Below, piece after piece: positions 1-64,000 of a stretch of DNA of 64,000 nt (positions are counted from its first letter, which is position 1; every line of letters begins with the position of its first letter). The notes beneath the pieces were generated by a model. It was not told where the DNA came from and searched no databases. It was given only the letters and a program-made list of their open reading frames with translations. The DNA lies in contig NZ_AP018448.1 of NCBI RefSeq assembly GCF_030294945.1, positions 10,822,501 through 10,886,500 on the forward strand, in the 5' to 3' direction. Position numbers and translations under genes: made by a program. Source of the DNA: Streptomyces graminofaciens. GTDB lineage: Bacteria > Actinomycetota > Actinomycetes > Streptomycetales > Streptomycetaceae.

Positions 1-487
1 CGACGAGTCCTCCGCGTACGTGGTGAAGCAGGTCCAGCGCAGTTGGCCCACGAAGCAGGACGCGGTAGCCGTCGACCCGGCGACCGCCGAGGTCACCGAC
101 ACGCTGCGGTTCGCCGACTTCCCGGTACTCGCCAAGCTGACCCGCTGGGGCATCGACGCGCACACCGGCGTGCTGTTCGGCATCGTCAACCAGCTCGTCC
201 TGATGGCCCTGGCGCTGTCGTTGGTGTTGCTGATCGTCTGGGGCTACCGCATGTGGTGGCAGCGCGGCCGTGCCTCGGCCTTCGGCCGTCCGATCCCGCG
301 CGGTGCCTGGCAGCAGGTGCCGCCGTACATCCTGGTCCCCGCGCTGGCCGTGATCGCCGTTCTCGGCTACTACGTGCCCCTTCTGGGCCTACCGCTCGCC
401 GCGTTCATCGTCGTGGACGTGGTGCTCGGCGAGCTCGCCCACCGCAGGGGCAAGCGGACGAACGGCGGCCGGGCGGAGGCGAAGTAG
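1..487 (+). CDS. PepSY-type transmembrane protein, C-terminal part (5' end outside window)
   Basis: The reading frame is open from the first bases of the window, so the true start lies upstream and only about 160 residues are seen. A hydrophobic helix follows the motif HTGVLFGIVNQL, and two more hydrophobic stretches (VPPYILVPALAVIAVLGYY and the segment after PLLG) come before a basic, hydrophilic tail ending in EAK. This arrangement is typical of the C-terminus of PepSY-associated transmembrane proteins, which often accompany iron or heme uptake genes. The function of this copy cannot be told from the fragment. It converges on the TPR gene, with a strong hairpin between them. Confidence 0.7.
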   Translation, partial: DESSAYVVKQVQRSWPTKQDAVAVDPATAEVTDTLRFADFPVLAKLTRWGIDAHTGVLFGIVNQLVLMALALSLVLLIVWGYRMWWQRGRASAFGRPIPRGAWQQVPPYILVPALAVIAVLGYYVPLLGLPLAAFIVVDVVLGELAHRRGKRTNGGRAEAK

Positions 488-558
488 CGGCGAGGGGGTA
501 GATCCGAGAGGGCGGTTCTCCTCAGGTATGGCCGAGGGGGGCGGACCCCCAGTACGTC

Positions 559-596
559 CGAAAGGGCGGTTTCCTCATCAGGAGACCGCCCTTTCG
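559..596. terminator. Bidirectional terminator between convergent genes
   Basis: A perfect 12-bp inverted repeat (CGAAAGGGCGGT at 559-570 with ACCGCCCTTTCG at 585-596) encloses a short loop that can pair further (TCCT with AGGA). It lies between the PepSY gene and the convergent TPR gene, so it can stop both transcripts. An imperfect copy of the left arm and loop occurs about 50 bp upstream (around 504-528). Confidence 0.75.
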
Positions 597-650
597 CGCA
601 CCACGGCTGTGCTCGACACCGCTGGGCATGCGCTCTGCGGCCGATGCGCT

Positions 651-998
651 CTACAGCCGATCGAAGTCGCCCGCGAGGGCCGAGGCCATCCGCAGATGGG
701 CCTCCGCCTCGTCGTACCGGGCCTGCCGCTGGAGTGTGCGGCCGAGCAGCAGCCGGGCGTACTGCTCCACCGGGTCGCGCTCGACGAGAACGCGCAACTC
801 GGCCTCGGCGCGGCGCAGTTGAGCCGAGTGGTAGTAGGCGCGGGCCAGCAGCAGCCTGGGGCCCGTCTGCTCCGGCACCTCCTCGACCAGCCCGCTGAGG
901 ACGCGCGTGGCGGCGGCATAGTCCTTGGCGTCGAAGAACATCTGCGCGCGATCCCAGCGCTCGGCCTGCGTCCCGTGGTCGTAGTACGTCATGTCCAC
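651..998 (-). CDS. Small tetratricopeptide-repeat protein
   Basis: A 115-residue protein made almost entirely of helical TPR units: AQMFFDAKDYAAATRVLSGLV, then LLLARAYYHSAQLRRAEAEL, then LLLGRTLQRQARYDEAEAHL. TPR proteins act as protein-protein interaction scaffolds; no catalytic residues are visible. The GTG at 998 is chosen as start because AAGGAGG lies 6 nt upstream of it; the ATG two codons later is the alternative. It is probably a stand-alone transcript ending at the hairpin shared with the convergent PepSY gene. The partner is unknown. Confidence 0.75.
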   Translation of the reverse strand: MDMTYYDHGTQAERWDRAQMFFDAKDYAAATRVLSGLVEEVPEQTGPRLLLARAYYHSAQLRRAEAELRVLVERDPVEQYARLLLGRTLQRQARYDEAEAHLRMASALAGDFDRL

Positions 999-1073
999 TG
1001 CTGACCTCCTTCGACGGCCCACAACCCCGGCTGGCTGTTGAATATTCCACTACCGAGGTGTGCGTCTCAGGGG

Positions 1074-1547
1074 CTACTTCCTGGCGGCCAGCTCGCTGTT
1101 GGCCCGCTCGGTGACGAGGGCCAGGACGCGGCCCGCGACCGTCAGATCCTCCGCCGGGATGCCGGCGTAGATCCTCGCGGAGATAACGCCTGTCTCGGTG
1201 GAGGAGCGGTCGTACAGCTCCCGTCCGGCGTCCGTCACCCGCAGCCGGGACGGCCGCGCGGAGTCCGGTTCCACCAATTTCGCGGACACCAACTCCTCGA
1301 CGACGGCGCGTGCGGCCGTCTCGTCGATCTTGAGGGAGTCGACGATCTGGCCGGCGAGTCGATCGCGGTCCACGGGTTCGGCGGCGACCGCGACGAGCCG
1401 GAGGGTCACCGACTGCTGGAACGTGATGGCGTGACCAGCCAGCACGCTCTCCAGGACGGCACGGCCGGCGTAGTGGGCCAGGCCGATGACGCGGCCGTCG
1501 ACGGAGGGCGTGGTGGAGGGGGCGGCGGTGGGTCCTGCGGTGGTCAT
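1074..1547 (-). CDS. MarR-family winged-helix regulator, second gene of a pair
   Basis: 157 residues with a MarR-type helical and winged-helix layout: a dimerising N-terminus, a recognition region around DRLAGQIVDSLKIDETAARA, and a wing at ARPSRLRVTDAGRELYDRSS. Its start overlaps the stop of the upstream MarR gene by 4 bp (ATGA), so the two are translationally coupled. The HTH is less canonical than that of its partner, and one member may be an accessory subunit or a heterodimer partner. MarR proteins usually repress neighbouring detoxification or catabolic genes, here possibly the divergent pirin gene. Confidence 0.75.
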   Translation of the reverse strand: MTTAGPTAAPSTTPSVDGRVIGLAHYAGRAVLESVLAGHAITFQQSVTLRLVAVAAEPVDRDRLAGQIVDSLKIDETAARAVVEELVSAKLVEPDSARPSRLRVTDAGRELYDRSSTETGVISARIYAGIPAEDLTVAGRVLALVTERANSELAARK

Positions 1548-2029
1548 GACTGCTCCTTGTCGTTGGGTGGATCAAGGGGGTCGAGCGGTGCGTCGAGCAG
1601 GGCTGTCAGATCGCGGGTGAACTCCTGGACGCGGGGGCTGTCGAGGCCACCGAGGGGTTCGAGCAGCCGTCCGAGGAGTCCCTGTACGACATCGATGGCC
1701 CGTCGGGTGACCTCGCGCCCCTCCTCGGTGAGCGCCAGCTGTACGGCGCGCGGATCCCGGGGGTCCCGGGCGCGCTCGACGAGCCCGGCGCCCTCCAGGG
1801 AGCGGGCCAGCTTGGAGACGTAGAGCGCCTCCAGGCCGGTGTGGTCGGCGAGCTGCCGCTGGCTCGGCCGCCGTCCGGCGCGATGCATGCCGTACAACGA
1901 CGCCACCAGCGAATACTGCGCATGGGTCAGCCCTAGGGGTGCGACCGCGCGGTCGACCGCGACCCGCCACTTCATGGACAGGCGCCAGACGAGGAAACCG
2001 GGCGTTGCGCCTTCGGATGCGGTACTCAT
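1544..2029 (-). CDS. MarR-family transcriptional regulator, first gene of a pair
   Basis: 161 residues with a clear MarR winged helix: the motif LTHAQYSLVASLYGM, the recognition helix GLEALYVSKLARSLEGAGLVER, and the wing DPRDPRAVQLALTEEGREV, which carries the conserved D-R-R/V wing pattern. It heads a two-gene operon with the overlapping MarR gene downstream. A pair of 12-bp direct repeats just upstream (2043-2069) is a plausible autoregulatory operator. The gene is divergent from the pirin gene, which makes the pirin the nearest candidate target. No ligand can be inferred. Confidence 0.85.
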   Translation of the reverse strand: MSTASEGATPGFLVWRLSMKWRVAVDRAVAPLGLTHAQYSLVASLYGMHRAGRRPSQRQLADHTGLEALYVSKLARSLEGAGLVERARDPRDPRAVQLALTEEGREVTRRAIDVVQGLLGRLLEPLGGLDSPRVQEFTRDLTALLDAPLDPLDPPNDKEQS

Positions 2030-2042
2030 GAAAGATACAGTA

Positions 2043-2069
2043 CATGGCTACTATGTCCATGGCTACTAT
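2043..2069. promoter_or_regulatory. Tandem direct repeats upstream of the MarR pair
   Basis: CATGGCTACTAT occurs at 2043-2054 and again at 2058-2069, a 15-bp period. The first copy sits inside an imperfect palindrome, ACATGGCTACTATGT. The repeats lie 14-40 bp upstream of the MarR start codon, where an autorepressor would block RNA polymerase. Binding by this MarR pair is inferred. Confidence 0.5.
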
Positions 2070-2240
2070 CCGAGGAGAGGTCGACCGCCGTCGGGAAGGC
2101 CCCCGAGCGCACGGTGGGCGGGCGCCCCACGCCGTCCCCGTACACCCGCCGAGGCCGCCGTGTCCGCGCCGGTTCTGAGCCAAGTGCCCCGTGAGGGGAG
2201 GGGGGACGGACTGACGCGGGGCGGTCGACGGGTCTAGGTT

Positions 2241-3212
2241 GTGGCCATGAGCAATCTTGATCGCGAAGCGGTGCCCGCGGTGTGCGGCGGCCGGGGGTTC
2301 GTCGTCGCCGAGCCGGTGCGTGAACTTCTCAGCCCGCGCCGGGTGCGGCTCGGCGAGTCCACCGAAGTGCGACGTCTGCTGCCCAACCTGGGCCGCCGCA
2401 TGGTCGGCGCCTGGTGCTTTGTCGATCACTACGGTCCCGACGACATCGCCGACGAGCCCGGCATGCAGGTGCCGCCCCACCCGCACATGGGGTTGCAGAC
2501 CGTCAGCTGGCTGCACCAGGGCGAGGTGCTGCACCGTGACTCCACCGGCAGCCTCCAGACGATCCGGCCGAGAGAGCTGGGCCTGATGACCTCGGGTCGG
2601 GCCATCAGCCACTCGGAGGAGAGCCCGAAGTCGCACGCCCGCTTCCTGCACGGCGCCCAGCTGTGGGTGGCGCTGCCGGACGGTCACCGCCACACCGACC
2701 CGCACTTCGAGCACCACGCCGAGCTGCCCGTGGTCGCCGCCCCCGGCCTGCGCGCCACGCTGCTCCTCGGCAGCCTCGACGGCGCGACCTCGCCCGGCAC
2801 GACGTACACCCCGATCGTGGGCGCCGACCTGGCCCTGAGCCAGGGCGCGGACCTACGCCTTCCGCTCGAACCGGACTTCGAGTACGCCGTGCTGTCCATG
2901 TCCGGCGAGGCCCACGTCGACGGAGTGCCGGTCCTCCCCGGCGCCATGCTCTACCTCGGCTGCGGCCGCACCGAACTCCCGCTGCGCGCCGAGTCGGACG
3001 CCGCCCTGATGCTCCTAGGCGGCGAACCCTTCGAGGAGGAGCTGATCATGTTCTGGAACTGGATCGGGCGGTCCCAGGAAGAGATCGTGCAAGCCCGCCG
3101 GGACTGGATGGAAGGGTCAAGATTCGGGGAGGTGAAAGGGTACGACGGGGCTCCGCTGCCCGCCCCCGAGCTGCCGCCGACGCCTCTGAAACCACGCGGA
3201 AGGGCCCGTTGA
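2241..3212 (+). CDS. Pirin-family cupin protein
   Basis: 323 residues with the bicupin layout of pirins. The N-terminal cupin carries the metal-binding motif PHPHMGLQTVSWL and the later SHSEE, which supply the three His and one Glu that bind iron in this family. The C-terminal domain begins near GADLRLPLEPDFEYAVL. Bacterial pirins include quercetinase-like enzymes and modulators of central metabolism; the sequence does not decide between them. GTG at 2241 and ATG at 2247 are both possible starts. A hairpin at 3264-3303 probably ends the transcript. Confidence 0.85.
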   Translation: MAMSNLDREAVPAVCGGRGFVVAEPVRELLSPRRVRLGESTEVRRLLPNLGRRMVGAWCFVDHYGPDDIADEPGMQVPPHPHMGLQTVSWLHQGEVLHRDSTGSLQTIRPRELGLMTSGRAISHSEESPKSHARFLHGAQLWVALPDGHRHTDPHFEHHAELPVVAAPGLRATLLLGSLDGATSPGTTYTPIVGADLALSQGADLRLPLEPDFEYAVLSMSGEAHVDGVPVLPGAMLYLGCGRTELPLRAESDAALMLLGGEPFEEELIMFWNWIGRSQEEIVQARRDWMEGSRFGEVKGYDGAPLPAPELPPTPLKPRGRAR

Positions 3213-3263
3213 CCTGCGGAAATCGCTGATACGTCGGTGATGGGTGGGCGAGCTGTCCTGTGG

Positions 3264-3303
3264 TGCCACCTCCCGCGCTTCGACCGATCACGGGAGGGTG
3301 GCA
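3264..3303. terminator. Terminator after the pirin gene
   Basis: A 12-bp stem with a single bulge (left arm 3264-3275, TGCCACCTCCCG; right arm 3291-3303, CGGGAGGGTGGCA) lies 52 bp after the pirin stop codon. Confidence 0.6.
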
Positions 3304-3785
3304 GCGCTGGCCGCAGGCCCGCTGTGGAGGGCTGGGTGAGCCCACAGTCTGGCCGTGTGTGGGCAGCTGTGGCAGGACTCTTGCTCACTCAATGCCAACT
3401 TTTCTGATGCTCCGTCAGATGTCGGCGTCTCTCTTTGCCGCCGCTTCGTGGCACGCAGCGGTCTCTGCAGGTTCGGAACGGCGGCGGCCGAGTGCTGACC
3501 TTGCGGGCGGTTGAGCCGTGCCTCGGCGAGAATGTTCGGCTTCACCCCGTCGTTTTGTGGAAGATTGACAAGTGGCGGCTGGCCGTGGTGATGAGTGCCC
3601 TGGTGTTGCTCCGCTGAGGGCGATGGTGTTTCAGGGGGGTCAGCAGGTTCTTCGTCTGCTGGTGGTACAGGCTTTGTGTGCTGTTGACCAGCGGAAACAG
3701 TGCTCGGTGAGGCATCAAGCGGATCGCTGGCCCGGGAATGGGCGGAAGCCCAAACTTCAGCCCCCTTGCGGCGTTATCGCGCTCA
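3304..3785. other. Intergenic stretch without recognisable genes
   Basis: Reading all frames gives only short open stretches with no family resemblance that I can recognise and no clear ribosome binding site. Codon bias typical of high-GC genes is weak here. It precedes a rearranged region and may be old debris. Confidence 0.4.
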
Positions 3786-4133
3786 CTACTTTTCGGGCAT
3801 CGACCGTGTAGCCTCGCCCCGGCCGAGCGGTCGGACCTCCGGGCTCGCGCTCTGCTCCTCGCGCCACTTCTCGTACGGAGTGACCAGCTCGGACAGGTCC
3901 CGGAACAGGAACGCGTAGAAGTTTCTCATTTCGCGCACTCGAGCGGCCGCTTCTCCGCCCTCGTGCGGCAGTCGCGCCAGCGCCTCGTCGAGGAGCGCGA
4001 GCGTGTCCTCGACGACAGCCTCGTCCTCGCGGTACAAGCTGACCCAGACGTCGTGGCGCATCCGGTAGAGATCGCGACGGGTCTCCGGTGACACGGACCG
4101 TTCGACGGCGAGCGCGGACGCAACGAGATACAC
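3786..4133 (-). CDS. Hypothetical protein, probably missing its N-terminus
   Basis: About 115 residues, acidic and helical, with a coherent stretch from SVSPETRRDLYRMRHDVW through EDTLALLDEALARLPHE to REMRNFYAFLFRDLSEL. I do not recognise the family. A GTG at 4133 is a possible start; the frame stays open far upstream, but there it only runs antisense to the neighbouring genes and stops looking like this protein. It lies head to head with the truncated ribosome-inactivating gene at 4176, so one deletion around 4135-4175 may have removed the 5' parts of both genes. Confidence 0.5.
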   Translation of the reverse strand: MYLVASALAVERSVSPETRRDLYRMRHDVWVSLYREDEAVVEDTLALLDEALARLPHEGGEAAARVREMRNFYAFLFRDLSELVTPYEKWREEQSASPEVRPLGRGEATRSMPEK

Positions 4134-4175
4134 GACGGGAAAACGGTCTGGCGAGCGCCCGAGTCGTGGCACAGG

Positions 4176-4628
4176 GTGGCCGACGAGAACTACTCCAGGC
4201 TCGAGACCACCGCCGGTGAGCGGCGCGAGAGGATGCAGATCACCACCACGCGCATGAACGCGGCGGCGATGTGGCTCTATGGCGACAACAGCAACTTCAA
4301 CAACCAGGACAGAGCGCGCGGTGCCCTGAGGATGACCCAGTTCATCTCCGAGGCAGCCCGATTCCGTCCCATCCGCGATGAGATAGCCCTGTCCCTCAGT
4401 CCCACGTCCTTCGGCTTCGTGATGTCTCCGGAGCTCGTTCGGCAGGAGAACAACTGGGACAACCTCAGCCGGCGCTTCAACTGGCTCCTGCGCCAGCGTG
4501 CCGGTTTCCGGGACCCCAACCCTCTCGTCGGCTACCGGCGGGACGGCTTCAACCAGGTCGTGAGGATCGTGCTCACCACAGCCGTCCTGTACGCGCAGTA
4601 CATCCTCGCCACCTCGAAGGATCGCTGA
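4176..4628 (+). pseudogene. Ribosome-inactivating protein (rRNA N-glycosidase), C-terminal half only
   Basis: The 150 residues align by eye with the C-terminal half of ricin-type A chains. NYSRLETTAG matches ricin NYDRLEQLAG and includes the active-site Tyr123 equivalent; FISEAARFRPI carries the catalytic Glu and Arg of the EAAR motif (Glu177 and Arg180 in ricin); ENNWDNLS matches the active-site Trp211 region. The N-terminal half, with the first active-site tyrosine (Tyr80) and the central sheet, is absent, and the frame opens exactly at the NY motif with only a GTG and no convincing ribosome binding site. RIPs depurinate the sarcin-ricin loop of 28S/23S rRNA. This copy is probably inactive. 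Confidence 0.75.
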
Positions 4629-4755
4629 CCTGCCCTCCTCCGCTCCGGCTCCTGCGCGAGGGATGTGCGCAGGAGCCAAGGCCGGCGGACCCGCGACTCC
4701 TTCTTTCCGAGCAGGGAACGAGCGAGATGGCCGCCGCCGCTTCGAAAGGAACATG

Positions 4756-5769
4756 ATGCGAAGAAGAAACGTGGCCACGGCATGGCGTGCAGCCGCTGCT
4801 GCCATGGCCAAGACACGACGGCGGACGTCCGCAGGTCTCCTCGCCGCCGTGGTGCTCGCCACCGGCACGGCGCTGACGACCGCCACACCCGCACAGGCCG
4901 ACATCACCGACGGTCTGATCCTGCGCTACAAGCTGGACGAGACCTCCGGCACGGTTGCCCGGGACTCCTCCGGTCAGAACCACGACGGCACGGTCAACGG
5001 CACCGCAGACTGGGAGGGCGACCAGGGGCTGGGCTTCAACGGCTCCAACACCTACGTCAAGATGCCGGACAACATCATGGTCGGCCTGAACTCGATCACC
5101 GTCGACTTCGACACGTGGATCGATCCGACCATGGGCAAGCCTTACTTCCTGTACGGGATGGGCAACAAGAGCGGCACCGGCGTCAGCGGCTACGGCTACC
5201 TGTTCACCACCGGCAACGAGTTCCGCACCGCGATCACGCCGAACACCTACGCCAACGAGCAGAACACCCGCCCGTCGGACACGACGTACCAGCTGGCGCG
5301 CGGCATGTGGAAGCACATCACGTACACCCAGACCGGCACCACCGGCGTCCTGTACGAGAACGGCGTGGAGAAGGCCCGCAACACCAACGTGACCATCACC
5401 CCCGGCTCGATCGGCGGCGGGACGACCGTCGCGAACTACATCGGCCGGTCGCTGTTCGCCAACGACAAGTACTTCAAGGGCCGGATGCGGGACTTCCGCC
5501 TCTACAACCGGGCGCTGTCCCCCTCCGAGGTGCAGACGAACGCCTCCGCCACCGAGCTGGAGTGCCTACAACGGCGCGCTCGCGGCCTTCCAGGACACCG
5601 ACTACGGACCGGTGATCATTTTCCCCAAGGACTACGCCGGCGACATCGGCGACCCGGAGACCCCGCCGGACTGGATCGACGAATACGGGAACACCCCCAC
5701 CTCCTGGCCCGACTACGCGACCGGGATCAGTCAGCTGTTCACGCTCGCCGACATCTCCGATCTTATTGA
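4756..5769 (+). pseudogene. Secreted LamG/concanavalin-like domain protein, C-terminally truncated at a fusion point
   Basis: The ATG at 4756 follows AAAGGA and starts a signal peptide: basic MRRRNVATAW and KTRRRTSAG, hydrophobic LLAAVVLATGTAL, cleavage near PAQA-D. Next comes a complete LamG-type fold (DITDGLILRYKLDETSGTVA through DFRLYNRALSPSEVQ), resembling the N-terminal domain of secreted arabinan- or galactan-degrading glycoside hydrolases. Homology ends at about 5560 (ATELE); the frame then runs through out-of-frame sequence to 5769. The catalytic domain expected downstream is absent. At the junction a second, unrelated gene continues in another frame. The product may be secreted as a bare carbohydrate-binding-like domain, but the gene is a rearrangement scar. 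Confidence 0.7.
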
Positions 5770-6466
5770 CGCGGTCACCGCCCAGGTACAGCCGGACGGC
5801 GACAGCACCTACCGGCTGAACGTCTTCTACGACGGGTCGATCGACCAGGTCGTGGCACAGACCAACGCCCCCTCCTCCGTCACCGACCCGCTGGCCACCC
5901 AGTACGAGGGCAAGCTCGTGATCGAGAGCGACAAGGCACCGGACGGCAGGTGCGCGCCGCACGAGACCGCCGTGGCCAACGACATCACCACTCCCGCGGT
6001 GCCGGAGACCGATGTCGACGACGGACGGACGTCGCTGCAGTGGCAGCAGGTCCAGGCCCTGGCCGACTACAACTGCGCGCTCACTGCGTTCGACGACCCC
6101 GACATGGGACCGGTGATCATCTTCCCCTCCGACTACACCGGCGACATCGACAACCAGGCGAAGCCGCCCCACTGGACCGGCAAGAACGCCCAGATCCCCG
6201 CCGACTGGCCCACCCCGACCACCGCGAAGAGCCCTCAGTTCACCTTCGCCCAGATCAAGGCCATCCAGACCGCGGCCGTCGACCGGATCGCGGGCGCCAG
6301 CGACGAGACCACCAACTACAGCGTGACCGTCCACTACGACGGCCCGAACGACAGGGTGGTGGTGAAAACCGACGCTCCCGCATCCGTCACCGACCCGTTG
6401 GTGGCCGCCTACCCCGACAAGGTGGTGATCACCGCCCCGGCCGCAGTCACCTTCAGCGACAGCTAG
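5567..6466 (+). pseudogene. 5'-truncated protein with two internal repeats (unknown family)
   Basis: From about 5564 the real coding frame is offset from the LamG gene. It encodes two copies of a unit of about 150-160 residues: the first holds YNGALAAFQDTDYGPVIIFP and DYAGDIGDPETPPDW, the second DYNCALTAFDDPDMGPVIIFP and DYTGDIDNQAKPPHW. Each is followed by a PDGDSTYRLNVFYDGSIDQV-like segment with VTDPLVAAYPDKVVI. The first open start is an unconvincing internal GTG at 5612, so the N-terminus was lost at the fusion. I do not recognise the family; the pattern suggests an extracellular repeat protein. A strong hairpin follows the stop codon. Confidence 0.6.
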
Positions 6467-6488
6467 ACCGGCGGACCGAAAATCAGGG

Positions 6489-6535
6489 AGGCCTGAGGGG
6501 GAGGACCTGCATCCCGATCCTCGCCCCTCAGGCCT
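6489..6535. terminator. Terminator after the repeat-protein gene
   Basis: Perfect 12-bp arms, AGGCCTGAGGGG at 6489-6500 and CCCCTCAGGCCT at 6524-6535, lie 23 bp after the stop codon. The stem supports the view that this 3' end is a native gene end. Confidence 0.75.
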
Positions 6536-6601
6536 GCCTTCAGCCTTTGACAGCGCCGGTGAGCACACCGTGCCGGGTTCGGTGGAGATCTCAGTCGGTG
6601 G

Positions 6602-6916
6602 CTATGAGATGGGGGTGCGTGGTTGCTCGGTAGTAGTTGGCTTCGTATTCGACGGGCGGGATGTCTCACCGTGGAGTCGGCGGTGATTGCACCAGTCGCC
6701 CCACTCGGCGGTGGCGAGCTCGACGTGTGAGAGCGTCTTCCACGGCCGCTGCGGCTTGATGACTTCGGTCTTGAACAGGCCGATCGTCGACTCCGTGAGC
6801 GCGTTGTCGTACGCGTCGCCGACCGAGCCGATGGAGGCCGCGATCTGGGCCGCGTTCAGGTGCTCGGCCAGCCGGAACGACGTGTATTGCTTGGGTTCAA
6901 GGAGTCGTCGCAACAC
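6602..6916 (-). pseudogene. IS3-family transposase (OrfB) C-terminal remnant, frameshifted
   Basis: The last part of an IS3-type integrase domain is clear: SIGSVGDAYDNALTEST with the final catalytic Glu, GLFKTEVIKPQRPW, and WCNHRRLHGE. After LHGE the frame is broken. The expected ending DIPPVEYEANYYRATTHPH is present in another frame starting about 6655, so a small deletion within the loop between the two shifted it. The upstream 200 residues of OrfB, OrfA and the terminal repeats are missing. It is a dead relic that marks past insertion beside the scrambled RIP/LamG region. Confidence 0.8.
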
Positions 6917-7064
6917 TGTCGTCTTGTGTCAACTGGCCGGAGACGTCTGACAAGCTGGTTGGGGCAGGTCGGCATCCACTACCTCCCGACGACATCCTCG
7001 CCACCCGGCGGTGGGTTCCGCAGGTTGATGGGGGTCGCGGGCCCGGGTCAGCTCTCTGTCATGT

Positions 7065-7847
7065 TCATTCGCGCTTGACGTAGCCCCGACGCCAGGAGAT
7101 CTTCGCGCCGGCCCCCATCAGCTGCTCGGCGAGATCGGGAATGGTGTCCTCGTTGATGCGGAAGGTTGGGCCGGACAGCGTCACTGCCGCGATGACCTTC
7201 CCGTCCAGGGCGCGGATCGGAGCGGCGATGGCCGCCAGTCCGATCTCGTGCTCCTCGCTGGTAGCGGCGTAGCCCCGCTCGCGGACCGCTTCTAGTTCCG
7301 CCGCAAAGCGCACTGGATCGACGATGGTATGCGGGGTGTACTTCTTCGGTCGCTTCGCGAGGATCTCGGCGACTTCGTCCGGGGTCATGTGTGCCATGAA
7401 GAGCTTGCCCGCCGAGGTGGCGTGTATCGGGGAGCTCTTGCCGAGCCAGTCGATGCTCATGATCGACATGCCGATCGCCTGGTCGATGGTGACCACGTCG
7501 TCCCCGTCCCGGACCGCGACATTCACGGTGTCGCCCACGGCCGCGGCCAGTTCTTGGCAGATGGGGTGGCTCAACACGGACAGGTCGTTCACCTTGCTCG
7601 CCCCGGCCGCGAGTTCGACCATCGTGTAGCCGATGCGGTACCGACCGCGCTCGGTGTCCTGCTCGACCATGCCCCGGGACTCCAGGGTCGCCAGCAGCCG
7701 GAACACGGTCGACTTGTGGATGCCCAGCGCCTCGGCGACCTCGGTCACGCCGCTGGGGCCCTGGGTGGCCAATACCTGCAGGATCGACACTGCCCGTTCG
7801 ACTGACTGCACCGAGTGGTCACGTGGGCGGCTCCCATTGCTGGTCAT
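7065..7847 (-). CDS. IclR-family transcriptional regulator of the betaine cluster
   Basis: 260 residues. The N-terminal winged helix (SVERAVSILQVLATQGPSG, then LGIHKSTVFRLLATLESRGMVE) is followed by the IclR effector domain (VAVRDGDDVVTIDQ, HATSAGKLFMAHM, RERGYAATSEEHEIGLAAIAAPI). The gene is divergent from the proVWX operon, and a palindromic operator-like sequence lies in the shared promoter region. The same palindrome recurs twice in front of the Rieske demethylase gene, so this protein is the best candidate for the cluster-specific sensor. The ligand may be proline betaine or a demethylation product; this is inferred from context only. Confidence 0.9.
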   Translation of the reverse strand: MTSNGSRPRDHSVQSVERAVSILQVLATQGPSGVTEVAEALGIHKSTVFRLLATLESRGMVEQDTERGRYRIGYTMVELAAGASKVNDLSVLSHPICQELAAAVGDTVNVAVRDGDDVVTIDQAIGMSIMSIDWLGKSSPIHATSAGKLFMAHMTPDEVAEILAKRPKKYTPHTIVDPVRFAAELEAVRERGYAATSEEHEIGLAAIAAPIRALDGKVIAAVTLSGPTFRINEDTIPDLAEQLMGAGAKISWRRGYVKRE

Positions 7848-7984
7848 GGCGGAAGAGTAGCCGAGTGGCAGACGCCATCCGTGAGCCCCCTGGCCACCCG
7901 TTTTTACGCCTGTATTGCTGCCGCACGCTGCACCGGCCCGCGGTGACGGCCGGGGTTAATTTCCCATTTCCTCCACGCAAGGGC

Positions 7985-8051
7985 CTTGACGGATCGCTCG
8001 GTGTCGAGTCATGGTCGTACCGCATTGCACACTTGTTTCGCAATGCGGGAC
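7985..8051 (+). promoter_or_regulatory. proV promoter region with IclR-type operator palindrome
   Basis: CTTGACGGATC at 7985-7995 contains a -35-like TTGACG. GTTTCGCAATGCGGGAC at 8035-8051 is an imperfect palindrome, and it also forms a 9-bp inverted repeat with CCGCATTGC at 8020-8028. The same two elements, with almost the same spacing (50 and 51 bp), occur in front of the Rieske gene at 14225-14292. Binding by the divergent IclR is inferred. Confidence 0.6.
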
Positions 8052-8101
8052 AACGGCTCTTATCCTTCCGCCCCGTGCGGACCCCTTGGAGGTGAGGCGC
8101 G

Positions 8102-9251
8102 GTGATTGAGGCATCTCGGCTGGAGAAGGTGTACGGCACGACATCCGACGGAGTGCGCGCGGTCGACGGCGTGACGTTCGACGTGGCGCCGGGAGAGCTC
8201 TTCGTGATCATGGGGCTGTCGGGTTCTGGAAAATCGACCCTGCTCCGCATGCTGAACCGGCTGGTGGAGCCGACCTCAGGTGAACTGCGCATCGACGGCC
8301 GCGATGTGCTGGGGATGGGCGATGCGGACCTCAGAGAGCTGCGCAACCAAAAGATCAACATGGTCTTTCAGCATTTCGCGCTGTTCCCGCACCGCACGGT
8401 CCGCCAAAACGCCGCCTACGGCATGCGGGTCCGCGGAGTGGCCGACGCGGAACGGCTGGAGCGGGCCGACTGGGCGTTGAAGACGGTCGGTCTCGGTGAC
8501 CGTGGTGACGCCTACCCCGATCAGCTGTCCGGCGGCCAGCGCCAGCGCGTCGGCCTGGCCCGTGCGCTCGCCACGGACGCCGAGATCCTGCTCATGGACG
8601 AGCCGTTCAGCGCGCTTGACCCGCTGATCCGCCGCGACATGCAGGACCTGCTGCTGACGCTGCAGCGGGACCTGCGCCGCACGATCGTCTTCGTCACCCA
8701 CGACCTCAACGAGGCGATGCGGCTGGGCGACCGGATCATGGTGATGCGGGACGGACGCGCCGTACAGCTCGGTACCGCGTCCGAGATCCTGCACACACCG
8801 TCCAGCGACTACGTCCGCGACTTCGTCTCGGACGTCGACCGCTCCCGTGTGCTCACCGCGCGGGAGATCATGCGGGAACCGCTGATGACGGCGCGTGCGG
8901 ACGACGAACCCCGGGACGTCCTGAGGAGGCTGTCGAACGCCGAGGCCGCCGGCGTCTACGTAGTGGACTCCGACGGCCAGATCGCCGGCGTGGCGAGCGA
9001 CGATCTGCTCGCCGAGGCGGCCGGGCAGGGCCGTACGTCTCTCGGCGAGTGCCTGGTCGAGGAGTACGAGCGCACCGGCCCCGACACCTTGCTCGTGGAC
9101 CTGTGTCCGCTGGTCGGACGGCACGCCGTGCCCCTTGCCGTCACCGACGACGACGGCCGGCTCCTCGGCGTCGTCCCCCGTGCGGCACTCCTCACGGCGC
9201 TGTCCGACCCGCGCACGTCGGACCCCAGTGATTCACGGAAGGTAGCGGCTG

Positions 9252-9259
<8 letters not shown>
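8102..9259 (+). CDS. proV: Betaine ABC transporter ATP-binding protein with CBS domains
   Basis: 385 residues. The ATPase domain shows Walker A GLSGSGKST at residues 38-46, the signature LSGGQRQR, Walker B ILLMDEPFSALDP and the switch His in FVTHDLNEAM. A C-terminal pair of CBS-like units follows (ILTAREIMREPL, then LLGVVPRAALLTAL); in ProV/OpuA relatives these sense ionic strength. GGAGG lies 9-10 nt before the GTG start. The permease and binding-protein genes follow with an overlap and a short gap, forming a proVWX-type operon for quaternary amines. Placement next to betaine-degrading genes suggests a catabolic rather than purely osmoprotective role. Confidence 0.92.
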
Positions 9260-10181
<922 letters not shown>

Positions 10182-10207
10182 GAACTGCCAAGGAACAGGA
10201 AAACCGC

Positions 10208-11131
10208 ATGAACCACACCTCACGCCGCTCCCGCGGCACACTCCTCCTCGGCTGTATCGCCGTCGCACTCACCCTGGTCACCACCGCGTGCAGCGGACAG
10301 ACCGCGTCCGTGGACTCCGGCTCCGGCGGCGAAAAAGCCAATTCCAAGACAGTGAAGATCGCCCTCGTCGAGGGCTGGGACGAGGACATCGCCGCCACAT
10401 ACCTGTGGAAGGAGATCCTCGAAGACCGCGGCTACAAGGTCGACGTCCAGTCACTGGACGTCGCCAGCACCTTCGCCGGCGTCGCCAACAAGCAGGTCGA
10501 CCTCTATCTCGATGCCTGGCTGCCCAGCACCCACGAGTCGTACTGGAAGAAGCTCGGCTCCAAGCTGGAGGTCACCTCCACCTGGTACGAACCGGCCGAC
10601 CTGAATCTGACCGTCCCCACGTACGTCAAGGACGTCAACTCGATCGCCGATCTAAAGGCGCACGCTTCCGAGTTCGGCGGTGACATCGTAGGCATCGAGG
10701 CAGGCTCCGGCCTGATGCGGCTCACACGTGAGAGCGTCATGCCCGCCTACGGTCTCGACGACGACTACCAGCTCACCGAGAGCAGCAGCTCCGCCATGCT
10801 CTCCGCGCTGCAGAGCGCGATCGCGAAGAAGAAGCCGATCGTGGTCACCCTGTGGCGGCCGCACTGGGCGTACGCCAAGCTGCCGTTGAAGGTCCTCAAG
10901 GACCCCGAGGGCGCATACGGCAAACCCGACAGCGTCCAGGCCATCGCCGCCAAGGGCTTCGCCGCCGACCGCCCCGAACTGGCCGGCTGGCTCAAGAATT
11001 TCAAGCTCACCTCGGCCCAACTGGGCAGCCTCGAACTGCTGATTCAGAAGAAGGGCACGGGTCACGAGCAGGAAGCGGCCAAGGAGTGGATCGCCGAGAA
11101 CAAGTCGGTCGTGGACGCCTGGCTCACCTGA
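10208..11131 (+). CDS. proX: Betaine-binding lipoprotein of the ABC transporter
   Basis: 307 residues from the ATG at 10208, which follows AAGGAACAGGAAAACCGC. The lipoprotein signal peptide ends in LVTTACSGQ, so Cys is the lipidation site. The OpuAC/ProX fold is recognisable from LVEGWDEDIAATYLWKEIL, QVDLYLDAWLPSTHESYWKK and VTLWRPHWAYAKLPLK; the Trp and Tyr residues can form the aromatic box that holds a quaternary ammonium group. It closes the proVWX operon and is followed by a 44-bp perfect palindrome. Proline betaine is the likely ligand from the cluster; glycine betaine or choline derivatives cannot be excluded. Confidence 0.9.
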   Translation: MNHTSRRSRGTLLLGCIAVALTLVTTACSGQTASVDSGSGGEKANSKTVKIALVEGWDEDIAATYLWKEILEDRGYKVDVQSLDVASTFAGVANKQVDLYLDAWLPSTHESYWKKLGSKLEVTSTWYEPADLNLTVPTYVKDVNSIADLKAHASEFGGDIVGIEAGSGLMRLTRESVMPAYGLDDDYQLTESSSSAMLSALQSAIAKKKPIVVTLWRPHWAYAKLPLKVLKDPEGAYGKPDSVQAIAAKGFAADRPELAGWLKNFKLTSAQLGSLELLIQKKGTGHEQEAAKEWIAENKSVVDAWLT

Positions 11132-11183
11132 GCCACGACGCGTCGACACAGACCCGGCTCCGGACTCTCGACTGTTCGTGCCG

Positions 11184-11227
11184 CCGGGGAGCTGGTCGTC
11201 GGCCATGGCCGACGACCAGCTCCCCGG
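11184..11227. terminator. 44-bp perfect palindrome, terminator of proVWX
   Basis: From CCGGGGAGCTGG at 11184 to CCAGCTCCCCGG ending at 11227, the sequence is a perfect palindrome centred on CCATGG. It lies 52 bp after the proX stop and can form a very stable hairpin or cruciform. It overlaps possible upstream starts of the next ORF, which argues for a start of that gene beyond it. Confidence 0.75.
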
Positions 11228-11267
11228 CCGCCCATCGAGAGCCGAGCACAGTGAAGGGAACGCACGT

Positions 11268-12401
11268 TTGTTGCCAAGGACGATGGCCGCTGTCCTGCTG
11301 ACGGGTCACGGGGGGCTGGAGAAACTCGAGTACCGGACGGATGTGCCGGTTCCGCACCCCAAGAAGGGTGAGGTTCTCCTCCAGGTCGCCGCTGCGGGGA
11401 TCAACAACACGGATGTGAACACCCGGATCGGCTGGTATTCGAAGGCCGTCGCCTCGGAGACGGGTGCGGGCGGCGCAACGGGTTTCGACGTCGTCGACGA
11501 CGTGGACGCCACGTGGTCGGGTACGGCGCTGGAATTTCCGCGTATCCAGGGCGCGGACGTGTGCGGCCGGATCGTCGCCGTGGGTGAGGGCGTGCCGGGC
11601 GAGCGGATCGGCGAGCGGGTTCTCGTACGGAACATGCTGCGCACGCCGGTCGACTACCGGCCGTTCGAGTGCTGGACCTTCGGCAGTGAGTGCGACGGCG
11701 GGTTCGCGCAGTTCGCCGTCGCGCCCTCTCGGGAGACGCACGCCGTCCACAGCGACCTGAGCGACGAGGAGCTCGCGGCGCTGCCGTGTGCCTACTCGAC
11801 GGCGGAGAACATGCTGCACCGGGCCGCCGTCGGGGCGGAGCGGGTGCTGGTGACGGGCGCGTCGGGCGGAGTCGGGCTCGCCGCGGTGCAGCTCGCCAAG
11901 CGCCGGGGCGCCACGGTGACCGCGGTCTGCTCGGCCGCGAAGGCCGCCGAGGTCCTGGCCCAGGGCGCAGACCGGACCCTCGACCGGGGCGCGGACCTGA
12001 TCGCCGCCCTCGGCGGATCCGTCGACGTGGTGGTCGATCTCGTCGGCGGCCCGCAGTTCGCGCAGCTGCTCGACCTGCTGCGCCCGGGCGGCCGGTACGC
12101 CATCGCGGGAGCCATCGGAGGGCCGGTCGCTCAGATCGATCTGCGCACGCTGTACCTGAAGGACCTTTCTCTCATCGGCTGCACGTTCCAGGAGGACGAG
12201 GTGTTCGAGAACCTGGTCAAGTACGTCGAGCGCGGCGAGGTACGGCCGGTGGTCTCCGGCACGTACCCCCTGGAGGAGATCGCGCGGGCGCAGGAGGACT
12301 TCCTCGCCAAGAAGCATCTGGGAAAGCTCGTGCTCGTTCCGCCCGCCCCGCATGTGACAGCACCCGAGCCCTCACCGGCCCGTAAGGAAAGAAAGGCATG
12401 A
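11268..12401 (+). CDS. MDR-superfamily zinc-binding-type dehydrogenase
   Basis: About 377 residues from TTG 11268, which has AAGGGA 8 nt upstream; ATG 11283 is the alternative. GroES-like N-domain (VLLQVAAAGINNTDVNTR, QGADVCGRIVAVGEGV) and Rossmann domain (VLVTGASGGVGLAAVQLAKRRG). The usual catalytic zinc ligands and structural zinc cysteines are not evident, so it resembles quinone-oxidoreductase-like MDR enzymes more than classical alcohol dehydrogenases. The insertion between strands (WYSKAVASETGAGGATGFD) is longer than usual. It sits between the betaine importer and the enolase-family epimerase; a role in betaine breakdown is unproven. Confidence 0.85.
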   Translation: MLPRTMAAVLLTGHGGLEKLEYRTDVPVPHPKKGEVLLQVAAAGINNTDVNTRIGWYSKAVASETGAGGATGFDVVDDVDATWSGTALEFPRIQGADVCGRIVAVGEGVPGERIGERVLVRNMLRTPVDYRPFECWTFGSECDGGFAQFAVAPSRETHAVHSDLSDEELAALPCAYSTAENMLHRAAVGAERVLVTGASGGVGLAAVQLAKRRGATVTAVCSAAKAAEVLAQGADRTLDRGADLIAALGGSVDVVVDLVGGPQFAQLLDLLRPGGRYAIAGAIGGPVAQIDLRTLYLKDLSLIGCTFQEDEVFENLVKYVERGEVRPVVSGTYPLEEIARAQEDFLAKKHLGKLVLVPPAPHVTAPEPSPARKERKA

Positions 12402-12715
12402 AGATCTCCAAGGCCGACGGGGCTGACCCCCGGCCGCCGCCACCGCGGCATCGCCCGGGCCATCGGACTCAGGATGAACGTGCCGGAGACCACCGGATTC
12501 GCCATCACCTTCTCCGTGATCGTCCATCTGGGCGCGACCGTTCCCGAGCAGTTGCTGCAAGCCGTGCTGAACTGCGAGGACATGGTGACGCTGAAGACGG
12601 CGGAATCCGCTGCCGTGTACACCGGCGACGGAATCCTGCCCCCGCCGCACCGGGACTGGGCATCACCGCCGACGAAGTCGTGCTCGGCGACCCGGTCATG
12701 ACGTGGGGCGACCGA
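12398..12715 (+). pseudogene. Enolase-superfamily (mandelate racemase/MLE-type) gene, internally deleted and frameshifted
   Basis: The segment starts like a family member (MKISKADG, overlapping the preceding stop), then jumps to a C-terminal region in another frame: HRGIARAIGLRMNVPETTG, FAITFSVIVHLGATVP and [15 protein letters not shown] third frame then carries the family ending [20 protein letters not shown]. Most of the protein, including the catalytic lysines and metal ligands, is missing. It is a decayed paralogue lying just upstream of the intact hpbD-like gene. Confidence 0.75.
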
Positions 12716-12768
12716 GAGCCTGTCCTCGTTCACTGCAAGCTCGTACTCACCATCCAGGAGGTTGGACG

Positions 12769-13872
12769 ATGAGGATCGCCGAGATCCACATCTATCGACA
12801 CGATCTGCCGGTCCTCAACGGCCCCTACAGGATGGGCCATGCGGAAATCTGGTCGCTTTCCACCACTTTGGTCAAGCTGGTCGCCGACAACGGGCTCGTC
12901 GGCTGGGGTGAGACCTGCCCGGTCGGCCCCACCTATTCCGAGTCGTACGCCGCCGGAGCCGTGGCGGCTCTGACCGAACTGGCGCCGGGGCTGATCGGAG
13001 CCGAGGTGCTGCCGGTGCCGTTGCACCGGCGCATGGACGGCCTGCTCAACGGTCACAACTACGCCAAGGCCGCCCTCGACATCGCCATCCATGACCTCCT
13101 GGGCAAGCATTTCGGCGTCAGCGTCTCCGATCTTCTCGGGGGCGCGGTGACGGACCTAGTGCCGTCCTACTACGCCATCGGCGTCGGCACGCCGGACGAC
13201 ACGGCCCGCATCGCGGCGGAGAAGCGCGCCGAGGGATACCCGCGCCTGCAGGTCAAGATCGGCGGGCGGCCCGTCGAGGAGGACATCGAGGCCGTCCGCA
13301 AGGTCTGGGAGGTCATCGGCGGCTCGGGGATGCGTCTGGCGGTGGACGGCAACCGCTGCCTGACGACCCGCGACGCGCTGCGGCTCAGCCGCGAATGCCC
13401 GGACATCCCCTTCATCCTGGAACAGCCCTGCAATACCGTCGAGGACCTGCAGAAGATCCGTCCGCAGGTCAGCCACGGCATCTACATGGACGAGAGCAGC
13501 ACCAGCCTGAACACGGTGATCACCGCCGCCGGCACCGGCCTGGTCGACGGCTTCGGCATGAAGGTCACCATGATCGGCGGACTGCATCCGATGCGCGCGT
13601 TCCGCGACATCTGTGCGGCCCGCAAACTGCCGCACACCTGCGACGATGCCTGGGGCGGCGACATCATCGCCGCCGCCTGCACCCATATCGGCGCGACGGT
13701 GGCCCCCGAGCTGCTCGAAGGCGTCTGGCTGGCGGCGCCCAGCATCGAAGGACACTACGATCACGAGAACGGCATCCGGATCGAAGGCGGCTACATCAAG
13801 CGACCACAAGGCCCCGGCCTGGGCGTCGTGCCCGATGAAAGCCTGTTCGGCGCCCCGGCGGCGTCTTTCTGA
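12769..13872 (+). CDS. hpbD: Proline-betaine / 4-hydroxyproline-betaine 2-epimerase (enolase superfamily)
   Basis: 367 residues from ATG 12769, preceded by AGGAGG. The capping domain starts [20 protein letters not shown]. The barrel shows RLQVKIGG with the acid/base lysine, metal ligands in [15 protein letters not shown] and IYMDESS, and [12 protein letters not shown] with the second lysine. The [20 protein letters not shown] and LFGAPAASF ending is characteristic of the HpbD group, described for 2-epimerisation of hydroxyproline betaine and proline betaine. Beside a betaine importer and a Stc2-like demethylase, it probably interconverts L- and D-proline betaine so that both enter catabolism. 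hpbD assignment is from remembered family sequence, not a search. Confidence 0.85.
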
Positions 13873-14110
13873 TCAGCCGATGCGGGCCCGTGCGCTTGCC
13901 GGGGCGGCCCAGGCCGTCGCCCTGATACAGGGTGAGGACGGCGTCCCTTCGGGCCAGTGCGAACTCACGGAGCGACGGCCGCGGCGCCGGCTGTCGGGTC
14001 CTCGACGACGTCGCCGACGGGGAACGGGTCGCGGACATGGACAACGGTGGCCGGCTCCCGCCCCACTATGACCCCGGTCAGGTCCAAGTGCTGCATCAGG
14101 GCTGACGGCC
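13873..14110 (-). pseudogene. PhzF-family isomerase remnant
   Basis: Read on the minus strand, one frame encodes LMQHLDLTGVIVGREP and VVHVRDPFPVGDVVEDP followed by TAGAAAVAP and a stop. The hallmark of PhzF-like isomerases is the D-P-F-P, then V-E-D-P-x-T/A-G-A-A-A pattern. After a break, another frame gives VLTLYQGDGLGRPGKRT, matching the family's C-terminal glycine/proline-rich strand. The N-terminal half is absent. It is a decayed gene, unrelated to betaine metabolism as far as can be seen. Confidence 0.6.
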
Positions 14111-14140
14111 AACCTGGCTGTCCCCTTCAACGCCATCAGG

Positions 14141-14157
14141 GTTTCGCTATGCGATAC
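14141..14157. promoter_or_regulatory. Upstream IclR-type operator palindrome
   Basis: GTTTCGCTATGCGATAC matches the palindrome at 14276-14292 at 15 of 17 positions. It lies 135 bp upstream of that site in front of the Rieske gene. A pair of sites this far apart would allow looping. Regulation by the IclR protein at 7065-7847 is inferred. Confidence 0.55.
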
Positions 14158-14224
14158 AAGTGCGCTATTCGGCATGAAGATCACGGCATTTCGGTTGTTT
14201 GGGGGCTCCCGGGGCGGTGCAAGT

Positions 14225-14292
14225 CTTGACGGATCCTGGTGCGTGGAAGCTAACCTTGTTTCACAAGGCAAGACAGTTTCGCAATGCGAAAC
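14225..14292 (+). promoter_or_regulatory. Promoter region of the Rieske demethylase gene with operator
   Basis: CTTGACGGATC (14225-14235) is identical to the element before proV. GTTTCGCAATGCGAAAC (14276-14292) is a near-perfect 17-bp palindrome with a single central mismatch. The spacing between the two elements is 51 bp here and 50 bp before proV. The region also holds CTTGTTTCACAAG, another small inverted repeat. The shared layout argues for one regulator controlling import and demethylation together. Confidence 0.65.
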
Positions 14293-14349
14293 ATAGACCC
14301 GTGTGGACTCTCAGCGGCGCAGCCGCAGTCATCGTGATGGAGAAACCAA

Positions 14350-15615
14350 GTGAGTCACATGAGCACCCTCAAGCTGACGGCGGAGACAGAGTCCCTGATC
14401 AACAACCGTGCGGTGGGGTACAGCCTCGAGGCGCCGTTCTACGCGAGCCAGGAGATCTTCGACCTCGATGTCGAGGCGATCTTCGCGAAGCACTGGCTGT
14501 TCAGCACGACGGAGGCGGAGATCGCCGAGCCCGGGGACTTCGTCACGGTCGACATCGGCCCGCATTCCGTGATCATCCTCCGTGACGACGACGAGGAGGT
14601 CCGAGCCTTCCGTAACGTCTGCCGGCACCGGGGCTCGCGGCTGCTGGACTCTCCGTGCGGTTCCGTGGGAAACCTGGTGTGCCCCTACCACCAGTGGACC
14701 TACCGCACGGACGGCAGCCTCATCCACGCGGAGTCCCAGCCACCGTCGTTCGAGCGGGACCGCTTCGGCCTCAAACCGGTCCACGTTCGCACTGTTGGCG
14801 GGCTCGTCTTCATCTGCCTCGGCGAGGAACCACCCGAGGACTTCGACGAGGTGGCCGGCAACATCGAGCCTTACCTCACTCCCTATGACCTGCGCCACGC
14901 CAAGGTCGCGCACCAGGTCGACCTCGTCGAGGAGGGGAACTGGAAGCTGGTCATGGAGAACAACCGGGAGTGCCACCACTGCGACAGCGCCCACCCGGAG
15001 CTGATCACCGCGTACTTCCCGTTGTTCGGTTACACGGCGGACGACGTCACCCCTCGCCTGCGCCCGGTCTTCGAGCGGTACCAGGCCGCCGCTGAGGATC
15101 TGGGAGCGGCATGTGCCGCCAGTCAGTTCCCTCGTGACACCTGGTACGAGCCGGACACGCGTATCACCGGTTTCCGGGTTTCCCATCTGCCCCTGGACGG
15201 GGAGGGCTCATCGTTCGGACCGGACGGCAAGCCCGTCTGCGCGAAGCTGATGGGCTCGATCACGCAGGCGCGCTTCGGGGACCTTTCCATGCACATGCAG
15301 CCGAACTCCTGGTTCCACCTGCTGAGCGACCACGCAATCGTGTTCCGTGTGCTTCCGGTGTCACCTGACAAGAGCATCGTGCGCACCACGTGGCTGGTGC
15401 ACTCGGACGCGGTGGAGGGTGTCGACTACGACGTCGACTCCCTCACGTCCGTGTGGCGAACCACCAATGACCAGGACAGGGTCCTGGTCGCCGGAACGCA
15501 GTGCGGTGTCGCCAACCCCGGATACGAGCCGGGCCCGTACTCGCTGGTCGAGGACGACGTGGAGGCCTTCGCCAACTGGTACATCGGGCGACTCCACAAG
15601 TACGTCACCTCGTAA
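14350..15615 (+). CDS. stc2: Rieske non-heme iron oxygenase, stachydrine (proline betaine) demethylase-like
   Basis: 421 residues from GTG 14350, with GGAG 7 nt upstream. The Rieske [2Fe-2S] motif is at Cys91, His93, Cys111 and His114 (NVCRHRGSRL, then VCPYHQWTY). The mononuclear iron site is ENNRECHHCDSAHPEL, with His210 and His215. The E-N-N-R-E-C-x-H-C-x3-H-P-E signature is that of the Stc2/GbcA group, which oxidatively removes an N-methyl group from proline betaine or glycine betaine. The neighbouring epimerase and the downstream proline-to-glutamate genes favour proline betaine, giving N-methylproline and formaldehyde. Electrons would come from the next gene. Confidence 0.85.
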   Translation: MSHMSTLKLTAETESLINNRAVGYSLEAPFYASQEIFDLDVEAIFAKHWLFSTTEAEIAEPGDFVTVDIGPHSVIILRDDDEEVRAFRNVCRHRGSRLLDSPCGSVGNLVCPYHQWTYRTDGSLIHAESQPPSFERDRFGLKPVHVRTVGGLVFICLGEEPPEDFDEVAGNIEPYLTPYDLRHAKVAHQVDLVEEGNWKLVMENNRECHHCDSAHPELITAYFPLFGYTADDVTPRLRPVFERYQAAAEDLGAACAASQFPRDTWYEPDTRITGFRVSHLPLDGEGSSFGPDGKPVCAKLMGSITQARFGDLSMHMQPNSWFHLLSDHAIVFRVLPVSPDKSIVRTTWLVHSDAVEGVDYDVDSLTSVWRTTNDQDRVLVAGTQCGVANPGYEPGPYSLVEDDVEAFANWYIGRLHKYVTS

Positions 15616-15696
15616 GTCAACAGCCGATCCGTATCGGCGCGGCGTTGGAAGCACAGCCTCGGCGGCATCGCGCCGAGCACAGGGAAGGTCCTTGAC

Positions 15697-16908
15697 ATGA
15701 CGGTCGCACGTACCGGCGTTCCGCCTCGGGGCGATGCTCGAACTGACGGCATGGTGGACGACAACGGCCTGGTGAAGCCCGCATGGGCGACCGAGTGCTG
15801 GAGCGAAAGCGACCAGACCGAACTGGTCTGCCGGAACGTCCTCGACATCACCCACGACGTGAAGAGTTTCGTCTTCGAAGCCGAGGGAGGCCAGGTCTTC
15901 CGGTTCGTCCCAGGACAATTCGTGACGTTGCAATTCGAGGTCGACGGGCAGCAGATCAGCCGTTGCTACACGATCTCGTCGCCGCCCACCCGGCCACACA
16001 CCCTGACGATCACGGTCAAGCGCGTAGTGGGCGGCCCCGTGTCGAACTGGCTCCATGACCATGTCCTGCCAGGGACGCGTGTCTCTGCCCTTGCGCCTCT
16101 CGGGGCGTTCACTCTCTCCGGCGCTCCGGCTGCGAAATACCTCTTCCTCTCGGCCGGCAGCGGCATCACCCCCGTCATGTCGATGACACGGACTCTGTTC
16201 GACCTCGGCTCGGACGCGGACATCCTGTTCGTGCACAGTGCGCGCACGCCGGCGGACATCATCTTCCGCCGCGAACTCGAGGCGATGCCCGCCGTCATGC
16301 CCAACATCAGGGTGGTGCACATCTGCGAGGGCGACTACCCCTCCGAACGCTGGGCGGGACTCCGCGGCCGTATCTCCACCGCGGTCCTGCAATCGCTCGC
16401 TCCAGACCTGCACGAGCGCGTGACCTTCACCTGTGGCCCGGCGCCCTACATGAGCGAGGTGCGTCGCATCCTTGAGGAGTCCGGCTACGACATGCGGAAC
16501 TACTACGAGGAGAGCTTCTCGTTCGAGACACTGCCGACCTCCGGGCAATTGCCTCAGGCCTCCCGTGATGCCGACGAGACCCCCGCTGAGCCGGTTCTGG
16601 AGGCCGACGCCGACTCCTCGTCGGTCTCTCCGGTCGAGGCGGTGACGACGTACACCGTCGAGTTCGTCAAGAGCGGCCGGACCGTCGCCTGTCGCACGGA
16701 CGAGAGCGTGCTCGACGCGGCACTGGCGGCAGGGCTCCGACCGCCGTCCTCCTGCAGCCAGGGCATGTGCGGCACGTGCAAGACGACCATGCTGTCCGGT
16801 GAGGTCGACATGCAGCACAACGGAGGAATCCGCCCCAGGGAGGTCGCGCAGAACAAGATCCTGATCTGCTGCTCCAGGCCCTTGAGCGATCTACGCATCG
16901 ACGGGTGA
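15697..16908 (+). CDS. FNR-type reductase with C-terminal [2Fe-2S] ferredoxin domain (demethylase reductase)
   Basis: 403 residues. A flavin-binding barrel shows RCYTISS, and the NAD(P)H domain shows YLFLSAGSGITPVMSM and TFTCGPAPYM. A linker of about 40 acidic residues leads to a plant-type ferredoxin domain with the cluster ligands in SSCSQGMCGTCK and a last Cys in ILICCSRP. This is the usual electron supplier of Stc2/GbcA-type oxygenases (GbcB-like), moving electrons from NAD(P)H to the Rieske centre. It lies 81 bp after the oxygenase on the same strand and is probably cotranscribed with it. Confidence 0.9.
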   Translation: MTVARTGVPPRGDARTDGMVDDNGLVKPAWATECWSESDQTELVCRNVLDITHDVKSFVFEAEGGQVFRFVPGQFVTLQFEVDGQQISRCYTISSPPTRPHTLTITVKRVVGGPVSNWLHDHVLPGTRVSALAPLGAFTLSGAPAAKYLFLSAGSGITPVMSMTRTLFDLGSDADILFVHSARTPADIIFRRELEAMPAVMPNIRVVHICEGDYPSERWAGLRGRISTAVLQSLAPDLHERVTFTCGPAPYMSEVRRILEESGYDMRNYYEESFSFETLPTSGQLPQASRDADETPAEPVLEADADSSSVSPVEAVTTYTVEFVKSGRTVACRTDESVLDAALAAGLRPPSSCSQGMCGTCKTTMLSGEVDMQHNGGIRPREVAQNKILICCSRPLSDLRIDG

Positions 16909-16961
16909 CGTGCGGGTGCCTTCTGCCCCTGTCTGCGGACGCGGCTGATCGGCCCACGGAC

Positions 16962-17678
16962 TCAGCCGGTCTGGTCCGAGCCCTCCGGGACGCGCATCTG
17001 TCGCACGAGGCGTTGGCGGGCGCTGAGAAGGGAATCACGCGTGATCGTGACGGCCAGTTCCGTGTCGCCGGCCGACAGAGCGTCGATCAGCGCAGGCTGA
17101 GGGGTCCACAGGGACGAGTCGTGAGCTTTCAGGGCCACACGTGCACCGATCACCTTGTAGGGGCGGCATTGGATCCACAAGGAGTCGATGGTCGATACCA
17201 GGACATCGTTGCTGCTTGCGCGGTACAGGTGCCGGAGGAGGTCCTCATCCTCATCGAGAGCATCCGTGACGCGCCCCTGGACGACGGCCCGGTACATCCG
17301 TTCACAAGCGCCCCGCATCTTGTCCAGTTCATCGCCGGTGACGGACGCCGCGCCCTTCCGGGTGGCCTCGACCTCGAGGATTGTCCGGACCTCATAGAGA
17401 TTCAACAGCTCGTGAACGGTGAACTCGCGGACCCGGGCGCCACGATGCGGGTGCGCCACGGCGAGGCCGTTCTTCACGAGGAGTCGGATCGCCTCTCGAA
17501 CCGGCATGACGCTCGTTCCCACTTGCTCGGCCAGGTCCCGGACGGGCAGTCGATCTCCCGCAGCGAGTTCGCCGTCGAAGATGCGTTTGGCGAGGACCTC
17601 GTAGACCTGGTCCGCGACGAGTGTCGGGTTGACGTTCTGGCTCCCGCGGCCAGTTCCTGTGACCACTGAGAACTCCAT
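16962..17678 (-). CDS. GntR/FCD-family regulator (paralogue 1)
   Basis: 238 residues from ATG 17678. The winged helix (VADQVYEVLAKRIFDGEL, then EQVGTSVMPVREAIRLLVKNGLA) is followed by an all-helical FCD domain (VREFTVHELLNLYEVRTILE, with later His/Asp positions suited to a metal-bound ligand site). It is convergent with the reductase gene. It is closely related to the regulator at 22507-23190: both share GTSVMPVREA, HPHRGARVREFTV and QCRPYKVIGAR. It may respond to an amino or carboxylic acid of the betaine/proline route. Confidence 0.9.
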   Translation of the reverse strand: MEFSVVTGTGRGSQNVNPTLVADQVYEVLAKRIFDGELAAGDRLPVRDLAEQVGTSVMPVREAIRLLVKNGLAVAHPHRGARVREFTVHELLNLYEVRTILEVEATRKGAASVTGDELDKMRGACERMYRAVVQGRVTDALDEDEDLLRHLYRASSNDVLVSTIDSLWIQCRPYKVIGARVALKAHDSSLWTPQPALIDALSAGDTELAVTITRDSLLSARQRLVRQMRVPEGSDQTG

Positions 17679-18030
17679 CGCGTCGACAGCAGAGAAGACA
17701 GGAATACGATAGCCGCGCACGGGAGCGGCCCGACCCGGCCGGCTGTACGGTCCAGGCAGGCCAGACCGAAACGGGCAGGCCCCGGTGCATGGTCGATGGC
17801 ACCAGGCCCAGGAGAAACGCGGTCCGAGCCTCTGGGGCCGGCCGATCCTGGAGATCCGTCGCTCGGCGTGGGTCGGTGTCCGCCGGAAGCTGTGGTGCGG
17901 GCGCGGTCGCTCATCATCACCTCGCCCACCGCTCGTGTGGCGGGCCGTTCGTCGCTGGGCCGTGGCGGGCGAGAGTCGGAGACGTCGGCGGCCGGGCGAC
18001 GGCGCCGGCATCGGGGGTGGGGCACCAGAG

Positions 18031-18074
18031 TTTCGGGTTCGGTTCGGATGTCGCCATCCGAACCGAACCCGAAA
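18031..18074. terminator. Hairpin with 20-bp perfect arms, terminator of the oxidase/amidohydrolase operon
   Basis: The arms 18031-18050 and 18055-18074 are perfect complements (TTTCGGGTTCGGTTCGGATG and its reverse complement) around a TCGC loop. It lies 88 bp beyond the stop of the minus-strand amidohydrolase gene. The strength and position fit an intrinsic terminator for that operon. Confidence 0.8.
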
Positions 18075-18161
18075 GGCCCCTATTCGTCGTTCGAGATCTC
18101 TCATCCCTTGCCCGTCCACAGCATCCCGGGCCTACAGCCAGGCCGAGAGGGGAGGACGAGG

Positions 18162-19373
18162 CTACTCGGACGACAGATCCATCAGGATCAGGGCGAGCGC
18201 GTGTGCGCCGGTGTCCACATCGGCGTCCTCGGCGTACTCCTCGGGGGAGTGTGAGATTCCGCTGGGGTTGCGCACGAACAGCATCGCCGAGGGGGTGAAT
18301 GGCGCCAGTACTCCCGCGTCGTGACCGGCACCTGTGTCGAGCAGCGGCGCGGACGGAAGGACTTTCGTAAAGCGCTGGATCAGGTCGGTATCGAAGGCTG
18401 CGGTCGGGCTGTACGACTCGCGACTGACCGACGAGCGGCAGGCCGCCGCGCGCGCGAGTCCGCTTGCATGGGCGGTGATCTCGTCGACGAGGGGCTGCAG
18501 AGCCGACTCGTCCGCGTGCCGTACGTCGAGCCAGACGTCCACGGCTGAGGCGATGACGTTGGAGCCGCCGGGCACCGGAGTCACCTTCCCGACGGTCGCC
18601 CGGGCACCCGGGACGGCCCACGCAGCCTCCTGTACTGCGAGGATCGTCCGGGCTGCGGGGATCATCGGGTCGCGGCGGTCCGACATCAACGTGGTTCCGG
18701 CATGGTTGCCCTGACCTTCGAAGCGAAGCTTCCAGCGGCCGTGCCCGATGATGCTACGACCGATGGCCACGGGCTCGGACAGGTCGACGAGGCCTCGGCC
18801 CTGCTCGACGTGGAGTTCCACGAAGGCGCCGATGCGCTCCACGGCCTTCGCGTCGGGTCCGACCCGGTCGGGGTCGATTCCGTTGCGGCCGAAGAGGTCG
18901 GCGAGGGTGTCGCCGTTCTCGTCCTTGAGCGCAAGGGCTCGGTCCGCGGAGACCGTGCCGGCCATGAGTCCGGAGCCGAGACAGGGCAGGCCGTACCTCG
19001 AGCCTTCCTCCTCCGGGAAGACAACGATGACGACGGGGCGGTTCGGGCGGAAGCCGGAGGCTTGCATCAGCTCGACCGCCGCGAGCGCCGAGACGACTCC
19101 CAGCGGACCGTCGAACGCGCCGCCTCCGGGCACCGAGTCGAGATGACTCCCGGTCGCGACAGCATTCTCACGAGCTCTGCCCGGCCCATCCCACCAGGCC
19201 CAGATAATGCCGTTCCGGTCCGTTTCCACGTCGAGCCCCAGACGCTGGGCCTCCCCGACGAACCACTCCCGCAGCTCGAGCTCCGCAGGCGAGAACACGG
19301 GACGGCTGTAGCCTCCGCGCTTTGGATCGCGGCCGATTCCGGACAGGCGGGCCATCATCGACGAGGCGGTCAT
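18162..19373 (-). CDS. M20-type Zn-dependent amidohydrolase (hydantoinase/carbamoylase family)
   Basis: 403 residues from ATG 19373; the start overlaps the stop of the upstream oxidase gene by 4 bp. The dinuclear metal site is visible: ATGSHLDSVPGGGAFDGPLG (His and Asp), VFPEEEGSRY (Glu pair), VELHVEQGRG (His) and ISHSPEEYAE (His). The SHLDSVxxGGxFDGxLG pattern marks the N-carbamoyl-amino-acid hydrolase/allantoate amidohydrolase group. Coupling to an N-methyl amino acid oxidase raises the alternative of N-carbamoylsarcosine-type chemistry. The true substrate is open: it could cleave an N-acyl or N-carbamoyl derivative of proline or sarcosine. Confidence 0.85.
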   Translation of the reverse strand: MTASSMMARLSGIGRDPKRGGYSRPVFSPAELELREWFVGEAQRLGLDVETDRNGIIWAWWDGPGRARENAVATGSHLDSVPGGGAFDGPLGVVSALAAVELMQASGFRPNRPVVIVVFPEEEGSRYGLPCLGSGLMAGTVSADRALALKDENGDTLADLFGRNGIDPDRVGPDAKAVERIGAFVELHVEQGRGLVDLSEPVAIGRSIIGHGRWKLRFEGQGNHAGTTLMSDRRDPMIPAARTILAVQEAAWAVPGARATVGKVTPVPGGSNVIASAVDVWLDVRHADESALQPLVDEITAHASGLARAAACRSSVSRESYSPTAAFDTDLIQRFTKVLPSAPLLDTGAGHDAGVLAPFTPSAMLFVRNPSGISHSPEEYAEDADVDTGAHALALILMDLSSE

Positions 19374-20548
19374 CGCCGTCCCCCGTCCCGGAGGGAAGCG
19401 GCGCCCAGGCTGCCGCCGACCAGAAACTCCCGGGGGAGGGCGGCGCGACCGGCGGCAGGAGTGCCGGCGCCGGCGAGATGGGCGGCGAGAACGCCGATAA
19501 GTGGAGCGAACTTCGCGCCGTGCCCGGAGCACGGAGAGATCACCGTGAGGTTCTCGGTGCGGTCGAGCACGAAGTCCTCGCTCGGCGTCGTCGTGAAAAG
19601 GCAGGTCGTCTCCGCGTACGGCTCGGGCACGAGGCCGGGGAGGTTGTCCTTGACATAGGCGATCAGCCGTTCGCGGTTCGCCGGATCGATCTGCCCGTCC
19701 TGCTCGTATGCCGAGGGCAGCGCCTTCCCCACGGCGTACTCCGCCAGCTTCTGGCCGCGGAAATCCGCGTCGCGGCCACCCGGAAGGCTGTAGGTCTGGA
19801 TCGCCTCGGTCTTGTGGATGAAGGTGGGCCAGTCCTCGGCCCCGTCGCGGTAGGGGAAGTGGTAGGCCTGCTCCTGGGTGACCGCGAACCGCGGCATCGC
19901 GGCTAGGAACCGCTCGTCGACCCCGGCGTTCTGCAGGAGCCGAGGCAGGAAGCCGCCGGCGCAGATGACCACTCGCTCGGCATCGAGGGTGTCACCCGCG
20001 GCTGCGTGCAGGCGATAGCCGGACGTCGTCCTCTCGATTCTCTGTACGTCCCATCCCGTGCGCAGTCGGGCACCATGGGAGGTCGCGAGAGAGACCATCG
20101 CGTTGACCGACCTCTCCGCGTCGATCACCCCGGCGTCCGGATGCCACAGCACCGGCGAGTCGAACTCGATCTGCCAGCGCTCCGAGGCCGTCGCAGGACT
20201 GAGCAGTTCGTGCTCGATGCCGGCCTCCTCCAGGGAGCGCGCGAGCGCGCCCGGGTCGCGCTGCTCGCCCCAGTCCAGGCACCCGGTCCGGCTGATCAGC
20301 TGCTCCCCGGCTGCTGCCTCCAGCTCCGACCAAAGGGGTCGCGAGCGGAGGACCAGATCGGTGTACAGCGTGGACGGGTAGGCGTAACGGAAGATCCGTG
20401 CGGAGCCGTGCGAGCTGCCTTCGTGGTCGGCCGGCAGGCCGCGCTCGACGAGCGTGACGTCATGGCCGGCTTCCGCGAGGCGCCATGCGGTAGCGGCGCC
20501 GGCCAGCCCCGCGCCGACAACGGCAAAGGTGGACTGCTCAGTTGCCAT
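19370..20548 (-). CDS. FAD-dependent N-methyl amino acid oxidase, MSOX (monomeric sarcosine oxidase) family
   Basis: 392 residues. N-terminal Rossmann motif VVGAGLAGAATAWRLAEAGHDV; SSHGSARIFRYAYP, the MSOX-family flavin loop; ETTCLFTTTPSEDF, where the Cys aligns with the residue that links covalently to FAD in MSOX; and CSGHGAKFAP near the end. Family members oxidise the N-methyl group of sarcosine, N-methyltryptophan or N-methylproline (pipecolate, proline in related groups). In this cluster it is the best candidate for the second demethylation, N-methylproline to proline plus formaldehyde and H2O2. It would replace the OYE-type StcD known from rhizobia; that is inference. Confidence 0.85.
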   Translation of the reverse strand: MATEQSTFAVVGAGLAGAATAWRLAEAGHDVTLVERGLPADHEGSSHGSARIFRYAYPSTLYTDLVLRSRPLWSELEAAAGEQLISRTGCLDWGEQRDPGALARSLEEAGIEHELLSPATASERWQIEFDSPVLWHPDAGVIDAERSVNAMVSLATSHGARLRTGWDVQRIERTTSGYRLHAAAGDTLDAERVVICAGGFLPRLLQNAGVDERFLAAMPRFAVTQEQAYHFPYRDGAEDWPTFIHKTEAIQTYSLPGGRDADFRGQKLAEYAVGKALPSAYEQDGQIDPANRERLIAYVKDNLPGLVPEPYAETTCLFTTTPSEDFVLDRTENLTVISPCSGHGAKFAPLIGVLAAHLAGAGTPAAGRAALPREFLVGGSLGAASLRDGGRR

Positions 20549-20596
20549 GGTGTGTTCCCGGTGAGTTGGGTTCGTGACGGAGAAAGGTCGCGATGC

Positions 20597-20808
20597 CTAC
20601 GGATGGAGACCTCGGCGGACTTGTGCCTCGGCCACGCGCTCGACGGCCGTCGTCGCGGCGGCATGGCGCAAGGTCGGGCCTCGAAGACGGGATGTGTCAG
20701 AGACTCCCTGGCAGGAAACCCGCAGGCAGGATGTCGGGTACCACCACGATGCCCCGGTCGCTGAGGATCTGGTCCGCCGCTGGTGAGGCCGTTCGCCCCC
20801 TTTGTCAC
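20597..20808 (-). pseudogene. Glutamate dehydrogenase remnant
   Basis: Minus-strand frames give TKGANGLTS, then after a one-base shift ADQILSDRGIVVVPDILPAG. These match the conserved E-G-A-N-G-P-T and A-D-x-x-L-x-x-R-G-I-x-V-x-P-D-I-L blocks of Glu/Leu/Phe/Val dehydrogenases. A third frame supplies the C-terminal helix ATTAVERVAEAQVRRGLHP and a stop. The blocks are closer together than in a complete gene, so there is also an internal deletion. The remnant lies upstream of the oxidase gene, within the proline-to-glutamate cluster. Confidence 0.7.
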
Positions 20809-21355
20809 ACCGAAGTGGGGTGTTCACTCGGGGCTCGCGGCGCGACGTGACGAGGGAATCCGTGAAAGCGGGGTCGCAGCCGAGGACGTCGACCGCGTGG
20901 GCAAGTTGTTCCGGGCATGGGTGAGCGCCTGCGTGCCGGGGTTTCCCATCAGCGCGGCTTCTGGGGCAGCGCGCGTAGGGGAGAGGGCTGCCGTGTCGGT
21001 CTGTGTCACAGAGGTCTCAGCTCCAGTGCGGTTCTGGGGATCAGGTCGTGGCACCGGACCCGCCGTGGCGCACGGTCGGTCCTGCGCGCTATGACGGCAA
21101 CGTGAGCCTCGCATGTGATCACATATGGTGTCCATGGAGATTCGCTGGAAACTTCGGAGGGTGATGATTGCGGCCTCGATTCAAGGGTCGCCGAAGTTTG
21201 ACCTGCTCGGTGATTCGGGCCCTTCGGTGGGCTGAGACGGGGATTGACCTGCAAAAATGGCGAGTAGAGGTCGATGGTGACATGTGGTGAGTGCCGCGAT
21301 CGCAGATCGATTGGGTGGTGGGCGGCACTTTCGCGAAAGGGGGTCTTGTGTGATG
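20809..21355. other. Long intergenic region before the proline dehydrogenase
   Basis: No protein-coding frame is convincing here. The stretch holds two TGTGATCACA-type palindromes (see separate entries), and probably the promoters of the proline dehydrogenase operon. Confidence 0.5.
21113..21124. promoter_or_regulatory. Operator-like palindrome, distal copy
   Basis: ATGTGATCACAT is a perfect 12-bp palindrome about 240 bp upstream of a second copy of its core (GTGATCAC). The sequence resembles half-sites used by GntR/FCD or CRP-like regulators; a GntR is encoded in this operon. Confidence 0.5.
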
Positions 21356-21365
21356 TGTGATCACA
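21356..21365. promoter_or_regulatory. Operator-like palindrome, proximal copy
   Basis: TGTGATCACA lies 141 bp before the chosen start of the proline dehydrogenase gene and shares its core with the copy at 21113. A further half-site, TGTGTGATG, lies immediately upstream. Two spaced sites suggest repression by looping, plausibly by the GntR/FCD protein at 22507. Confidence 0.5.
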
Positions 21366-21505
21366 AACTACGGTGAGCGGTGCGCACCCGCTATTCGTGC
21401 GAGACCGATGCGGTTCACCCGTCGAAGACCTCCTCGCGGAGAGCCCGGAGCCGTCGCGCATCCACGGTGCCCCAGACGCTCTACTCCGATCAGAAGGGCA
21501 TCCCC

Positions 21506-22417
21506 GTGCCGAACAAACTCCTTCTTGCGGCGTCCGAGAACAAGAAGCTCGAACGGATCGCCACCAAGAGCAAGCTGACCCGACCCATCGTGCAGCGCTA
21601 CGTCGCGGGCACCACCCTCGCCGAGGCGCTCGACGTGACCGAGCAGCTCAACTCCGTCGGGATCGATGTGAGCCTGGATCTGCTGGGTGAGTCCGTCCAC
21701 GACCTGAAGCAGTCGGAGGCCGCGACGGCAGAGTACATCCGTGTCATCGAGGGCATGGCGCCGCGGAGCGCGAGTGCGACCGTGTCGGTCAAGCTGTCCC
21801 AGCTCGGCATCGTCATTTCCTCGGAGAGCTGTGAGAAGAACCTGCGCCGGCTTCTCGAGGCCGCCCGTGCCCACGGCTGCGAGGTCGAGGTCGACATGGA
21901 GCACAGCTCCGTCGGGCGGGAGACGTTGGAGATCTTCCGGCGCTGCCACGTGGAGTACCCGGAGACGCGCGTGGCCATTCAGGCCTGTATGCGCAGCACC
22001 TTTCAGGACCTGTACGAGTTCGGTGACAAGCCGCCGAAGATCCGGCTCGTCAAGGGTGCCTTCGACGAGAAGGTGGACGTGGCCATCCTGGACCGCGACG
22101 ACGTGACGGCGCAGTACCAGCACTTCGCCAAGTGGGCACTCGCCAACCTTCCCGACCCCGCCTTCGGTACCCATGACGACGCCTGTATCGAGACTGTGAA
22201 GCGGACGGCTCGCGAACTCGGCATCGACAAGCGCTCGTTCGAGTTCCAGATGCTCCAAGGCGTGCGTCGCGAACTGCAGGAGGAGCTGGTCCGCGAGGGC
22301 TACCGCGTCCGTGTGTACCTGCCCTACGGCACCGAGTGGTATCCGTATCTGACGCGCCGCATGGCCGAGAAGCCCGCCAACCTCCTTCTCTTCCTCCGGT
22401 CCGTCGTCGGTTCATGA
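21506..22417 (+). CDS. Proline dehydrogenase (monofunctional PRODH)
   Basis: 303 residues from GTG 21506, which follows AGAAGGGC; the frame is open further upstream, but the shorter form has the usual length for the actinobacterial single-domain enzyme. The FAD barrel is recognisable: VSVKLSQLGI, VEVDMEHSSV, IQACMRSTFQDLYEF, RLVKGAFDEK, FGTHDDACIETVKRT, FEFQMLQGVRRELQ, YRVRVYLPYGTEWYPYLTRRMAEKP in short blocks. The arginines of the last block bind the substrate carboxylate. It oxidises proline to P5C with electrons to quinone. The next genes encode a GntR and the P5C dehydrogenase. Confidence 0.92.
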   Translation: MPNKLLLAASENKKLERIATKSKLTRPIVQRYVAGTTLAEALDVTEQLNSVGIDVSLDLLGESVHDLKQSEAATAEYIRVIEGMAPRSASATVSVKLSQLGIVISSESCEKNLRRLLEAARAHGCEVEVDMEHSSVGRETLEIFRRCHVEYPETRVAIQACMRSTFQDLYEFGDKPPKIRLVKGAFDEKVDVAILDRDDVTAQYQHFAKWALANLPDPAFGTHDDACIETVKRTARELGIDKRSFEFQMLQGVRRELQEELVREGYRVRVYLPYGTEWYPYLTRRMAEKPANLLLFLRSVVGS

Positions 22418-22506
22418 TGCAGCTCACTCGGCGTCCTCAAGGGCGGGCGGACGATCGGCATCGACTCGCTTCCCCCAGCGCACGTGAACAGTCCGTGCGG
22501 ACGACC

Positions 22507-23190
22507 ATGACCACCCATGCCGCCGAGATCTCGACTGGAGTCAGCCCCACGCTCGTGGCCGACCAGGTCTACGAGGTGCTCGCGGGCCGCATCTTCACCG
22601 GTGAGCTGCACGCGGGCGCGCGGCTGCGGGTCCGTGACATCGCGGGTCAGGTGGGAACCAGCGTCATGCCGGTTCGGGAGGCGGTCCGTCTGCTCGTCGA
22701 GAACGGGCTGGCCGTCAGCCACCCGCATCGCGGGGCCAGGGTCCGTGAGTTCACCGTCCGCGAGCTCATCGAGATCTACGACGTCCGAGCCGTCCTGGAG
22801 ATCGAGGCCACACGGCTCGGAGCGCCCCGGGTGACCGACTCGGATCTCGCGCTCATGCGTGAAGCGTGCGACCGGATCTTCCGCGCAGTGGTTCGCGAGG
22901 ACGTCCACGACGCACTCGAGGCCGACGAGGTCCTGCTCCGGCAGCTCTACCTCGCCGGAGGCAATGACGTCCTCGTCCGGACCGTCGGCTCACTGTGGAC
23001 CCAGTGCCGCCCCTACAAGGTCATCGGTGCCCGCGCCGCGATCCAGTCGCGTGACGCAACGCTGTGGGAGCCCCAGCCGGCACTGATCGGTGCGCTCGAG
23101 GAACGAGACCTCGACGCGGCGATCGCGATCACCCGACGTTCGGTCGCGAGCGCTCGCCGACGCCTCGAGAACCAGATCGTCGCTCACTGA
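22507..23190 (+). CDS. GntR/FCD-family regulator (paralogue 2), inside the proline operon
   Basis: 227 residues from ATG 22507. Winged helix LVADQVYEVLAGRIFTGEL and QVGTSVMPVREAVRLLVENGL, then the FCD ligand domain (REFTVRELIEIYDVRAVLEIEATR). It lies between the proline dehydrogenase and P5C dehydrogenase genes on the same strand and is probably cotranscribed, giving feedback control through the palindromes at 21113 and 21356. The close paralogue at 16962-17678 suggests a duplication, with split duties over demethylation and proline oxidation. Confidence 0.9.
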   Translation: MTTHAAEISTGVSPTLVADQVYEVLAGRIFTGELHAGARLRVRDIAGQVGTSVMPVREAVRLLVENGLAVSHPHRGARVREFTVRELIEIYDVRAVLEIEATRLGAPRVTDSDLALMREACDRIFRAVVREDVHDALEADEVLLRQLYLAGGNDVLVRTVGSLWTQCRPYKVIGARAAIQSRDATLWEPQPALIGALEERDLDAAIAITRRSVASARRRLENQIVAH

Positions 23191-23249
23191 CCTCAGCACC
23201 GTCCACCGTGGGCCGTACGCCAAGCAACCCATCTGAAAGGGAACTCCTC

Positions 23250-24896
23250 ATGTCCGCCACACCCGTCAGCATCGCCGCGAACCCGCGGATGCCCGCGCCG
23301 AAGAACGAACCGTCGCGGGACTTCGTGCCCGGCTCGCCGGAGTCGCGATCGGTGTCGGCCGCGATCGAGAACATCCGCGTGAACCCGCGAGAGATCCCCC
23401 ACGTCGTCAACGGCGAGCGGATCATGACTGCCGACACCACGCGCGTCGTCGAGCCGCACGCCCATCAGAGCGTCATCGGCACCCTGGCCGTGGCGGACGA
23501 GACCGTGACGAAGAAGGCGATCGCTGCCTCCCTCGCGACAGCGCACGAGTGGTCCCGCACCCCCTGGTGGGAGCGCGCGGCGATCATGCTGCGCGCGGGT
23601 GACCTGGCCGCGGGGAAGTACCGCGACGAGCTGGTCGCCGCGACGATGACGGGACAGTCCAAGACGTTCCACCAGTCCGAGATCGACGCCGCAAGCGAGT
23701 TCGCGGACTTCATGCGTTTCAACGCGCACCTCGCGCAGCAGATCTATGCCGACCAGCCGGCGTCGCTTCCCGGTGACATCAACATCCTCGACCAGCGTCC
23801 GCTGGAGGGATTCGTCCTGGCGATCACCCCGTTCAACTTCACCGCGATCGGCGTCAACCTGCCGACGACTCCCGCCCTCATGGGTAACACCGTCGTGTGG
23901 AAGCCCGCGGAGAAGGCGGCTCTCGCGGCCGAGGTCACGATGCGGGTGCTCGAGGAGGCCGGGCTGCCGCCGGGTGTCATCAACCTGGTTCACGGTTCGG
24001 GTGCCGCGGTGTCCTCCACCGCCATCGCGGACCCGGACTTCGCCGGCCTCACCTTCACGGGCTCCACGGCGGTCTTCCGCAGCCTGTGGCGCGCCATCGG
24101 CGACAACATCGACACCTATCGTTCCTTCCCCCGGCTGGTCGGCGAGACCGGCGGCAAGAACGCAGTCCTCGTGCACCCGACGGCGGACATCGACGCTGTC
24201 CGCACCGCGCTGATCCGTTCGGCCTTCGAGTACCAGGGCCAGAAGTGCTCCGCGGCCTCGCGCGCGTACATCGCGCGCTCGGTGTGGAACAAGCTCCGTG
24301 ACGAGCTGGTCGACATCGTCCGCGAGCTGCCCGTCGGTGACCCGACCAAGCACGAGACATACGTCGGCGCGGTGATCGACCGGACCGCCGCGGACCGCCT
24401 CCAGTCGGCATTCGACCGTGCGAACGCGCTCGACACCCACGAACTCCTGGTGGGCGGCAGGACCGACACATCGACAGGCTGGTTCGTCGACCCGACGATC
24501 TACACCACGACCGACCCGACGGCGTTCACCCTGTCGGAGGAGTTCTTCGGTCCGCTGCTCAGCGTGTACGTCTACGAGGACAGCGAGTGGGACACGGTCC
24601 TCCGCGAGGTCGACCGTGCCAGCGGCTACGCGTTGACGCTGTCTGTCTTCGCCTCCGACCGCCGGGCGATCTCGAGCGCCCTCGACGTGCTCCGCAACAC
24701 GGCCGGCATGACCTACGTCAACGACAAGCCGACCGGTGCGCTCATGGGCCAGGTCTCCTTCGGCGGCGGCCGGGCGTCGGGCACCAACGACCGAACGGGT
24801 TCGCGTCTGGCGCTGCAGCGCTGGATCTCGCCGCGGTTCATCAAGGAGAGCCTCACCTCCACCACGGACTGGACCTACCCGTACCTCCAGCGGTGA
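23250..24896 (+). CDS. L-glutamate gamma-semialdehyde (P5C) dehydrogenase
   Basis: 548 residues from ATG 23250, preceded by GAAAGGGA. ALDH fold with ILDQRPLEGFVLAITPFNFTA in the cofactor entry, GNTVVWKPAEKAALAA, FTGSTAVFRSLW, the catalytic Glu in LVGETGGKNAVLVHP and the catalytic Cys in EYQGQKCSAASRAY. SFGGGRASGTNDRTGS near the end is the P5CDH-specific signature. It oxidises P5C/glutamate semialdehyde to glutamate with NAD, completing the proline arm. A 10-bp stem hairpin follows at 25033-25074. Confidence 0.95.
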   Translation: MSATPVSIAANPRMPAPKNEPSRDFVPGSPESRSVSAAIENIRVNPREIPHVVNGERIMTADTTRVVEPHAHQSVIGTLAVADETVTKKAIAASLATAHEWSRTPWWERAAIMLRAGDLAAGKYRDELVAATMTGQSKTFHQSEIDAASEFADFMRFNAHLAQQIYADQPASLPGDINILDQRPLEGFVLAITPFNFTAIGVNLPTTPALMGNTVVWKPAEKAALAAEVTMRVLEEAGLPPGVINLVHGSGAAVSSTAIADPDFAGLTFTGSTAVFRSLWRAIGDNIDTYRSFPRLVGETGGKNAVLVHPTADIDAVRTALIRSAFEYQGQKCSAASRAYIARSVWNKLRDELVDIVRELPVGDPTKHETYVGAVIDRTAADRLQSAFDRANALDTHELLVGGRTDTSTGWFVDPTIYTTTDPTAFTLSEEFFGPLLSVYVYEDSEWDTVLREVDRASGYALTLSVFASDRRAISSALDVLRNTAGMTYVNDKPTGALMGQVSFGGGRASGTNDRTGSRLALQRWISPRFIKESLTSTTDWTYPYLQR

Positions 24897-25032
24897 CGTC
24901 ATGGCCGCGAGCTCGACCATGACGCGTCACCGCCGCGCCGGACTCGTCTGTGGCCCTCGCTGTGGTGTTCGCTGCTGTCCCATGTGCGAACCGGTCATGT
25001 CTGATGACTGCGCCGGCGACTTGTGACCGCAG

Positions 25033-25074
25033 GGCGGGGCGCGCAGGAGGTGGATCCCCCCGAGGCGCCCCGCC
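25033..25074. terminator. Bidirectional terminator between P5C dehydrogenase and hutD-like genes
   Basis: GGCGGGGCGC at 25033-25042 pairs perfectly with GCGCCCCGCC at 25065-25074. It lies between the convergent P5C dehydrogenase and HutD-family genes. Confidence 0.7.
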
Positions 25075-25183
25075 ACGTTGTCATCGCAGCGACACCGGTG
25101 CGGCGAGTGCGCCACGACGCGGGAGCGTCAGCACATCGCCGACACCGAGGGCGAGACGACCGGTTGGGCGCTGGTTCCCGCCG

Positions 25184-25783
25184 TCAGCACACCGCAGTGA
25201 TCGTGATCCCGGCCACCGCGCCGTCGCCCCGTAGCGTCAGCGCCGCCGGGCCTTCGTGGCGCACGCAGTCGAGACGGCCGAGCCTGGTCTCCTGGCCGTC
25301 CTGTCCGCCGACGGTGATCCCGTCGGTGGCCGCCATGACGACCAGGGTGTCGCCCAGGGCGCACGCCATCTCCGCCCCCTCGGCGGCGACGGTGATGATC
25401 CGCACCTGTGCCGTCGCCCGGCTCCTGCGGGTCATCACGTTCACATTGCGGACTGCGCCCGCCTCCAGCTGACAGTCCGTTGCCGCGTCGCCGGAGAAGG
25501 CGAAGGGACTCAACGGCCCGACCGGATGCGGTGTCCCGTCCACTGTCAGCACCATGCCCTCGCCCTCGACAAGGGTGATCACGCGGTCGATCCCGGGAAA
25601 GACGGAGAAGGAACCTGCCGTGCCCACGTCCGCAACGCTCACCCGCCAGTCGAAGCCGTCCGCGGGCTCCGCCGAGGTCAGGGGCGCTTGCACGGTGCCC
25701 GACGCGACCTCTCGGGTCATACCGCCTCCGTTCTTCCACGGCACGCTGCGGTACTCGCTCCAGCGCAGAGCATCTCCGCCCAT
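25184..25783 (-). CDS. HutD/Ves family cupin protein
   Basis: 199 residues from ATG 25783, which has AAGGAGG 9 nt upstream. It opens with LRWSEYRSVPWKNGGGMTREVA, the diagnostic N-terminus of the HutD/Ves family, followed by DWRVSVADVGTAGSFSVFPGIDRVITL and GDAATDCQL. HutD proteins accompany histidine utilisation operons, where a role in limiting flux has been suggested. Here no histidine genes are adjacent; a general nitrogen-catabolism role beside proline genes is possible. Confidence 0.85.
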   Translation of the reverse strand: MGGDALRWSEYRSVPWKNGGGMTREVASGTVQAPLTSAEPADGFDWRVSVADVGTAGSFSVFPGIDRVITLVEGEGMVLTVDGTPHPVGPLSPFAFSGDAATDCQLEAGAVRNVNVMTRRSRATAQVRIITVAAEGAEMACALGDTLVVMAATDGITVGGQDGQETRLGRLDCVRHEGPAALTLRGDGAVAGITITAVC

Positions 25784-26465
25784 CCGACGCCGCCTCCTTG
25801 CTCCGTCATCCGGCCGGCCGCCTTCATCGGCGAACCCGGGCCACTGGCCTCTCGATCGTCGGACGGCAGGAGCGTCCAGGCACGTGATCATCGAGTGCGG
25901 GGCCAGCCTACGCGCCGACCACGCGCGGAGGGCGGGGGTGTCTCACTGGACAGGTCGACCCGCGACCGCGAGGCTCGGCGCGGTTCCGAGCGCCGGGCCA
26001 CATGGAGTCAGGACCGGTCCTCCCACACGCACTGGCGCAGGCAGACCAAGGTGCCCTGCTGTCAACAGACCAAGCCAGTGCTCGACACCTATGCCGACTT
26101 CCGCGCGTTTCACCGAATCGCCGGCCCACCTGCTCCCCGACTCTCCGGGCACAGGCGTGCTCTCGATATCCATGGTGGTCCCGAGACCGACACCTCCGCG
26201 GGGTGTCGAGTCCCAGGACCGACGTGGGCCAATCCGTCGTCGGGAGCGTCCACGAGAGCGACCGACAGCAGCTACGCCAAAACCGCACGCCAGCGTCAGG
26301 TGCGAGCCTTTTGGGGTGAGACCCCCTTGGCGCTGCCGTGGCTGCGGCAAGGGCGCCGGACCTGCCCCTCTGAAGGTTCGGTGAACAGCTGCATCAGCGG
26401 CGACTCCGTTGGCGACTTACGGTGCCCGGCAATGGTGGTTGCGGCAATCAGCGTGTGGTCCGGAG
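25784..26465. other. Intergenic stretch without recognisable genes
   Basis: Several frames are open on both strands, as expected at high GC, but none shows family motifs, a good ribosome binding site or sensible amino acid content. It separates the hutD-like and AraC-type genes, which face the same direction. Confidence 0.4.
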
Positions 26466-27362
26466 CTATGCCGGTGCGGTTGCGGCAGCGATGGCGCGGT
26501 CAGGGCGAGCGCGCAGCCGGGCAGCGTCCTGGCCGGGCGGGAGACCGTACCTGCGGCGGTAGTCACGATTGAACTGCGTCGCACTCACGTATCCGACCGC
26601 CTGTGCGGCCTGGGCCACCGTAACGCCACCGACGACCAGGCGGCGCCGTGCCTCCTGTAACCGGAGCTGCTTTTGGTAGTTGACAGGACTCATCCCGGTG
26701 GTCGCCTTGAAGTGCCGGTGCAGGCTGGCCGGGCTCATGCGCGCCACGGCTGCGATCGCTTCGATACTGAGCGGTTCGGTGTAGCGTTCGCACACCCAAC
26801 GAGCTACTTCCCGCATCCGGGTCATGGTTGAGTCGGCCAGTGACCACTGGCGCAAGGCAGGGCCGAAGGAACTGCGAAGCAGCCGGTAAAGAATCTCGCT
26901 CTCGACCCGGGAGGCGAGCGGGCGGATGTCGTGCGGGGTGTCCAGCAGCTCGACCCAGCGGGTGACCGCATCGACGACTTCCGGCGACATCGACGTGGTG
27001 ACCTGTCCGCCCGCGGCCGATGGAGCAACCGGCCCCGTCTCGTCCAGCTCGACAAGCAACTCGGCGAGCATTCGGCCGTCCAGCCGCATGACGGCGGTCC
27101 GGTAGGGCACCTTCTCAAGTGCGACGACAACGGGCAGGTACAGCTTCGTGAGGAGCATCTCGCCGGCCTGTACGGACTGGATGAGCTCTCCCGCGTCGGT
27201 GCGTTTGGCGCCACTGACGACGAAGCAGATCATCGGGTCGTACAACTGATCGATAGGCCCGATGGGTTGGTCGACCGAGATCAGCGTAAGCCGGGGCACC
27301 CCGGTATCCGAGATCAATCCTTCGCAGTGCCGGTCGACTGCCGCGTTCAGTCGGTCAAGCAC
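26466..27362 (-). CDS. AraC-family transcriptional regulator
   Basis: 298 residues from GTG 27362, which follows AAAGGAG. The N-terminal AraC-type sensor domain (LTLISVDQPIGPIDQLYDPMI, with VVSGAKRT and LLTKLYLPVV) is followed by two HTH motifs: SIEAIAAVARMSPASLHRHFK and VAQAAQAVGYVSATQFNRDY. The C-terminal RRRYGLPPGQD is typical. It reads away from the aldolase/cyclase/aldehyde dehydrogenase genes, making it the probable local activator of that set. The effector is unknown. Confidence 0.88.
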   Translation of the reverse strand: MLDRLNAAVDRHCEGLISDTGVPRLTLISVDQPIGPIDQLYDPMICFVVSGAKRTDAGELIQSVQAGEMLLTKLYLPVVVALEKVPYRTAVMRLDGRMLAELLVELDETGPVAPSAAGGQVTTSMSPEVVDAVTRWVELLDTPHDIRPLASRVESEILYRLLRSSFGPALRQWSLADSTMTRMREVARWVCERYTEPLSIEAIAAVARMSPASLHRHFKATTGMSPVNYQKQLRLQEARRRLVVGGVTVAQAAQAVGYVSATQFNRDYRRRYGLPPGQDAARLRARPDRAIAAATAPA

Positions 27363-27747
27363 GGCCGCTCCTTTGCTTGAGAGGATCGGGCAATGGTATG
27401 AGATTGCTGCCCCGTGACGCCCCCTGGGCCCGGTGCCTACCGTCGGGGCATGACACAGCACACCTCGCAGGCTCTCCGCCGCACGACCGACGGCCAGGGC
27501 CGGCGGGCCGACGAGACGGGTCCGGACAGCAGGGCATGAGGCGCCCGCCAGACGTCAGGCCATCAGAGCGCACATCGATCGCTTCCCAGGCCTGACGCGG
27601 AAACATTAGCTGTACCCCCGTCAGCGGGGCCCGTCTTCGCAGCAGCTCCAGAGCTTGATGCCCGCAAAGGCCGCGGCCCTGTTCACCGGTCCCTCCACCG
27701 ATGGGATACCAAGCGCTCCCATCAGCCATTTCAGAAAGGCCATCGCC
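27363..27747. other. Divergent promoter region between AraC regulator and aldolase genes
   Basis: No convincing gene is seen. A short open frame beginning MTQHTSQALRR (about 29 codons, from about 27450) has no supporting evidence. The region should carry both promoters and any AraC half-sites; none could be assigned with confidence. Confidence 0.35.
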
Positions 27748-28548
27748 GTGGGACGACCTCGCAACATCCGCGCCAAGCTGGAGGCTGGACAACGCGCGTA
27801 CGGATTCGCGGTGCAGTTCCCCAGCCCTGAACTCGTCGAACTGGGCGCTGCGGCCGGTTACGACTACGTCTGGATCGACGCCGAGCACGGTTCTCTTGAT
27901 CTCTCGGACCTCCGGGAGATGATCCGCGCCGCCGACGCGTCCGGTATCGACAGCATCGTCCGCGTCCCGGACCACACCCCGTCCTTCATCCAGCGGGTCC
28001 TCGACCTCGGCGCAACGGGGATCATGGCCCCGCATGTGCGGACCCTCGAAGAGGCCACCGCACTGGTCGCGTCAGCGAAGTACAGTCCCGTCGGCGTTCG
28101 CGGGGCCTGCCCCTTCACGCGATCGGTGAACCACGTCAGCACCGACTGGCCTGCCGACTACACCCGTGCCGACAGGGACGTGCTGGTGTTCGGTCTGATC
28201 GAGGACATCGAAGGCGTCGAGAACCTGGAGGCGATCGCTGCCGACTCCGGCCTGGACGCTCTGCTCTGCGGTCCCTTCGACCTGGGACAGGCCCTCGGCC
28301 TGGAAGCGGACGTCTCCCATCCGACGGTGCGCGACATGCATGACCGCGTGGTCGAGGCGTGCCGCAAGGCCGGCATCGAGTACGTCACCGCCGGGGTCGC
28401 CTGGGAGTTCGGCGCCGAGGCCACGAACGGGTCACGCGTCATCACCGTTGTCGGGGACCGCGGAAGCATCTTCGAAGCGTGGGGCAAGGCCCTGCAGGAC
28501 GTCCGGAGCACACTCAGCCAATTCCCGCTCCAGGCAATCGCCGACTGA
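27748..28548 (+). CDS. HpcH/HpaI-family class II aldolase
   Basis: 266 residues from GTG 27748, with GAAAGG 8 nt upstream. Diagnostic blocks are YDYVWIDAEHGSLDLSDL (catalytic His and nearby acidic residue), ATGIMAPHVRTLEEA, KYSPVGVRGACPF, VFGLIEDIEGVENLEAI with the metal-binding Glu, and LCGPFDLGQALGL with the metal-binding Asp. The family cleaves 2-oxo-4-hydroxy acids such as 4-hydroxy-2-oxoheptanedioate or dehydrodeoxyglucarate, usually to pyruvate plus an aldehyde. The nearby aldehyde dehydrogenase could oxidise that aldehyde. The substrate is not determined. Confidence 0.88.
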   Translation: MGRPRNIRAKLEAGQRAYGFAVQFPSPELVELGAAAGYDYVWIDAEHGSLDLSDLREMIRAADASGIDSIVRVPDHTPSFIQRVLDLGATGIMAPHVRTLEEATALVASAKYSPVGVRGACPFTRSVNHVSTDWPADYTRADRDVLVFGLIEDIEGVENLEAIAADSGLDALLCGPFDLGQALGLEADVSHPTVRDMHDRVVEACRKAGIEYVTAGVAWEFGAEATNGSRVITVVGDRGSIFEAWGKALQDVRSTLSQFPLQAIAD

Positions 28549-28799
28549 TCGCTGTGCCTCTGGCACACACAACAGGCTTCCGCTGCAGGGAGGTTCGTCA
28601 GCGACGCCGACGAGTTGCTCGCCTGCCGGCGAATGCCTCACCACGCACATGCTCGCGGTTCAGAACCGCGCATCCCTGAAGTCCGCAGCTCTCCTCCAAC
28701 GCCTCTGCTCACAGCGCACCCACCCCCTTTTTTCACCTTGCCACAACCGCCATGCGACAGAACGACGTGCACATCCCCGACATGGAAGAGCAACCCGAC

Positions 28800-29777
28800 A
28801 TGACCGACACCACGGAAGCAATCTCCACCAGCACGATCGAGGGGTTCTTCACCTCTCTTTCCAACTGGGGGAGGTGGGGACAGCACGACCGGCGCGGCAC
28901 GCTCAACCTCATCACCCCAGAGGTACGCCGCGCCGCGGCCGCGACCGTCCGCACGGGACAGGCCGTTTCGCTCGCTCGCGATATCGACCCGCGCACGCCG
29001 GACCCGCTCCACTCCGGCATTTCGAAGGTCGAACGGCACACCCAGGTCGCTGAGGTCGAACACCACCTCGGGATCAAGGCCCGATGGGACGGCGTGGCCG
29101 AACACATCACGATCGGGCCTCACGGCGGCAACGCACACCTCGACGGCCTCGGGCACTACCAATGGGACGGAAGGAACTACAACGGTTTCGATGCCGGCGA
29201 CTCGACCGAGACCGACGGCGCTGTCCACCTCGCGATGCAGCACGCAGCCGACGGCATCATCACCCGTGGTGTTCTCCTGGACATCGCCGCTCTGTTCGAA
29301 GCAGACCACGTCGAGCGGGGCTATGCCATCCGCCCCGAGGATCTGCTCGCCGCCGAGAAGCGACAGGGCGTGAGCGTCCGCGCCGGGGACGCACTCCTCA
29401 TTCACACGGGTAACGCGGCAGCCATCCTCAAGGACGGCCCTCTGTACCGTACGGACACACCCGGTCCGCTGGACAGCGTTCAGACGGGCCTCGACGCCTC
29501 CTGCCTGCCTTGGCTGAAGGAGCGGGATGTGGCGGTCATGGGCACAGACGGCATCCACGACGTGCAGCCCCCGCAGCACGAGGATTTCGATTTCGCGCGC
29601 CCGATCCACAGTGTCTGCCTCGTGGCGATGGGTCTGTGGCTGATGGACAACCTTGACCTGACCGAGCTGGCTCGCGTATCCGCCGCGGAGCAGCGGTGGG
29701 ACTTCCTCTTCGCGGCACTGCCCTGGCGGTTCGTGGGTTCGACCTCCAGCCCGCTCAACCCGGTCGCCGTGTTCTGA
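28800..29777 (+). CDS. Cyclase-family (kynurenine-formamidase-like) metal hydrolase, copy 1
   Basis: About 325 residues from ATG 28800, with GGAAGAG 10 nt before; ATG codons at 28752 and 28782 are in frame too. FTSLSNWGRWG opens the fold. HGGNAHLDGLGHYQWDG is the cyclase metal-binding motif (His, Asp, His), and GIITRGVLLDIA and LDASCLPWLKERDVAVMG are family blocks, with FVGSTSSPLNPVAVF at the end. This group includes KynB-like formamidases and ring-opening hydrolases. The gene is on the same strand as the aldolase and dehydrogenase genes. It is paralogous to the gene at 61491-62447. Confidence 0.85.
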   Translation: MTDTTEAISTSTIEGFFTSLSNWGRWGQHDRRGTLNLITPEVRRAAAATVRTGQAVSLARDIDPRTPDPLHSGISKVERHTQVAEVEHHLGIKARWDGVAEHITIGPHGGNAHLDGLGHYQWDGRNYNGFDAGDSTETDGAVHLAMQHAADGIITRGVLLDIAALFEADHVERGYAIRPEDLLAAEKRQGVSVRAGDALLIHTGNAAAILKDGPLYRTDTPGPLDSVQTGLDASCLPWLKERDVAVMGTDGIHDVQPPQHEDFDFARPIHSVCLVAMGLWLMDNLDLTELARVSAAEQRWDFLFAALPWRFVGSTSSPLNPVAVF

Positions 29778-29857
29778 CAACTCCGCAGGGCGGACCAAGA
29801 CCGAGCGCGTGAATACGTAGATTCACCACAATCCGAATAATTATAAGGAAAACCGTT

Positions 29858-31303
29858 ATGACCACGGCAGAAACATCCTCTTTGCCTCTCGACCAGGCGA
29901 CGGTCACGATAGACGGAGCAGCCGTCAAGACCACCGGTACTTTCTCGGTGATCAACCCGGCGACCGGAGACGTTTTCGCCCAGGCGCCGTCCGTGACGCC
30001 GGAGCAGCTCGATGAGGCGTTCGCCTCCGCACAGCGTGCTTTCACCACCTGGCAGCGCGACGAACCTGCTCGCCGTGCCGCCCTCACTGCCGCCGCCGAT
30101 GCCATCGACGCGTCCGCCGCGAGTCTGGCGTCACTGCTGACGGCCGAACAGGGCAAGCCGCTGAACCAGTCGCTCGAAGAAATAGGCATCGGCACCACAT
30201 GGCTTCGCTACTTCGCCGACCTCAAGCTGGCACCGGAAGTCGTCCAGGACGACGACCAAGGCTATGCGGTCGTCAACAGGGTCCCCCTCGGTGTCGTGGC
30301 CGCGATCGCGCCCTGGAACTTCCCGCTCAATCTGGCGATATGGAAGATCGCACCCGCGCTTCTGGCCGGGAACACCATGGTGCTCAAGCCGTCGCCCTTC
30401 ACACCGCTGAGCACGCTGATGATGGGCACGATCCTGAGTGACGTGCTGCCCAAGGGCGTGCTGAACGTCGTATCGGGGCCAGACCCCCTCGGCGCCGCGA
30501 TGACATCCCACGCGATCCCCCGGAAGATCAGCTTCACCGGATCGACCCCCACCGGCAAGAAGATCGCCGCCGCGGCAGCGAGCGACCTCAAGCGCCTCAC
30601 CCTGGAACTCGGCGGCAACGATCCCGCCATCGTCCTCGCCGATGCCGATATCACCGCGACCGCCCAGGGGTTGTATGCCTCCTCCTTCTACAACGCGGGA
30701 CAGATCTGCCTGGCCACCAAGCGCGTGTACGCCCACGAGAGCATCCACGCCGAGCTTGTCGAAGCGATGGCTGACATCGTGAAGTCCGTGCGGGTCGATG
30801 CGGGGAACGTTCCCGGGGCGCAACTCGGTCCCCTCAACAACCGGCCGCAGTTCGACCGGGTCAGCGAGCTGGTCTCGGATGCGCTCGCCCACGGTGCGCG
30901 CGCCGTTACCGGCGGCAAGCCGCTCGACCGGCCCGGCTTCTTCTACGAGCCCACCATCCTCGACCACGTCACCGACGGCACACGGATCGTCGACGAGGAG
31001 CAGTTCGGGCCGGCGCTCCCGATCCTGTCGTTCCGTGACGAGGACGACGCTGTGACCCGAGCCAACGCCTCCGAATTCGGACTCACTGCCTCCGTTTGGT
31101 CCGGCGACCTCGACCGCGCCTCCGACCTCGCGGCGCAGATCGACGCAGGGCAGATCTCGATCAACAGCCACGGTGGCGGCGTCCAGCCCAACCTCCCGTT
31201 CGGCGGACACAAGCTCAGCGGCATGGGGGTCGAGAACGGCCCGTGGGGCTACTACTCGTTCACCGAGACCCAGGTGATCCATTCGCCGTCCCGCCGGCGT
31301 TAG
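29858..31303 (+). CDS. NAD(P)-dependent aldehyde dehydrogenase (succinate-semialdehyde type)
   Basis: 481 residues; ATAAGGAAAACCGTT lies directly before the ATG. Conserved blocks are VAAIAPWNFPLNLAIWK, MVLKPSPFTPLS, FTGSTPTGKKI, the catalytic Glu in LTLELGGNDPAIV, the catalytic Cys in YNAGQICLATKRVY, and EEQFGPALPIL. The overall pattern fits the succinate-semialdehyde/aromatic aldehyde dehydrogenase group. It probably removes the aldehyde released by the HpcH/HpaI aldolase upstream. Its leader is notably A+T rich for this genome. Confidence 0.92.
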   Translation: MTTAETSSLPLDQATVTIDGAAVKTTGTFSVINPATGDVFAQAPSVTPEQLDEAFASAQRAFTTWQRDEPARRAALTAAADAIDASAASLASLLTAEQGKPLNQSLEEIGIGTTWLRYFADLKLAPEVVQDDDQGYAVVNRVPLGVVAAIAPWNFPLNLAIWKIAPALLAGNTMVLKPSPFTPLSTLMMGTILSDVLPKGVLNVVSGPDPLGAAMTSHAIPRKISFTGSTPTGKKIAAAAASDLKRLTLELGGNDPAIVLADADITATAQGLYASSFYNAGQICLATKRVYAHESIHAELVEAMADIVKSVRVDAGNVPGAQLGPLNNRPQFDRVSELVSDALAHGARAVTGGKPLDRPGFFYEPTILDHVTDGTRIVDEEQFGPALPILSFRDEDDAVTRANASEFGLTASVWSGDLDRASDLAAQIDAGQISINSHGGGVQPNLPFGGHKLSGMGVENGPWGYYSFTETQVIHSPSRRR

Positions 31304-31471
31304 TGCCTGCCCCGACCTCCACACCGCGTGGCGGTCAAGGTGATGTGGGGGACAAGTGGATACGAGTAGGCGCAGTCGGATTCATATCCGACGTCACTCG
31401 TGCATTTCCCTCGTCATCAGTCTCCGCGCCTGACACACCCATCAGGTTCACGCTCGTCATAAGGAACATTC

Positions 31472-32410
31472 ATGCTCGCAGCCGTTTACCGTACCCAGGG
31501 AAGCCCGGACGTCGTCGAGGTCGTAGACATCGACAAACCTGAGCCGGGTCTGGCGGAGATCCGCATCAAGGTCCAGGCAGCCGCGTTGAACCCGAGCGAC
31601 GCATCGGCCTGGCGTGGTGGTGGCTTGCTCCCCGCCCCTCCGGAGGGCAGCTTCCACGGACTGGGCTGGGACATCGCCGGCGTCGTCGACGCCGTTGGGC
31701 GGGGGGCCAACTGGCAGCCCGGACAGCGGGTCATCGCGTTCAGCCATGCGGTGCCCCCGGGGCTCAACCGGGCGCAGGCCGAGTACGTGGTCGTCCCCAC
31801 CAATGTGGTCGCGGAGGCACCGGAAGGCGTCGATTCCATCCATGCCTCCACCATCCCGCTGAATGGACTGACCGCAGCCCAATCCGTCGAACTGCTCGGA
31901 CTGCAGCCGGGCCAAAGCGTGCTCGTGACCGGTGCGGAGGGGGCCGTCGGGGGCTACGCCGTCCAACTCGCCAAGCGGCGGGGATTGGTGGTCATCGCCA
32001 GTGACCTCTCCACGGACGGCACGTTCGCCACCGAGGTGGCCGGGGCCGATGCCTACGTGCCCGCCTCGGAATCACCGGTCGATGCTCTCCGCGCGCTGCG
32101 CCCCGAGGGTGTCGATGCCGTCCTCGACACGGCCACGCTCGGCCAGGCCGTCATCGGCGCCGTGGTCGACGGAGGCACCTTCGTGACGACCCGGATGGAC
32201 GCGCTGCCCAAGACGGAGCGGAACATCCGGGTCCGCCTGACGCAGGTGGCTGGGGACGCGTCGATCCTCACGACGCTGTCCGACCTGGCTGCCTCGGGAG
32301 AGCTGGCGCTGCGGGTTGCAGAGACCTACCCGCTCCAGGAGGCGGCCAAGGCGCACGCACGCCTGGCCAAGGGCGGGCTGTCGGGCCGCATCGTCCTCAC
32401 GATGGACTGA
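31472..32410 (+). CDS. MDR-superfamily quinone oxidoreductase-like reductase
   Basis: 312 residues with TAAGGAACATTC before the ATG. N-domain IRIKVQAAALNPSDASAWR and WDIAGVVDAVGRGANWQPGQRV; cofactor domain VLVTGAEGAVGGYAVQLAKRRG; C-terminal SGRIVLTMD. Zinc ligands are absent, as in quinone oxidoreductases and enoyl reductases of this superfamily. It is likely NADPH dependent. It follows the aldehyde dehydrogenase on the same strand and probably works on an unsaturated intermediate of the same pathway. Confidence 0.88.
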   Translation: MLAAVYRTQGSPDVVEVVDIDKPEPGLAEIRIKVQAAALNPSDASAWRGGGLLPAPPEGSFHGLGWDIAGVVDAVGRGANWQPGQRVIAFSHAVPPGLNRAQAEYVVVPTNVVAEAPEGVDSIHASTIPLNGLTAAQSVELLGLQPGQSVLVTGAEGAVGGYAVQLAKRRGLVVIASDLSTDGTFATEVAGADAYVPASESPVDALRALRPEGVDAVLDTATLGQAVIGAVVDGGTFVTTRMDALPKTERNIRVRLTQVAGDASILTTLSDLAASGELALRVAETYPLQEAAKAHARLAKGGLSGRIVLTMD

Positions 32411-32842
32411 GTCCTGCGTAGGGGGAGGCGTCCGTGCCCACAGGGCTTACGCGATGAGCAAGGGCCTGGCCCGTCGCCGGTGCTTCGCACGACAACCGTC
32501 GCGGTTTCACGTCGCCACCCTGGAGTGCCGCGAACCGTCTCCGCCCCGCTGGCTGGGGTACCGGCACGTCGTTGACGAACCTGGCCGTCCGGATCGGTGG
32601 CGCGGTGCCGCCACGGGTGGACGCCAAACCCTCCATTACCCGTACTCGCGGGCGAGAAGACCAGGGGTGGAACATAGCCCTCCCCTCCACGCTGGTCCCG
32701 CTGTCGCAAGACCTTCCCGAGTGCCAAGCCATCGTCGTTGCCAAGGCACGCGGTCGCCCGGTTTCCCGCGGTGACGACGATCCCGCGCCTGCTGTCCCAC
32801 TGCTGTGTACGACTGATCCGTCTGTGATGCGAAGGCGTACGA
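32411..32842. other. Intergenic stretch before the molybdenum oxidoreductase operon
   Basis: Frames are open on both strands, but none has a recognisable motif. The promoter of the paoABC-like operon must lie here; no site could be assigned. Confidence 0.4.
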
Positions 32843-33493
32843 ATGTCTACTGAACTCCCTGAATCCGCTGTCCCACCCCCTGTCGAATCCGACGACTCCG
32901 CCTCTCCACCCACTCGGCGTACCTTCATCGCCACCGGTGCCGCGGTCGGCGGTGCCGTCGTGGCGGGCGGTGTGATCGGGGGAACGGTTTTCGCCGGCGC
33001 GGAGGAAGCGAGCGCCGCGGAGACGTCACCCTCCAGCCGGGTCTCGTTGACGGTCAACGGTACGCGCCGGACCGTGACGGTCGACAACCGGACGTCGCTG
33101 CTGGACCTGCTGCGTGAACACTTCGAGCTGACCGGTTCGAAGAAGGGCTGCAACGCCGGGGCTTGTGGTGCGTGCACGGTGCTGGTCGACGGGCAGCGGG
33201 TCAACTCCTGTCTGACGCTGGCCGTGCGGCTGGAGGGCGCCGAGGTCACCACGATCGAGGGGCTGGCGAAGGGCGACAAACTCCACCCGCTGCAGCAGGC
33301 CTTCATCGACGAGGACGCCTTCCAGTGCGGCTACTGCACACCCGGCCAGATCCTCTCCGGAGTCGGATGCATCCAGGAGGGCCACACCGACTCGCCGGAG
33401 GAGATCCGGGAGTGGATGAGCGGCAACATCTGCCGCTGCGGCTGTTACGTGAAAATCGTGCGCGCGGTCGAATCGACCGCGGGCCGGAAGTAA
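32843..33493 (+). CDS. Molybdenum aldehyde oxidoreductase, [2Fe-2S] subunit with Tat signal (PaoA-like)
   Basis: 216 residues. The N-terminus has a twin-arginine signal, PTRRTFIATGAAVGG followed by a hydrophobic Ala/Gly/Val stretch and a likely AxA cleavage near ASAAE. The plant-type cluster is in KGCNAGACGACTVLV with a later Cys in VNSCLTL. The second, all-helical cluster domain has FQCGYCTPGQ and NICRCGCY. Only the small subunit carries the Tat signal; the folded complex would be carried out by it, as for E. coli PaoABC. The downstream overlap order (small, FAD, Mo subunits, XdhC) is that of PaoABCD. Confidence 0.9.
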   Translation: MSTELPESAVPPPVESDDSASPPTRRTFIATGAAVGGAVVAGGVIGGTVFAGAEEASAAETSPSSRVSLTVNGTRRTVTVDNRTSLLDLLREHFELTGSKKGCNAGACGACTVLVDGQRVNSCLTLAVRLEGAEVTTIEGLAKGDKLHPLQQAFIDEDAFQCGYCTPGQILSGVGCIQEGHTDSPEEIREWMSGNICRCGCYVKIVRAVESTAGRK

Positions 33494-33506
33494 GGAGCGG
33501 CCCGCC

Positions 33507-34487
33507 ATGCATCCCTTCACCTACACCCGCGTCGCCGACATCCGTGGGGCCCTCAACGCCGGTCGCGCAGGCGGTCGTTACATCGCCGGCGGCACCACTC
33601 TGGTCGACCTGATGCGCGAGACCGTCGAGCGCCCCGGCACCCTGGTCGACATAAGTGGTCTGCCGCTGGACGAAGTCACCGTCACCGAGCGCGGGGGCCT
33701 GCGGATCGGCGCCCTGGTGACCATGGCCGAGGCCGCCGCCCACTCCAAGGTCCGCACCCTGTATCCCGTCGTCTCACAGGCCCTGGAGCTGAGTGCGTCC
33801 GCCCAGCTGCGGAACATGGCCACCATCGGCGGCAACATCATGCAGCGCACCCGCTGCACCTACTTCCGTGACGTGACCGCCGACTGCAACAAGCGCGAGC
33901 CCGGCTCCGGTTGTGCCGCGCGGGAGGGCGTCAACCGGACCCACGCCATCCTCGGCACCTCGGATGCCTGCGTGGCCACCCACCCCTCCGACGTGGCCGT
34001 GGCCTTCGCGGCCCTGGAGGCACGCGTGCACCTGCTCGGACCGGACGGAAACCGCCAGGTCCCCTTCGCCGACTTCCTACTGCGACCGGGCACCACCCCA
34101 CAGCGCGAACAGGCCATCAGGCGAGGGGAGTTGATCACGGCGGTGGAGATCCCGGCGCTTCCGCGTCCGCTCAGGTCCGGCTACCTGAAGGTGCGCGACC
34201 GGCAGTCGTACGAGTTCGCCCTGACCTCGGCGGCCATCGCCCTGCACGTGCGGGGCGGGGTCATCCGGGAGGCGAAAGTTGCCGCCGGCGGGGTGGGCAC
34301 CGTGCCATGGAAACTGCCCGCCGTCGAGCGCCACCTTGTCGGTGAGCGTCCCTCGGAGTCGTTGTGGGCAGCCGCTGCCGAGAAGGCGGCGTCCGGCGCC
34401 CACCCCCTTCAACAGAACGGATTCAAGGTCGAGTTGTTGAAGCGGACCGTCGAGCGTCAACTGCGCATCGTAGGAGGTACGAAGTGA
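33507..34487 (+). CDS. Molybdenum aldehyde oxidoreductase, FAD subunit with extra Cys cluster (PaoB-like)
   Basis: 326 residues of the CO-dehydrogenase flavoprotein family: RYIAGGTTLVDLMRE and MATIGGNIMQRTRC bind FAD. Unlike most xanthine dehydrogenase FAD subunits, it has four spaced Cys (QRTRC, then DCNKREPGSGCAA, then TSDACVATHPSD), the pattern that holds a [4Fe-4S] cluster in PaoB. The stop overlaps the GTG start of the molybdenum subunit by 4 bp. It passes electrons from the molybdenum and iron-sulphur centres to an acceptor. Confidence 0.9.
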   Translation: MHPFTYTRVADIRGALNAGRAGGRYIAGGTTLVDLMRETVERPGTLVDISGLPLDEVTVTERGGLRIGALVTMAEAAAHSKVRTLYPVVSQALELSASAQLRNMATIGGNIMQRTRCTYFRDVTADCNKREPGSGCAAREGVNRTHAILGTSDACVATHPSDVAVAFAALEARVHLLGPDGNRQVPFADFLLRPGTTPQREQAIRRGELITAVEIPALPRPLRSGYLKVRDRQSYEFALTSAAIALHVRGGVIREAKVAAGGVGTVPWKLPAVERHLVGERPSESLWAAAAEKAASGAHPLQQNGFKVELLKRTVERQLRIVGGTK

Positions 34488-36682
34488 GCCCCCAGCCACA
34501 GACAGCCGTGGGTGCGCCGCTGTCCCGCGTGGACGGCCGGCTCAAGGTCACCGGCAAGGCACTGTTCGCCGCCGAGTTCGACGTCGAGGGGGTCGTGCAC
34601 GCCGTGATCGTCGACGCGAGCATCGGGCGCGGACGCATCACGTCTCTCGACACCCGCGCCGCACTGGCACACCCGGGTGTGCTGCGGGTGATCAGCCACC
34701 GCGACGCGCCGAAGCTGCCGTACCTCGACAACCCCGGCTCGAACAACCCGCCCGGCCGACGGCTCCGCGTCTTCCAGGACGATCTGGTCCTCTTCCACGG
34801 GCAGCCCGTCGCCGTCGTCATCGCCACCACCCTGGAGGCCGCGCAGCACGGCGCGGGCCTGGTCGAGGTCGCCTACGAAGCCGAACAGGTTTCGACCGAC
34901 CTCACCAAGGGCGAGCCGGACGCTCCGACACTCTACGCGCGCGGCGACGCCGAGGCAGGTTTGCGCGACGCGGCCGTACGGCTGGATGTCACTTATCGGA
35001 TGGCGCGCAACCACCACAATGCGCTGGAGCCGCACGCCACCATCGCCCGCTGGGACGGCGACAAGCTCACCGTGTGGGACAAGACCCAGTGGATCGTCGG
35101 CACACAGACCGAACTCTCCACGGTCTTCGACCTCCCCATGGCCTCGGTGCGGGTCATCAACCCGTTCGTCGGCGGCGGTTTTGGCAGCGCTTCGCGCTCC
35201 TGGCCGCACACGGTCGTCGCCGCCCTGGCGGCGCGGGAGACGGGCCGTCCGGTCAAGCTCGTGCTCAGCCGCAGGCAGCAGTACTTCGGTACGGGTTACC
35301 GGCCCGCCTACGAGTACCGGCTGCGTGTGGGCAGCGACCGGAAGGGCCGACTGGCGGCCATGGCCCACGAGATGGAGCACGAGACCTCGTCGTACGAGAA
35401 GTTCTTCGACGGCATCATGACGGCCGGGCAGATGCTCTACAGCATGCCCAACGTGAGCCAGGCGTACCGGACGGTGCCGTTGGACGTGAACACCCCGCTG
35501 TGGATGCGTGGTCCGGGCTTCGCCAACTCGTCGTTCGTCATCGAGTCGGCGCTGGACGAGCTCGCGCACAAACTCGGCGTCGACCCCATCGAATTGCGTC
35601 GGCGCAACGAACCGAACGAGGACCCGGCGAGCGGGCTGCCATTCTCGACCCGGCGGCTGCGGGAGTGCTACACGGTCGGCGCCCGCGAGTTCGGCTGGCA
35701 CCGCCGCAACCCCAAGCCCCGCTCGACGCGCGACGGGGACTGGCTGATCGGCAGGGGCATGGCCGCGGGCGTGTACGACGGCGGACGGTTCCAGTCCGAG
35801 GCCCGAGCCCGTCTGGATGCCGACGGCACCGCGGTGGTCGAGTCGGCCACCAGTGACATGGGGCCGGGCACGTACACCTCCCAGACCCAGGTCGCCGCCG
35901 ACGCGCTCGGACTGACCATGCGCACCGTCACCGTCCGGATGGGCGACTCCCTCTATCCGCCGACTCCGCCCCACGGCGGCTCGTTGACCATGGCCAGTGT
36001 CGGCTCCGCCGTGCTGGACGCCTGCAACAAGGTCCGGCGTCAGGCCATCGAACTGGCCGTCGGGGACGAGGGATCACCGCTGTACGGCGTGCCGGCCGGC
36101 GAGGTCGTGGTGCGGGGCGGCCGGCTGCACGCGAAGAAGGATCCGGCCCGCGGTGAGACGTACCAGCGGTTGCTGGCCCGCAACAACCGCACCCACCTCG
36201 CGGCGGACGGCATCTTCACACCGCCCCCGTGGGGCCAGGACCCGCTCTCCGTCTACGTCTACAACGCGACCTTCGCCGAGGTGGCCGTCGACGCGAGGCT
36301 CGGCCTGGTACGGGTACGGCGCATGCTCGGCGTGTACGACGCGGGCCGCATCATCAGCCCCAAGCTCGCCGACAGCCAGGCCCTCGGCGGCATGGTCGGC
36401 GGCATCGGCCAGGCCCTGCTGGAACACACCGTCACCGACCACCGCGACGGCCGCATCGTCAACGCCAACCTCGCCGACTACCTGGTCCCGGTGAACGCCG
36501 ACATCACCGACCTCAAGGCGATCTACCTCGACGGCGACGACCAGCAGGCCGACCCGCTCGGCGTCAAGGGTCTGGGCGAACTCGTGTTGATCGGCGTGGC
36601 GCCCGCCATTGCCAACGCGGTCTTCAACGCCACCGGCCGCCGCATCCGCGAACTGCCCATCACCGCCGAGGCGTTGCTCTGA
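34484..36682 (+). CDS. Molybdenum aldehyde oxidoreductase, molybdopterin-binding subunit (PaoC-like)
   Basis: 732 residues from GTG 34484. Blocks typical of the family are GAPLSRVDGRLKVTGKALFA at the start, NHHNALEPHATIARWDGD, INPFVGGGFGSASRSWPHT (molybdopterin-binding glycines), RGPGFANSSFVIESALDELA, and VKGLGELVLIGVAPAIANAVF near the end, with the catalytic Glu in KGLGEL. It hydroxylates aldehydes or N-heterocycles at the molybdenum centre. No own signal peptide is visible, consistent with transport in complex with the Tat-bearing small subunit. The substrate is unknown. Confidence 0.92.
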   Translation: MSPQPQTAVGAPLSRVDGRLKVTGKALFAAEFDVEGVVHAVIVDASIGRGRITSLDTRAALAHPGVLRVISHRDAPKLPYLDNPGSNNPPGRRLRVFQDDLVLFHGQPVAVVIATTLEAAQHGAGLVEVAYEAEQVSTDLTKGEPDAPTLYARGDAEAGLRDAAVRLDVTYRMARNHHNALEPHATIARWDGDKLTVWDKTQWIVGTQTELSTVFDLPMASVRVINPFVGGGFGSASRSWPHTVVAALAARETGRPVKLVLSRRQQYFGTGYRPAYEYRLRVGSDRKGRLAAMAHEMEHETSSYEKFFDGIMTAGQMLYSMPNVSQAYRTVPLDVNTPLWMRGPGFANSSFVIESALDELAHKLGVDPIELRRRNEPNEDPASGLPFSTRRLRECYTVGAREFGWHRRNPKPRSTRDGDWLIGRGMAAGVYDGGRFQSEARARLDADGTAVVESATSDMGPGTYTSQTQVAADALGLTMRTVTVRMGDSLYPPTPPHGGSLTMASVGSAVLDACNKVRRQAIELAVGDEGSPLYGVPAGEVVVRGGRLHAKKDPARGETYQRLLARNNRTHLAADGIFTPPPWGQDPLSVYVYNATFAEVAVDARLGLVRVRRMLGVYDAGRIISPKLADSQALGGMVGGIGQALLEHTVTDHRDGRIVNANLADYLVPVNADITDLKAIYLDGDDQQADPLGVKGLGELVLIGVAPAIANAVFNATGRRIRELPITAEALL

Positions 36683-36851
36683 CCCCTGGTACTCCCTTCC
36701 GGGACGTGCCCATCGACCGGGACGGTCCGGCGCCTCTCCCCCGCTGCATCCGGACCTCCCAGGGCCGCCGCCGCTCATACCCCACATGACGCGGCGGCGG
36801 CCTGCCCACCTGTTCCCCCACCGTTCTCACAGCGACCCACGGAGAAAGGCC

Positions 36852-37961
36852 ATGCTGAACATCGCGGACACACTGCACCGCTGGTGCCGCGAGGCACGCC
36901 CCTTCGCCCTGGCCACCGTCGTCGACGTCACCGGCAGCGCGCCCCTGCCTGTCGGCACCTCGGTCGCCGTGGACGAAGACGGCAATGCCGTCGGCAGCAT
37001 TTCCGGCGGCTGCGTCGAGGGCGCGGTGTACGAACTGTGCCGACAGGTCCTCCACGACCAGGGACCGCCCCAGCGCGCCTGGTTCGGCTACTCCGACGAC
37101 GACGCTTTCGCCGTCGGCCTCACCTGCGGCGGTGAACTCGACGTCCTCGTCCAGCACATCGACCCCGCCGACCAACCGCATCTGTACGCGGCCCTCACCG
37201 AGGTGACCGCAGGCCGGCCCGCCGCCGTCGCCCAGGTCGTCGACGGTCCCGGCGACCTGATCGGCGCCACCCTGAGCGTTCTCGGCGACAGATGGATCGC
37301 CGACGGCGCGCTGGACGAAGGACCCATCGGCCTGACGGTGGCGGACCGGGCCACAGCCCAGCTACGAACCGGCCGCACCGCCCTCGTGCCGCTCGGCGGT
37401 GACGCCGACACCTGCCCCGACCAGCTGTCCGTCCTCGTCCACGTGGCGGCCAGCCGCCCTCGCATGCTGATCTTCGGCGCCGTCGACTTCGCCGCCTCCC
37501 TCAGCCAGACCGGCCACTTCCTCGGCTATCGCGTCACCGTCTGCGACGCCCGGCCCGTCTTCGCCACCGCCGCGCGCTTCCCGTACGCCGACGAGGTCGT
37601 CGTCGACTGGCCCCACCGCTACCTGGAACGCGCGACCGTGGACGAGCGCACCGCCGTCTGCGTCCTCACCCACGACGCCAAGTTCGACATCCCCCTGCTC
37701 CAGCTCGCCCTCGGCCTGCCCGTGGGCTACATCGGCGCCATGGGCTCCCGCCGCACGCACGACGAACGCCACCGGCTCCTGCGCGAAGCCGACGTCAGCG
37801 ACGAGCAATTGACCCGGCTGCGCTCCCCGATCGGCCTCGACCTCGGCGCCCGTACCCCCGAGGAGACAGCGATCTCCATCACCGCCGAGATCATCGCCCA
37901 CACCAACCGCGCCGGCGGCCTGCCCCTGTCTCTACGCACCGGCCCGATTCACCAGAGGTAG
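36852..37961 (+). CDS. XdhC/CoxI-family molybdenum cofactor maturation factor (PaoD-like)
   Basis: 369 residues; GGAGAAAGGCC precedes the ATG. The N-terminal XdhC domain shows FALATVVDVTGSAPLPVGTS and GSISGGCVEGAVYEL with the conserved Cys. The C-terminal Rossmann domain shows MLIFGAVDFAASLSQTGHFLG and VGYIGAMGSRRTHDER. These proteins bind the molybdenum cofactor and help its sulphuration and insertion into xanthine dehydrogenase-type enzymes. It closes the operon, 169 bp after the molybdenum subunit gene. Confidence 0.9.
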   Translation: MLNIADTLHRWCREARPFALATVVDVTGSAPLPVGTSVAVDEDGNAVGSISGGCVEGAVYELCRQVLHDQGPPQRAWFGYSDDDAFAVGLTCGGELDVLVQHIDPADQPHLYAALTEVTAGRPAAVAQVVDGPGDLIGATLSVLGDRWIADGALDEGPIGLTVADRATAQLRTGRTALVPLGGDADTCPDQLSVLVHVAASRPRMLIFGAVDFAASLSQTGHFLGYRVTVCDARPVFATAARFPYADEVVVDWPHRYLERATVDERTAVCVLTHDAKFDIPLLQLALGLPVGYIGAMGSRRTHDERHRLLREADVSDEQLTRLRSPIGLDLGARTPEETAISITAEIIAHTNRAGGLPLSLRTGPIHQR

Positions 37962-38384
37962 TCGACGGCTACGGCCCTTCCTGGTCAACGGCCGTCGTGG
38001 AACGAACCGATCCCGCACTCGCTGCCCGACTCCGGCCCATGCTCGCAGAACTCCTGACTGAGGTGGGTCAGCGGCCGAGTCTCGAAAAGAGGATCAGGCA
38101 GGCATCACGAACGCTTCTGCCTTCGACCAACTCGCCATCTCCGGCGCCGACCTGCGCCTTCGGTCCACAGCCCAGTGCGCTCCAGCCCCGGCCCGGCAGC
38201 TCACCCACGCCCCCGGACCGGCCCACCATTTGCGGGACGACCCACAGCGACAGACGACAGGCAGAAGGTGACCCGGAAGCCGTGGACGACGACTGAAAGC
38301 TTCCTCATCTCACGAGTCGAGCGTCAAGAACCGCTCTTCCCGGTCCCGACACACTGATGACGCACCAACCTGATGACCTTGCTT
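37962..38384. other. Intergenic stretch after the molybdenum oxidoreductase operon
   Basis: A plus-strand open frame of 99 codons (from 37997) has low-complexity Pro/Ser-rich content and no motif. Nothing is annotated here. Confidence 0.4.
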
Positions 38385-38605
38385 GCTCACGCCACTGTTC
38401 CTCCGTGAGGTCCAGCAGCGACGTCACCCCGGCCATCCTGGCGGACCGGACGGCCTGCATCACGTAGCGGGTAGGGATGGTGCGGCCGTGGGCGTCGGCC
38501 CGGCATGCAGCCCGTACTGAAACTCCAGCGTCATCTGCGGGGACAGGCCGCGAAGGTCGGCCGCGGCCTGTCCGTTCAACTCGCAGTCCACCACGAACTG
38601 TTCGA
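38385..38605 (-). pseudogene. Remnant resembling Streptomyces integrase-type recombinase genes, frameshifted
   Basis: One minus-strand frame reads FVVDCELNGQAAADLRGLSP then QMTLEFQYGL; after a shift near 38505 the neighbouring frame reads CRADAHGRTIPTRYVMQAVR then MAGVTSLLDLTEEQWRE. Joined, these look like a continuous protein of the type seen in N-terminal parts of actinomycete site-specific integrases. No catalytic Arg-His-Tyr region is present, so this is a fragment. The assignment rests on remembered sequence patterns. Confidence 0.4.
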
Positions 38606-38671
38606 CGCCCGGGCGGCCCGCGTTCCTCGTTGCTCACGCCGCGACTCGGCGGCGAGTACCGCCTCGCACAG

Positions 38672-39718
38672 TCAGCGGCGATGCAGCTGGAACTGGCCGG
38701 GCGTGGACGAGGGGAAGCCGGTGAGCATCTCCCGGAGCCCGCCGCTGATGACGTAGTCGCCGTACGGGGTGACGGCGACCGTCGTGGGCTCCTGGAACGG
38801 CCAGGTCTGGTCCCGCACCGTGTGCGCGGTGCGCCAGCCGTCGGTGGACCGCAGCACCAGGACGGCCTCCCGGCCCTGACTTTCGTCGGGCAGCGCCAGG
38901 TCGTTGGCCACGACGACCAGCGAGCCGTCCGGGCGCAGGGCGATGCCGTCGATGGAGGCCGGCGCGCGGTCCAGACGGACCTCGCTGACCATCGGCCGCG
39001 CCGAACGGGGGCGGTCGATGCGGAAGAGCCGACCGCCGTCGTACTTGCCCATGAGGAGGAATCCGGCCGGGTGCTGGACGATGCCGTTCGGGCCGCTGCC
39101 ATCGGTGCGGAAGCGGTCGTCCCGGATGACATGCAAAACGTTGCCGTCGCGGCTCACCGAGTTGAGCGTGTCGACCACGGGGTCGGTGACGTGGATGGTG
39201 CCGTCGACGTCGACGGTGACGTCGTTGGCGCTCGTCTGAGCCTGTCCGTCGGAGAGGTCGACCAGGTGCCGTACGGCACCGGTGGCCAGATCGAAGACAC
39301 CGACCCCGGACACCGGCGGTAGTGAAGGATCCACGGTGCGCATCCGTCGGAAGAAGTGGTCGCTGTAGGCGGCCACCACCTGGCGGCCGGGCACGTCCAC
39401 CGTGATGCCGAACACCGACACCTGAGCGAACGGGGCCACCAGCGGGGTGACCGATCCGTCCGCCCGGACCACCGAGATCGTGCCCTGCGCGACCGACCCA
39501 ACCAGGAACGCCTTTCGCGTGGGGTCCCAGGCGACGCCCTCCGGGAACACTCCCGGGGCGCTGACGGTGAGGGTCTGCGGCAGCGAAGAACGGGCGGAGG
39601 CGGCCGACGCCGGCAGGGGGGTGGCGGCGAGCGTGGCGCCCACAGTTACCGCGGTAGCGAGCTTCAGCAGGTTCCGGCGGGAGGCCGGGACTGACGCGCT
39701 CAAGGTGTGCTCCTTCAT
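38672..39718 (-). CDS. Exported SMP-30/gluconolactonase-like beta-propeller protein
   Basis: 348 residues with a twin-arginine-like leader (SRRNLLKLATAVTVGATLAA, cleavage near PASA-A). The body holds propeller repeats: GVFPEGVAWDPTRKAFLVG, VSVFGITVDVPGRQVVAAY, SANDVTVDVDGTIHVTDP, GPNGIVQHPAGFLLMG and ASIDGIALRPDGSLVVVAND. The N-D-x-x-x-D and E-G metal positions of the SMP-30 family are recognisable. It may be a secreted lactonase or a ligand-binding propeller; the substrate is unknown. Confidence 0.82.
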   Translation of the reverse strand: MKEHTLSASVPASRRNLLKLATAVTVGATLAATPLPASAASARSSLPQTLTVSAPGVFPEGVAWDPTRKAFLVGSVAQGTISVVRADGSVTPLVAPFAQVSVFGITVDVPGRQVVAAYSDHFFRRMRTVDPSLPPVSGVGVFDLATGAVRHLVDLSDGQAQTSANDVTVDVDGTIHVTDPVVDTLNSVSRDGNVLHVIRDDRFRTDGSGPNGIVQHPAGFLLMGKYDGGRLFRIDRPRSARPMVSEVRLDRAPASIDGIALRPDGSLVVVANDLALPDESQGREAVLVLRSTDGWRTAHTVRDQTWPFQEPTTVAVTPYGDYVISGGLREMLTGFPSSTPGQFQLHRR

Positions 39719-40093
39719 ATGGTGATGACGTCTTGCGCTGACCGGGGACGAACGTTCCGGGCTCGGACAGGGGGTGCAGCGAGGTGGGGACTCACAGGCT
39801 CAGGCGGATCGACGCACTCTCCGACAGCCAGTGGTTTGAACTCGGCTTCCTGCCCAAGAAGGACGAGGGGCGGATTGCGGTCGGGCATGGCGGGGCCTCC
39901 GTAGCATTGCGCTGTGAGGCAGCCGACGGGCGCTGGGAGAGGAGCGTCAGGCGGGCCATGTCGGTACCGGTGTCGGACCCAGACGGACACTGTTGCTGTT
40001 GGAGGTGTCCTTGGCGTGGGTACTGGCTGATCGTCGGCATCTCCTCCGGGCCCGGCGGCCGGTCTCGGTGCGTGGGGTCTGGCCCGTTCCTTC
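39719..40093. other. Intergenic stretch, possible gene fragment
   Basis: The plus strand around 39800-39930 gives LRRIDALSDSQWFELGFLP and VGHGGASVALRCEAADG in one frame, which look protein-like but were not assigned to a family and have no start or ribosome binding site. The rest is empty. Confidence 0.35.
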
Positions 40094-40786
40094 TCAGGGC
40101 TTGCTGCGTGCCTGTTCCAGGGCCGTACGAATCTCCTCGGTGTCGGCCCGCTTCCCCGGGTCCCGGAAAAAGGGCAGCCGGGGGTCGGACAGGTAGGGGA
40201 GGACGTAGGCGGGGCTGCCCTCCTGGATGCGCCAGCTCTCCGTCGTGGCGCCGACGTCGACCGTGTCGTAGCCCAGGCGGTCGAGCAGCGCGGTGACGGA
40301 CTTTTTGGCCGCGTCGTCGTCGCCGGCGATCGGGAGCGCGCTGCGGTCGGGGGATCCGGTGGGGCGGGCGAGGGAGACGAGGTGTTCGAAGTAGATGGTG
40401 TTGAACGTCTTGACCGTCCGTGCTCCCGGCACGTACCGCTGGAACAGCTCTCCCGCGGTCAGGCTGCCCGTCTCCAGTTCGGCGATGACGCCGTCCCGCA
40501 TCCGGTAGTAGTTGTTCGTGTCGATGACGGTCTTCCCAGCCAGGGCGTGCGCGGGCAGGTGGGGTACGGCGCTGAAGGGGACGGCGACGACCGTCCAGTC
40601 GCCGGCCTCTGCGGCCTCTGCCGGAGTGGCCGCACGCGCCCGGGGGCCGAGGCGGTCGGTGAGGCCTCGCAGGGTCTGGGGACCGCGAGAGTTGCTGAGC
40701 ACCACGTCGATTCCCGCGTTGACGGCCAGGCGTGCGACCGCGCCGCCGATGTTGCCGCTTCCGATGATGCCGAGCGTGTGGTTCAT
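40094..40786 (-). CDS. NADP-binding reductase of the F420-dependent NADP reductase type
   Basis: 230 residues from ATG 40786, with AAGGAACAGCA before it. The Rossmann start LGIIGSGNIGGAVARLAV and VVLSNSRGP are typical of F420:NADPH oxidoreductase-like proteins, with WTVVAVPFSAVPHLP and KTVIDTNNYY. The family ranges from true F420 enzymes to uncharacterised dinucleotide-binding proteins, and the F420 site cannot be verified by eye. It follows the SRPBCC and quinone oxidoreductase genes on the same strand. Confidence 0.8.
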   Translation of the reverse strand: MNHTLGIIGSGNIGGAVARLAVNAGIDVVLSNSRGPQTLRGLTDRLGPRARAATPAEAAEAGDWTVVAVPFSAVPHLPAHALAGKTVIDTNNYYRMRDGVIAELETGSLTAGELFQRYVPGARTVKTFNTIYFEHLVSLARPTGSPDRSALPIAGDDDAAKKSVTALLDRLGYDTVDVGATTESWRIQEGSPAYVLPYLSDPRLPFFRDPGKRADTEEIRTALEQARSKP

Positions 40787-40938
40787 TGCTGTTCCTTGTG
40801 GTGATGGCCTTCGTCTTTGGACGGACCTCTCGGCGCCCGCAGACCGTGGCGGGGTGTGTAACTGCGGTCTGCGGGCGTGGACGTGGACGTGTTCCGGCAT
40901 GTGGACGGGATGTCCGTAGTGTGGGTTGCGCGGGGTGG

Positions 40939-41391
40939 TCAGTGCCCGGAAAGGAGTCGTTCCTTCAGAGCACTGCCGTAGCTCGCGTAGCGCTCCTCCA
41001 TTTGAGGCCGGGCGGACTCCACGGTCTCCACGGCTGCCGGGCCGGTGAACTCCTCGGATTCCGTGAATCGCGTTCCGCCGTCATGCGGGTCGAGGAGGAA
41101 GGAGTGCTGACCCATGAGGACGTCGGGAATGCCGCCTTCCCAGGCAAGCCGTCGCGGCGCCTCGTAGTGGAGGACCGTGAAACTGTATTCCCCGTCGATT
41201 TCGGTTCCCAGTGACACCTTGGCCCGCAGCTGGCTTCCGGGAAGGATTTCGGTGGGGACATCGACGAAACTCAGTGAGGGGTGCCATTGCGCGTATCCGG
41301 CGAAGTCGGTCAGTTCCTTCCATACGTCTTCGGGGGGAGAGGCGATTTCGGTGACCGCGGTGATGACTGGATTGTTGTTCATATTTGTCAT
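40939..41391 (-). CDS. SRPBCC/START-like domain protein
   Basis: 150 residues with the helix-grip layout: VTEIASPPEDVWKELTDFA, YAQWHPSLSFVD, LPGSQLRAKVSLGT, FTVLHYEAPRRLAWEGG, FLLDPHDGGTRFTESEEFTG and a long C-terminal helix. The family binds hydrophobic ligands and includes polyketide cyclases. Its start overlaps the stop of the quinone oxidoreductase gene by 4 bp, so the two are translationally coupled and may act on the same ligand. Confidence 0.85.
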   Translation of the reverse strand: MTNMNNNPVITAVTEIASPPEDVWKELTDFAGYAQWHPSLSFVDVPTEILPGSQLRAKVSLGTEIDGEYSFTVLHYEAPRRLAWEGGIPDVLMGQHSFLLDPHDGGTRFTESEEFTGPAAVETVESARPQMEERYASYGSALKERLLSGH

Positions 41392-42323
41392 GCTTCCTTG
41401 TGGTTTTCCAGGATGATCTTGCCGTGGGTGTGGCCGCCGGCCAGCTGCCGCTGGGCCTGCGCGGCCTGGTCGAGGGGGAAGGTCCGGTCGATGTGGACGG
41501 TGAGCTTGCCCTCTTCGGCGAGTTCCACCAGCCGGGTCAGGTCGTCGCCGTCGAGGTGGAGGTAGACGTCGATGGCCCCCGCGTACTCGGCGGCGGACCG
41601 CGTGATGGAAGCGACCCGCGCCCCGAGGGCGGCGACTTCCTTCGTCGTGGACAGGGAGCCGCGTCCGGCGGTGTCGAGGACCGCGTCGACCCCGCCCGGG
41701 GCGATCTTGTGCACCTGCTCGACCAGTTCGTCGCCGTAGCGCACCGGCGTCGCGCCCAAGGACTCGATGAACTCCTGGCTGGCCTCGGAGCCGGTCCCGA
41801 TCACCCGCGCGCCGCGCGCGACGGCGATCTGGACGGCGAGGTGTCCCACGCCGCCCGCCGCGCCGTGCACCAGCACGGTGTCACCGGCGGTCACCTCGAG
41901 GCTGTGCACGATGGCCTGGTAGGCGGTGAGCCCGGCGACCGGCAGCCCGGCGGCCTGCGCCCAGCTCAGGTTCCTCGGCTTGCGCACCAGTTGGCGCGGT
42001 TCGGCCGAGATCTTCTCTGCGTAGGTGCCGTAGTGCATGGCCTGGCCGCGCACGTACCCGATCACCTCGTCGCCCGGCCGGAATCCTGCCACGGCGGGTC
42101 CGGCCTGCTCGACGACCCCGGCGAGGTCCCATCCGGGGGTCACCGGAAAGAGAGAGTCCATGACGGGATCCGCGTGTCCGCCCTGGAACGCCAGATCCGC
42201 CGGGTTGAGGGCAGCGGCCTCGATCCTCACCAGAACGAGATCGGCGAACATCTTCGGATCCGGAACCTCGACAACCTCAAGGACCTCGGGCCCACCGAAA
42301 CTCTGGTACTGAACAGCCTTCAC
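41388..42323 (-). CDS. NADP-dependent quinone oxidoreductase (MDR family)
   Basis: 311 residues from GTG 42323. N-domain MKAVQYQSFGGPEVLEVVEV and VRIEAAALNPADLAFQGG; cofactor motif VLVHGAAGGVGHLAVQIAV; C-terminal HTHGKIILENHKEA. No zinc ligands. It is the first gene of a three-gene minus-strand set (oxidoreductase, SRPBCC, reductase) and diverges from a LysR gene across 141 bp, which suggests LysR control in response to a quinone or electrophile. Confidence 0.9.
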   Translation of the reverse strand: MKAVQYQSFGGPEVLEVVEVPDPKMFADLVLVRIEAAALNPADLAFQGGHADPVMDSLFPVTPGWDLAGVVEQAGPAVAGFRPGDEVIGYVRGQAMHYGTYAEKISAEPRQLVRKPRNLSWAQAAGLPVAGLTAYQAIVHSLEVTAGDTVLVHGAAGGVGHLAVQIAVARGARVIGTGSEASQEFIESLGATPVRYGDELVEQVHKIAPGGVDAVLDTAGRGSLSTTKEVAALGARVASITRSAAEYAGAIDVYLHLDGDDLTRLVELAEEGKLTVHIDRTFPLDQAAQAQRQLAGGHTHGKIILENHKEA

Positions 42324-42464
42324 AGCTCTGCCTCTCGTGATGCGTGCGGGTCGGCACGGCGTAGGCACCTCATCCGGCGGGGGCCGGGGGGCGCACCACC
42401 AAGCTGACCAGGGCCTCAGTGGCGGAGCAATGACTGTCTGGGCAACAGGTAATACCTTGGAAGC

Positions 42465-43328
42465 ATGAATCATCTGGAGACCCGGGAACTCACCTACTTC
42501 GTGGCCGTGGCCGAGACGCTGCACTTCAGCCAGGCGGCGGAGAACCTCGGCATCACCCAGCCGCCCCTGTCCCGCGCCATCGCCCATCTGGAGAGGCGCG
42601 TGGGCGTCCCCCTCCTGGAACGCACCACACGACAGGTGAGGCTGACGGAAGCGGGCGAGGTCTTCCTGACCGAGTGCCGCACGATCCTGGCGGCGATGGA
42701 CACCGCCGTACGCAAGGCGCGCAAAGCCGCCGGGCAGCAACGGGTCACCATCGCGACACGCCCCGCAGCCGCCCCCGGCATCCTGCCCGCCCTGCTCGCC
42801 GCCGACGCCCAGGGCCCGGACGGCGTGCTCACCGACGTCGTGTTCACCTACGACGAGATCGGCGCCCTTCGGGACGGCACCGCCGACGTCGCCCTCATGT
42901 GCCAGTCGGTTGCCGTCCCCGGTGTTGAACTGATGGAGCTCGGCCCGGAGGAACCGGTCGTCCTGCTCCCGGCGGGCCACCCCCTGGCCGACCGCCCGTT
43001 TTTGACACTCACCGAGGTTCAGGCGCTGCCGGGCTACGAGGCGCAACTGCCCAACGAGGCGCTGGACACCATGGTCGACCGCGTCGCCCTCGGCCGGCTC
43101 GCGGTCGTCGTGGGCGACAGCGTCCGCGACCGCCTCGGCAGATCCGTACGAGCAGTGCCCGTCTACGGGTACCCGGTCACCCAACTGGTGCTGGCCTGGC
43201 TCCCGGACGCGCGCCCGGCCGCGTCCCGTCTCACCGCGACCGCCCACGCCGTGATGGAACGACGCACGCCGCGACCCCCAGTGCTGGCGAGCACGGACCA
43301 CGGGGGCTCGGCCGACGTAAGAAAGTGA
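42465..43328 (+). CDS. LysR-family transcriptional regulator
   Basis: 287 residues. The N-terminal HTH (LETRELTYFVAVAETLHFSQ, then LGITQPPLSRAIAHLERRVG, LLERTTRQVRLTEAG) is followed by a periplasmic-binding-protein-like effector domain (VTIATRPAAAPGILPALLA, ADVALMCQSV). It is divergent from the quinone oxidoreductase gene, its probable target. The 141-bp gap should hold the LTTR box. Confidence 0.9.
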   Translation: MNHLETRELTYFVAVAETLHFSQAAENLGITQPPLSRAIAHLERRVGVPLLERTTRQVRLTEAGEVFLTECRTILAAMDTAVRKARKAAGQQRVTIATRPAAAPGILPALLAADAQGPDGVLTDVVFTYDEIGALRDGTADVALMCQSVAVPGVELMELGPEEPVVLLPAGHPLADRPFLTLTEVQALPGYEAQLPNEALDTMVDRVALGRLAVVVGDSVRDRLGRSVRAVPVYGYPVTQLVLAWLPDARPAASRLTATAHAVMERRTPRPPVLASTDHGGSADVRK

Positions 43329-43505
43329 GTGAAGACGGCGAGCTTGAGCGGCCGACAGGGTGGCCGGCTACGTCGTCGGCGGCGCCGTGGTGCTCGATGG
43401 CCGCGCGCACCGCTACGCCTGGAGGCTACGTCGTTCTCACGGATGTGGAACCGCCGGCCGAGTGCCGGGCAGGACAGGGATCGGCCAGCGGTTGACCCGG
43501 GTTTT

Positions 43506-45851
43506 TCAGTCGATGAGATCGAGGGCGGCCCGTACGACGCTGTCGGTGTCGATGCCGTGGTAGCGGTACACGTCCTCGAGTGATCCCGACTGGCCGAAAC
43601 GGCTCACACCCAGCGTCGTCACCGGCACGTTGTTGACCATGCCCAGGAAGGCCAGCGTGTGTGGGTGCCCGTCGACCAGGGTGACCAGGGGCGTCGCCTG
43701 CTCGGCCGGGAAGACCTGGTCGAGAATCCAGGTGGGGGCCTCCTCCTGGCCCCGCCTGCCCCGCAGGGCCCGGAAAAGGAGGTCCGGGCTGGTCACGCAG
43801 ACCACGTCGGCCTGATGCCCGAGTGCGGCGAGGCGGTCGGCGGCGGCCAGCGCCTCAGGGACCAGGGCGCCCATGACGGCGAAGGTGACCACGGGCCGGT
43901 CGCTCTGCCGCAGTGTGTAGGCACCGGCGACCGTCTGACGGCGTCGCCGCTCGCGTGCGGCCGGGTCGGTGGGGACTGCGGCCAGGCTCTGGTCCACCGG
44001 TCGGGTGGACAGCCGCAGATAGGCCGAACTGCCGTCAGGCTTACCGAGGTTGGACAGGGCCGCCAGCAGGCACCACTCGGTGTCGATCCCGAACGCGGGC
44101 TCGTACGAGACGCACCCGGGCTGTTCAATGCCCAGCGACGGGGTGGTGATCGACTGGTGGGCGCCGCCTTCGGAGGCGAGAGTGACGCCGGAGGGGGTGC
44201 CGACCAGGATGGACTGGCCGCCGGCGTAGATGCCGAACGACCAGGGTTCCAGGGCCCGGTTGACGAAGGGGTCGTAGACGACGCCGATGGGGAGCAGCGG
44301 CTGTCCCCAGCGGCTCCAGGTGGCGCCCAGCTCGCCGAGCAGCCCGACCAGGTTCGTCTCGGCGATGCCCAGCTCCACGTGCTGGCCGGAGGGTTTCTCC
44401 CGCCAGTGGAGGATCGTCTCGGCGTCGTCGGCGAACCAGTCGGTGCGCTCGGCGGGCGACCAGACCCCCACTTTGTTGAGCCAGCCGCCCAGGTTGGTGG
44501 ACGAACTGACGTCCGGGCTCACCGTGACGATCCGGCCTGCCGCCTCCGGGGCCTTGCGGGTCAGGTCCAGCAGCACACGCCCCAGGGCCTGCTGGGTGTT
44601 GCCGGTGCCGCCAGGAGCGGGCCGGCCGAGGTCGGAGGGGACTGCGGGTGGAGCCAGCGCCTCCTGATGGGGCCTGCGCAGTCGCTCGGCCGAGGCAGTG
44701 CATAGCGCCGCCTCCGCGGACCCCGCGGGGAAATCCGACCAGGGATGGCCGGGATCCTCGCCCAGGCGGGTGGCGAGTTCTGCCATCTGATCGCCGGTGA
44801 GGAGGGCGGAGTGGTTCTGCGGATGGCCCTCCGTGGGCAGACCGTGGCCCTTCACCGTGTAGGCGAAGATCACGGTCGGGCGGGTGTCGTCGATGTTGTC
44901 GTAGGCGTCCAGCAGGGCTCCGAGATCGTGGCCGCCGAGGTTGCGGACCGCGCTGTGCAGGGTGTCGTCGTCGACGTCCGAGATCAGTTGGGCGATGGGT
45001 TCGGAACCCGTTCCCGGGCCGGGCAGCCGGTCGCGCAGCTGCTGCGGGGTGCAGCGCAGCAGCCGCTGGTACTCGGGGTTTTCCATGGTGTCCAGACGCA
45101 GGCGCAGCTCGACGCCGCCGGGCCGGGCGAAGAGTTCGTCCAGGAGCCGGCCGTACTTGAGGGTCAGGACCTGCCAGCCGGCCGCGATGAACATGCCGCG
45201 AAGCCGTTCCGCCGCCGGGCCGGGCACCACGCGGTCGAGTGACTGCCGGTTGAGGTCGACGACCCAGACGATCTCGCCCAGTCCTGCCACGGTGGGATCC
45301 TGTACGGCCTCCCAGATGGCGCCCTCGTCCAGTTCCGCGTCGCCGAGCAGCGAGTACTGCCGGCCGCCGCCCGTGCCGACGAAGCGCCCGTCGACGTAGC
45401 GCCGGGCGATGGCACCCCATACAGGCGCGGTCGCCCCGATGCCCACCGACCCGGTCGAGTAGTCGACGGGATCGGGGTCCTTGGAACGGCTGGGGTAGCT
45501 CTGCAGACCGCCGAAGGAGCGCAGCTCGGTGAGGTACGACGGGTCGAGCTCACCGAGCAGGTAGTTGATGGCGTGCAGGACGGGAGAGGCGTGCGGCTTG
45601 ACCGACACCCGGTCGTGCCGGGTGAGTTCGTGGAACCACAGAGCGGTCATGATGGACGTCATCGAAGCGCTGGACGCCTGATGGCCACCGACCTTGAGCC
45701 CCGATGGGTTGGGCCGCACCCGATTGGCGTGATCGATGATGGCGGTCGAGAGCCACAGAACACGGCGCTCGATGTTGCCGAGCAGGCGCAAGACCTCCTG
45801 GCGCGCAGCGTCCCGAATCTCCGGATCCGTCGCAGTGACACCACTGACCAT
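43506..45851 (-). CDS. Pyruvate dehydrogenase E1 (AceE-type)/transketolase-like protein, stand-alone
   Basis: 781 residues from ATG 45851, with GGGAGG before it. The N-terminal thiamine-diphosphate domain shows LKVGGHQASSASMTSIMTAL, VKPHASPVLHAINYLLG and GDAELDEGAIWEA with VVDLNRQSLDRVV, the TPP motif. The pyrimidine domain shows GQHVELGIAETNLVGLLGEL. It is shorter than actinobacterial AceE (about 900 residues), and no E2 or E3 gene is near. It may decarboxylate another 2-oxo acid or act as a pathway-specific transketolase-like enzyme. Confidence 0.82.
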   Translation of the reverse strand: MVSGVTATDPEIRDAARQEVLRLLGNIERRVLWLSTAIIDHANRVRPNPSGLKVGGHQASSASMTSIMTALWFHELTRHDRVSVKPHASPVLHAINYLLGELDPSYLTELRSFGGLQSYPSRSKDPDPVDYSTGSVGIGATAPVWGAIARRYVDGRFVGTGGGRQYSLLGDAELDEGAIWEAVQDPTVAGLGEIVWVVDLNRQSLDRVVPGPAAERLRGMFIAAGWQVLTLKYGRLLDELFARPGGVELRLRLDTMENPEYQRLLRCTPQQLRDRLPGPGTGSEPIAQLISDVDDDTLHSAVRNLGGHDLGALLDAYDNIDDTRPTVIFAYTVKGHGLPTEGHPQNHSALLTGDQMAELATRLGEDPGHPWSDFPAGSAEAALCTASAERLRRPHQEALAPPAVPSDLGRPAPGGTGNTQQALGRVLLDLTRKAPEAAGRIVTVSPDVSSSTNLGGWLNKVGVWSPAERTDWFADDAETILHWREKPSGQHVELGIAETNLVGLLGELGATWSRWGQPLLPIGVVYDPFVNRALEPWSFGIYAGGQSILVGTPSGVTLASEGGAHQSITTPSLGIEQPGCVSYEPAFGIDTEWCLLAALSNLGKPDGSSAYLRLSTRPVDQSLAAVPTDPAARERRRRQTVAGAYTLRQSDRPVVTFAVMGALVPEALAAADRLAALGHQADVVCVTSPDLLFRALRGRRGQEEAPTWILDQVFPAEQATPLVTLVDGHPHTLAFLGMVNNVPVTTLGVSRFGQSGSLEDVYRYHGIDTDSVVRAALDLID

Positions 45852-46034
45852 GACGTGCCTCCCTGTTGACCCCGATCGCGAAGCAACGTATGCCGCATCA
45901 CATGTCGGTGAGATGCCGAACCACCAGCCTTCAGCCGCGACGACCGGCTCCGACCAGTTCGACGCGATCTTCGAGCCGTACTGGGGCAAGTACGACATCA
46001 GCGAGGACGTGGAGCCGCAGGACCAGCTGCTCGA

Positions 46035-46154
46035 TCAAAGGTCGAGCACCATCGCATCCGCGCCGCACGCGAGCGCCTTGTCGCCCCGGTCGGGGCGGTT
46101 GCCATGCACCAAAAGGAATGTTCGGGCGTTGAGCAGACGGTCGGCGAAGCGCAC
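46035..46154 (-). pseudogene. CitE/HpcH-type lyase, N-terminal fragment
   Basis: From a GTG at 46154 the frame reads RFADRLLNARTFLLVHGNRP then DRGDKALACGADAMVLDL and stops. This is the N-terminus of citrate-lyase-beta-like proteins (F-V-P-G-N-R-P-D-R, then G-A-D-A-x-x-x-D-L-E-D-A-V). The gene is cut after DL by unrelated sequence, losing the active site. Confidence 0.65.
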
Positions 46155-46281
46155 GGCGTCCTCCTCACGGCGATCGGCCCCGGCGCGTGACCGTGCATCG
46201 TCTGGGGGAGAATGCATGCTGGCCCTGGCGGACGGACGCCCTGCCCATGACGTGCGGGTCCGATGATGAGGAAAGGCAGGC

Positions 46282-46872
46282 GTGGTGGTGACGACTCCGG
46301 CGGCTACCGCGTCGCCTCACTGGTTGACCCCGAGTACGGCGGAACACCCCCAGCGCGCGGGAACCAGCCACGCCGCGATCGCGCCGTACGGCACGTTCGT
46401 CGCCGGCGACGGCACCGAGATCGTTCTCTCGGTTCAGAACGAACGTGAATGGGTCTCCTGCTGCCGGACCGTGCTTGACCGCCCCGAGTTGGCAAGCGAC
46501 GGGCGATTCGACAGCGGCAGCCGACGGGTGGTGAACCGCCGCGTCCTGGAAGAGATTTTTGCTGATGTCTTCTCCGGCTTGACCGGTGAACAGCTCGAAC
46601 AGCGCCTCACCGAAGCGCGGATCGCCCATGCCCGGCAGCGCGATGTCGGAGAGATCGGTGTGCACCCTCAACTCGTGGCCCGGGACCGACTGACCGAGGT
46701 GCAGTCCCCGGTGGGTCCGTTGACTGCCGTGCGGCCGGTCATCGGCCTGGAGGGACGTTCATCGCGCATGGACCCGATTCCCGCACTTGGAGAGCACACG
46801 GACGCCATCCTGGAGGAGCTGGGATATGACGGTCCGGCGCGGGGTCGTTTGCACGCCGAATCCGCCGTGTGA
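46282..46872 (+). pseudogene. CaiB/BaiF CoA transferase, C-terminal part only
   Basis: From about 46330 the frame reads QRAGTSHAAIAPYGTFVAGD, GTEIVLSVQNEREWVSCCRT, VLDRPELASDGRFDSGSRR and ends with LGEHTDAILEELGYDG. This is the C-terminal portion of CaiB/BaiF-type CoA transferases; the N-terminal half with the catalytic Asp is missing. Upstream is a non-homologous leader. The neighbouring CitE fragment, on the other strand, belongs to the same kind of CoA-dependent pathway and was truncated at the same locus. Confidence 0.75.
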
Positions 46873-46926
46873 GGCAGCTCAAACAACCTCACTGCCTCGC
46901 GCACCGGTTTCGCGGCCGGCGCGGTG

Positions 46927-48234
46927 TCAGGGCCTCGCTCCCTCGATCTCGCGCATCGCGCGTCGAGCCGCCGACTCGGCGGCGTAGACCGAGCACAATG
47001 CTCGAAGGACGGCTATCGCGGCCGGTCCGTGTGGAGTGCTGGTTCGCCTCAGTATGCCGAGGCAGCCTTCGATGCGGCCGCTCCGCCCGATGGGAACGAA
47101 TAGGCAGGACATGGGTTTCTCGCTCTGCAGGAGCCAGTAGGTCCCACGGTGGTGCCGTGCGGACAGCTTCGTCAGCTGGACCGGAGCGGCGGTCTGTACC
47201 GCGTGCACGCTGGCGTAGCCGTCTCCCGGCCGAACTCCGGGCGCCACCCGGGAGACCCACTCCTCGGAAAGGCCGCGGTGGGCGACCAGTCGGAGCACGT
47301 CGCCGTCCACCTGGTGCACGCCGGCTCCGTCGGCAAGCCCGCGCTCGAGCAGTGCCTCCACCAGAGCAGTGGCCAAACCGTGCTCGTCGCCCGGGGCGGC
47401 GAGTTGCTCGGCGATCTCGGCGATGGCGTCGATGTGGTCCGCCTGCTCGCCTGCGGCGGCCAGATTGACGCGGTCCTCGTCGGGAATCTCCAGCACGGGG
47501 AGTGCGAACCTGTAGCCGTATCCCCGGACCGACGCGATCATGGTCGAGTGGCGGGCGTCGTCACCGAGTTTCGCGCGCAGCCTGCCCACGCAGATTCGCA
47601 GCGTGTTCAGGCCGTCCGGCCCCCCACCGCGGCCCCACACGCGCAGCAGGATCGCGCCCGGGGCCAGTGTCCCCTCGGCATTGCGCATGAGGAGGGCGAG
47701 CAGATCGAACTCGGTCGAGGTCAGGTGGACCTCTGTGTTGTCCCGACGAACAGTTCGCTGCCACAGGTCCACCCGTAGCGGCCCCGCAGCCAGGTATCGC
47801 GTGCCGGGGCCGAGCTGCTCCGTCGAACGGCGCATCACCGCGTAGGTGCGAGACAGGAGCTCTTCGTCCGGAAGGCCGGTGGGGAGAACCGCGTCCGCGC
47901 CGGCCCTGACAAGCGCCAGTACGTCTGCCGAATCCAGGTCTCCGACGACGACAAGCGGACGCGACGTGCTCCCTCGGACAGCGGCTGCGGCGTGCTCCGT
48001 CCAGGCCGCATCCGCGGCGCTGATCACGACTGCCGAGGGCCGGCGCACAGAGGCGGACCACGCCAGGCGTTCCTCGCCGATCTGCTCGACTGCCGCCCAT
48101 CCGAACCGCCGGCACGCCCGGCGCAGGTCGGCGAGCCCTGCATCGTCCGGTGTCCGGGCGACCACGAGCACCGGAGAGGCTGGGGCAGGACGGGCCCCGG
48201 ACGAAACCGAGAGCCGTTCGCGTGTCACGACCAT
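46927..48234 (-). CDS. Hybrid regulator: degenerate receiver, OmpR-type winged helix, GAF domain
   Basis: 435 residues from ATG 48234; GTG 48240 is possible. Residues 20-130 resemble a receiver fold (VLVVARTPDDAGLADLRRAC, PLVVVGDLDSADVLALVRAG), but the phosphoacceptor position in SAVVISAADAA does not show a clear Asp, so it is probably not phosphorylated. The winged helix follows (STEFDLLALLMRNAEGTLAP, LRICVGRLRAKLGD, IASVRGYGYRFALP), then a GAF-like domain (ADGAGVHQVDGDVLRLVAHRG through SCLFVPIGRSGRIEGCLGIL). It faces the P450 operon and probably senses a small molecule through GAF. Confidence 0.8.
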   Translation of the reverse strand: MVVTRERLSVSSGARPAPASPVLVVARTPDDAGLADLRRACRRFGWAAVEQIGEERLAWSASVRRPSAVVISAADAAWTEHAAAAVRGSTSRPLVVVGDLDSADVLALVRAGADAVLPTGLPDEELLSRTYAVMRRSTEQLGPGTRYLAAGPLRVDLWQRTVRRDNTEVHLTSTEFDLLALLMRNAEGTLAPGAILLRVWGRGGGPDGLNTLRICVGRLRAKLGDDARHSTMIASVRGYGYRFALPVLEIPDEDRVNLAAAGEQADHIDAIAEIAEQLAAPGDEHGLATALVEALLERGLADGAGVHQVDGDVLRLVAHRGLSEEWVSRVAPGVRPGDGYASVHAVQTAAPVQLTKLSARHHRGTYWLLQSEKPMSCLFVPIGRSGRIEGCLGILRRTSTPHGPAAIAVLRALCSVYAAESAARRAMREIEGARP

Positions 48235-48409
48235 GGGCACATCCTTGTGCGGCAAGTGTGAGTCGACCGCACAATCGTACGACCTCGGCGTTGGGAGTGA
48301 CGGCCCTGCGCGGCCCGTGATTTCGACATTCGACCGACATGCGGCGCTCCCTACCGTGGCCACAGCGCTCGACACGATGTTGTGCTGACGACGGAGGGAC
48401 CCGCCCACG

Positions 48410-48709
48410 ATGGACATCGACCGGACCCGAACCGCGGTTCTGGGGCTGCATCGGCTCCACGACATCGTCGCCCCCGGTGTCGCGACCGACGTCACCGTCG
48501 AGAGCGCGGCCCGGCACGCTGACGACCTCGGCTGCCGCACCACCGTCCTGGCCGCCGGCACGAGCGCGGCGTCGCTGGATGCACGCCAGGCTGCCCTCGA
48601 CGTCATGGGCCTGCCCGGGGAGGTGGCTTCCTCGGCGATCGTCCTGGCCGCGTTCGGTCAGGACGATCGGCTCCATTCCTGTTCCGCGACACTCGAGGAG
48701 GTCCGGTGA
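48410..48709 (+). CDS. Short isochorismatase-like protein, internally deleted, coupled to the P450 gene
   Basis: 99 residues. RTRTAVLGLHRLHDIV resembles the start of cysteine hydrolases of the isochorismatase family. APGVATDVTVESAARHADDL then GCRTTVLAAG resembles their C-terminal part (G-V-A-T-x-x-x-V-E-x-T-A-R). The middle with the catalytic Asp, Lys and Cys is absent, so the enzyme is not expected to work. Its stop overlaps the GTG start of the P450 gene (GTGA), so it serves at least as a translated leader that couples P450 translation. A degenerate copy of about 70 bp of it recurs at 56651-56719. Confidence 0.65.
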   Translation: MDIDRTRTAVLGLHRLHDIVAPGVATDVTVESAARHADDLGCRTTVLAAGTSAASLDARQAALDVMGLPGEVASSAIVLAAFGQDDRLHSCSATLEEVR

Positions 48710-51039
48710 CGAAGGACGCGACTCCGGGTACCGGTGGCTGTCCGGTTGCGCACGTGACGACACCCGACACCACAGGCTGTCCGGTCTCGTCCCGGGCGGC
48801 GGCCTTCGATCCGTTCGGCGAGGCCTATCAGCGCGATCCCGCGGAGGCGTTGCGCTGGGCCCGTGATCAGGAGCCGGTCTTCTACAGTCCGGCACTGGGG
48901 TATTGGGTCGTCGCGAGGTATGACGACGTAAAGACGGTGCTGCGCGACAACCGGGTCTTCTCGCCGTCGATCGCGCTGGAGCGCATCACTCCGACACCAC
49001 CCGAGGCCATGGAGGTCCTCCACCGGGCCGGGTACGCGATGGGGCGCACGCTCGTGAACGAGGACGAGCCCACTCACATGGAGAAGCGGCGGCTCCTGCT
49101 CGAGCCGTTCACCCCACCCCAGCTGGCTCAGCACGAGGAGATGGTGCGCCAGCTCACGCGAGAATACGTCGATCGGTTCGTCGACTCCGGGCGAGTCGAT
49201 CTCGTGAACGCCATGTTCTGGGAGATCCCCCTGACGGTCGCTCTGCACTTCCTCGGAGTGCCCGAGGAGGACATGGCGAAGTTGCGCCGGTACTCGGTCG
49301 CCCACACGGTCAACAACTGGGGTCGCCCGAAGCCGGAAGAACAGATGGCCGTGGCCGAGTCGGTCGCCCAGTTCTGGACCTTCGCCGGCGAGGTTCTGGA
49401 GAAGATGCGCAAGGAGCCCGCGGCGGAGGGCTGGATGCCGTTCACCATCCGCGCGCAGGAACAGGCGCCCGAGATCATCACGGAGTCGTACCTGCATTCG
49501 GTGATGATGGCCGTCGTGGTCGCCGCGCACGAGACGACTGCCAACGCCGCGGGCAATGCCCTGCGCCTCTTGCTGGAGAACCGCCCGGTCTGGGACGAGG
49601 TCTGCGCCGACTCGAGCCTCATCCCGAACGCTGTCGAGGAGTGCCTGCGGATCTCGCCGTCGATTGCTTCGTGGCGCCGGATCGTCACCGAGGACACGAC
49701 GCTGGGCGGGGTGTCGCTGCCGCGCGGTGCCAAGCTGTTGGTCGTCATGGCCTCGGCCAACCAGGACCCCCGCCGCTTCGATGCTCCGGGGGAAGTCGAC
49801 ATCCGGCGGGAGGATGCGAGCGAGCACCTCGCCTTCGGCTACGGGAGCCACAAGTGCCTTGGCAAGAACCTGGCGCGGATGGAGTTGCAGATCTTCCTCG
49901 AGGAGTTGTCGACACGGCTTCCGCACATGGAGCTGGTGCCCGACCAGGAGTTCACCTACCTGCCCAACACGTCGTTCCGCGGGCCCGATCACGTCTGGGT
50001 GCAATGGGACCCGAGCCGTAACCCCGAACGGACCGACCCCGGGATCCTGGACCGCCGTCGCCCGATCAAGCTCGGCGAGCCGTCGAAGAAGACGATCTTC
50101 AGAAGGGCCCGCGTCGACAGCCTCCACCGCGAGACGGAGGACGTCGTCCGCGTGCGGCTGACGGACGTGTCCGGGCAGCCGCTGCCGACATGGGCGGCCG
50201 GGGCGCACGTGGAGATCGAACACGGCGGCCTCGCCCGGCGGTACACGCTCTGCGGCGACCGGGACGACAAGGCGAGTTACGAGATCGCCGTGCTGCGTGA
50301 GCCTGGCGGCCGGGGCGGGTCGCGACTGATCCACGAGCAACTACGGGTCGGTGACGATCTCGTCATTCGCGGACCGCGGAACAACTTCCGGATCGACCCC
50401 GCTGCTTCCCATTACCTCCTCGTCGCGGGCGGCATCGGCATCACCCCGATCATCGCGATGGCCGACGAGCTGGCGGCCGCAGGCCGCCCCTACGAGATCC
50501 ACTACGCGGGCCGCGCCCGATCGGATATGGCCCTGCTGGACCGGCTCATCCGGGACCACGCGCCACAGACCACGCTCTACCCGAAGGCAGAGGGAGCGCG
50601 GCTCGACGTCGAGGGCATCCTCGTCGACGCACCAGCGGGAACGCAGGTTTATGCCTGCGGCCCGGACCGCCTGCTCCAGGCTCTCGAGGCCGCGTCGGAG
50701 GATTGGCCGGACGACACGCTGAGGGTCGAGCGGTTCAGCGGAACGGCGCCGACCCTGGACCCCAAGGTCGAGCACCACTTCGAAGTCGAGCTGACCGACT
50801 CGGCCATGACCGTGCAGGTCCGTGCGGACCAGACCGTGCTCGAAGCCCTGCGAACTGCCAACGTAGACGTCCAAAGCGATTGCGAGGAAGGGCTTTGCGG
50901 GGCATGCGAGATCCCCGTCCTCGCGGGCGACATCGACCATCGCGACAGTGTGCTGACGAGGTCCGAGCGCGCCCACGGCGACCGGATGATGTCGTGCTGC
51001 TCACGGGCGGCGGGCGACCGGTTGATCCTGCGCATCTGA
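48706..51039 (+). CDS. Self-sufficient cytochrome P450-reductase-ferredoxin fusion (CYP116B type)
   Basis: 777 residues. The P450 domain (about 1-440) has the I-helix VVVAAHETTANAAGN, the ExxR pair EECLRISPSIASWRR region and the heme loop LAFGYGSHKCLGKNLAR. A linker leads to a phthalate-dioxygenase-reductase-like module: flavin motif RRYTLCGDRDD, and the NAD(P)H motif LLVAGGIGITPIIAM with VYACGPDRLL. A [2Fe-2S] domain at the C-terminus has SDCEEGLCGACEIPVL and MMSCCSRAAGD. The same three-part order is that of P450RhF/CYP116B enzymes, which need no separate redox partner. It probably starts breakdown of an aromatic or aliphatic substrate by hydroxylation or O-dealkylation. Confidence 0.93.
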   Translation: MTKDATPGTGGCPVAHVTTPDTTGCPVSSRAAAFDPFGEAYQRDPAEALRWARDQEPVFYSPALGYWVVARYDDVKTVLRDNRVFSPSIALERITPTPPEAMEVLHRAGYAMGRTLVNEDEPTHMEKRRLLLEPFTPPQLAQHEEMVRQLTREYVDRFVDSGRVDLVNAMFWEIPLTVALHFLGVPEEDMAKLRRYSVAHTVNNWGRPKPEEQMAVAESVAQFWTFAGEVLEKMRKEPAAEGWMPFTIRAQEQAPEIITESYLHSVMMAVVVAAHETTANAAGNALRLLLENRPVWDEVCADSSLIPNAVEECLRISPSIASWRRIVTEDTTLGGVSLPRGAKLLVVMASANQDPRRFDAPGEVDIRREDASEHLAFGYGSHKCLGKNLARMELQIFLEELSTRLPHMELVPDQEFTYLPNTSFRGPDHVWVQWDPSRNPERTDPGILDRRRPIKLGEPSKKTIFRRARVDSLHRETEDVVRVRLTDVSGQPLPTWAAGAHVEIEHGGLARRYTLCGDRDDKASYEIAVLREPGGRGGSRLIHEQLRVGDDLVIRGPRNNFRIDPAASHYLLVAGGIGITPIIAMADELAAAGRPYEIHYAGRARSDMALLDRLIRDHAPQTTLYPKAEGARLDVEGILVDAPAGTQVYACGPDRLLQALEAASEDWPDDTLRVERFSGTAPTLDPKVEHHFEVELTDSAMTVQVRADQTVLEALRTANVDVQSDCEEGLCGACEIPVLAGDIDHRDSVLTRSERAHGDRMMSCCSRAAGDRLILRI

Positions 51040-51705
51040 CGATCGTGCACCCCGGGCCATTTCCCGCCCGGGGAAGCTACAGGAGGGCCGGCCTCGATCT
51101 CTGGTAACGGTTGTACCGTGATCTCGAGTTGCGGCTGCTGATAGGGCGGACCCCCCGGCCTTGCGGGGTGGCCGGCGCTCCGTGGTCCTGGTCGTGGACA
51201 ACGTGAATTCTCAGCGCCTGCCAGCAGTTCTTGGGCGCCGTTCATGGGCTTTTGCCCTGATTTCGAGGGTAATGCTCTCTGCGCCGCGCTCACGGGCGGG
51301 ATCTCTGACGGCGCCGCAGGCTTCGCTTGACGCTCGTCGATTCCGGGAAGCGTGTACGCCGTCGTCACGGGCGACCTCTCCGACGGTCTCGCCATCGGCG
51401 CCGCCGACCTCGCGGGTGGGACGCGGGTGGGTTTCGCCGAGCCGGCGCGGGACGCCGCGCCGCGGCGAGACAGTTTTGATCCTCGTTGGGTTTAGCGGAC
51501 CACGAGCGGTTGGTCGGGCAATTGCGTGTACGTCGCGGGTTAACGGCTGTCTACATCCGTCATCCATCGCTCGTACCGGCACAACTCCACTCACCGTCGC
51601 CGACAGCCGCAGACTGCCCTGGCGCGTCAGTGGGGGCGCCAGACTCCGTGACGACTGCCGAGAACGGACATACAGCCGACATCTGCGAGCTGCCACCGTT
51701 GAGGG
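51040..51705. other. Intergenic stretch between the P450 and hydrolase genes
   Basis: No gene is convincing. A short plus-strand frame at about 51352-51495 reads VYAVVTGDLSDGLAIGAADL and looks protein-like, but has no recognised family and no ribosome binding site. The promoter of the downstream operon is expected here. Confidence 0.4.
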
Positions 51706-52866
51706 GTGAGCACGAAGAACTCCCCGACAACCGGGGTCACCGTGGAGCGTCACCTTCTCGCGGCGCCGTCCGCGCCCAGTTCGCGCGTCGACGTCTATTC
51801 CGGGGTCGCCCGCCTCGCGGCGACCGTGTGGGCAAGCGAGGTGGTCGCCGAGGGCAGGCAGCCGGACACCGCGATCATGTTCGTCCATCCGACATCCAAC
51901 ATGTTGGGGCACTACGCCCTGACCCCGCTGGCCCAGCGCGGGTTCGCCGCGGTCGGCCTGACCACCCGCTACGTCGGCAACGACTCGTCGCTGGTCACAG
52001 AGAACGTGCTGCTGGACATCGCCTCGATGGTCCGGCACCTGCGAGAGGAGCGGGGCTACCGGCGCGTCGTGCTGGTCGGAAACTCGGGTGGCGCGTCGGT
52101 GGTGCCCTATTACCAGGCGCAGGCCCAGCACGCCACGGTCACCGACCCGCCCGGTGGTGGACCTGACCTGACGGAGTACGACCTTCCGCCGGCGGACGCG
52201 GTCGTCATGCTGATGGCCCATTCGGGCCGCGCGCGTCTCGTCACCGAGTGGCTCGATCCCGCCATCCTCGACGAGGCCTCGCCCTTCGTGCGGGATCCCG
52301 ACCTGGACATGTTCGACGAGCGGAACGGGCCGCCGTACACGCCCGAGTTCGTCGCGCGATATCGCGCGGCACAGGTCCAACGAAACCGGCGCATCAGCAG
52401 GTGGGCGGAGCAGATGCTGAGGGCTGTCCCCGACGGGGTCGACGACTTTCCGTTCGTCGTGCATGGAACCTACGCCGACCTACGCAGCCTCGACCCGGGC
52501 CTGGAGCCGAGTGACCGCGAAATCGGCGTCTCGCTTTGGGGCGACCCGTTCGCGGCGAACTTCCTGCCGGCCGCGATCGCCCGGTACACGACCGCGCGGA
52601 GCTGGCTCAACCAGTGGTCGATCGACCACGCCCAGGGCGATGCACTGCGCTGGCTGCCCCGGAGCAAGGTGCCCGTGCTCATCGTCTATGGGACGGGGGA
52701 CACCGCGGCCCACCCACAGCACGCACTCGACATGGCCGCAGCGGCACCCGAGCCGCTCACCACCCTGGTCCCCATCAAGAGCGCCGGCCACTACTTCCAG
52801 GGACAGCCCGAGCTTCGCGACCAGGCCTGCCAGCACATCGCCGAATGGGTTCGCGCACAGCTCTGA
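51706..52866 (+). CDS. Alpha/beta-hydrolase-fold protein
   Basis: 386 residues. The strand-turn VVLVGNSGGASVVPYY carries the nucleophile elbow G-N-S-G-G with Ser127. The core follows the usual order, with VLIVYGTGDTAAHPQHALDM supplying the acid and IKSAGHYFQGQ the catalytic His. A long insertion between about 200 and 290 forms a lid. It heads a plus-strand operon with a VOC protein and an acyl-CoA ligase, so it may hydrolyse an ester, a lactone or a ring-cleavage product in that pathway. Confidence 0.85.
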   Translation: MSTKNSPTTGVTVERHLLAAPSAPSSRVDVYSGVARLAATVWASEVVAEGRQPDTAIMFVHPTSNMLGHYALTPLAQRGFAAVGLTTRYVGNDSSLVTENVLLDIASMVRHLREERGYRRVVLVGNSGGASVVPYYQAQAQHATVTDPPGGGPDLTEYDLPPADAVVMLMAHSGRARLVTEWLDPAILDEASPFVRDPDLDMFDERNGPPYTPEFVARYRAAQVQRNRRISRWAEQMLRAVPDGVDDFPFVVHGTYADLRSLDPGLEPSDREIGVSLWGDPFAANFLPAAIARYTTARSWLNQWSIDHAQGDALRWLPRSKVPVLIVYGTGDTAAHPQHALDMAAAAPEPLTTLVPIKSAGHYFQGQPELRDQACQHIAEWVRAQL

Positions 52867-52897
52867 CCAGGAAATTCATCGATCAAGGAGAGTTGAT

Positions 52898-53554
52898 ATG
52901 AGTCAGCCGAATGCCACCCTCTCGGGTCCGCCGGCTCAGGGACGCCCGAAGATGCTGAACCACCTGGCCTACGTCACTCATGACGTGGAGGGCACAGTGG
53001 ACTTCTATACGCAGGTCATGGGCATGCCGATGGTGAGTACTGTCATCGGCTCCAGGGTCCCGTCCACCGGTGACGACTTCCCGTACTTCCACGTGTTCTT
53101 CCGGCTGGATGACGGGTCGACGCTGGCGTTCTTCGAGGCTCCGGGGCTTCCGCGGGCGAATCCGAAGGGCCACCCCGCGTACGACATCTTCGACCACCTG
53201 GCTTTCGAGGCGGACAAGCCCGAGGACATTCACGCATGGGCTGCGTGGCTGCTGCAGAACGGTGTCGAGATCACCGGGCCGACCGATCACGGCATCATCC
53301 TGTCGATCTACTTCCGGGATCCCGTGAACGACATCCGCCTGGAGATCACCTGCCCGCTGGTCGAGGACTGGAACGCGCGTGAGGACGCCGCCGCGCGCGA
53401 TCTGCGGGATTGGGTCGAGGTGAAGAACTCGGCCGCGGAGACTGGTCAGGACGTTTCCGAGGCGCTGCTGAAGTTCATCGCCGCGCGCGACGCCGAGCAG
53501 CATGACCGCGCGGTGGAGGGCCCGGACGACTCCCTGCCCCGTGCGAGCAGGTGA
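52898..53554 (+). CDS. VOC/glyoxalase-fold protein (possible extradiol-dioxygenase-like)
   Basis: 218 residues; AAGGAG lies 7 nt before the ATG. The VOC beta-alpha-beta units are LNHLAYVTHDVEGTVDFYTQ and FDHLAFEADKPEDIHAWAAW, with metal-ligand-like His (LNHLAY, FDHLAF) and Glu (RLEITCP). The C-terminal tail of about 60 residues is rich in charged residues. The next gene starts within its stop codon (ATGA), so it is coupled to the acyl-CoA ligase. Whether it is a dioxygenase, an isomerase or a lyase is open. Confidence 0.82.
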   Translation: MSQPNATLSGPPAQGRPKMLNHLAYVTHDVEGTVDFYTQVMGMPMVSTVIGSRVPSTGDDFPYFHVFFRLDDGSTLAFFEAPGLPRANPKGHPAYDIFDHLAFEADKPEDIHAWAAWLLQNGVEITGPTDHGIILSIYFRDPVNDIRLEITCPLVEDWNAREDAAARDLRDWVEVKNSAAETGQDVSEALLKFIAARDAEQHDRAVEGPDDSLPRASR

Positions 53555-55068
53555 TGAACCTTGCGACGTCGCTTGCCCAGGTGGCGGCGCGGTGGCCCAA
53601 CCGCTCCGCGGTGACCTGGGGCGAGCGCACCCTGACCTGGGCCGAAATCGATCGCCGGTCCGACGCACTCGCCCGCCACCTGCGGCTGCTCGGGGCCGCC
53701 CCGGGAAGCCGGGTCGCGCTCCTCATGCGCAACCGGCCCGAGCTGCTGGAGGCGATGTACGCCGCGTTCAAGGCCGGGATGGTGATCGTCCCGCTGAATG
53801 CGAAGCTCCCGGCGGCCGAGGTCGCCTACCACCTCGAGGACTCCGAGGCCGCGGTCCTGGTGACCGACGAGAAGGGCGCGGCCGAGGTCGGCGACCCGGG
53901 GGTACCCCTGGTCGTCACCGGGCCCGACTACGAACGGCTGCTCGACTCGCACGCGGTTGGCCCTTACGGGATCGTCGACGTCCGGCCGGACACTGTGGCC
54001 TGGTTGTTCTACACGTCCGGCACAACCGGGCGGCCCAAGGGCGCGATGCTCACCCATGGCGGCTTGGCCTTCGTGGTCGCCTCCTGGCTCGCCGACCTGA
54101 CCCCGCTCGACGAGCACGACGTCACACTGCACGCGGCGCCACTGAGCCACGGCGCGGGTTTCCACGCACTCGCCGCGACAGCCCGCGGGGTGCACCAGGT
54201 CATCCCGGCCGAGGAACGGTTCGACCCGCCGGCCATTCTCGCGCTGATGCGGGAGCGGCGCGTGACGAACACGTGGATGGTGCCCACGCAGATCACCATG
54301 CTCGTCGACCACCTCGACGGCGGCGCTTGCGTCCTGCCCGACCTGCGGCACATCGTGTACGGCGGGGCGCCATTCCCGACGGCCGAACTCGCCGCCGCTC
54401 TGCGGACCTTCGGGCGGGTGCTCGTCCAGCTGTACGCACAGGGCGAGTCGCCGATGACGGTGACCTGGCTGCCCGCCGCCGACCACCCGGACCCGGATGG
54501 GCCGGAGACGGCCCTGTTGCGGTCGGCGGGTTACCCGCGGCCCGGTATGGACCTGCGGATCGTGGATCCCGACAGCGGTGAAGTGCTCGGTCCCGACGCA
54601 GTAGGCGAAGTTGCCGTTTCCGGGCCGGCTGTGATGACCGGGTACTGGAAGCGGCCGGAGGAGACGGCGAAGGCCCTGCATGGCGGCTGGCTGCGCACCG
54701 GTGACCTGGGCAGGATCGACTTCGGGGGCCGGCTGTTCCTGCTCGACCGGTCCAAGGATTTGATCATCACCGGCGGGTCGAACGTCTACGCCATCGAGGT
54801 CGAGCGGGCGCTGCTCGAGCACGCCGGCGTCGCCGACGTCGCCGTGATCGGTACGCCGCACCGCACTTGGGGAGAAACGGTCACCGCGGTCGTCGTGCCC
54901 GGCGACGACGGCGCCGAGGGAGACGAGCTCGCCGCGCACGCCAAGCGGCTGCTCGCACCGTACAAGGTGCCCCGGCGCTTCGAGTTCGTCGACGCCATCC
55001 CACGCAACGCCTACGGAAAGATCGACAAGCGTCGGCTGCGGGAGCGTTTCGGATCCGCATCGACCTGA
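53551..55068 (+). CDS. AMP-dependent acyl-CoA synthetase/ligase
   Basis: 505 residues. Adenylation motifs are VAWLFYTSGTTGRPKGAML (P-loop-like A3), YAQGESPMTVTWLP, GYWKRPEETAKAL, LRTGDLGRIDFGG, FLLDRSKDLIITGGSNVYAI and the catalytic Lys in RNAYGKIDKRRLR. It adenylates a carboxylic acid and transfers it to CoA. The 3' 263 bp are duplicated at 56722-56983, showing recent rearrangement. It supplies the CoA ester that the CoA transferase and lyase of this island would handle. Confidence 0.92.
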   Translation: MMNLATSLAQVAARWPNRSAVTWGERTLTWAEIDRRSDALARHLRLLGAAPGSRVALLMRNRPELLEAMYAAFKAGMVIVPLNAKLPAAEVAYHLEDSEAAVLVTDEKGAAEVGDPGVPLVVTGPDYERLLDSHAVGPYGIVDVRPDTVAWLFYTSGTTGRPKGAMLTHGGLAFVVASWLADLTPLDEHDVTLHAAPLSHGAGFHALAATARGVHQVIPAEERFDPPAILALMRERRVTNTWMVPTQITMLVDHLDGGACVLPDLRHIVYGGAPFPTAELAAALRTFGRVLVQLYAQGESPMTVTWLPAADHPDPDGPETALLRSAGYPRPGMDLRIVDPDSGEVLGPDAVGEVAVSGPAVMTGYWKRPEETAKALHGGWLRTGDLGRIDFGGRLFLLDRSKDLIITGGSNVYAIEVERALLEHAGVADVAVIGTPHRTWGETVTAVVVPGDDGAEGDELAAHAKRLLAPYKVPRRFEFVDAIPRNAYGKIDKRRLRERFGSAST

Positions 55069-55119
55069 CGCCGAGCACCGGACCAGCACGCAGTCGACGA
55101 AGGAGTGCGGTCGGATGAG

Positions 55120-55470
55120 AGCTCCCCTTCCGCCGCGGCGGACGCCGCGCGCAAGGTGGCACGCGGCGAGCTCCGCGCACTGGCCGGCGGACACCGGGTC
55201 GGCAACCCACGGGCTGTTACCGAGCCAGGTACGCGCCTAGGTCGCCGCCATCCCGAGGTGCGGCTCAAGGTCTTCAGCCACATGGTGACCCGCGCCAGGT
55301 CGAGCAGCTGCTCGACGGCCGCGTCGGGGTCGGCGTGCTTCGGACCCCCTGCTCGGCAGCGGGCCTGGTCGTGGAGACGCTGCGCGAAGAACCCGTCGGC
55401 GTCCTCCTGGCCAGCCGCCTCCCCGCCGCGGTGCACCGGGAGCTCGACCTGTCGGACAGCGGACAGCACA
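55120..55470 (+). pseudogene. LysR-family regulator remnant, frameshifted
   Basis: One frame gives DAARKVARGELRALAGG and RRHPEVRLKVFSHM; another, from about 55290, gives VEQLLDGRVGVGVLRTPC then EEPVGVLLASRLPAAVHREL. These are the first half of a LysR effector domain (R-x-F-R-R-R-H-P-E-V and then L-L-D-G-R-V-D-x-G). The HTH is missing, and the frames do not join. It sits between the ligase and the SnoaL-like gene, and may be what is left of the operon's former regulator. Confidence 0.6.
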
Positions 55471-55782
55471 TCCCCCGTCGGCAGGCTCGACCCGGAACTG
55501 AAATCTCAACGACAGCCATCCACTTCTAACATGGCGCGCATGGTCGGCGTAAGCGGGCCCCACTGCCGCTGCCTGGCGCGACGAGGCAGGCAGCCGTCGA
55601 TGGCGAACACCAAGCGGTACGGCCCAGCCCGCTCCGACGCGGAGCCGCGAGATCCGGGACTCCACTGCGCGCGTCCCGCCACCCGGGACAAGGCCGACCG
55701 TCACGCCACCTGCACTCCGTTCCTGCTGGTCAGCACGGATTCTGTCGTGCTGTTCCGGCCCCAACGAAGGGATTTGGTCTTC

Positions 55783-56370
55783 ATGGCACTGGCAACGAAA
55801 AATCTCACGATTGACTCGAATCTGACCTGGGTCGAGGTGGAGAAGCGCATCGCGGTCGAGAAGGACCCGGTGGTTCTCGAGAACCTCACCTTGGTTCACG
55901 ATCACATGAAGTACGAGTCCGTGGGGAACCTCGACGGGGTCCTGGGAACGCTCTGCACGAGTCCCGAGTACAAATTCCACGTTCCCGGTTTCGAGCACGT
56001 CAGCGGGAACGGCAGCCAAGAGTCGATCCGCGAGTTCTACGATCAGCTGCTGATCAAGGGTGGCGCCCACCGTCTGCAGTACATCGTGGACCGAGTGACC
56101 GCGGACCGGCATGCCGTGACGACCGAGGGCGAATTCCTCTGGGCCTATCCGGGGCGGACGCTCGCCGGGATGGGAATCACGGTCGACGATCCCGACGCGT
56201 ATTACGCGGCATCCTGCCGACAGCTCATCATCTGGCCGCGCCACGCCACCGAGCCGAAGCTCACCGGTGAGGAGGTGTGGGTCGATCGAGACATGTTCAT
56301 CGGGATCGCGGAGCGGAAGGTGACCGACTTCATCGACGCAGATCCGGGCGACGAATGGCGAACGGCCTGA
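55783..56370 (+). CDS. SnoaL/NTF2-like protein
   Basis: 195 residues from ATG 55783, with GAAGGGA about 10 nt before. An N-terminal segment is followed by the cone-shaped NTF2 pattern: LTLVHDHMKYESVGNLDGVLG, TLCTSPEYKFHVPGFEHVSG, SIREFYDQLLIKGGAHRLQY, VTTEGEFLWAYPGRTLAGMG and EEVWVDRDMFIGIAERKV in blocks. The family includes polyketide cyclases, dehydratases and small hydrolases; conserved His and Asp near the pocket could act as catalysts. It lies in the island between acyl-CoA ligase and CoA transferase genes. Confidence 0.8.
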   Translation: MALATKNLTIDSNLTWVEVEKRIAVEKDPVVLENLTLVHDHMKYESVGNLDGVLGTLCTSPEYKFHVPGFEHVSGNGSQESIREFYDQLLIKGGAHRLQYIVDRVTADRHAVTTEGEFLWAYPGRTLAGMGITVDDPDAYYAASCRQLIIWPRHATEPKLTGEEVWVDRDMFIGIAERKVTDFIDADPGDEWRTA

Positions 56371-57044
56371 CCCGTCGTCCGACGAAGCCTTCCTGGCCAT
56401 CGGTGAGGCCCCTCGGTGGCCGGCCAGGTGTATGTCGATCCTGACGAGTACGCGGTGCGCAGGCGTCGTCATGTGCCGGTGCAGGGCCGGCTGCGGCGAC
56501 TGCGCACGGAGTCGGATCGGCCTGGCCGGTGGCGAGGGGACTGAGAGGTTGCCACCCGGTCTGCCGCACGGCTGCCTCTGGACCGAGAGCTTCCGCCGAG
56601 ACGCCTGGTGGAGCCCCGTGGCGACGCCTCACCGCGACGTGCCAGAACATGCGGTTCTGCTGCTGCATCGGCTCCACAACATCGTCGGCCCCGGTGTCGC
56701 GACCGACGTCACCGCCGAGAAGGGCGCTGCTCGAGCACGCCGGCGTCGCGGACGTCGCCGTGATCGGTACGCCGCACCGCACTTGGGGGAGACGGTCACC
56801 GCGGTCTTCGTGCCCGGCGACGACGGCGCCGAGGGAGACGAGCTCGCCGCGCACGCCAAGCGGCTGCTCGCGCCGTACAAGGTGCCCCGGCGCTTCGAGT
56901 TCGTCGACGCCATCCCACGCAACGCCTACGGAAAGATCGACAAGCGTCGGCTGCGGGAGCGTTTCGGATCCGCATCGACCTGATGGCGCCCGATGCCTGG
57001 CACCCGCGGACGTGCACGCAGTCGAAGAGAGAAGAGGAGATCCG
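56371..57044 (+). other. Mosaic of duplicated fragments (isochorismatase-like and ligase 3' end)
   Basis: 56651-56719 is a degenerate copy (about 64 of 69 bases) of the isochorismatase-like gene at 48434-48502. Immediately next, 56722-56983 is an almost identical copy of the ligase 3' end at 54806-55068, with one single-base indel and few substitutions. Both fragments join without any transposase sequence. The last bases before the CoA transferase gene (GCACGCAGTCGA) also match the region after the ligase stop. No functional gene is present here. Confidence 0.8.
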
Positions 57045-58259
57045 ATGAGCACGCCCGCTCCTGGCGGTCCTCTGGAAGGAATCCGGGTGATCGAGCTCGG
57101 CACCGTGGTGGCCGGGCCGTTCGCTGGACGGATTCTCGCCGATTACGGAGCTGACGTCATCAAGGTCGAGGCACCGAACCGCCCGGATCCCATGCGTGAC
57201 TGGGGCCAGGCCTCCTACCGAGGGCACCGGCTGTGGTGGACCGTCCACGCTCGCAACAAGCGATGCATCACACTCGACCTGCGGTCGGAGCGCGGGCAGG
57301 AGCTACTGCTCGAGCTGGTCGCAGTGGCGGACGTCGTGATCGAGAACTTCCGGCCGGGCACGCTCGAGCGGTGGAACCTGAGCTGGGAGCGGCTACGGGC
57401 GGTGAACCGGGGACTGGTGCTGGCCCGGGTGTCCGGCTACGGACAGACGGGCCCCTACGCCGAACGGCCCGGATACGCTTCTGTGGCCGAGGCGATGGGC
57501 GGGTTGCGAGCCATCAACGGTCACCCCGGCGAGGCACCGCCCCGGATGGCGATCTCGCTCGGCGACTCCCTGGGCGGGATGGTGGCGGTCCAGGGTGTGC
57601 TGGCCGCGCTGCTGCAGCGGACGCGCTCCGGGCAGGGGCAGGTCGTCGACATCGCCCTCACCGAGGCGTGCCTTGCGCTGACGGAGTCGATGGTGCCCGA
57701 GTACGACCGGCTCGGCCGCGTGCGTCAGCCGGGTGGCACCCGCCTGTCCGGCATCGCCCCGTCGAACCTGTTCTGTTCAGCGGACGGCCAGTGGCTCGTC
57801 GTCGCCGCCAATCAGGACACCGTGTTCCAGAGGTTGTGCGCGGCGATGGGCCGAGCGGAGCTGGCAAGCGATCCCCGCTTCGCCGACCATCAGGCCCGGG
57901 GCGAGAACCAGGAAGAGATCGAGGGCATCGTCGGCGAATGGGTGGGCAAGCGGTCGGCGGCCGAGGCGACCGCCGAACTGCAGGCAGCCGGGGTCGTCGT
58001 CGGCCCGGTCTACACGGTTGCGGACATCGTGGCAGATCCGCACTTCCGGGCGCGCGGCGCGCTGGTCAGTCACCACGACGAGCGCGTGGACGACGATGTG
58101 CTGGGTCCGGGCGTCGTCCCGATCTTCTCGGGGACGCCCGGGCGGGTGCGCTGGGCGGGACCGCCCCGCCCGGGAACCCACAATGACGAGGTCTACGGCG
58201 AGTTGCTCGGGCTCGACGCGGATGCTATCGCCACGCTGGTGAAGGACGGTGTGATGTGA
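57045..58259 (+). CDS. CaiB/BaiF-type CoA transferase
   Basis: 404 residues from ATG 57045, with GAGGAGATCCG before it. Family blocks are GIRVIELGTVVAGPFAGRIL, YGADVIKVEAPNRPDP, NKRCITLDLRSERGQELLLE, VVIENFRPGTLERW, VLARVSGYGQTGPYAERPGY, and ISLGDSLGGMVAVQGVLAAL with the catalytic Asp. It transfers CoA between carboxylic acids without ATP. The following lyase gene overlaps its stop by 4 bp, so the pair is coupled. Confidence 0.92.
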   Translation: MSTPAPGGPLEGIRVIELGTVVAGPFAGRILADYGADVIKVEAPNRPDPMRDWGQASYRGHRLWWTVHARNKRCITLDLRSERGQELLLELVAVADVVIENFRPGTLERWNLSWERLRAVNRGLVLARVSGYGQTGPYAERPGYASVAEAMGGLRAINGHPGEAPPRMAISLGDSLGGMVAVQGVLAALLQRTRSGQGQVVDIALTEACLALTESMVPEYDRLGRVRQPGGTRLSGIAPSNLFCSADGQWLVVAANQDTVFQRLCAAMGRAELASDPRFADHQARGENQEEIEGIVGEWVGKRSAAEATAELQAAGVVVGPVYTVADIVADPHFRARGALVSHHDERVDDDVLGPGVVPIFSGTPGRVRWAGPPRPGTHNDEVYGELLGLDADAIATLVKDGVM

Positions 58260-59197
58260 CCGGTCCACTGAGGCTCCCGGAGTCGATCCGGCTGCGTGAG
58301 GTCGGCCTCCGGGATGGGCTGCAGATCGAACAGCCCATCCCGACGGAGGCGAAGCTGGAGCTGCTCGACGCGCTCGTGGCGACTGGCGTGCGCCGCATTG
58401 AGGCGACGGCATTCGTCTCACCGCGGGCGGTTCCCGCGCTGGCCGACGCGGCCGAGGTCGCGGCCCGTCTGTCGCAGTACCCGGACATCGAGTTCTCCGC
58501 ACTGGTCGCCAACCCGCGGGGCGCGCACCGCGCGATCGACGCGGGTATCACCACGGTGGAGTACGTCGTCTCGGCATCCGACGGGCACAGCACCGCCAAC
58601 GCCGGTCGCACCACGGCGGAGGCGTTGGAGCAGTGCGCGGAAGTGTCATCGGTGGTGCACCGGGCCGGCGGCACCTGTGAAGTGATCGTCGCGGTGGCTT
58701 GGGACGATCCCTTCGACGGGCCCACCCCGCCTGACAACGTCGTAGCCCTGGCCCGCCGGGCCGTGGATCTCGGTGCGGACAGGCTCTGCCTCGGTGACAC
58801 GATCGGGACCACCACGCCGATGCGCATGGCACAACTCGTCACTGCGGTGCGCGAGGCGTGCAGTGGCGTGCAGGTGGGCTTGCACTTGCACGACACCCGG
58901 GGTGCGGGTTTGGCCACCGCACTGGCCGCCATGCAGATTGGAGTCCTGGACCTGGACGCCTCCATCGGCGGCCTCGGTGGATGCCCCTTCGCACCCGGTG
59001 CGAGCGGCAACATCGCGACCGAGGAGCTCGCCTACCTTTGTCGAGACTGTCGGGTGGACACCGGCCTCGACATGGAGCGGCTCGTCGCCGCAGCAGCGTT
59101 GGCCCAGCAGCTGGTGGGACGGCCACTGGAGTCCGGGGTGTTGCGCGCAGGTGACCGCGCTCTCGTCGCTCCGGATCGGCCTGTGCCGGCGGCGTAG
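58256..59197 (+). CDS. Hydroxymethylglutaryl-CoA lyase-like aldolase
   Basis: 313 residues. The HMG-CoA lyase signatures are REVGLRDGLQ (catalytic Arg and Asp), ATAFVSPRAVPALADAAEV, HLHDTRGAGLATALAAM (metal-binding His pair) and GGLGGCPFAPGASGNIATEE (the active-site Cys and the metal-binding Asn). It cleaves a 3-hydroxyacyl-CoA to acetyl-CoA or a similar unit plus an oxo acid. It is coupled to the CoA transferase, which suggests CoA activation followed by C-C bond cleavage of a branched acid. True HMG-CoA is one possible substrate among several. Confidence 0.9.
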   Translation: MTGPLRLPESIRLREVGLRDGLQIEQPIPTEAKLELLDALVATGVRRIEATAFVSPRAVPALADAAEVAARLSQYPDIEFSALVANPRGAHRAIDAGITTVEYVVSASDGHSTANAGRTTAEALEQCAEVSSVVHRAGGTCEVIVAVAWDDPFDGPTPPDNVVALARRAVDLGADRLCLGDTIGTTTPMRMAQLVTAVREACSGVQVGLHLHDTRGAGLATALAAMQIGVLDLDASIGGLGGCPFAPGASGNIATEELAYLCRDCRVDTGLDMERLVAAAALAQQLVGRPLESGVLRAGDRALVAPDRPVPAA

Positions 59198-59359
59198 CAG
59201 AGGCGGGGCGTGGACGCGCCCGGTGGCTGCAGGCTCTACCCGTCGAGAGCCCGACGTCGTCGTATTCGGCTATCGGAGGGAACTGTCACGCAATGTCGAT
59301 CTCGCTGCGCTGTCGCCGACAGACCATCGCGACGCGCGACCCCGGGCCGACTGCCCAGA

Positions 59360-59463
59360 CTGGCGTCGGCCGGGCGGCCGATACACCAGGTATGTGTCGT
59401 CAGCGACGAGGGGATTCCGGTGCCCACCGGGACAACGGGCGAGATCCAGGTCCGCGAGAGTCG
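59360..59463 (+). pseudogene. Acyl-CoA ligase fragment
   Basis: The frame reads RLASAGRPIHQVCVVSDEGI then PVPTGTTGEIQVRESR. The G-R-P, V-D-D-E-G and G-T-x-G-E-I-x-V-R-G blocks are from the middle of AMP-dependent synthetases. No other part of the gene is seen, so it is an isolated fragment. Confidence 0.65.
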
Positions 59464-59652
59464 GCACAGTGCGGTGGTCGGGACGAGCCATCCGGCCCGG
59501 CCATGGCCGCTTACATCCAGTCCGCGGCTGCTGTGTATGCGGCGAGCCTCAGGAACACCGCGCGCTGAGTCTGGCGAACCGACACGTCAGCGACAGGTAT
59601 TCGTGCTTAGCGTGCGGCGCATGATGGATCCCTTGGCCGCAAAGGAGATGCC

Positions 59653-60654
59653 GTGACGCAACAGACTGTTCGGGCGATGGTGGTGACCCCCGAGGGCGAC
59701 GACGGCCGCCTCGACTGGCGGGCGGTGCCCGCTCCGGTACCACGGTCAGGAGAAGTGGTGGTCGCGGTGCACGCGAGTGGTGTCAACCGGGCCGATCTGC
59801 TGCAGCGGCGCGGAAAGTACGTCCAGGAGGCATTGCGGCGGCCGGGACCGGTGGTCGCCGGAATGGAGGTCGCGGGCGAGGTTCTCGCCATCGGGGACGA
59901 AGTCACCGGGGTCGAGGTCGGCGACCGGGTGATGGCGATGTGCGAGGGCAGCTACGCCGAGCAGGCGGTGGTCCATCACCGTCTGCTCCTGCCGGTACCG
60001 GCAGGCCTGTCCTGGGAGGAGGCCGCCGCCCTGCCGCTGGGCCTGATGACGGCCTATGACGCGTTGTTCGGTGCTGGTGAATTCGCGCCGGGGGAGGCCG
60101 TGTTGGTGAGCTCCGCGACGTCGATCGTCGGCCGTATCGCCGTGCAGCTCGCCCGCGCCGGGGGCGCGTCCGTGGTGGTAGGGACCTCGCGCTCGGCGGA
60201 AGGCCGCGAGCGGATCCTCGCGCTTGGCGCGAACCATGCCGTTGATGGTGCCGCCGAAGACGTGGCCGAGCGGATCGAAGAGGCGACGGGAGGGCGCAAG
60301 ATTGACGTGGTCGTCGACCAGGTCGGCGCGTCACTGTTCGCCGCCCACCTCCGTGTGCTCGCCGTCGGCGGCCGCCTGATCAGCGTGGGCCGGCTTGGTG
60401 GTGCGGCGGTGTCGGCCGATTTGAACCAGCTGGCGCTCAACCGCATCACGGTCCGCGGCGTCACGTTCCGGACCCGCACGCTCGACGAGTACGCCGCGAT
60501 CGCCGAGGGGGTCAGGAAAAACGTTCTCGACAAGGTCGCCGCCAACCTCGTCCGCCCGGCCGTCGACCACGTCCTTCCGATCGAGTCGGCCGCCGAAGCG
60601 CAGGACCTCGTGGCGACCGGGGTCCACCAGGGCAAGATCGTCCTCACCGTTTGA
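59653..60654 (+). CDS. Zinc-binding-type quinone oxidoreductase (MDR family)
   Basis: 333 residues from GTG 59653. N-domain VVVAVHASGVNRADLLQRRG and VVAGMEVAGEVLAIGDEV; cofactor domain VLVSSATSIVGRIAVQLARA, a slightly divergent glycine-rich motif; GGRLISVGRLGGAAVSADL and HQGKIVLTV at the end. Zinc ligands are not visible. It follows the CoA transferase/lyase genes on the same strand after a gap with debris and may reduce an unsaturated ketone of the same pathway. Confidence 0.88.
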   Translation: MTQQTVRAMVVTPEGDDGRLDWRAVPAPVPRSGEVVVAVHASGVNRADLLQRRGKYVQEALRRPGPVVAGMEVAGEVLAIGDEVTGVEVGDRVMAMCEGSYAEQAVVHHRLLLPVPAGLSWEEAAALPLGLMTAYDALFGAGEFAPGEAVLVSSATSIVGRIAVQLARAGGASVVVGTSRSAEGRERILALGANHAVDGAAEDVAERIEEATGGRKIDVVVDQVGASLFAAHLRVLAVGGRLISVGRLGGAAVSADLNQLALNRITVRGVTFRTRTLDEYAAIAEGVRKNVLDKVAANLVRPAVDHVLPIESAAEAQDLVATGVHQGKIVLTV

Positions 60655-61185
60655 ACCGTCCTGGTTGGTGGAGACCCTCCTGCCCCAGTGCTGCACCGCG
60701 TCAGTTCGTTGAGGTCGGTGTGCTCCTGCAGGTCGGCCTCCAGAGCGCGGAACAACTGGTCAAGGTCGTCGGGCACACCGAGTTCCGCGCCGACCGTGAG
60801 GCTTTCGACCCACAGGAGCTCAGCCACCGATGCGCTCCGCACCAGTGCGTCCTCAGGGGAGTCGGGGCGCCGGGCGGCAGGCGTGACGGACGCCGTGACA
60901 GGGTCCCAATACCGCTCGACAAAAGTAGGTGCTCCGAACCCACCCACGGCCGACGGATTATGAGTGCTTCGCGGAAGTGGCTGGGTTCCGGGCCCAGCTC
61001 CCGGGTGGGCGTCGAACGTGCCCAGCGGATTGGTTTTCCAACCCGCAGAGGCCAAACGTCTACGCAGAGCTCAGCCGAGTCCACGCGTGACCAGCCGTTA
61101 CGGCTGTTGTCGGCGTCTCCTTCATGTGCCGGGCCGCCGTTTCACCCCTAACCCTGGCCGTGGCGTTGTTAAACGGCCTCGGCAT
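60655..61185. other. Intergenic region, possible protein fragment on the minus strand
   Basis: At about 60690-60905 the minus strand reads TFVERYWDPVTASVTPAARR and AELLWVESLTVGAELGVPDD, with a helical, coherent look, but no recognised family and no clean start. The remainder is empty up to the first IS21-like repeat. Confidence 0.4.
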
Positions 61186-61259
61186 GACGACTTCGAGTGG
61201 CCCCAGTCGGCGGGCCACGTGAGCGTAGGCGGGGGTGGTTTTGGTTTGAAGTGGCCCCC
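61186..61259 (+). repeat. Left set of IS21-like subterminal repeats
   Basis: GACGACTTCGAGTGGCCCC at 61186-61204 and TTTGAAGTGGCCCCC at 61245-61259 are the reverse-complement form of the GGGGCCACTTCAA unit that recurs on the right side of the cyclase gene. Multiple short repeats of this type mark the ends of IS21-family elements. Confidence 0.6.
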
Positions 61260-61490
61260 GCCTTGGATCTTGCGGTGAGACGCTCCTGGTGGTTTCCCGC
61301 AGGGGTGCTGGTTGGAATGTCCTTGTCCAAACCGGAGCTGTTTGTGGATAAGCCGGGATAGCTGGCAGCGGCGGTTGTCAGTCCCTCAGAACCGTGCGTG
61401 CGCCTGGCAACGCACGGCTCAAGCACCCCTGAGCGGCTTCGCTGGAGCGTAGTTCACGTAGCCCGGTTGTCGTCTTGCTGGTCCCCGCGG

Positions 61491-62447
61491 TCAGAATGTG
61501 GCGATCGGGTTGACCGGGCTGCCGGACGTACCGGCGAAGCGCACTGGCGCGACTGCGAGGTGGAAGTCCCACTGGCCGAGCTCGGCAGCTGTCGTCGCGC
61601 ACGCCTCCAGGTCGCAATTGTCGAGCAGCCACAGACCCATCGCGACGAGGCTCACGGCGTGAACCGGCATCAACACATCGTCGTATCCCGACGGTTGAAC
61701 GTCCTGGGGGGTGTCGGCACCGATGAGCGCGACCTGCCGTTCATACAGCCAGGGCAGGCAGGACGCGTGCCAGCCGGCCTGCGTGAAACCGCCGGCCGCT
61801 CCGCCCTTGTGCCGGACGCGGCCACCGCCAGTGCGCAGGAGTACCGCATCGCCGGATCGCACCCGTACGCCCTGGCGACGCTCGGCCTCTTCGAGATCCT
61901 CGGGAAACACCCCGTCGCCCGGTTCCAGCCATGGCACCTCGCGGACCTTCGCAATGTCCAGCAGGACGCCACGCGTGATGATCCCGTTCGCCGCTGCGGT
62001 GACGGCCGCCCACGCCGATCCCGTTTGGGTGTCGACCAACGAGTACGACCGCCCGTTGTACATCGTGCCGTCCCAGAAGATGTGGCACGGCGAGTCGACG
62101 TGAGTGATGGTGTTGCCGTGGAACATGATGCCGAGCCGCTCGTTCGAAAAGCCCCAGCGCCGGTCGTTGCGGAATCCGGGCACCGGCATGTTCTCGGCAC
62201 CCGGCATGTCGGCGGCGCACGGGCACGTCGTCGTCGACCGCTCCATCTCTTCCGGTACGGCAACCTCCCATGCGCACGACAGGCTCCTGCCGTGGCGCAC
62301 GGCCCGCGCCGCTGCCAGCCGGACGTCGTCGGTGATGTGGTTCAGGGTCCCGAGCTCGTCGTCCTCGCCCCACCGTCCCCAGTTCGACAGCGTGTTGAAG
62401 TACCCAAGCACATCGTCCTGTGTGGGCATCGGTCGCCTTGACGTCAT
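61491..62447 (-). CDS. Cyclase-family metal hydrolase, copy 2
   Basis: About 318 residues from ATG 62447; ATG 62429 is the alternative. FNTLSNWGRWG opens it, and FHGNTITHVDSPCHIFWDG gives the metal site with His, Asp and His. Further blocks are GIITRGVLLDIA, WHASCLPWLYERQVALIG and FAGTSGSPVNPIATF. Order and wording closely follow the copy at 28800-29777. It lies between IS21-like repeats and may have been brought in on a mobile element. It lies in the P450/CoA island; a ring-opening or amide hydrolysis step is possible. Confidence 0.85.
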   Translation of the reverse strand: MTSRRPMPTQDDVLGYFNTLSNWGRWGEDDELGTLNHITDDVRLAAARAVRHGRSLSCAWEVAVPEEMERSTTTCPCAADMPGAENMPVPGFRNDRRWGFSNERLGIMFHGNTITHVDSPCHIFWDGTMYNGRSYSLVDTQTGSAWAAVTAAANGIITRGVLLDIAKVREVPWLEPGDGVFPEDLEEAERRQGVRVRSGDAVLLRTGGGRVRHKGGAAGGFTQAGWHASCLPWLYERQVALIGADTPQDVQPSGYDDVLMPVHAVSLVAMGLWLLDNCDLEACATTAAELGQWDFHLAVAPVRFAGTSGSPVNPIATF

Positions 62448-62597
62448 CCCAGCATCGACTCCTCCGGTCGCGCGGTTCGAGGCCCCTGGTGCTTGACACC
62501 TCATCCGTCACGTGGACCATCATGCCGACGACGGCTCGATGGCGTTGCTGAACTGAAGATCGCCACCAACTGATGGGGCCAACCCAAGCCGACACCC

Positions 62598-62661
62598 GGG
62601 GCCACTTCAAGTCGTCCGAACATCAGAGGACCTTCACGCTCCGGGGCCGCTTCGAGTCGTC
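62598..62661 (-). repeat. Right set of IS21-like subterminal repeats
   Basis: GGGGCCACTTCAAGTCGTC at 62598-62616 and GGGGCCGCTTCGAGTCGTC at 62643-62661 form inverted copies of the left set at 61186 and 61245. The two sets face each other across the cyclase gene. Confidence 0.6.
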
Positions 62662-62987
62662 TCGGCGGAGTCATTTGAAGGCGTCATATCCAACCCAGAC
62701 CCTCACGACCGGGCTCGGGACGGCCAGTTGGCTCGAAAACAAGCGGCCCGCCACCCGCTGCGACGTGGGCAAGACCGTGAAACGCCCCTAGAGCATCGCC
62801 GAACGAAACCAACTCGGACCATAAAAGACAGGCTCAGCCACCGCGACCAGTGACTCCGAACGAGCGCCCCGACCCCGGGCGGCCCACGGCAACGGAGCTT
62901 CAGTCGCAACGCGGTGGACGACCGCGACAAGAGTTGGAGGCTATCGACGACGCCATGAGTGAGACGAGCAGCCGCTGTCCGCGTTGC
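62662..62987. other. Intergenic stretch without recognisable genes
   Basis: No motif-bearing frame on either strand. It lies between the right repeat set and the stop of the truncated acyl-CoA ligase gene. Confidence 0.4.
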
Positions 62988-64000
62988 TTAGGCATTTGCG
63001 GTTGCCGACGAGCGCAGATGGCGTCGTATGAGCTTGCCGCTGGAGGTGGTGGGCAGCGTGTCGACGAAGTGGACGGCCCGGGGCACTTTGTACGCCGCCA
63101 TGTGTTGGCGGCAGTGGGCGATGAGCGCGTCCGCGTCCGGTTGTTGACCGGGTGCGAGTACGACGTAGGCATGCGCGACCTCGCCCTTGACCGGGTCGGG
63201 CTCGCGGCCGACCGCGACGAGCGCGACCGACTCGTGTCCGATCAGCACCCGCTCGATCTCGGCGGGGTAGACGTTGTAGCCGCCGGTGATGATCATGTCT
63301 TTGAGCCGGTCGACCACGAAGAAGTGCCCTTGTCCGTCGTGTGTGGCGATGTCGCCGGTGCGTAGCCAGCCGTCGGGCGTGATGGTCTCCGCGGTTGCCT
63401 CGGTGTTGTTGAAATACCCCATGGTCACGATGGGGCCGCGTACCAGCAGCTCGCCGGGTTCGCCCGGCGCGCACTCCACGGTGACGTCCTGGGTGTCGGC
63501 GACCTTGACCTGGACGCCCGGCAGCGCGACGCCGATCGAGCCGCGCACGTTGGGAGCGTGGATCGCGTGAGTGGTGCCCAGGCCCGAGAGTTCGGTCATG
63601 CCCCACAACTCGATCAAGGGGACGCCACTGCGGCTTTCCCAGGCGTCGATCACCGTCTCGGCGATGGTCTGCCCGCCTACGGTGCTGCGGGTCAGCGAGG
63701 AAAGGTCGGCGTCTTCGAGGGCCGGGCTGGCGAGCAGCATGGCGTACATCGCGGGTACGCCCTCAAGAAGGGTGGCTCGGTGCTCGACGATGCACTGGAG
63801 GGTGTCCTCGGCGTCGAACCGTTTCCTCAGCACGACCTTGCCACCGACCATGAACGTGGCGTTGATGACGACGTTGCCGTAGACGTGTGGTGCGGGCAGT
63901 GCGGTGATGACCACGTCGTCGCTGGTCCGGCCGTGCATCGTAGCGGCGTAGGCGCAGTTGAGCACGAGGGAGCGCTGCGACTGCATCGCTCCCTTCGGGC
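62988..64000 (-). CDS. AMP-dependent acyl-CoA synthetase (5' part beyond window)
   Basis: The visible 335 or so residues form the C-terminal two thirds: the frame runs off the window at GAMQSQRSLVLN, in the P-loop region. Blocks are VITALPAPHVYGNVVINATF, LIELWGMTELSGLG, LLVRGPIVTMGYFNN, GWLRTGDIATHDGQGHFFVV, DRLKDMIITGGYNVYPAEIE, and the catalytic Lys in TTSSGKLIRRHL. It activates a fatty or aromatic acid to its CoA ester. Together with the other ligase, lyase and transferase genes it suggests CoA-dependent degradation of a carboxylic acid. Confidence 0.9.
   Translation of the reverse strand, partial: PKGAMQSQRSLVLNCAYAATMHGRTSDDVVITALPAPHVYGNVVINATFMVGGKVVLRKRFDAEDTLQCIVEHRATLLEGVPAMYAMLLASPALEDADLSSLTRSTVGGQTIAETVIDAWESRSGVPLIELWGMTELSGLGTTHAIHAPNVRGSIGVALPGVQVKVADTQDVTVECAPGEPGELLVRGPIVTMGYFNNTEATAETITPDGWLRTGDIATHDGQGHFFVVDRLKDMIITGGYNVYPAEIERVLIGHESVALVAVGREPDPVKGEVAHAYVVLAPGQQPDADALIAHCRQHMAAYKVPRAVHFVDTLPTTSSGKLIRRHLRSSATANA

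What the first reader, a model, noticed from the sequence alone, without database searches (positions are those of the whole stretch)
7065..24896. Compact proline-betaine (stachydrine) import-to-glutamate cluster with an MSOX-type oxidase in place of StcD
Seen: proVWX-like importer, HpbD-like epimerase, Rieske demethylase with the ENNRECHHCDSAH iron motif, its reductase, MSOX-like oxidase, PRODH and P5CDH, all within 18 kb. Known: in rhizobia the second demethylation is done by the OYE-type StcD. Inference: here the MSOX-family flavoprotein does that step, giving a peroxide-producing route, and both enantiomers of proline betaine can be used through HpbD. The M20 amidohydrolase coupled to the oxidase hints at an unrecognised extra branch (N-acyl or N-carbamoyl proline/sarcosine).
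Basis: partly seen in the sequence, partly recalled or inferred. Interest (0 to 1): 0.75.

Follow-up and report, generated by a model that had tools for sequence, protein, structure and literature searches.

The report
Proline-betaine cluster using N-methylglutamate-type oxidase
A soil actinobacterium carries a gene cluster that looks built to import and burn proline betaine, in which the usual second demethylase seems replaced by an oxidase-plus-proline-dehydrogenase module whose relatives sit in methylamine operons, hinting at a reordered and still untested pathway through N-methylglutamate.

Summary
HpbD, Rieske and importer form a betaine module; a shared operator ties importer to Rieske. 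HpbD loci elsewhere do not carry the oxidase nearby (0 of 79 within up to 10 kb), but five actinobacterial clusters (window, S. cavernicola, three Geodermatophilaceae) combine Rieske, oxidase, P5CDH and a divergent PRODH (32% to the genome's other copy). Of 112 Geodermatophilaceae genomes, 9 carry this Rieske: six have an OYE-type enzyme beside it, the other three have oxidase+PRODH, none has both in the stretches fetched. So an MSOX-family enzyme replacing the OYE step is supported. New: its relatives sit beside N-methylglutamate-synthase operons (8 of 25 neighbourhoods), betaine-linked oxidases fall in two separate lineages that each hold such enzymes, and active-site residues follow lineage, not context. 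Preferred reading: N-methylproline is ring-opened first and the oxidase demethylates N-methylglutamate; direct demethylation of N-methylproline remains open. The M20 hydrolase also accompanies the oxidase outside betaine clusters, so it is not a proline-specific branch. No substrate was tested. New variant of a known pathway.

The parts
7065..7847 (-). IclR-type regulator (the coding-potential call ends at 7790)
   Evidence: Pfam IclR_C 140 bits, HTH_IclR 67 bits; gene call
8035..8051 (.). putative IclR operator, 2 mismatches to GTTTCGCAATGCGAAAC, between IclR and proV
8102..9259 (+). ProV-type ATPase with CBS domain
   Evidence: TIGR01186 403 bits over cut-off 327; CBS
9252..10181 (+). ProW-type permease
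   Evidence: Pfam BPD_transp_1 102 bits
10208..11131 (+). ProX-type binding protein (OpuAC)
   Evidence: Pfam OpuAC 240 bits; glycine-betaine binding proteins in PDB; start
11283..12401 (+). MDR-family reductase, quinone/enoyl-reductase-like, linked to HpbD elsewhere
   Evidence: Pfam ADH_zinc_N; PIG3 and acryloyl-CoA reductase models below cut-off; within 4 kb of HpbD in 17 of 79 loci
12420..12706 (+). fossil: C-terminal part of a second enolase-superfamily gene, in two frames
   Evidence: tblastn with the intact gene of L009: 64% over residues 277-351 and 68% over 351-372
12769..13872 (+). HpbD-type betaine 2-epimerase
   Evidence: 4e8g 599 bits, 2pmq 583 bits
14141..14157 (.). putative IclR operator, 2 mismatches
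14276..14292 (.). putative IclR operator, GTTTCGCAATGCGAAAC, upstream of the Rieske gene
14359..15615 (+). Rieske oxygenase of the quaternary-ammonium demethylase kind
   Evidence: 3vca 368 bits, 3n0q 360 bits; GbcA model 424 bits, below cut-off 670
15751..16908 (+). Rieske reductase (FAD, NAD, 2Fe-2S)
   Evidence: GbcB model 363 bits, below cut-off 500; Pfam; start
16962..17678 (-). GntR/FCD regulator 1
   Evidence: Pfam; 68% to regulator 2
18162..19373 (-). M20 hydrolase of the hydantoinase/carbamoylase kind
   Evidence: NF006770 578 bits over cut-off 372; partner of MSOX-type oxidase in other genomes
19370..20548 (-). MSOX-family flavoprotein oxidase, proposed N-methylglutamate oxidase
   Evidence: neighbourhoods; trees; active-site columns
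21506..22417 (+). divergent proline dehydrogenase (PRODH*); the coding-potential call starts at 21467
   Evidence: 2ekg 203 bits; 32% to the genome's other PRODH, 61% to the S. cavernicola cluster copy
22507..23190 (+). GntR/FCD regulator 2
   Evidence: GntR-type NCBIfam models below cut-off; 68% to regulator 1
23250..24896 (+). P5C/glutamate-semialdehyde dehydrogenase
   Evidence: TIGR01236 692 bits over cut-off 614; 49% to the genome's copy beside its other PRODH
25184..25783 (-). HutD, recurrent neighbour of the M20-MSOX pair
   Evidence: Pfam HutD 164 bits; near the pair in L126, L129, L131, L143

Best explanation
A proline-betaine (and probably hydroxyproline-betaine) catabolic cluster built of two modules. 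Module 1 (IclR, ProVWX, MDR, HpbD, Rieske and reductase): import, 2-epimerisation, first oxidative demethylation to N-methylproline. Module 2 (GntR pair, PRODH*, P5CDH, MSOX, M20, HutD) replaces the OYE-type demethylase. Most likely order in module 2: PRODH* oxidises N-methylproline, the opened N-methyl semialdehyde is oxidised by P5CDH to N-methylglutamate, and the MSOX-family oxidase removes the last methyl to give glutamate, formaldehyde and peroxide. Shown: gene content, linkage, mutual replacement with OYE in the genomes looked at, and kinship of the oxidase with enzymes of N-methylglutamate-synthase operons. Inferred: every substrate and the step order. That MSOX+PRODH* replaces OYE I hold at about 0.8; the ring-opening-first order, and so this statement as a whole, at about 0.5.
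For: Five clusters combine Rieske, reductase, MSOX, PRODH* (58-62% to the window's) and P5CDH (61-65%): window, S. cavernicola, three Geodermatophilaceae, where MSOX and PRODH* lie 3 bases apart. Of 112 genomes of that family 9 have the Rieske at E 1e-130; 6 have OYE (91-100% to L010) within 8 kb of it, 3 have MSOX+PRODH*, none both in the fetched stretches. PRODH* at E 1e-100 was found in 3 of 112, all among those 9. MSOX relatives lie beside GMAS-MgsABC genes in 8 of 25 fetched neighbourhoods found without regard to PRODH, once followed by an annotated S-(hydroxymethyl)mycothiol dehydrogenase, a formaldehyde enzyme. Betaine-linked oxidases fall in two lineages, each in a supported clade with MGS-linked ones; a single betaine clade is rejected (p-AU 8.9e-5). 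At MSOX positions 48, 254, 268, 269 and 317 each betaine lineage resembles the MGS-linked rows of its own clade, and all share 267A, 342C and 347A; one conservative column (V/L at 167) is common to all five betaine rows and absent from the eight MGS rows. MgsC was not found in the own genome or S. cavernicola. The best 120 MSOX and best 120 PRODH* homologues share 8 exact contig lengths of 5 kb or more (0.025 per offset in the control).
Against: No substrate was tested. PRODH* may simply be a proline dehydrogenase. The Tyr of canonical PRODH near the substrate (role recalled) is Cys/Ala in the window and S. cavernicola, but 41 of the best 120 homologues keep Tyr, so do 4 of 9 MSOX-linked ones, and the PRODH beside an OYE-type cluster (L193) also has Ala: neutral. 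The window's Rieske is slightly closer to the six OYE-linked ones (67-69%) than to the three MSOX-linked ones of Geodermatophilaceae (65-66%). The shared operator ties importer to Rieske but was not seen at MSOX or PRODH*, so co-regulation of both modules is not shown. 17 of 25 MSOX neighbourhoods have no GMAS-MgsABC, and rows of unknown context are interleaved in the trees. 0 of 79 HpbD loci hold MSOX within up to 10 kb. The search had no positive control. In rhizobia stachydrine is used through proline (PMC9197100, passages). MgdABCD homologues occur in some actinobacteria (PMC5023230, passage), so MSOX is not the only answer there.
Confidence: 0.5

Rival explanations
1. One reading: the MSOX-family oxidase demethylates N-methylproline directly to proline, with peroxide and formaldehyde; PRODH* and P5CDH then burn proline as usual.
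For: MSOX+PRODH* takes the place of the OYE that stands beside the Rieske gene in relatives; MSOX and PRODH* are adjacent in three genomes; MSOX carboxylate and FAD residues are conserved (residue roles recalled); an OYE-type cluster also has a PRODH beside it (L193).
Against: Relatives sit in N-methylglutamate-synthase operons and active-site residues do not change visibly in the betaine clusters; a second, divergent PRODH would not be needed if plain proline were made, though duplicated catabolic genes are common.
Confidence: 0.35
2. M20-MSOX-HutD is an unrelated methylamine or N-methyl amino acid scavenging unit that happens to lie beside a betaine cluster; the second demethylation is done by another enzyme encoded elsewhere.
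For: M20-MSOX occurs with OCD and Amt or with GMAS-MgsABC; 8 OYE-family matches exist in the genome; the IclR operator was not seen at MSOX.
Against: Five clusters in two families share Rieske, MSOX, PRODH* and P5CDH; of the genome's 8 OYE matches the 7 compared reach at most 33% to the cluster-type OYE of L010; MgsC was not found in the genome (no positive control).
Confidence: 0.1
3. The Rieske enzyme acts on another quaternary amine such as glycine betaine, and MSOX is an ordinary sarcosine oxidase at the end of that route.
For: GbcA/GbcB are the best NCBIfam models for Rieske and reductase.
Against: Both scores are under the curated cut-offs, as are those of the oxidase for the sarcosine oxidase models; HpbD, PRODH* and P5CDH have no known role in glycine betaine breakdown (recalled).
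Confidence: 0.05

Closest known systems
Rhizobial stachydrine pathway (Stc2 Rieske, StcD N-methylproline demethylase)
   Same: Rieske first demethylation, then a second demethylation; StcD is named an N-methylproline demethylase in PMC12239276 and use through proline is stated in PMC9197100 (passages read)
   Different: MSOX-family oxidase plus divergent PRODH instead of StcD; the OYE nature of StcD is recalled, its sequence was not compared
hpb pathway of Paracoccus/Pelagibaca (HpbD)
   Same: HpbD, 599 bits to 4e8g
   Different: 0 of 79 HpbD loci have MSOX within up to 10 kb; the founding papers were not held, so pathway detail and the naming of 4e8g as HpbD are recalled
N-methylglutamate pathway (GMAS, MgsABC, MgdABCD)
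   Same: relatives of the oxidase stand beside GMAS-MgsABC, whose product N-methylglutamate has to be demethylated
   Different: MgsC not found in the own genome and GMAS/MgsABC not in the cluster; single-subunit oxidase instead of four-subunit MgdABCD (PMC3160333 and PMC5023230, passages read)
Monomeric sarcosine oxidase
   Same: fold family, equivalents of Cys315, Arg49, Arg52, Lys265, Lys348 (roles recalled)
   Different: Phe342 to Cys, Phe347 to Ala, Gly267 to Ala; best PDB score 121 bits

Membership tests
HpbD (proline/hydroxyproline betaine 2-epimerase) | full-length similarity to HpbD structures | tested here: met
   599 bits to 4e8g over 367 of 367 residues
HpbD (proline/hydroxyproline betaine 2-epimerase) | epimerase activity on proline betaine | not testable with these tools
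   needs assay
Stachydrine (Stc/Hpb) catabolic pathway | Rieske demethylase with reductase and betaine importer | tested here: met
   operator shared by importer and Rieske
Stachydrine (Stc/Hpb) catabolic pathway | OYE-type N-methylproline demethylase in the cluster | tested here: not met
   none in the cluster; 7 of the genome's 8 OYE matches compared, best 33% to the OYE of L010
Monomeric sarcosine oxidase family | covalent-FAD Cys and carboxylate-binding residues | tested here: met
   positions 315, 49, 52, 265, 348 conserved (roles recalled)
Monomeric sarcosine oxidase or N-methyltryptophan oxidase (NCBIfam models) | curated score cut-off | tested here: not met
   TIGR01377 189 of 480; NF008425 219 of 257
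N-methylglutamate oxidase (proposed here) | linkage of kin to GMAS-MgsABC | tested here: met
   8 of 25 fetched neighbourhoods; not in the window itself
N-methylglutamate oxidase (proposed here) | activity on N-methylglutamate | not testable with these tools
   needs assay
Allantoate amidohydrolase (M20) | curated NCBIfam cut-off | tested here: met
   NF006770 578 over 372
Allantoate amidohydrolase (M20) | allantoin genes nearby | not tested
   none among the neighbours identified here, but not searched for

The most novel reading that the evidence does not exclude
A reordered proline-betaine pathway: N-methylproline is ring-opened before the last demethylation, N-methylglutamate is the shared intermediate with methylamine metabolism, and a single-subunit N-methylglutamate oxidase, recruited at least twice from methylamine-operon lineages, finishes it. 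M20 with HutD may clear N-formylglutamate made by over-oxidation, giving formate instead of free formaldehyde.
Probability: 0.45. Interest if true: 0.75.

Novelty: new variant of a known kind. Interest (0 to 1): 0.6.

Why it matters
Proline betaine is a common plant and algal osmolyte (recalled). If right, the order of its breakdown differs between bacteria, actinobacteria have a single-gene alternative to the four-subunit N-methylglutamate dehydrogenase, and two nitrogen-scavenging routes converge on one intermediate. It also turns genes labelled sarcosine oxidase and allantoate amidohydrolase into testable predictions.

Tried and rejected
M20 as a proline-specific N-acyl or N-carbamoyl branch: rejected, since M20-MSOX pairs occur beside GMAS-MgsABC or OCD/Amt. 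The Cys/Ala in place of the PRODH Tyr as a mark of N-methylproline: rejected as neutral. A common operator for both modules: not found. HpbD neighbourhoods as a test for MSOX: negative within up to 10 kb. Plasmid collection: no PRODH* match at E 1e-60; one MSOX relative. No structure was predicted: I judged that the residue questions could be put to the alignment.

Rows dropped before counts: of 15 non-window hits the G141 hit was not fetched. The 25 neighbourhoods leave out L155 and L156, two further relatives (39% and 38%) fetched from HpbD-bearing genomes, neither beside MgsABC: 8 of 27 with them. L144 and L155 gave no MSOX gene call and are not in the trees. The nine P rows and the Bacillus row were left out of the tree; in the tree P0001 carries the label linkPRODH by my mistake (it is not one of the nine contig coincidences). 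The 79 HpbD loci are what was left of the best 80 kept from 143 relatives. Context labels in the trees (BET, MGS, OCD, oth) were set by me. L134 shows only MgsC, as the contig ends there. One contig length was mistyped (P0220); one search repeats the count with it put right, with the same result.
Full report
THE OBSERVATION. The window lies in an 11.6 Mb single-contig genome (G000). HutD lies at 25184-25783 (Pfam 164 bits). The two GntR regulators are 68% identical over 201 residues.

MODULE 1, BETAINE IMPORT AND FIRST DEMETHYLATION. HpbD scores 599 bits to 4e8g and is rare in the family: 2 of 394 genomes at E 1e-100, the window's own included. The Rieske enzyme is about as near to 3vca (368 bits; Stc2 by recall) as to 3n0q (360 bits) and below the GbcA cut-off (424 of 670), so similarity alone says quaternary-ammonium demethylase; proline betaine follows from context. 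GTTTCGCAATGCGAAAC stands upstream of the Rieske gene (14276), with two-mismatch copies at 14141 and at 8035 between IclR and proV; S. cavernicola has two exact copies at matching places (L124 7360 and 8453). Of 25 stretches scanned only these two hold sites with 2 or fewer mismatches, and five shuffles of the window gave none. This joins importer and Rieske, presumably under the IclR protein.

WHAT HpbD LOCI SHOW. Of 79 HpbD loci (up to 10 kb of flank, less where contigs end) none has MSOX, M20 or PRODH* at more than 200 bits; 7 have an OYE-type enzyme, 13 a DMGDH-like FAD/GcvT protein and 56 a DAO-family protein, the loci that gave the queries included. The MDR gene lies within 4 kb of HpbD in 17, the second enolase-superfamily gene in 13, both in 12. 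One of the 79, S. cavernicola (L011), carries MSOX (62%) some 30 kb away on the same contig.

MODULE 2, OXIDASE AND PRODH*. In S. cavernicola bases 1-60000 of the contig hold, among others, ProXWV, IclR, Rieske, reductase, HpbD; the second enolase gene and MDR; HutD, M20, MSOX, LysR, two MFS, P5CDH, PRODH*, GntR; an ADH 77% identical to an annotated S-(hydroxymethyl)mycothiol dehydrogenase, a metallo-beta-lactamase-fold protein, a second Rieske and reductase, and a glutamate-dehydrogenase-family gene. A 41-residue OYE stub (66% to L010) remains beside its first Rieske copy, itself in two frames. The window's PRODH is 61% identical to the S. cavernicola cluster copy but 32% to the other PRODH of its own genome, and 2 of 394 class genomes, own included, match it at E 1e-75. 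The best-120 lists of MSOX and PRODH* homologues share 8 exact contig lengths of 5 kb or more against 0.025 per offset in the control; MSOX and M20 share 9 against 0.025; PRODH* and M20 share 6 against 0.1. This is indirect, and the longest of these contigs (138 kb, 689 kb, 1.1 Mb) do not show close linkage.

THE NATURAL EXPERIMENT. The family of G395 (Geodermatophilus poikilotrophus, L010) has 112 genomes held. Three have PRODH* at E 1e-100: all carry PRODH* and MSOX (40-41% to the window's) 3 bases apart, divergent P5CDH, Rieske and reductase; a GntR gene follows MSOX in L167 and L169 and lies about 3.5 kb off in L168. Nine of the 112 have the Rieske at E 1e-130, the three among them; by hand, the chance that three fall within nine of 112 is 84/227920, about 4e-4, with the caveat that genomes are related. 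The other six all have an OYE 91-100% identical to that of L010 within 8 kb of the Rieske, and no MSOX and no PRODH above 45% in the 20-40 kb fetched. The three have one OYE match, at 32%, in the 32-60 kb fetched. Genome-wide absence of MSOX was tested for one of the six, G395. In G395 a PRODH 45% identical to the window's lies beside the reductase. The window's Rieske is 67-69% identical to the six and 65-66% to the three.

WHERE THE OXIDASE COMES FROM. Twenty-five MSOX-relative neighbourhoods were fetched without regard to PRODH (14 of 15, 6, 4 new, one plasmid). Eight lie beside GMAS-MgsABC genes: L127, L129, L133, L134 (MgsC only, contig end), L135, L137, L143, L163. Five of the 25 have M20 (L127, L129, L130, L131, L143); L130 and L131 pair it with OCD and Amt. 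In the plasmid operon an annotated S-(hydroxymethyl)mycothiol dehydrogenase follows the oxidase. The product of MgsABC, N-methylglutamate, must be demethylated, and a four-subunit dehydrogenase does it in the known cases (passages of PMC5023230 and PMC3160333); the former also reports MgdA-D homologues in Mycobacterium and two Arthrobacter strains. In the 30-row tree the two Streptomyces betaine oxidases pair (99/93) inside an 11-row clade (100/100) with three MGS-linked, two OCD-linked and four other rows; the three Geodermatophilaceae ones lie in a 9-row clade (99/97) with four MGS-linked and two other rows. A single betaine clade is rejected (p-AU 8.9e-5; the smaller value is not used, as that tree held a 92% relative of the window as an outsider). 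Active-site columns follow lineage, not context, and one V/L column is shared by all five betaine rows and absent from the eight MGS ones (29 of 30 control draws gave 0, one gave 3).

READING. If the oxidase keeps its residues between N-methylglutamate operons and betaine clusters, and comes there with a divergent PRODH and a P5CDH, the simplest account is that PRODH* and P5CDH turn N-methylproline into N-methylglutamate, which the oxidase already handles. Direct demethylation of N-methylproline needs no such pairing but is not excluded; sarcosine oxidases accept several N-methyl amino acids (recalled). The PRODH Tyr does not decide it. M20 and HutD go with the oxidase; HutD is linked by recall to N-formylglutamate in histidine breakdown, so a deformylase role is a guess.

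PRIOR WORK. Nine paper searches were made. 0 papers of the library hold the phrase N-methylglutamate oxidase; no title or abstract start in the other listings spoke of it or of ring-opening of N-methylproline. Passages of four papers were read, no paper whole. The library lacks most subscription papers, so this is not proof of novelty.

Noticed in passing
window 11283-12706; L009, L012, L030 and others: HpbD, an MDR reductase and a second enolase-superfamily gene (nearest NCBIfam model cis-3-hydroxyproline dehydratase, below cut-off) lie within 4 kb in 12 of 79 HpbD loci. L168 and L169 pair the MDR gene with a proline-racemase-family gene. A 3-hydroxyproline-betaine branch (dehydration, then C=C reduction) is a guess. 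In the window the second enolase gene is a fossil.
   Followed up: partly
L127, L129, L133, L135, L137, L143, L163: GMAS-MgsABC genes with a single-subunit MSOX-family oxidase, as if it stands in for four-subunit N-methylglutamate dehydrogenase in actinobacteria; MgdABCD was not searched for in these genomes.
   Followed up: partly
L130, L131: OCD/mu-crystallin family gene, MSOX, M20 and ammonium transporter close together: perhaps one-step reductive methylamination of 2-oxoglutarate followed by oxidation.
   Followed up: no
window 25184-25783; L126 625-1194; L129 9493-10113; L143 7757; L131 3-536: HutD recurs near the M20-MSOX pair; no histidine-utilisation gene was identified there, though none was searched for.
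   Followed up: partly
L124 8529-8651 and 8798-10062: S. cavernicola keeps an OYE stub and a Rieske copy in two frames beside the importer, while a second, intact Rieske lies by PRODH*: looks like an old OYE-type cluster overtaken by the MSOX type (or a sequencing error in the Rieske copy).
   Followed up: partly
window 26466-29777: AraC regulator, HpcH/HpaI aldolase and cyclase-family genes follow the cluster (Pfam); relation unknown.
   Followed up: no
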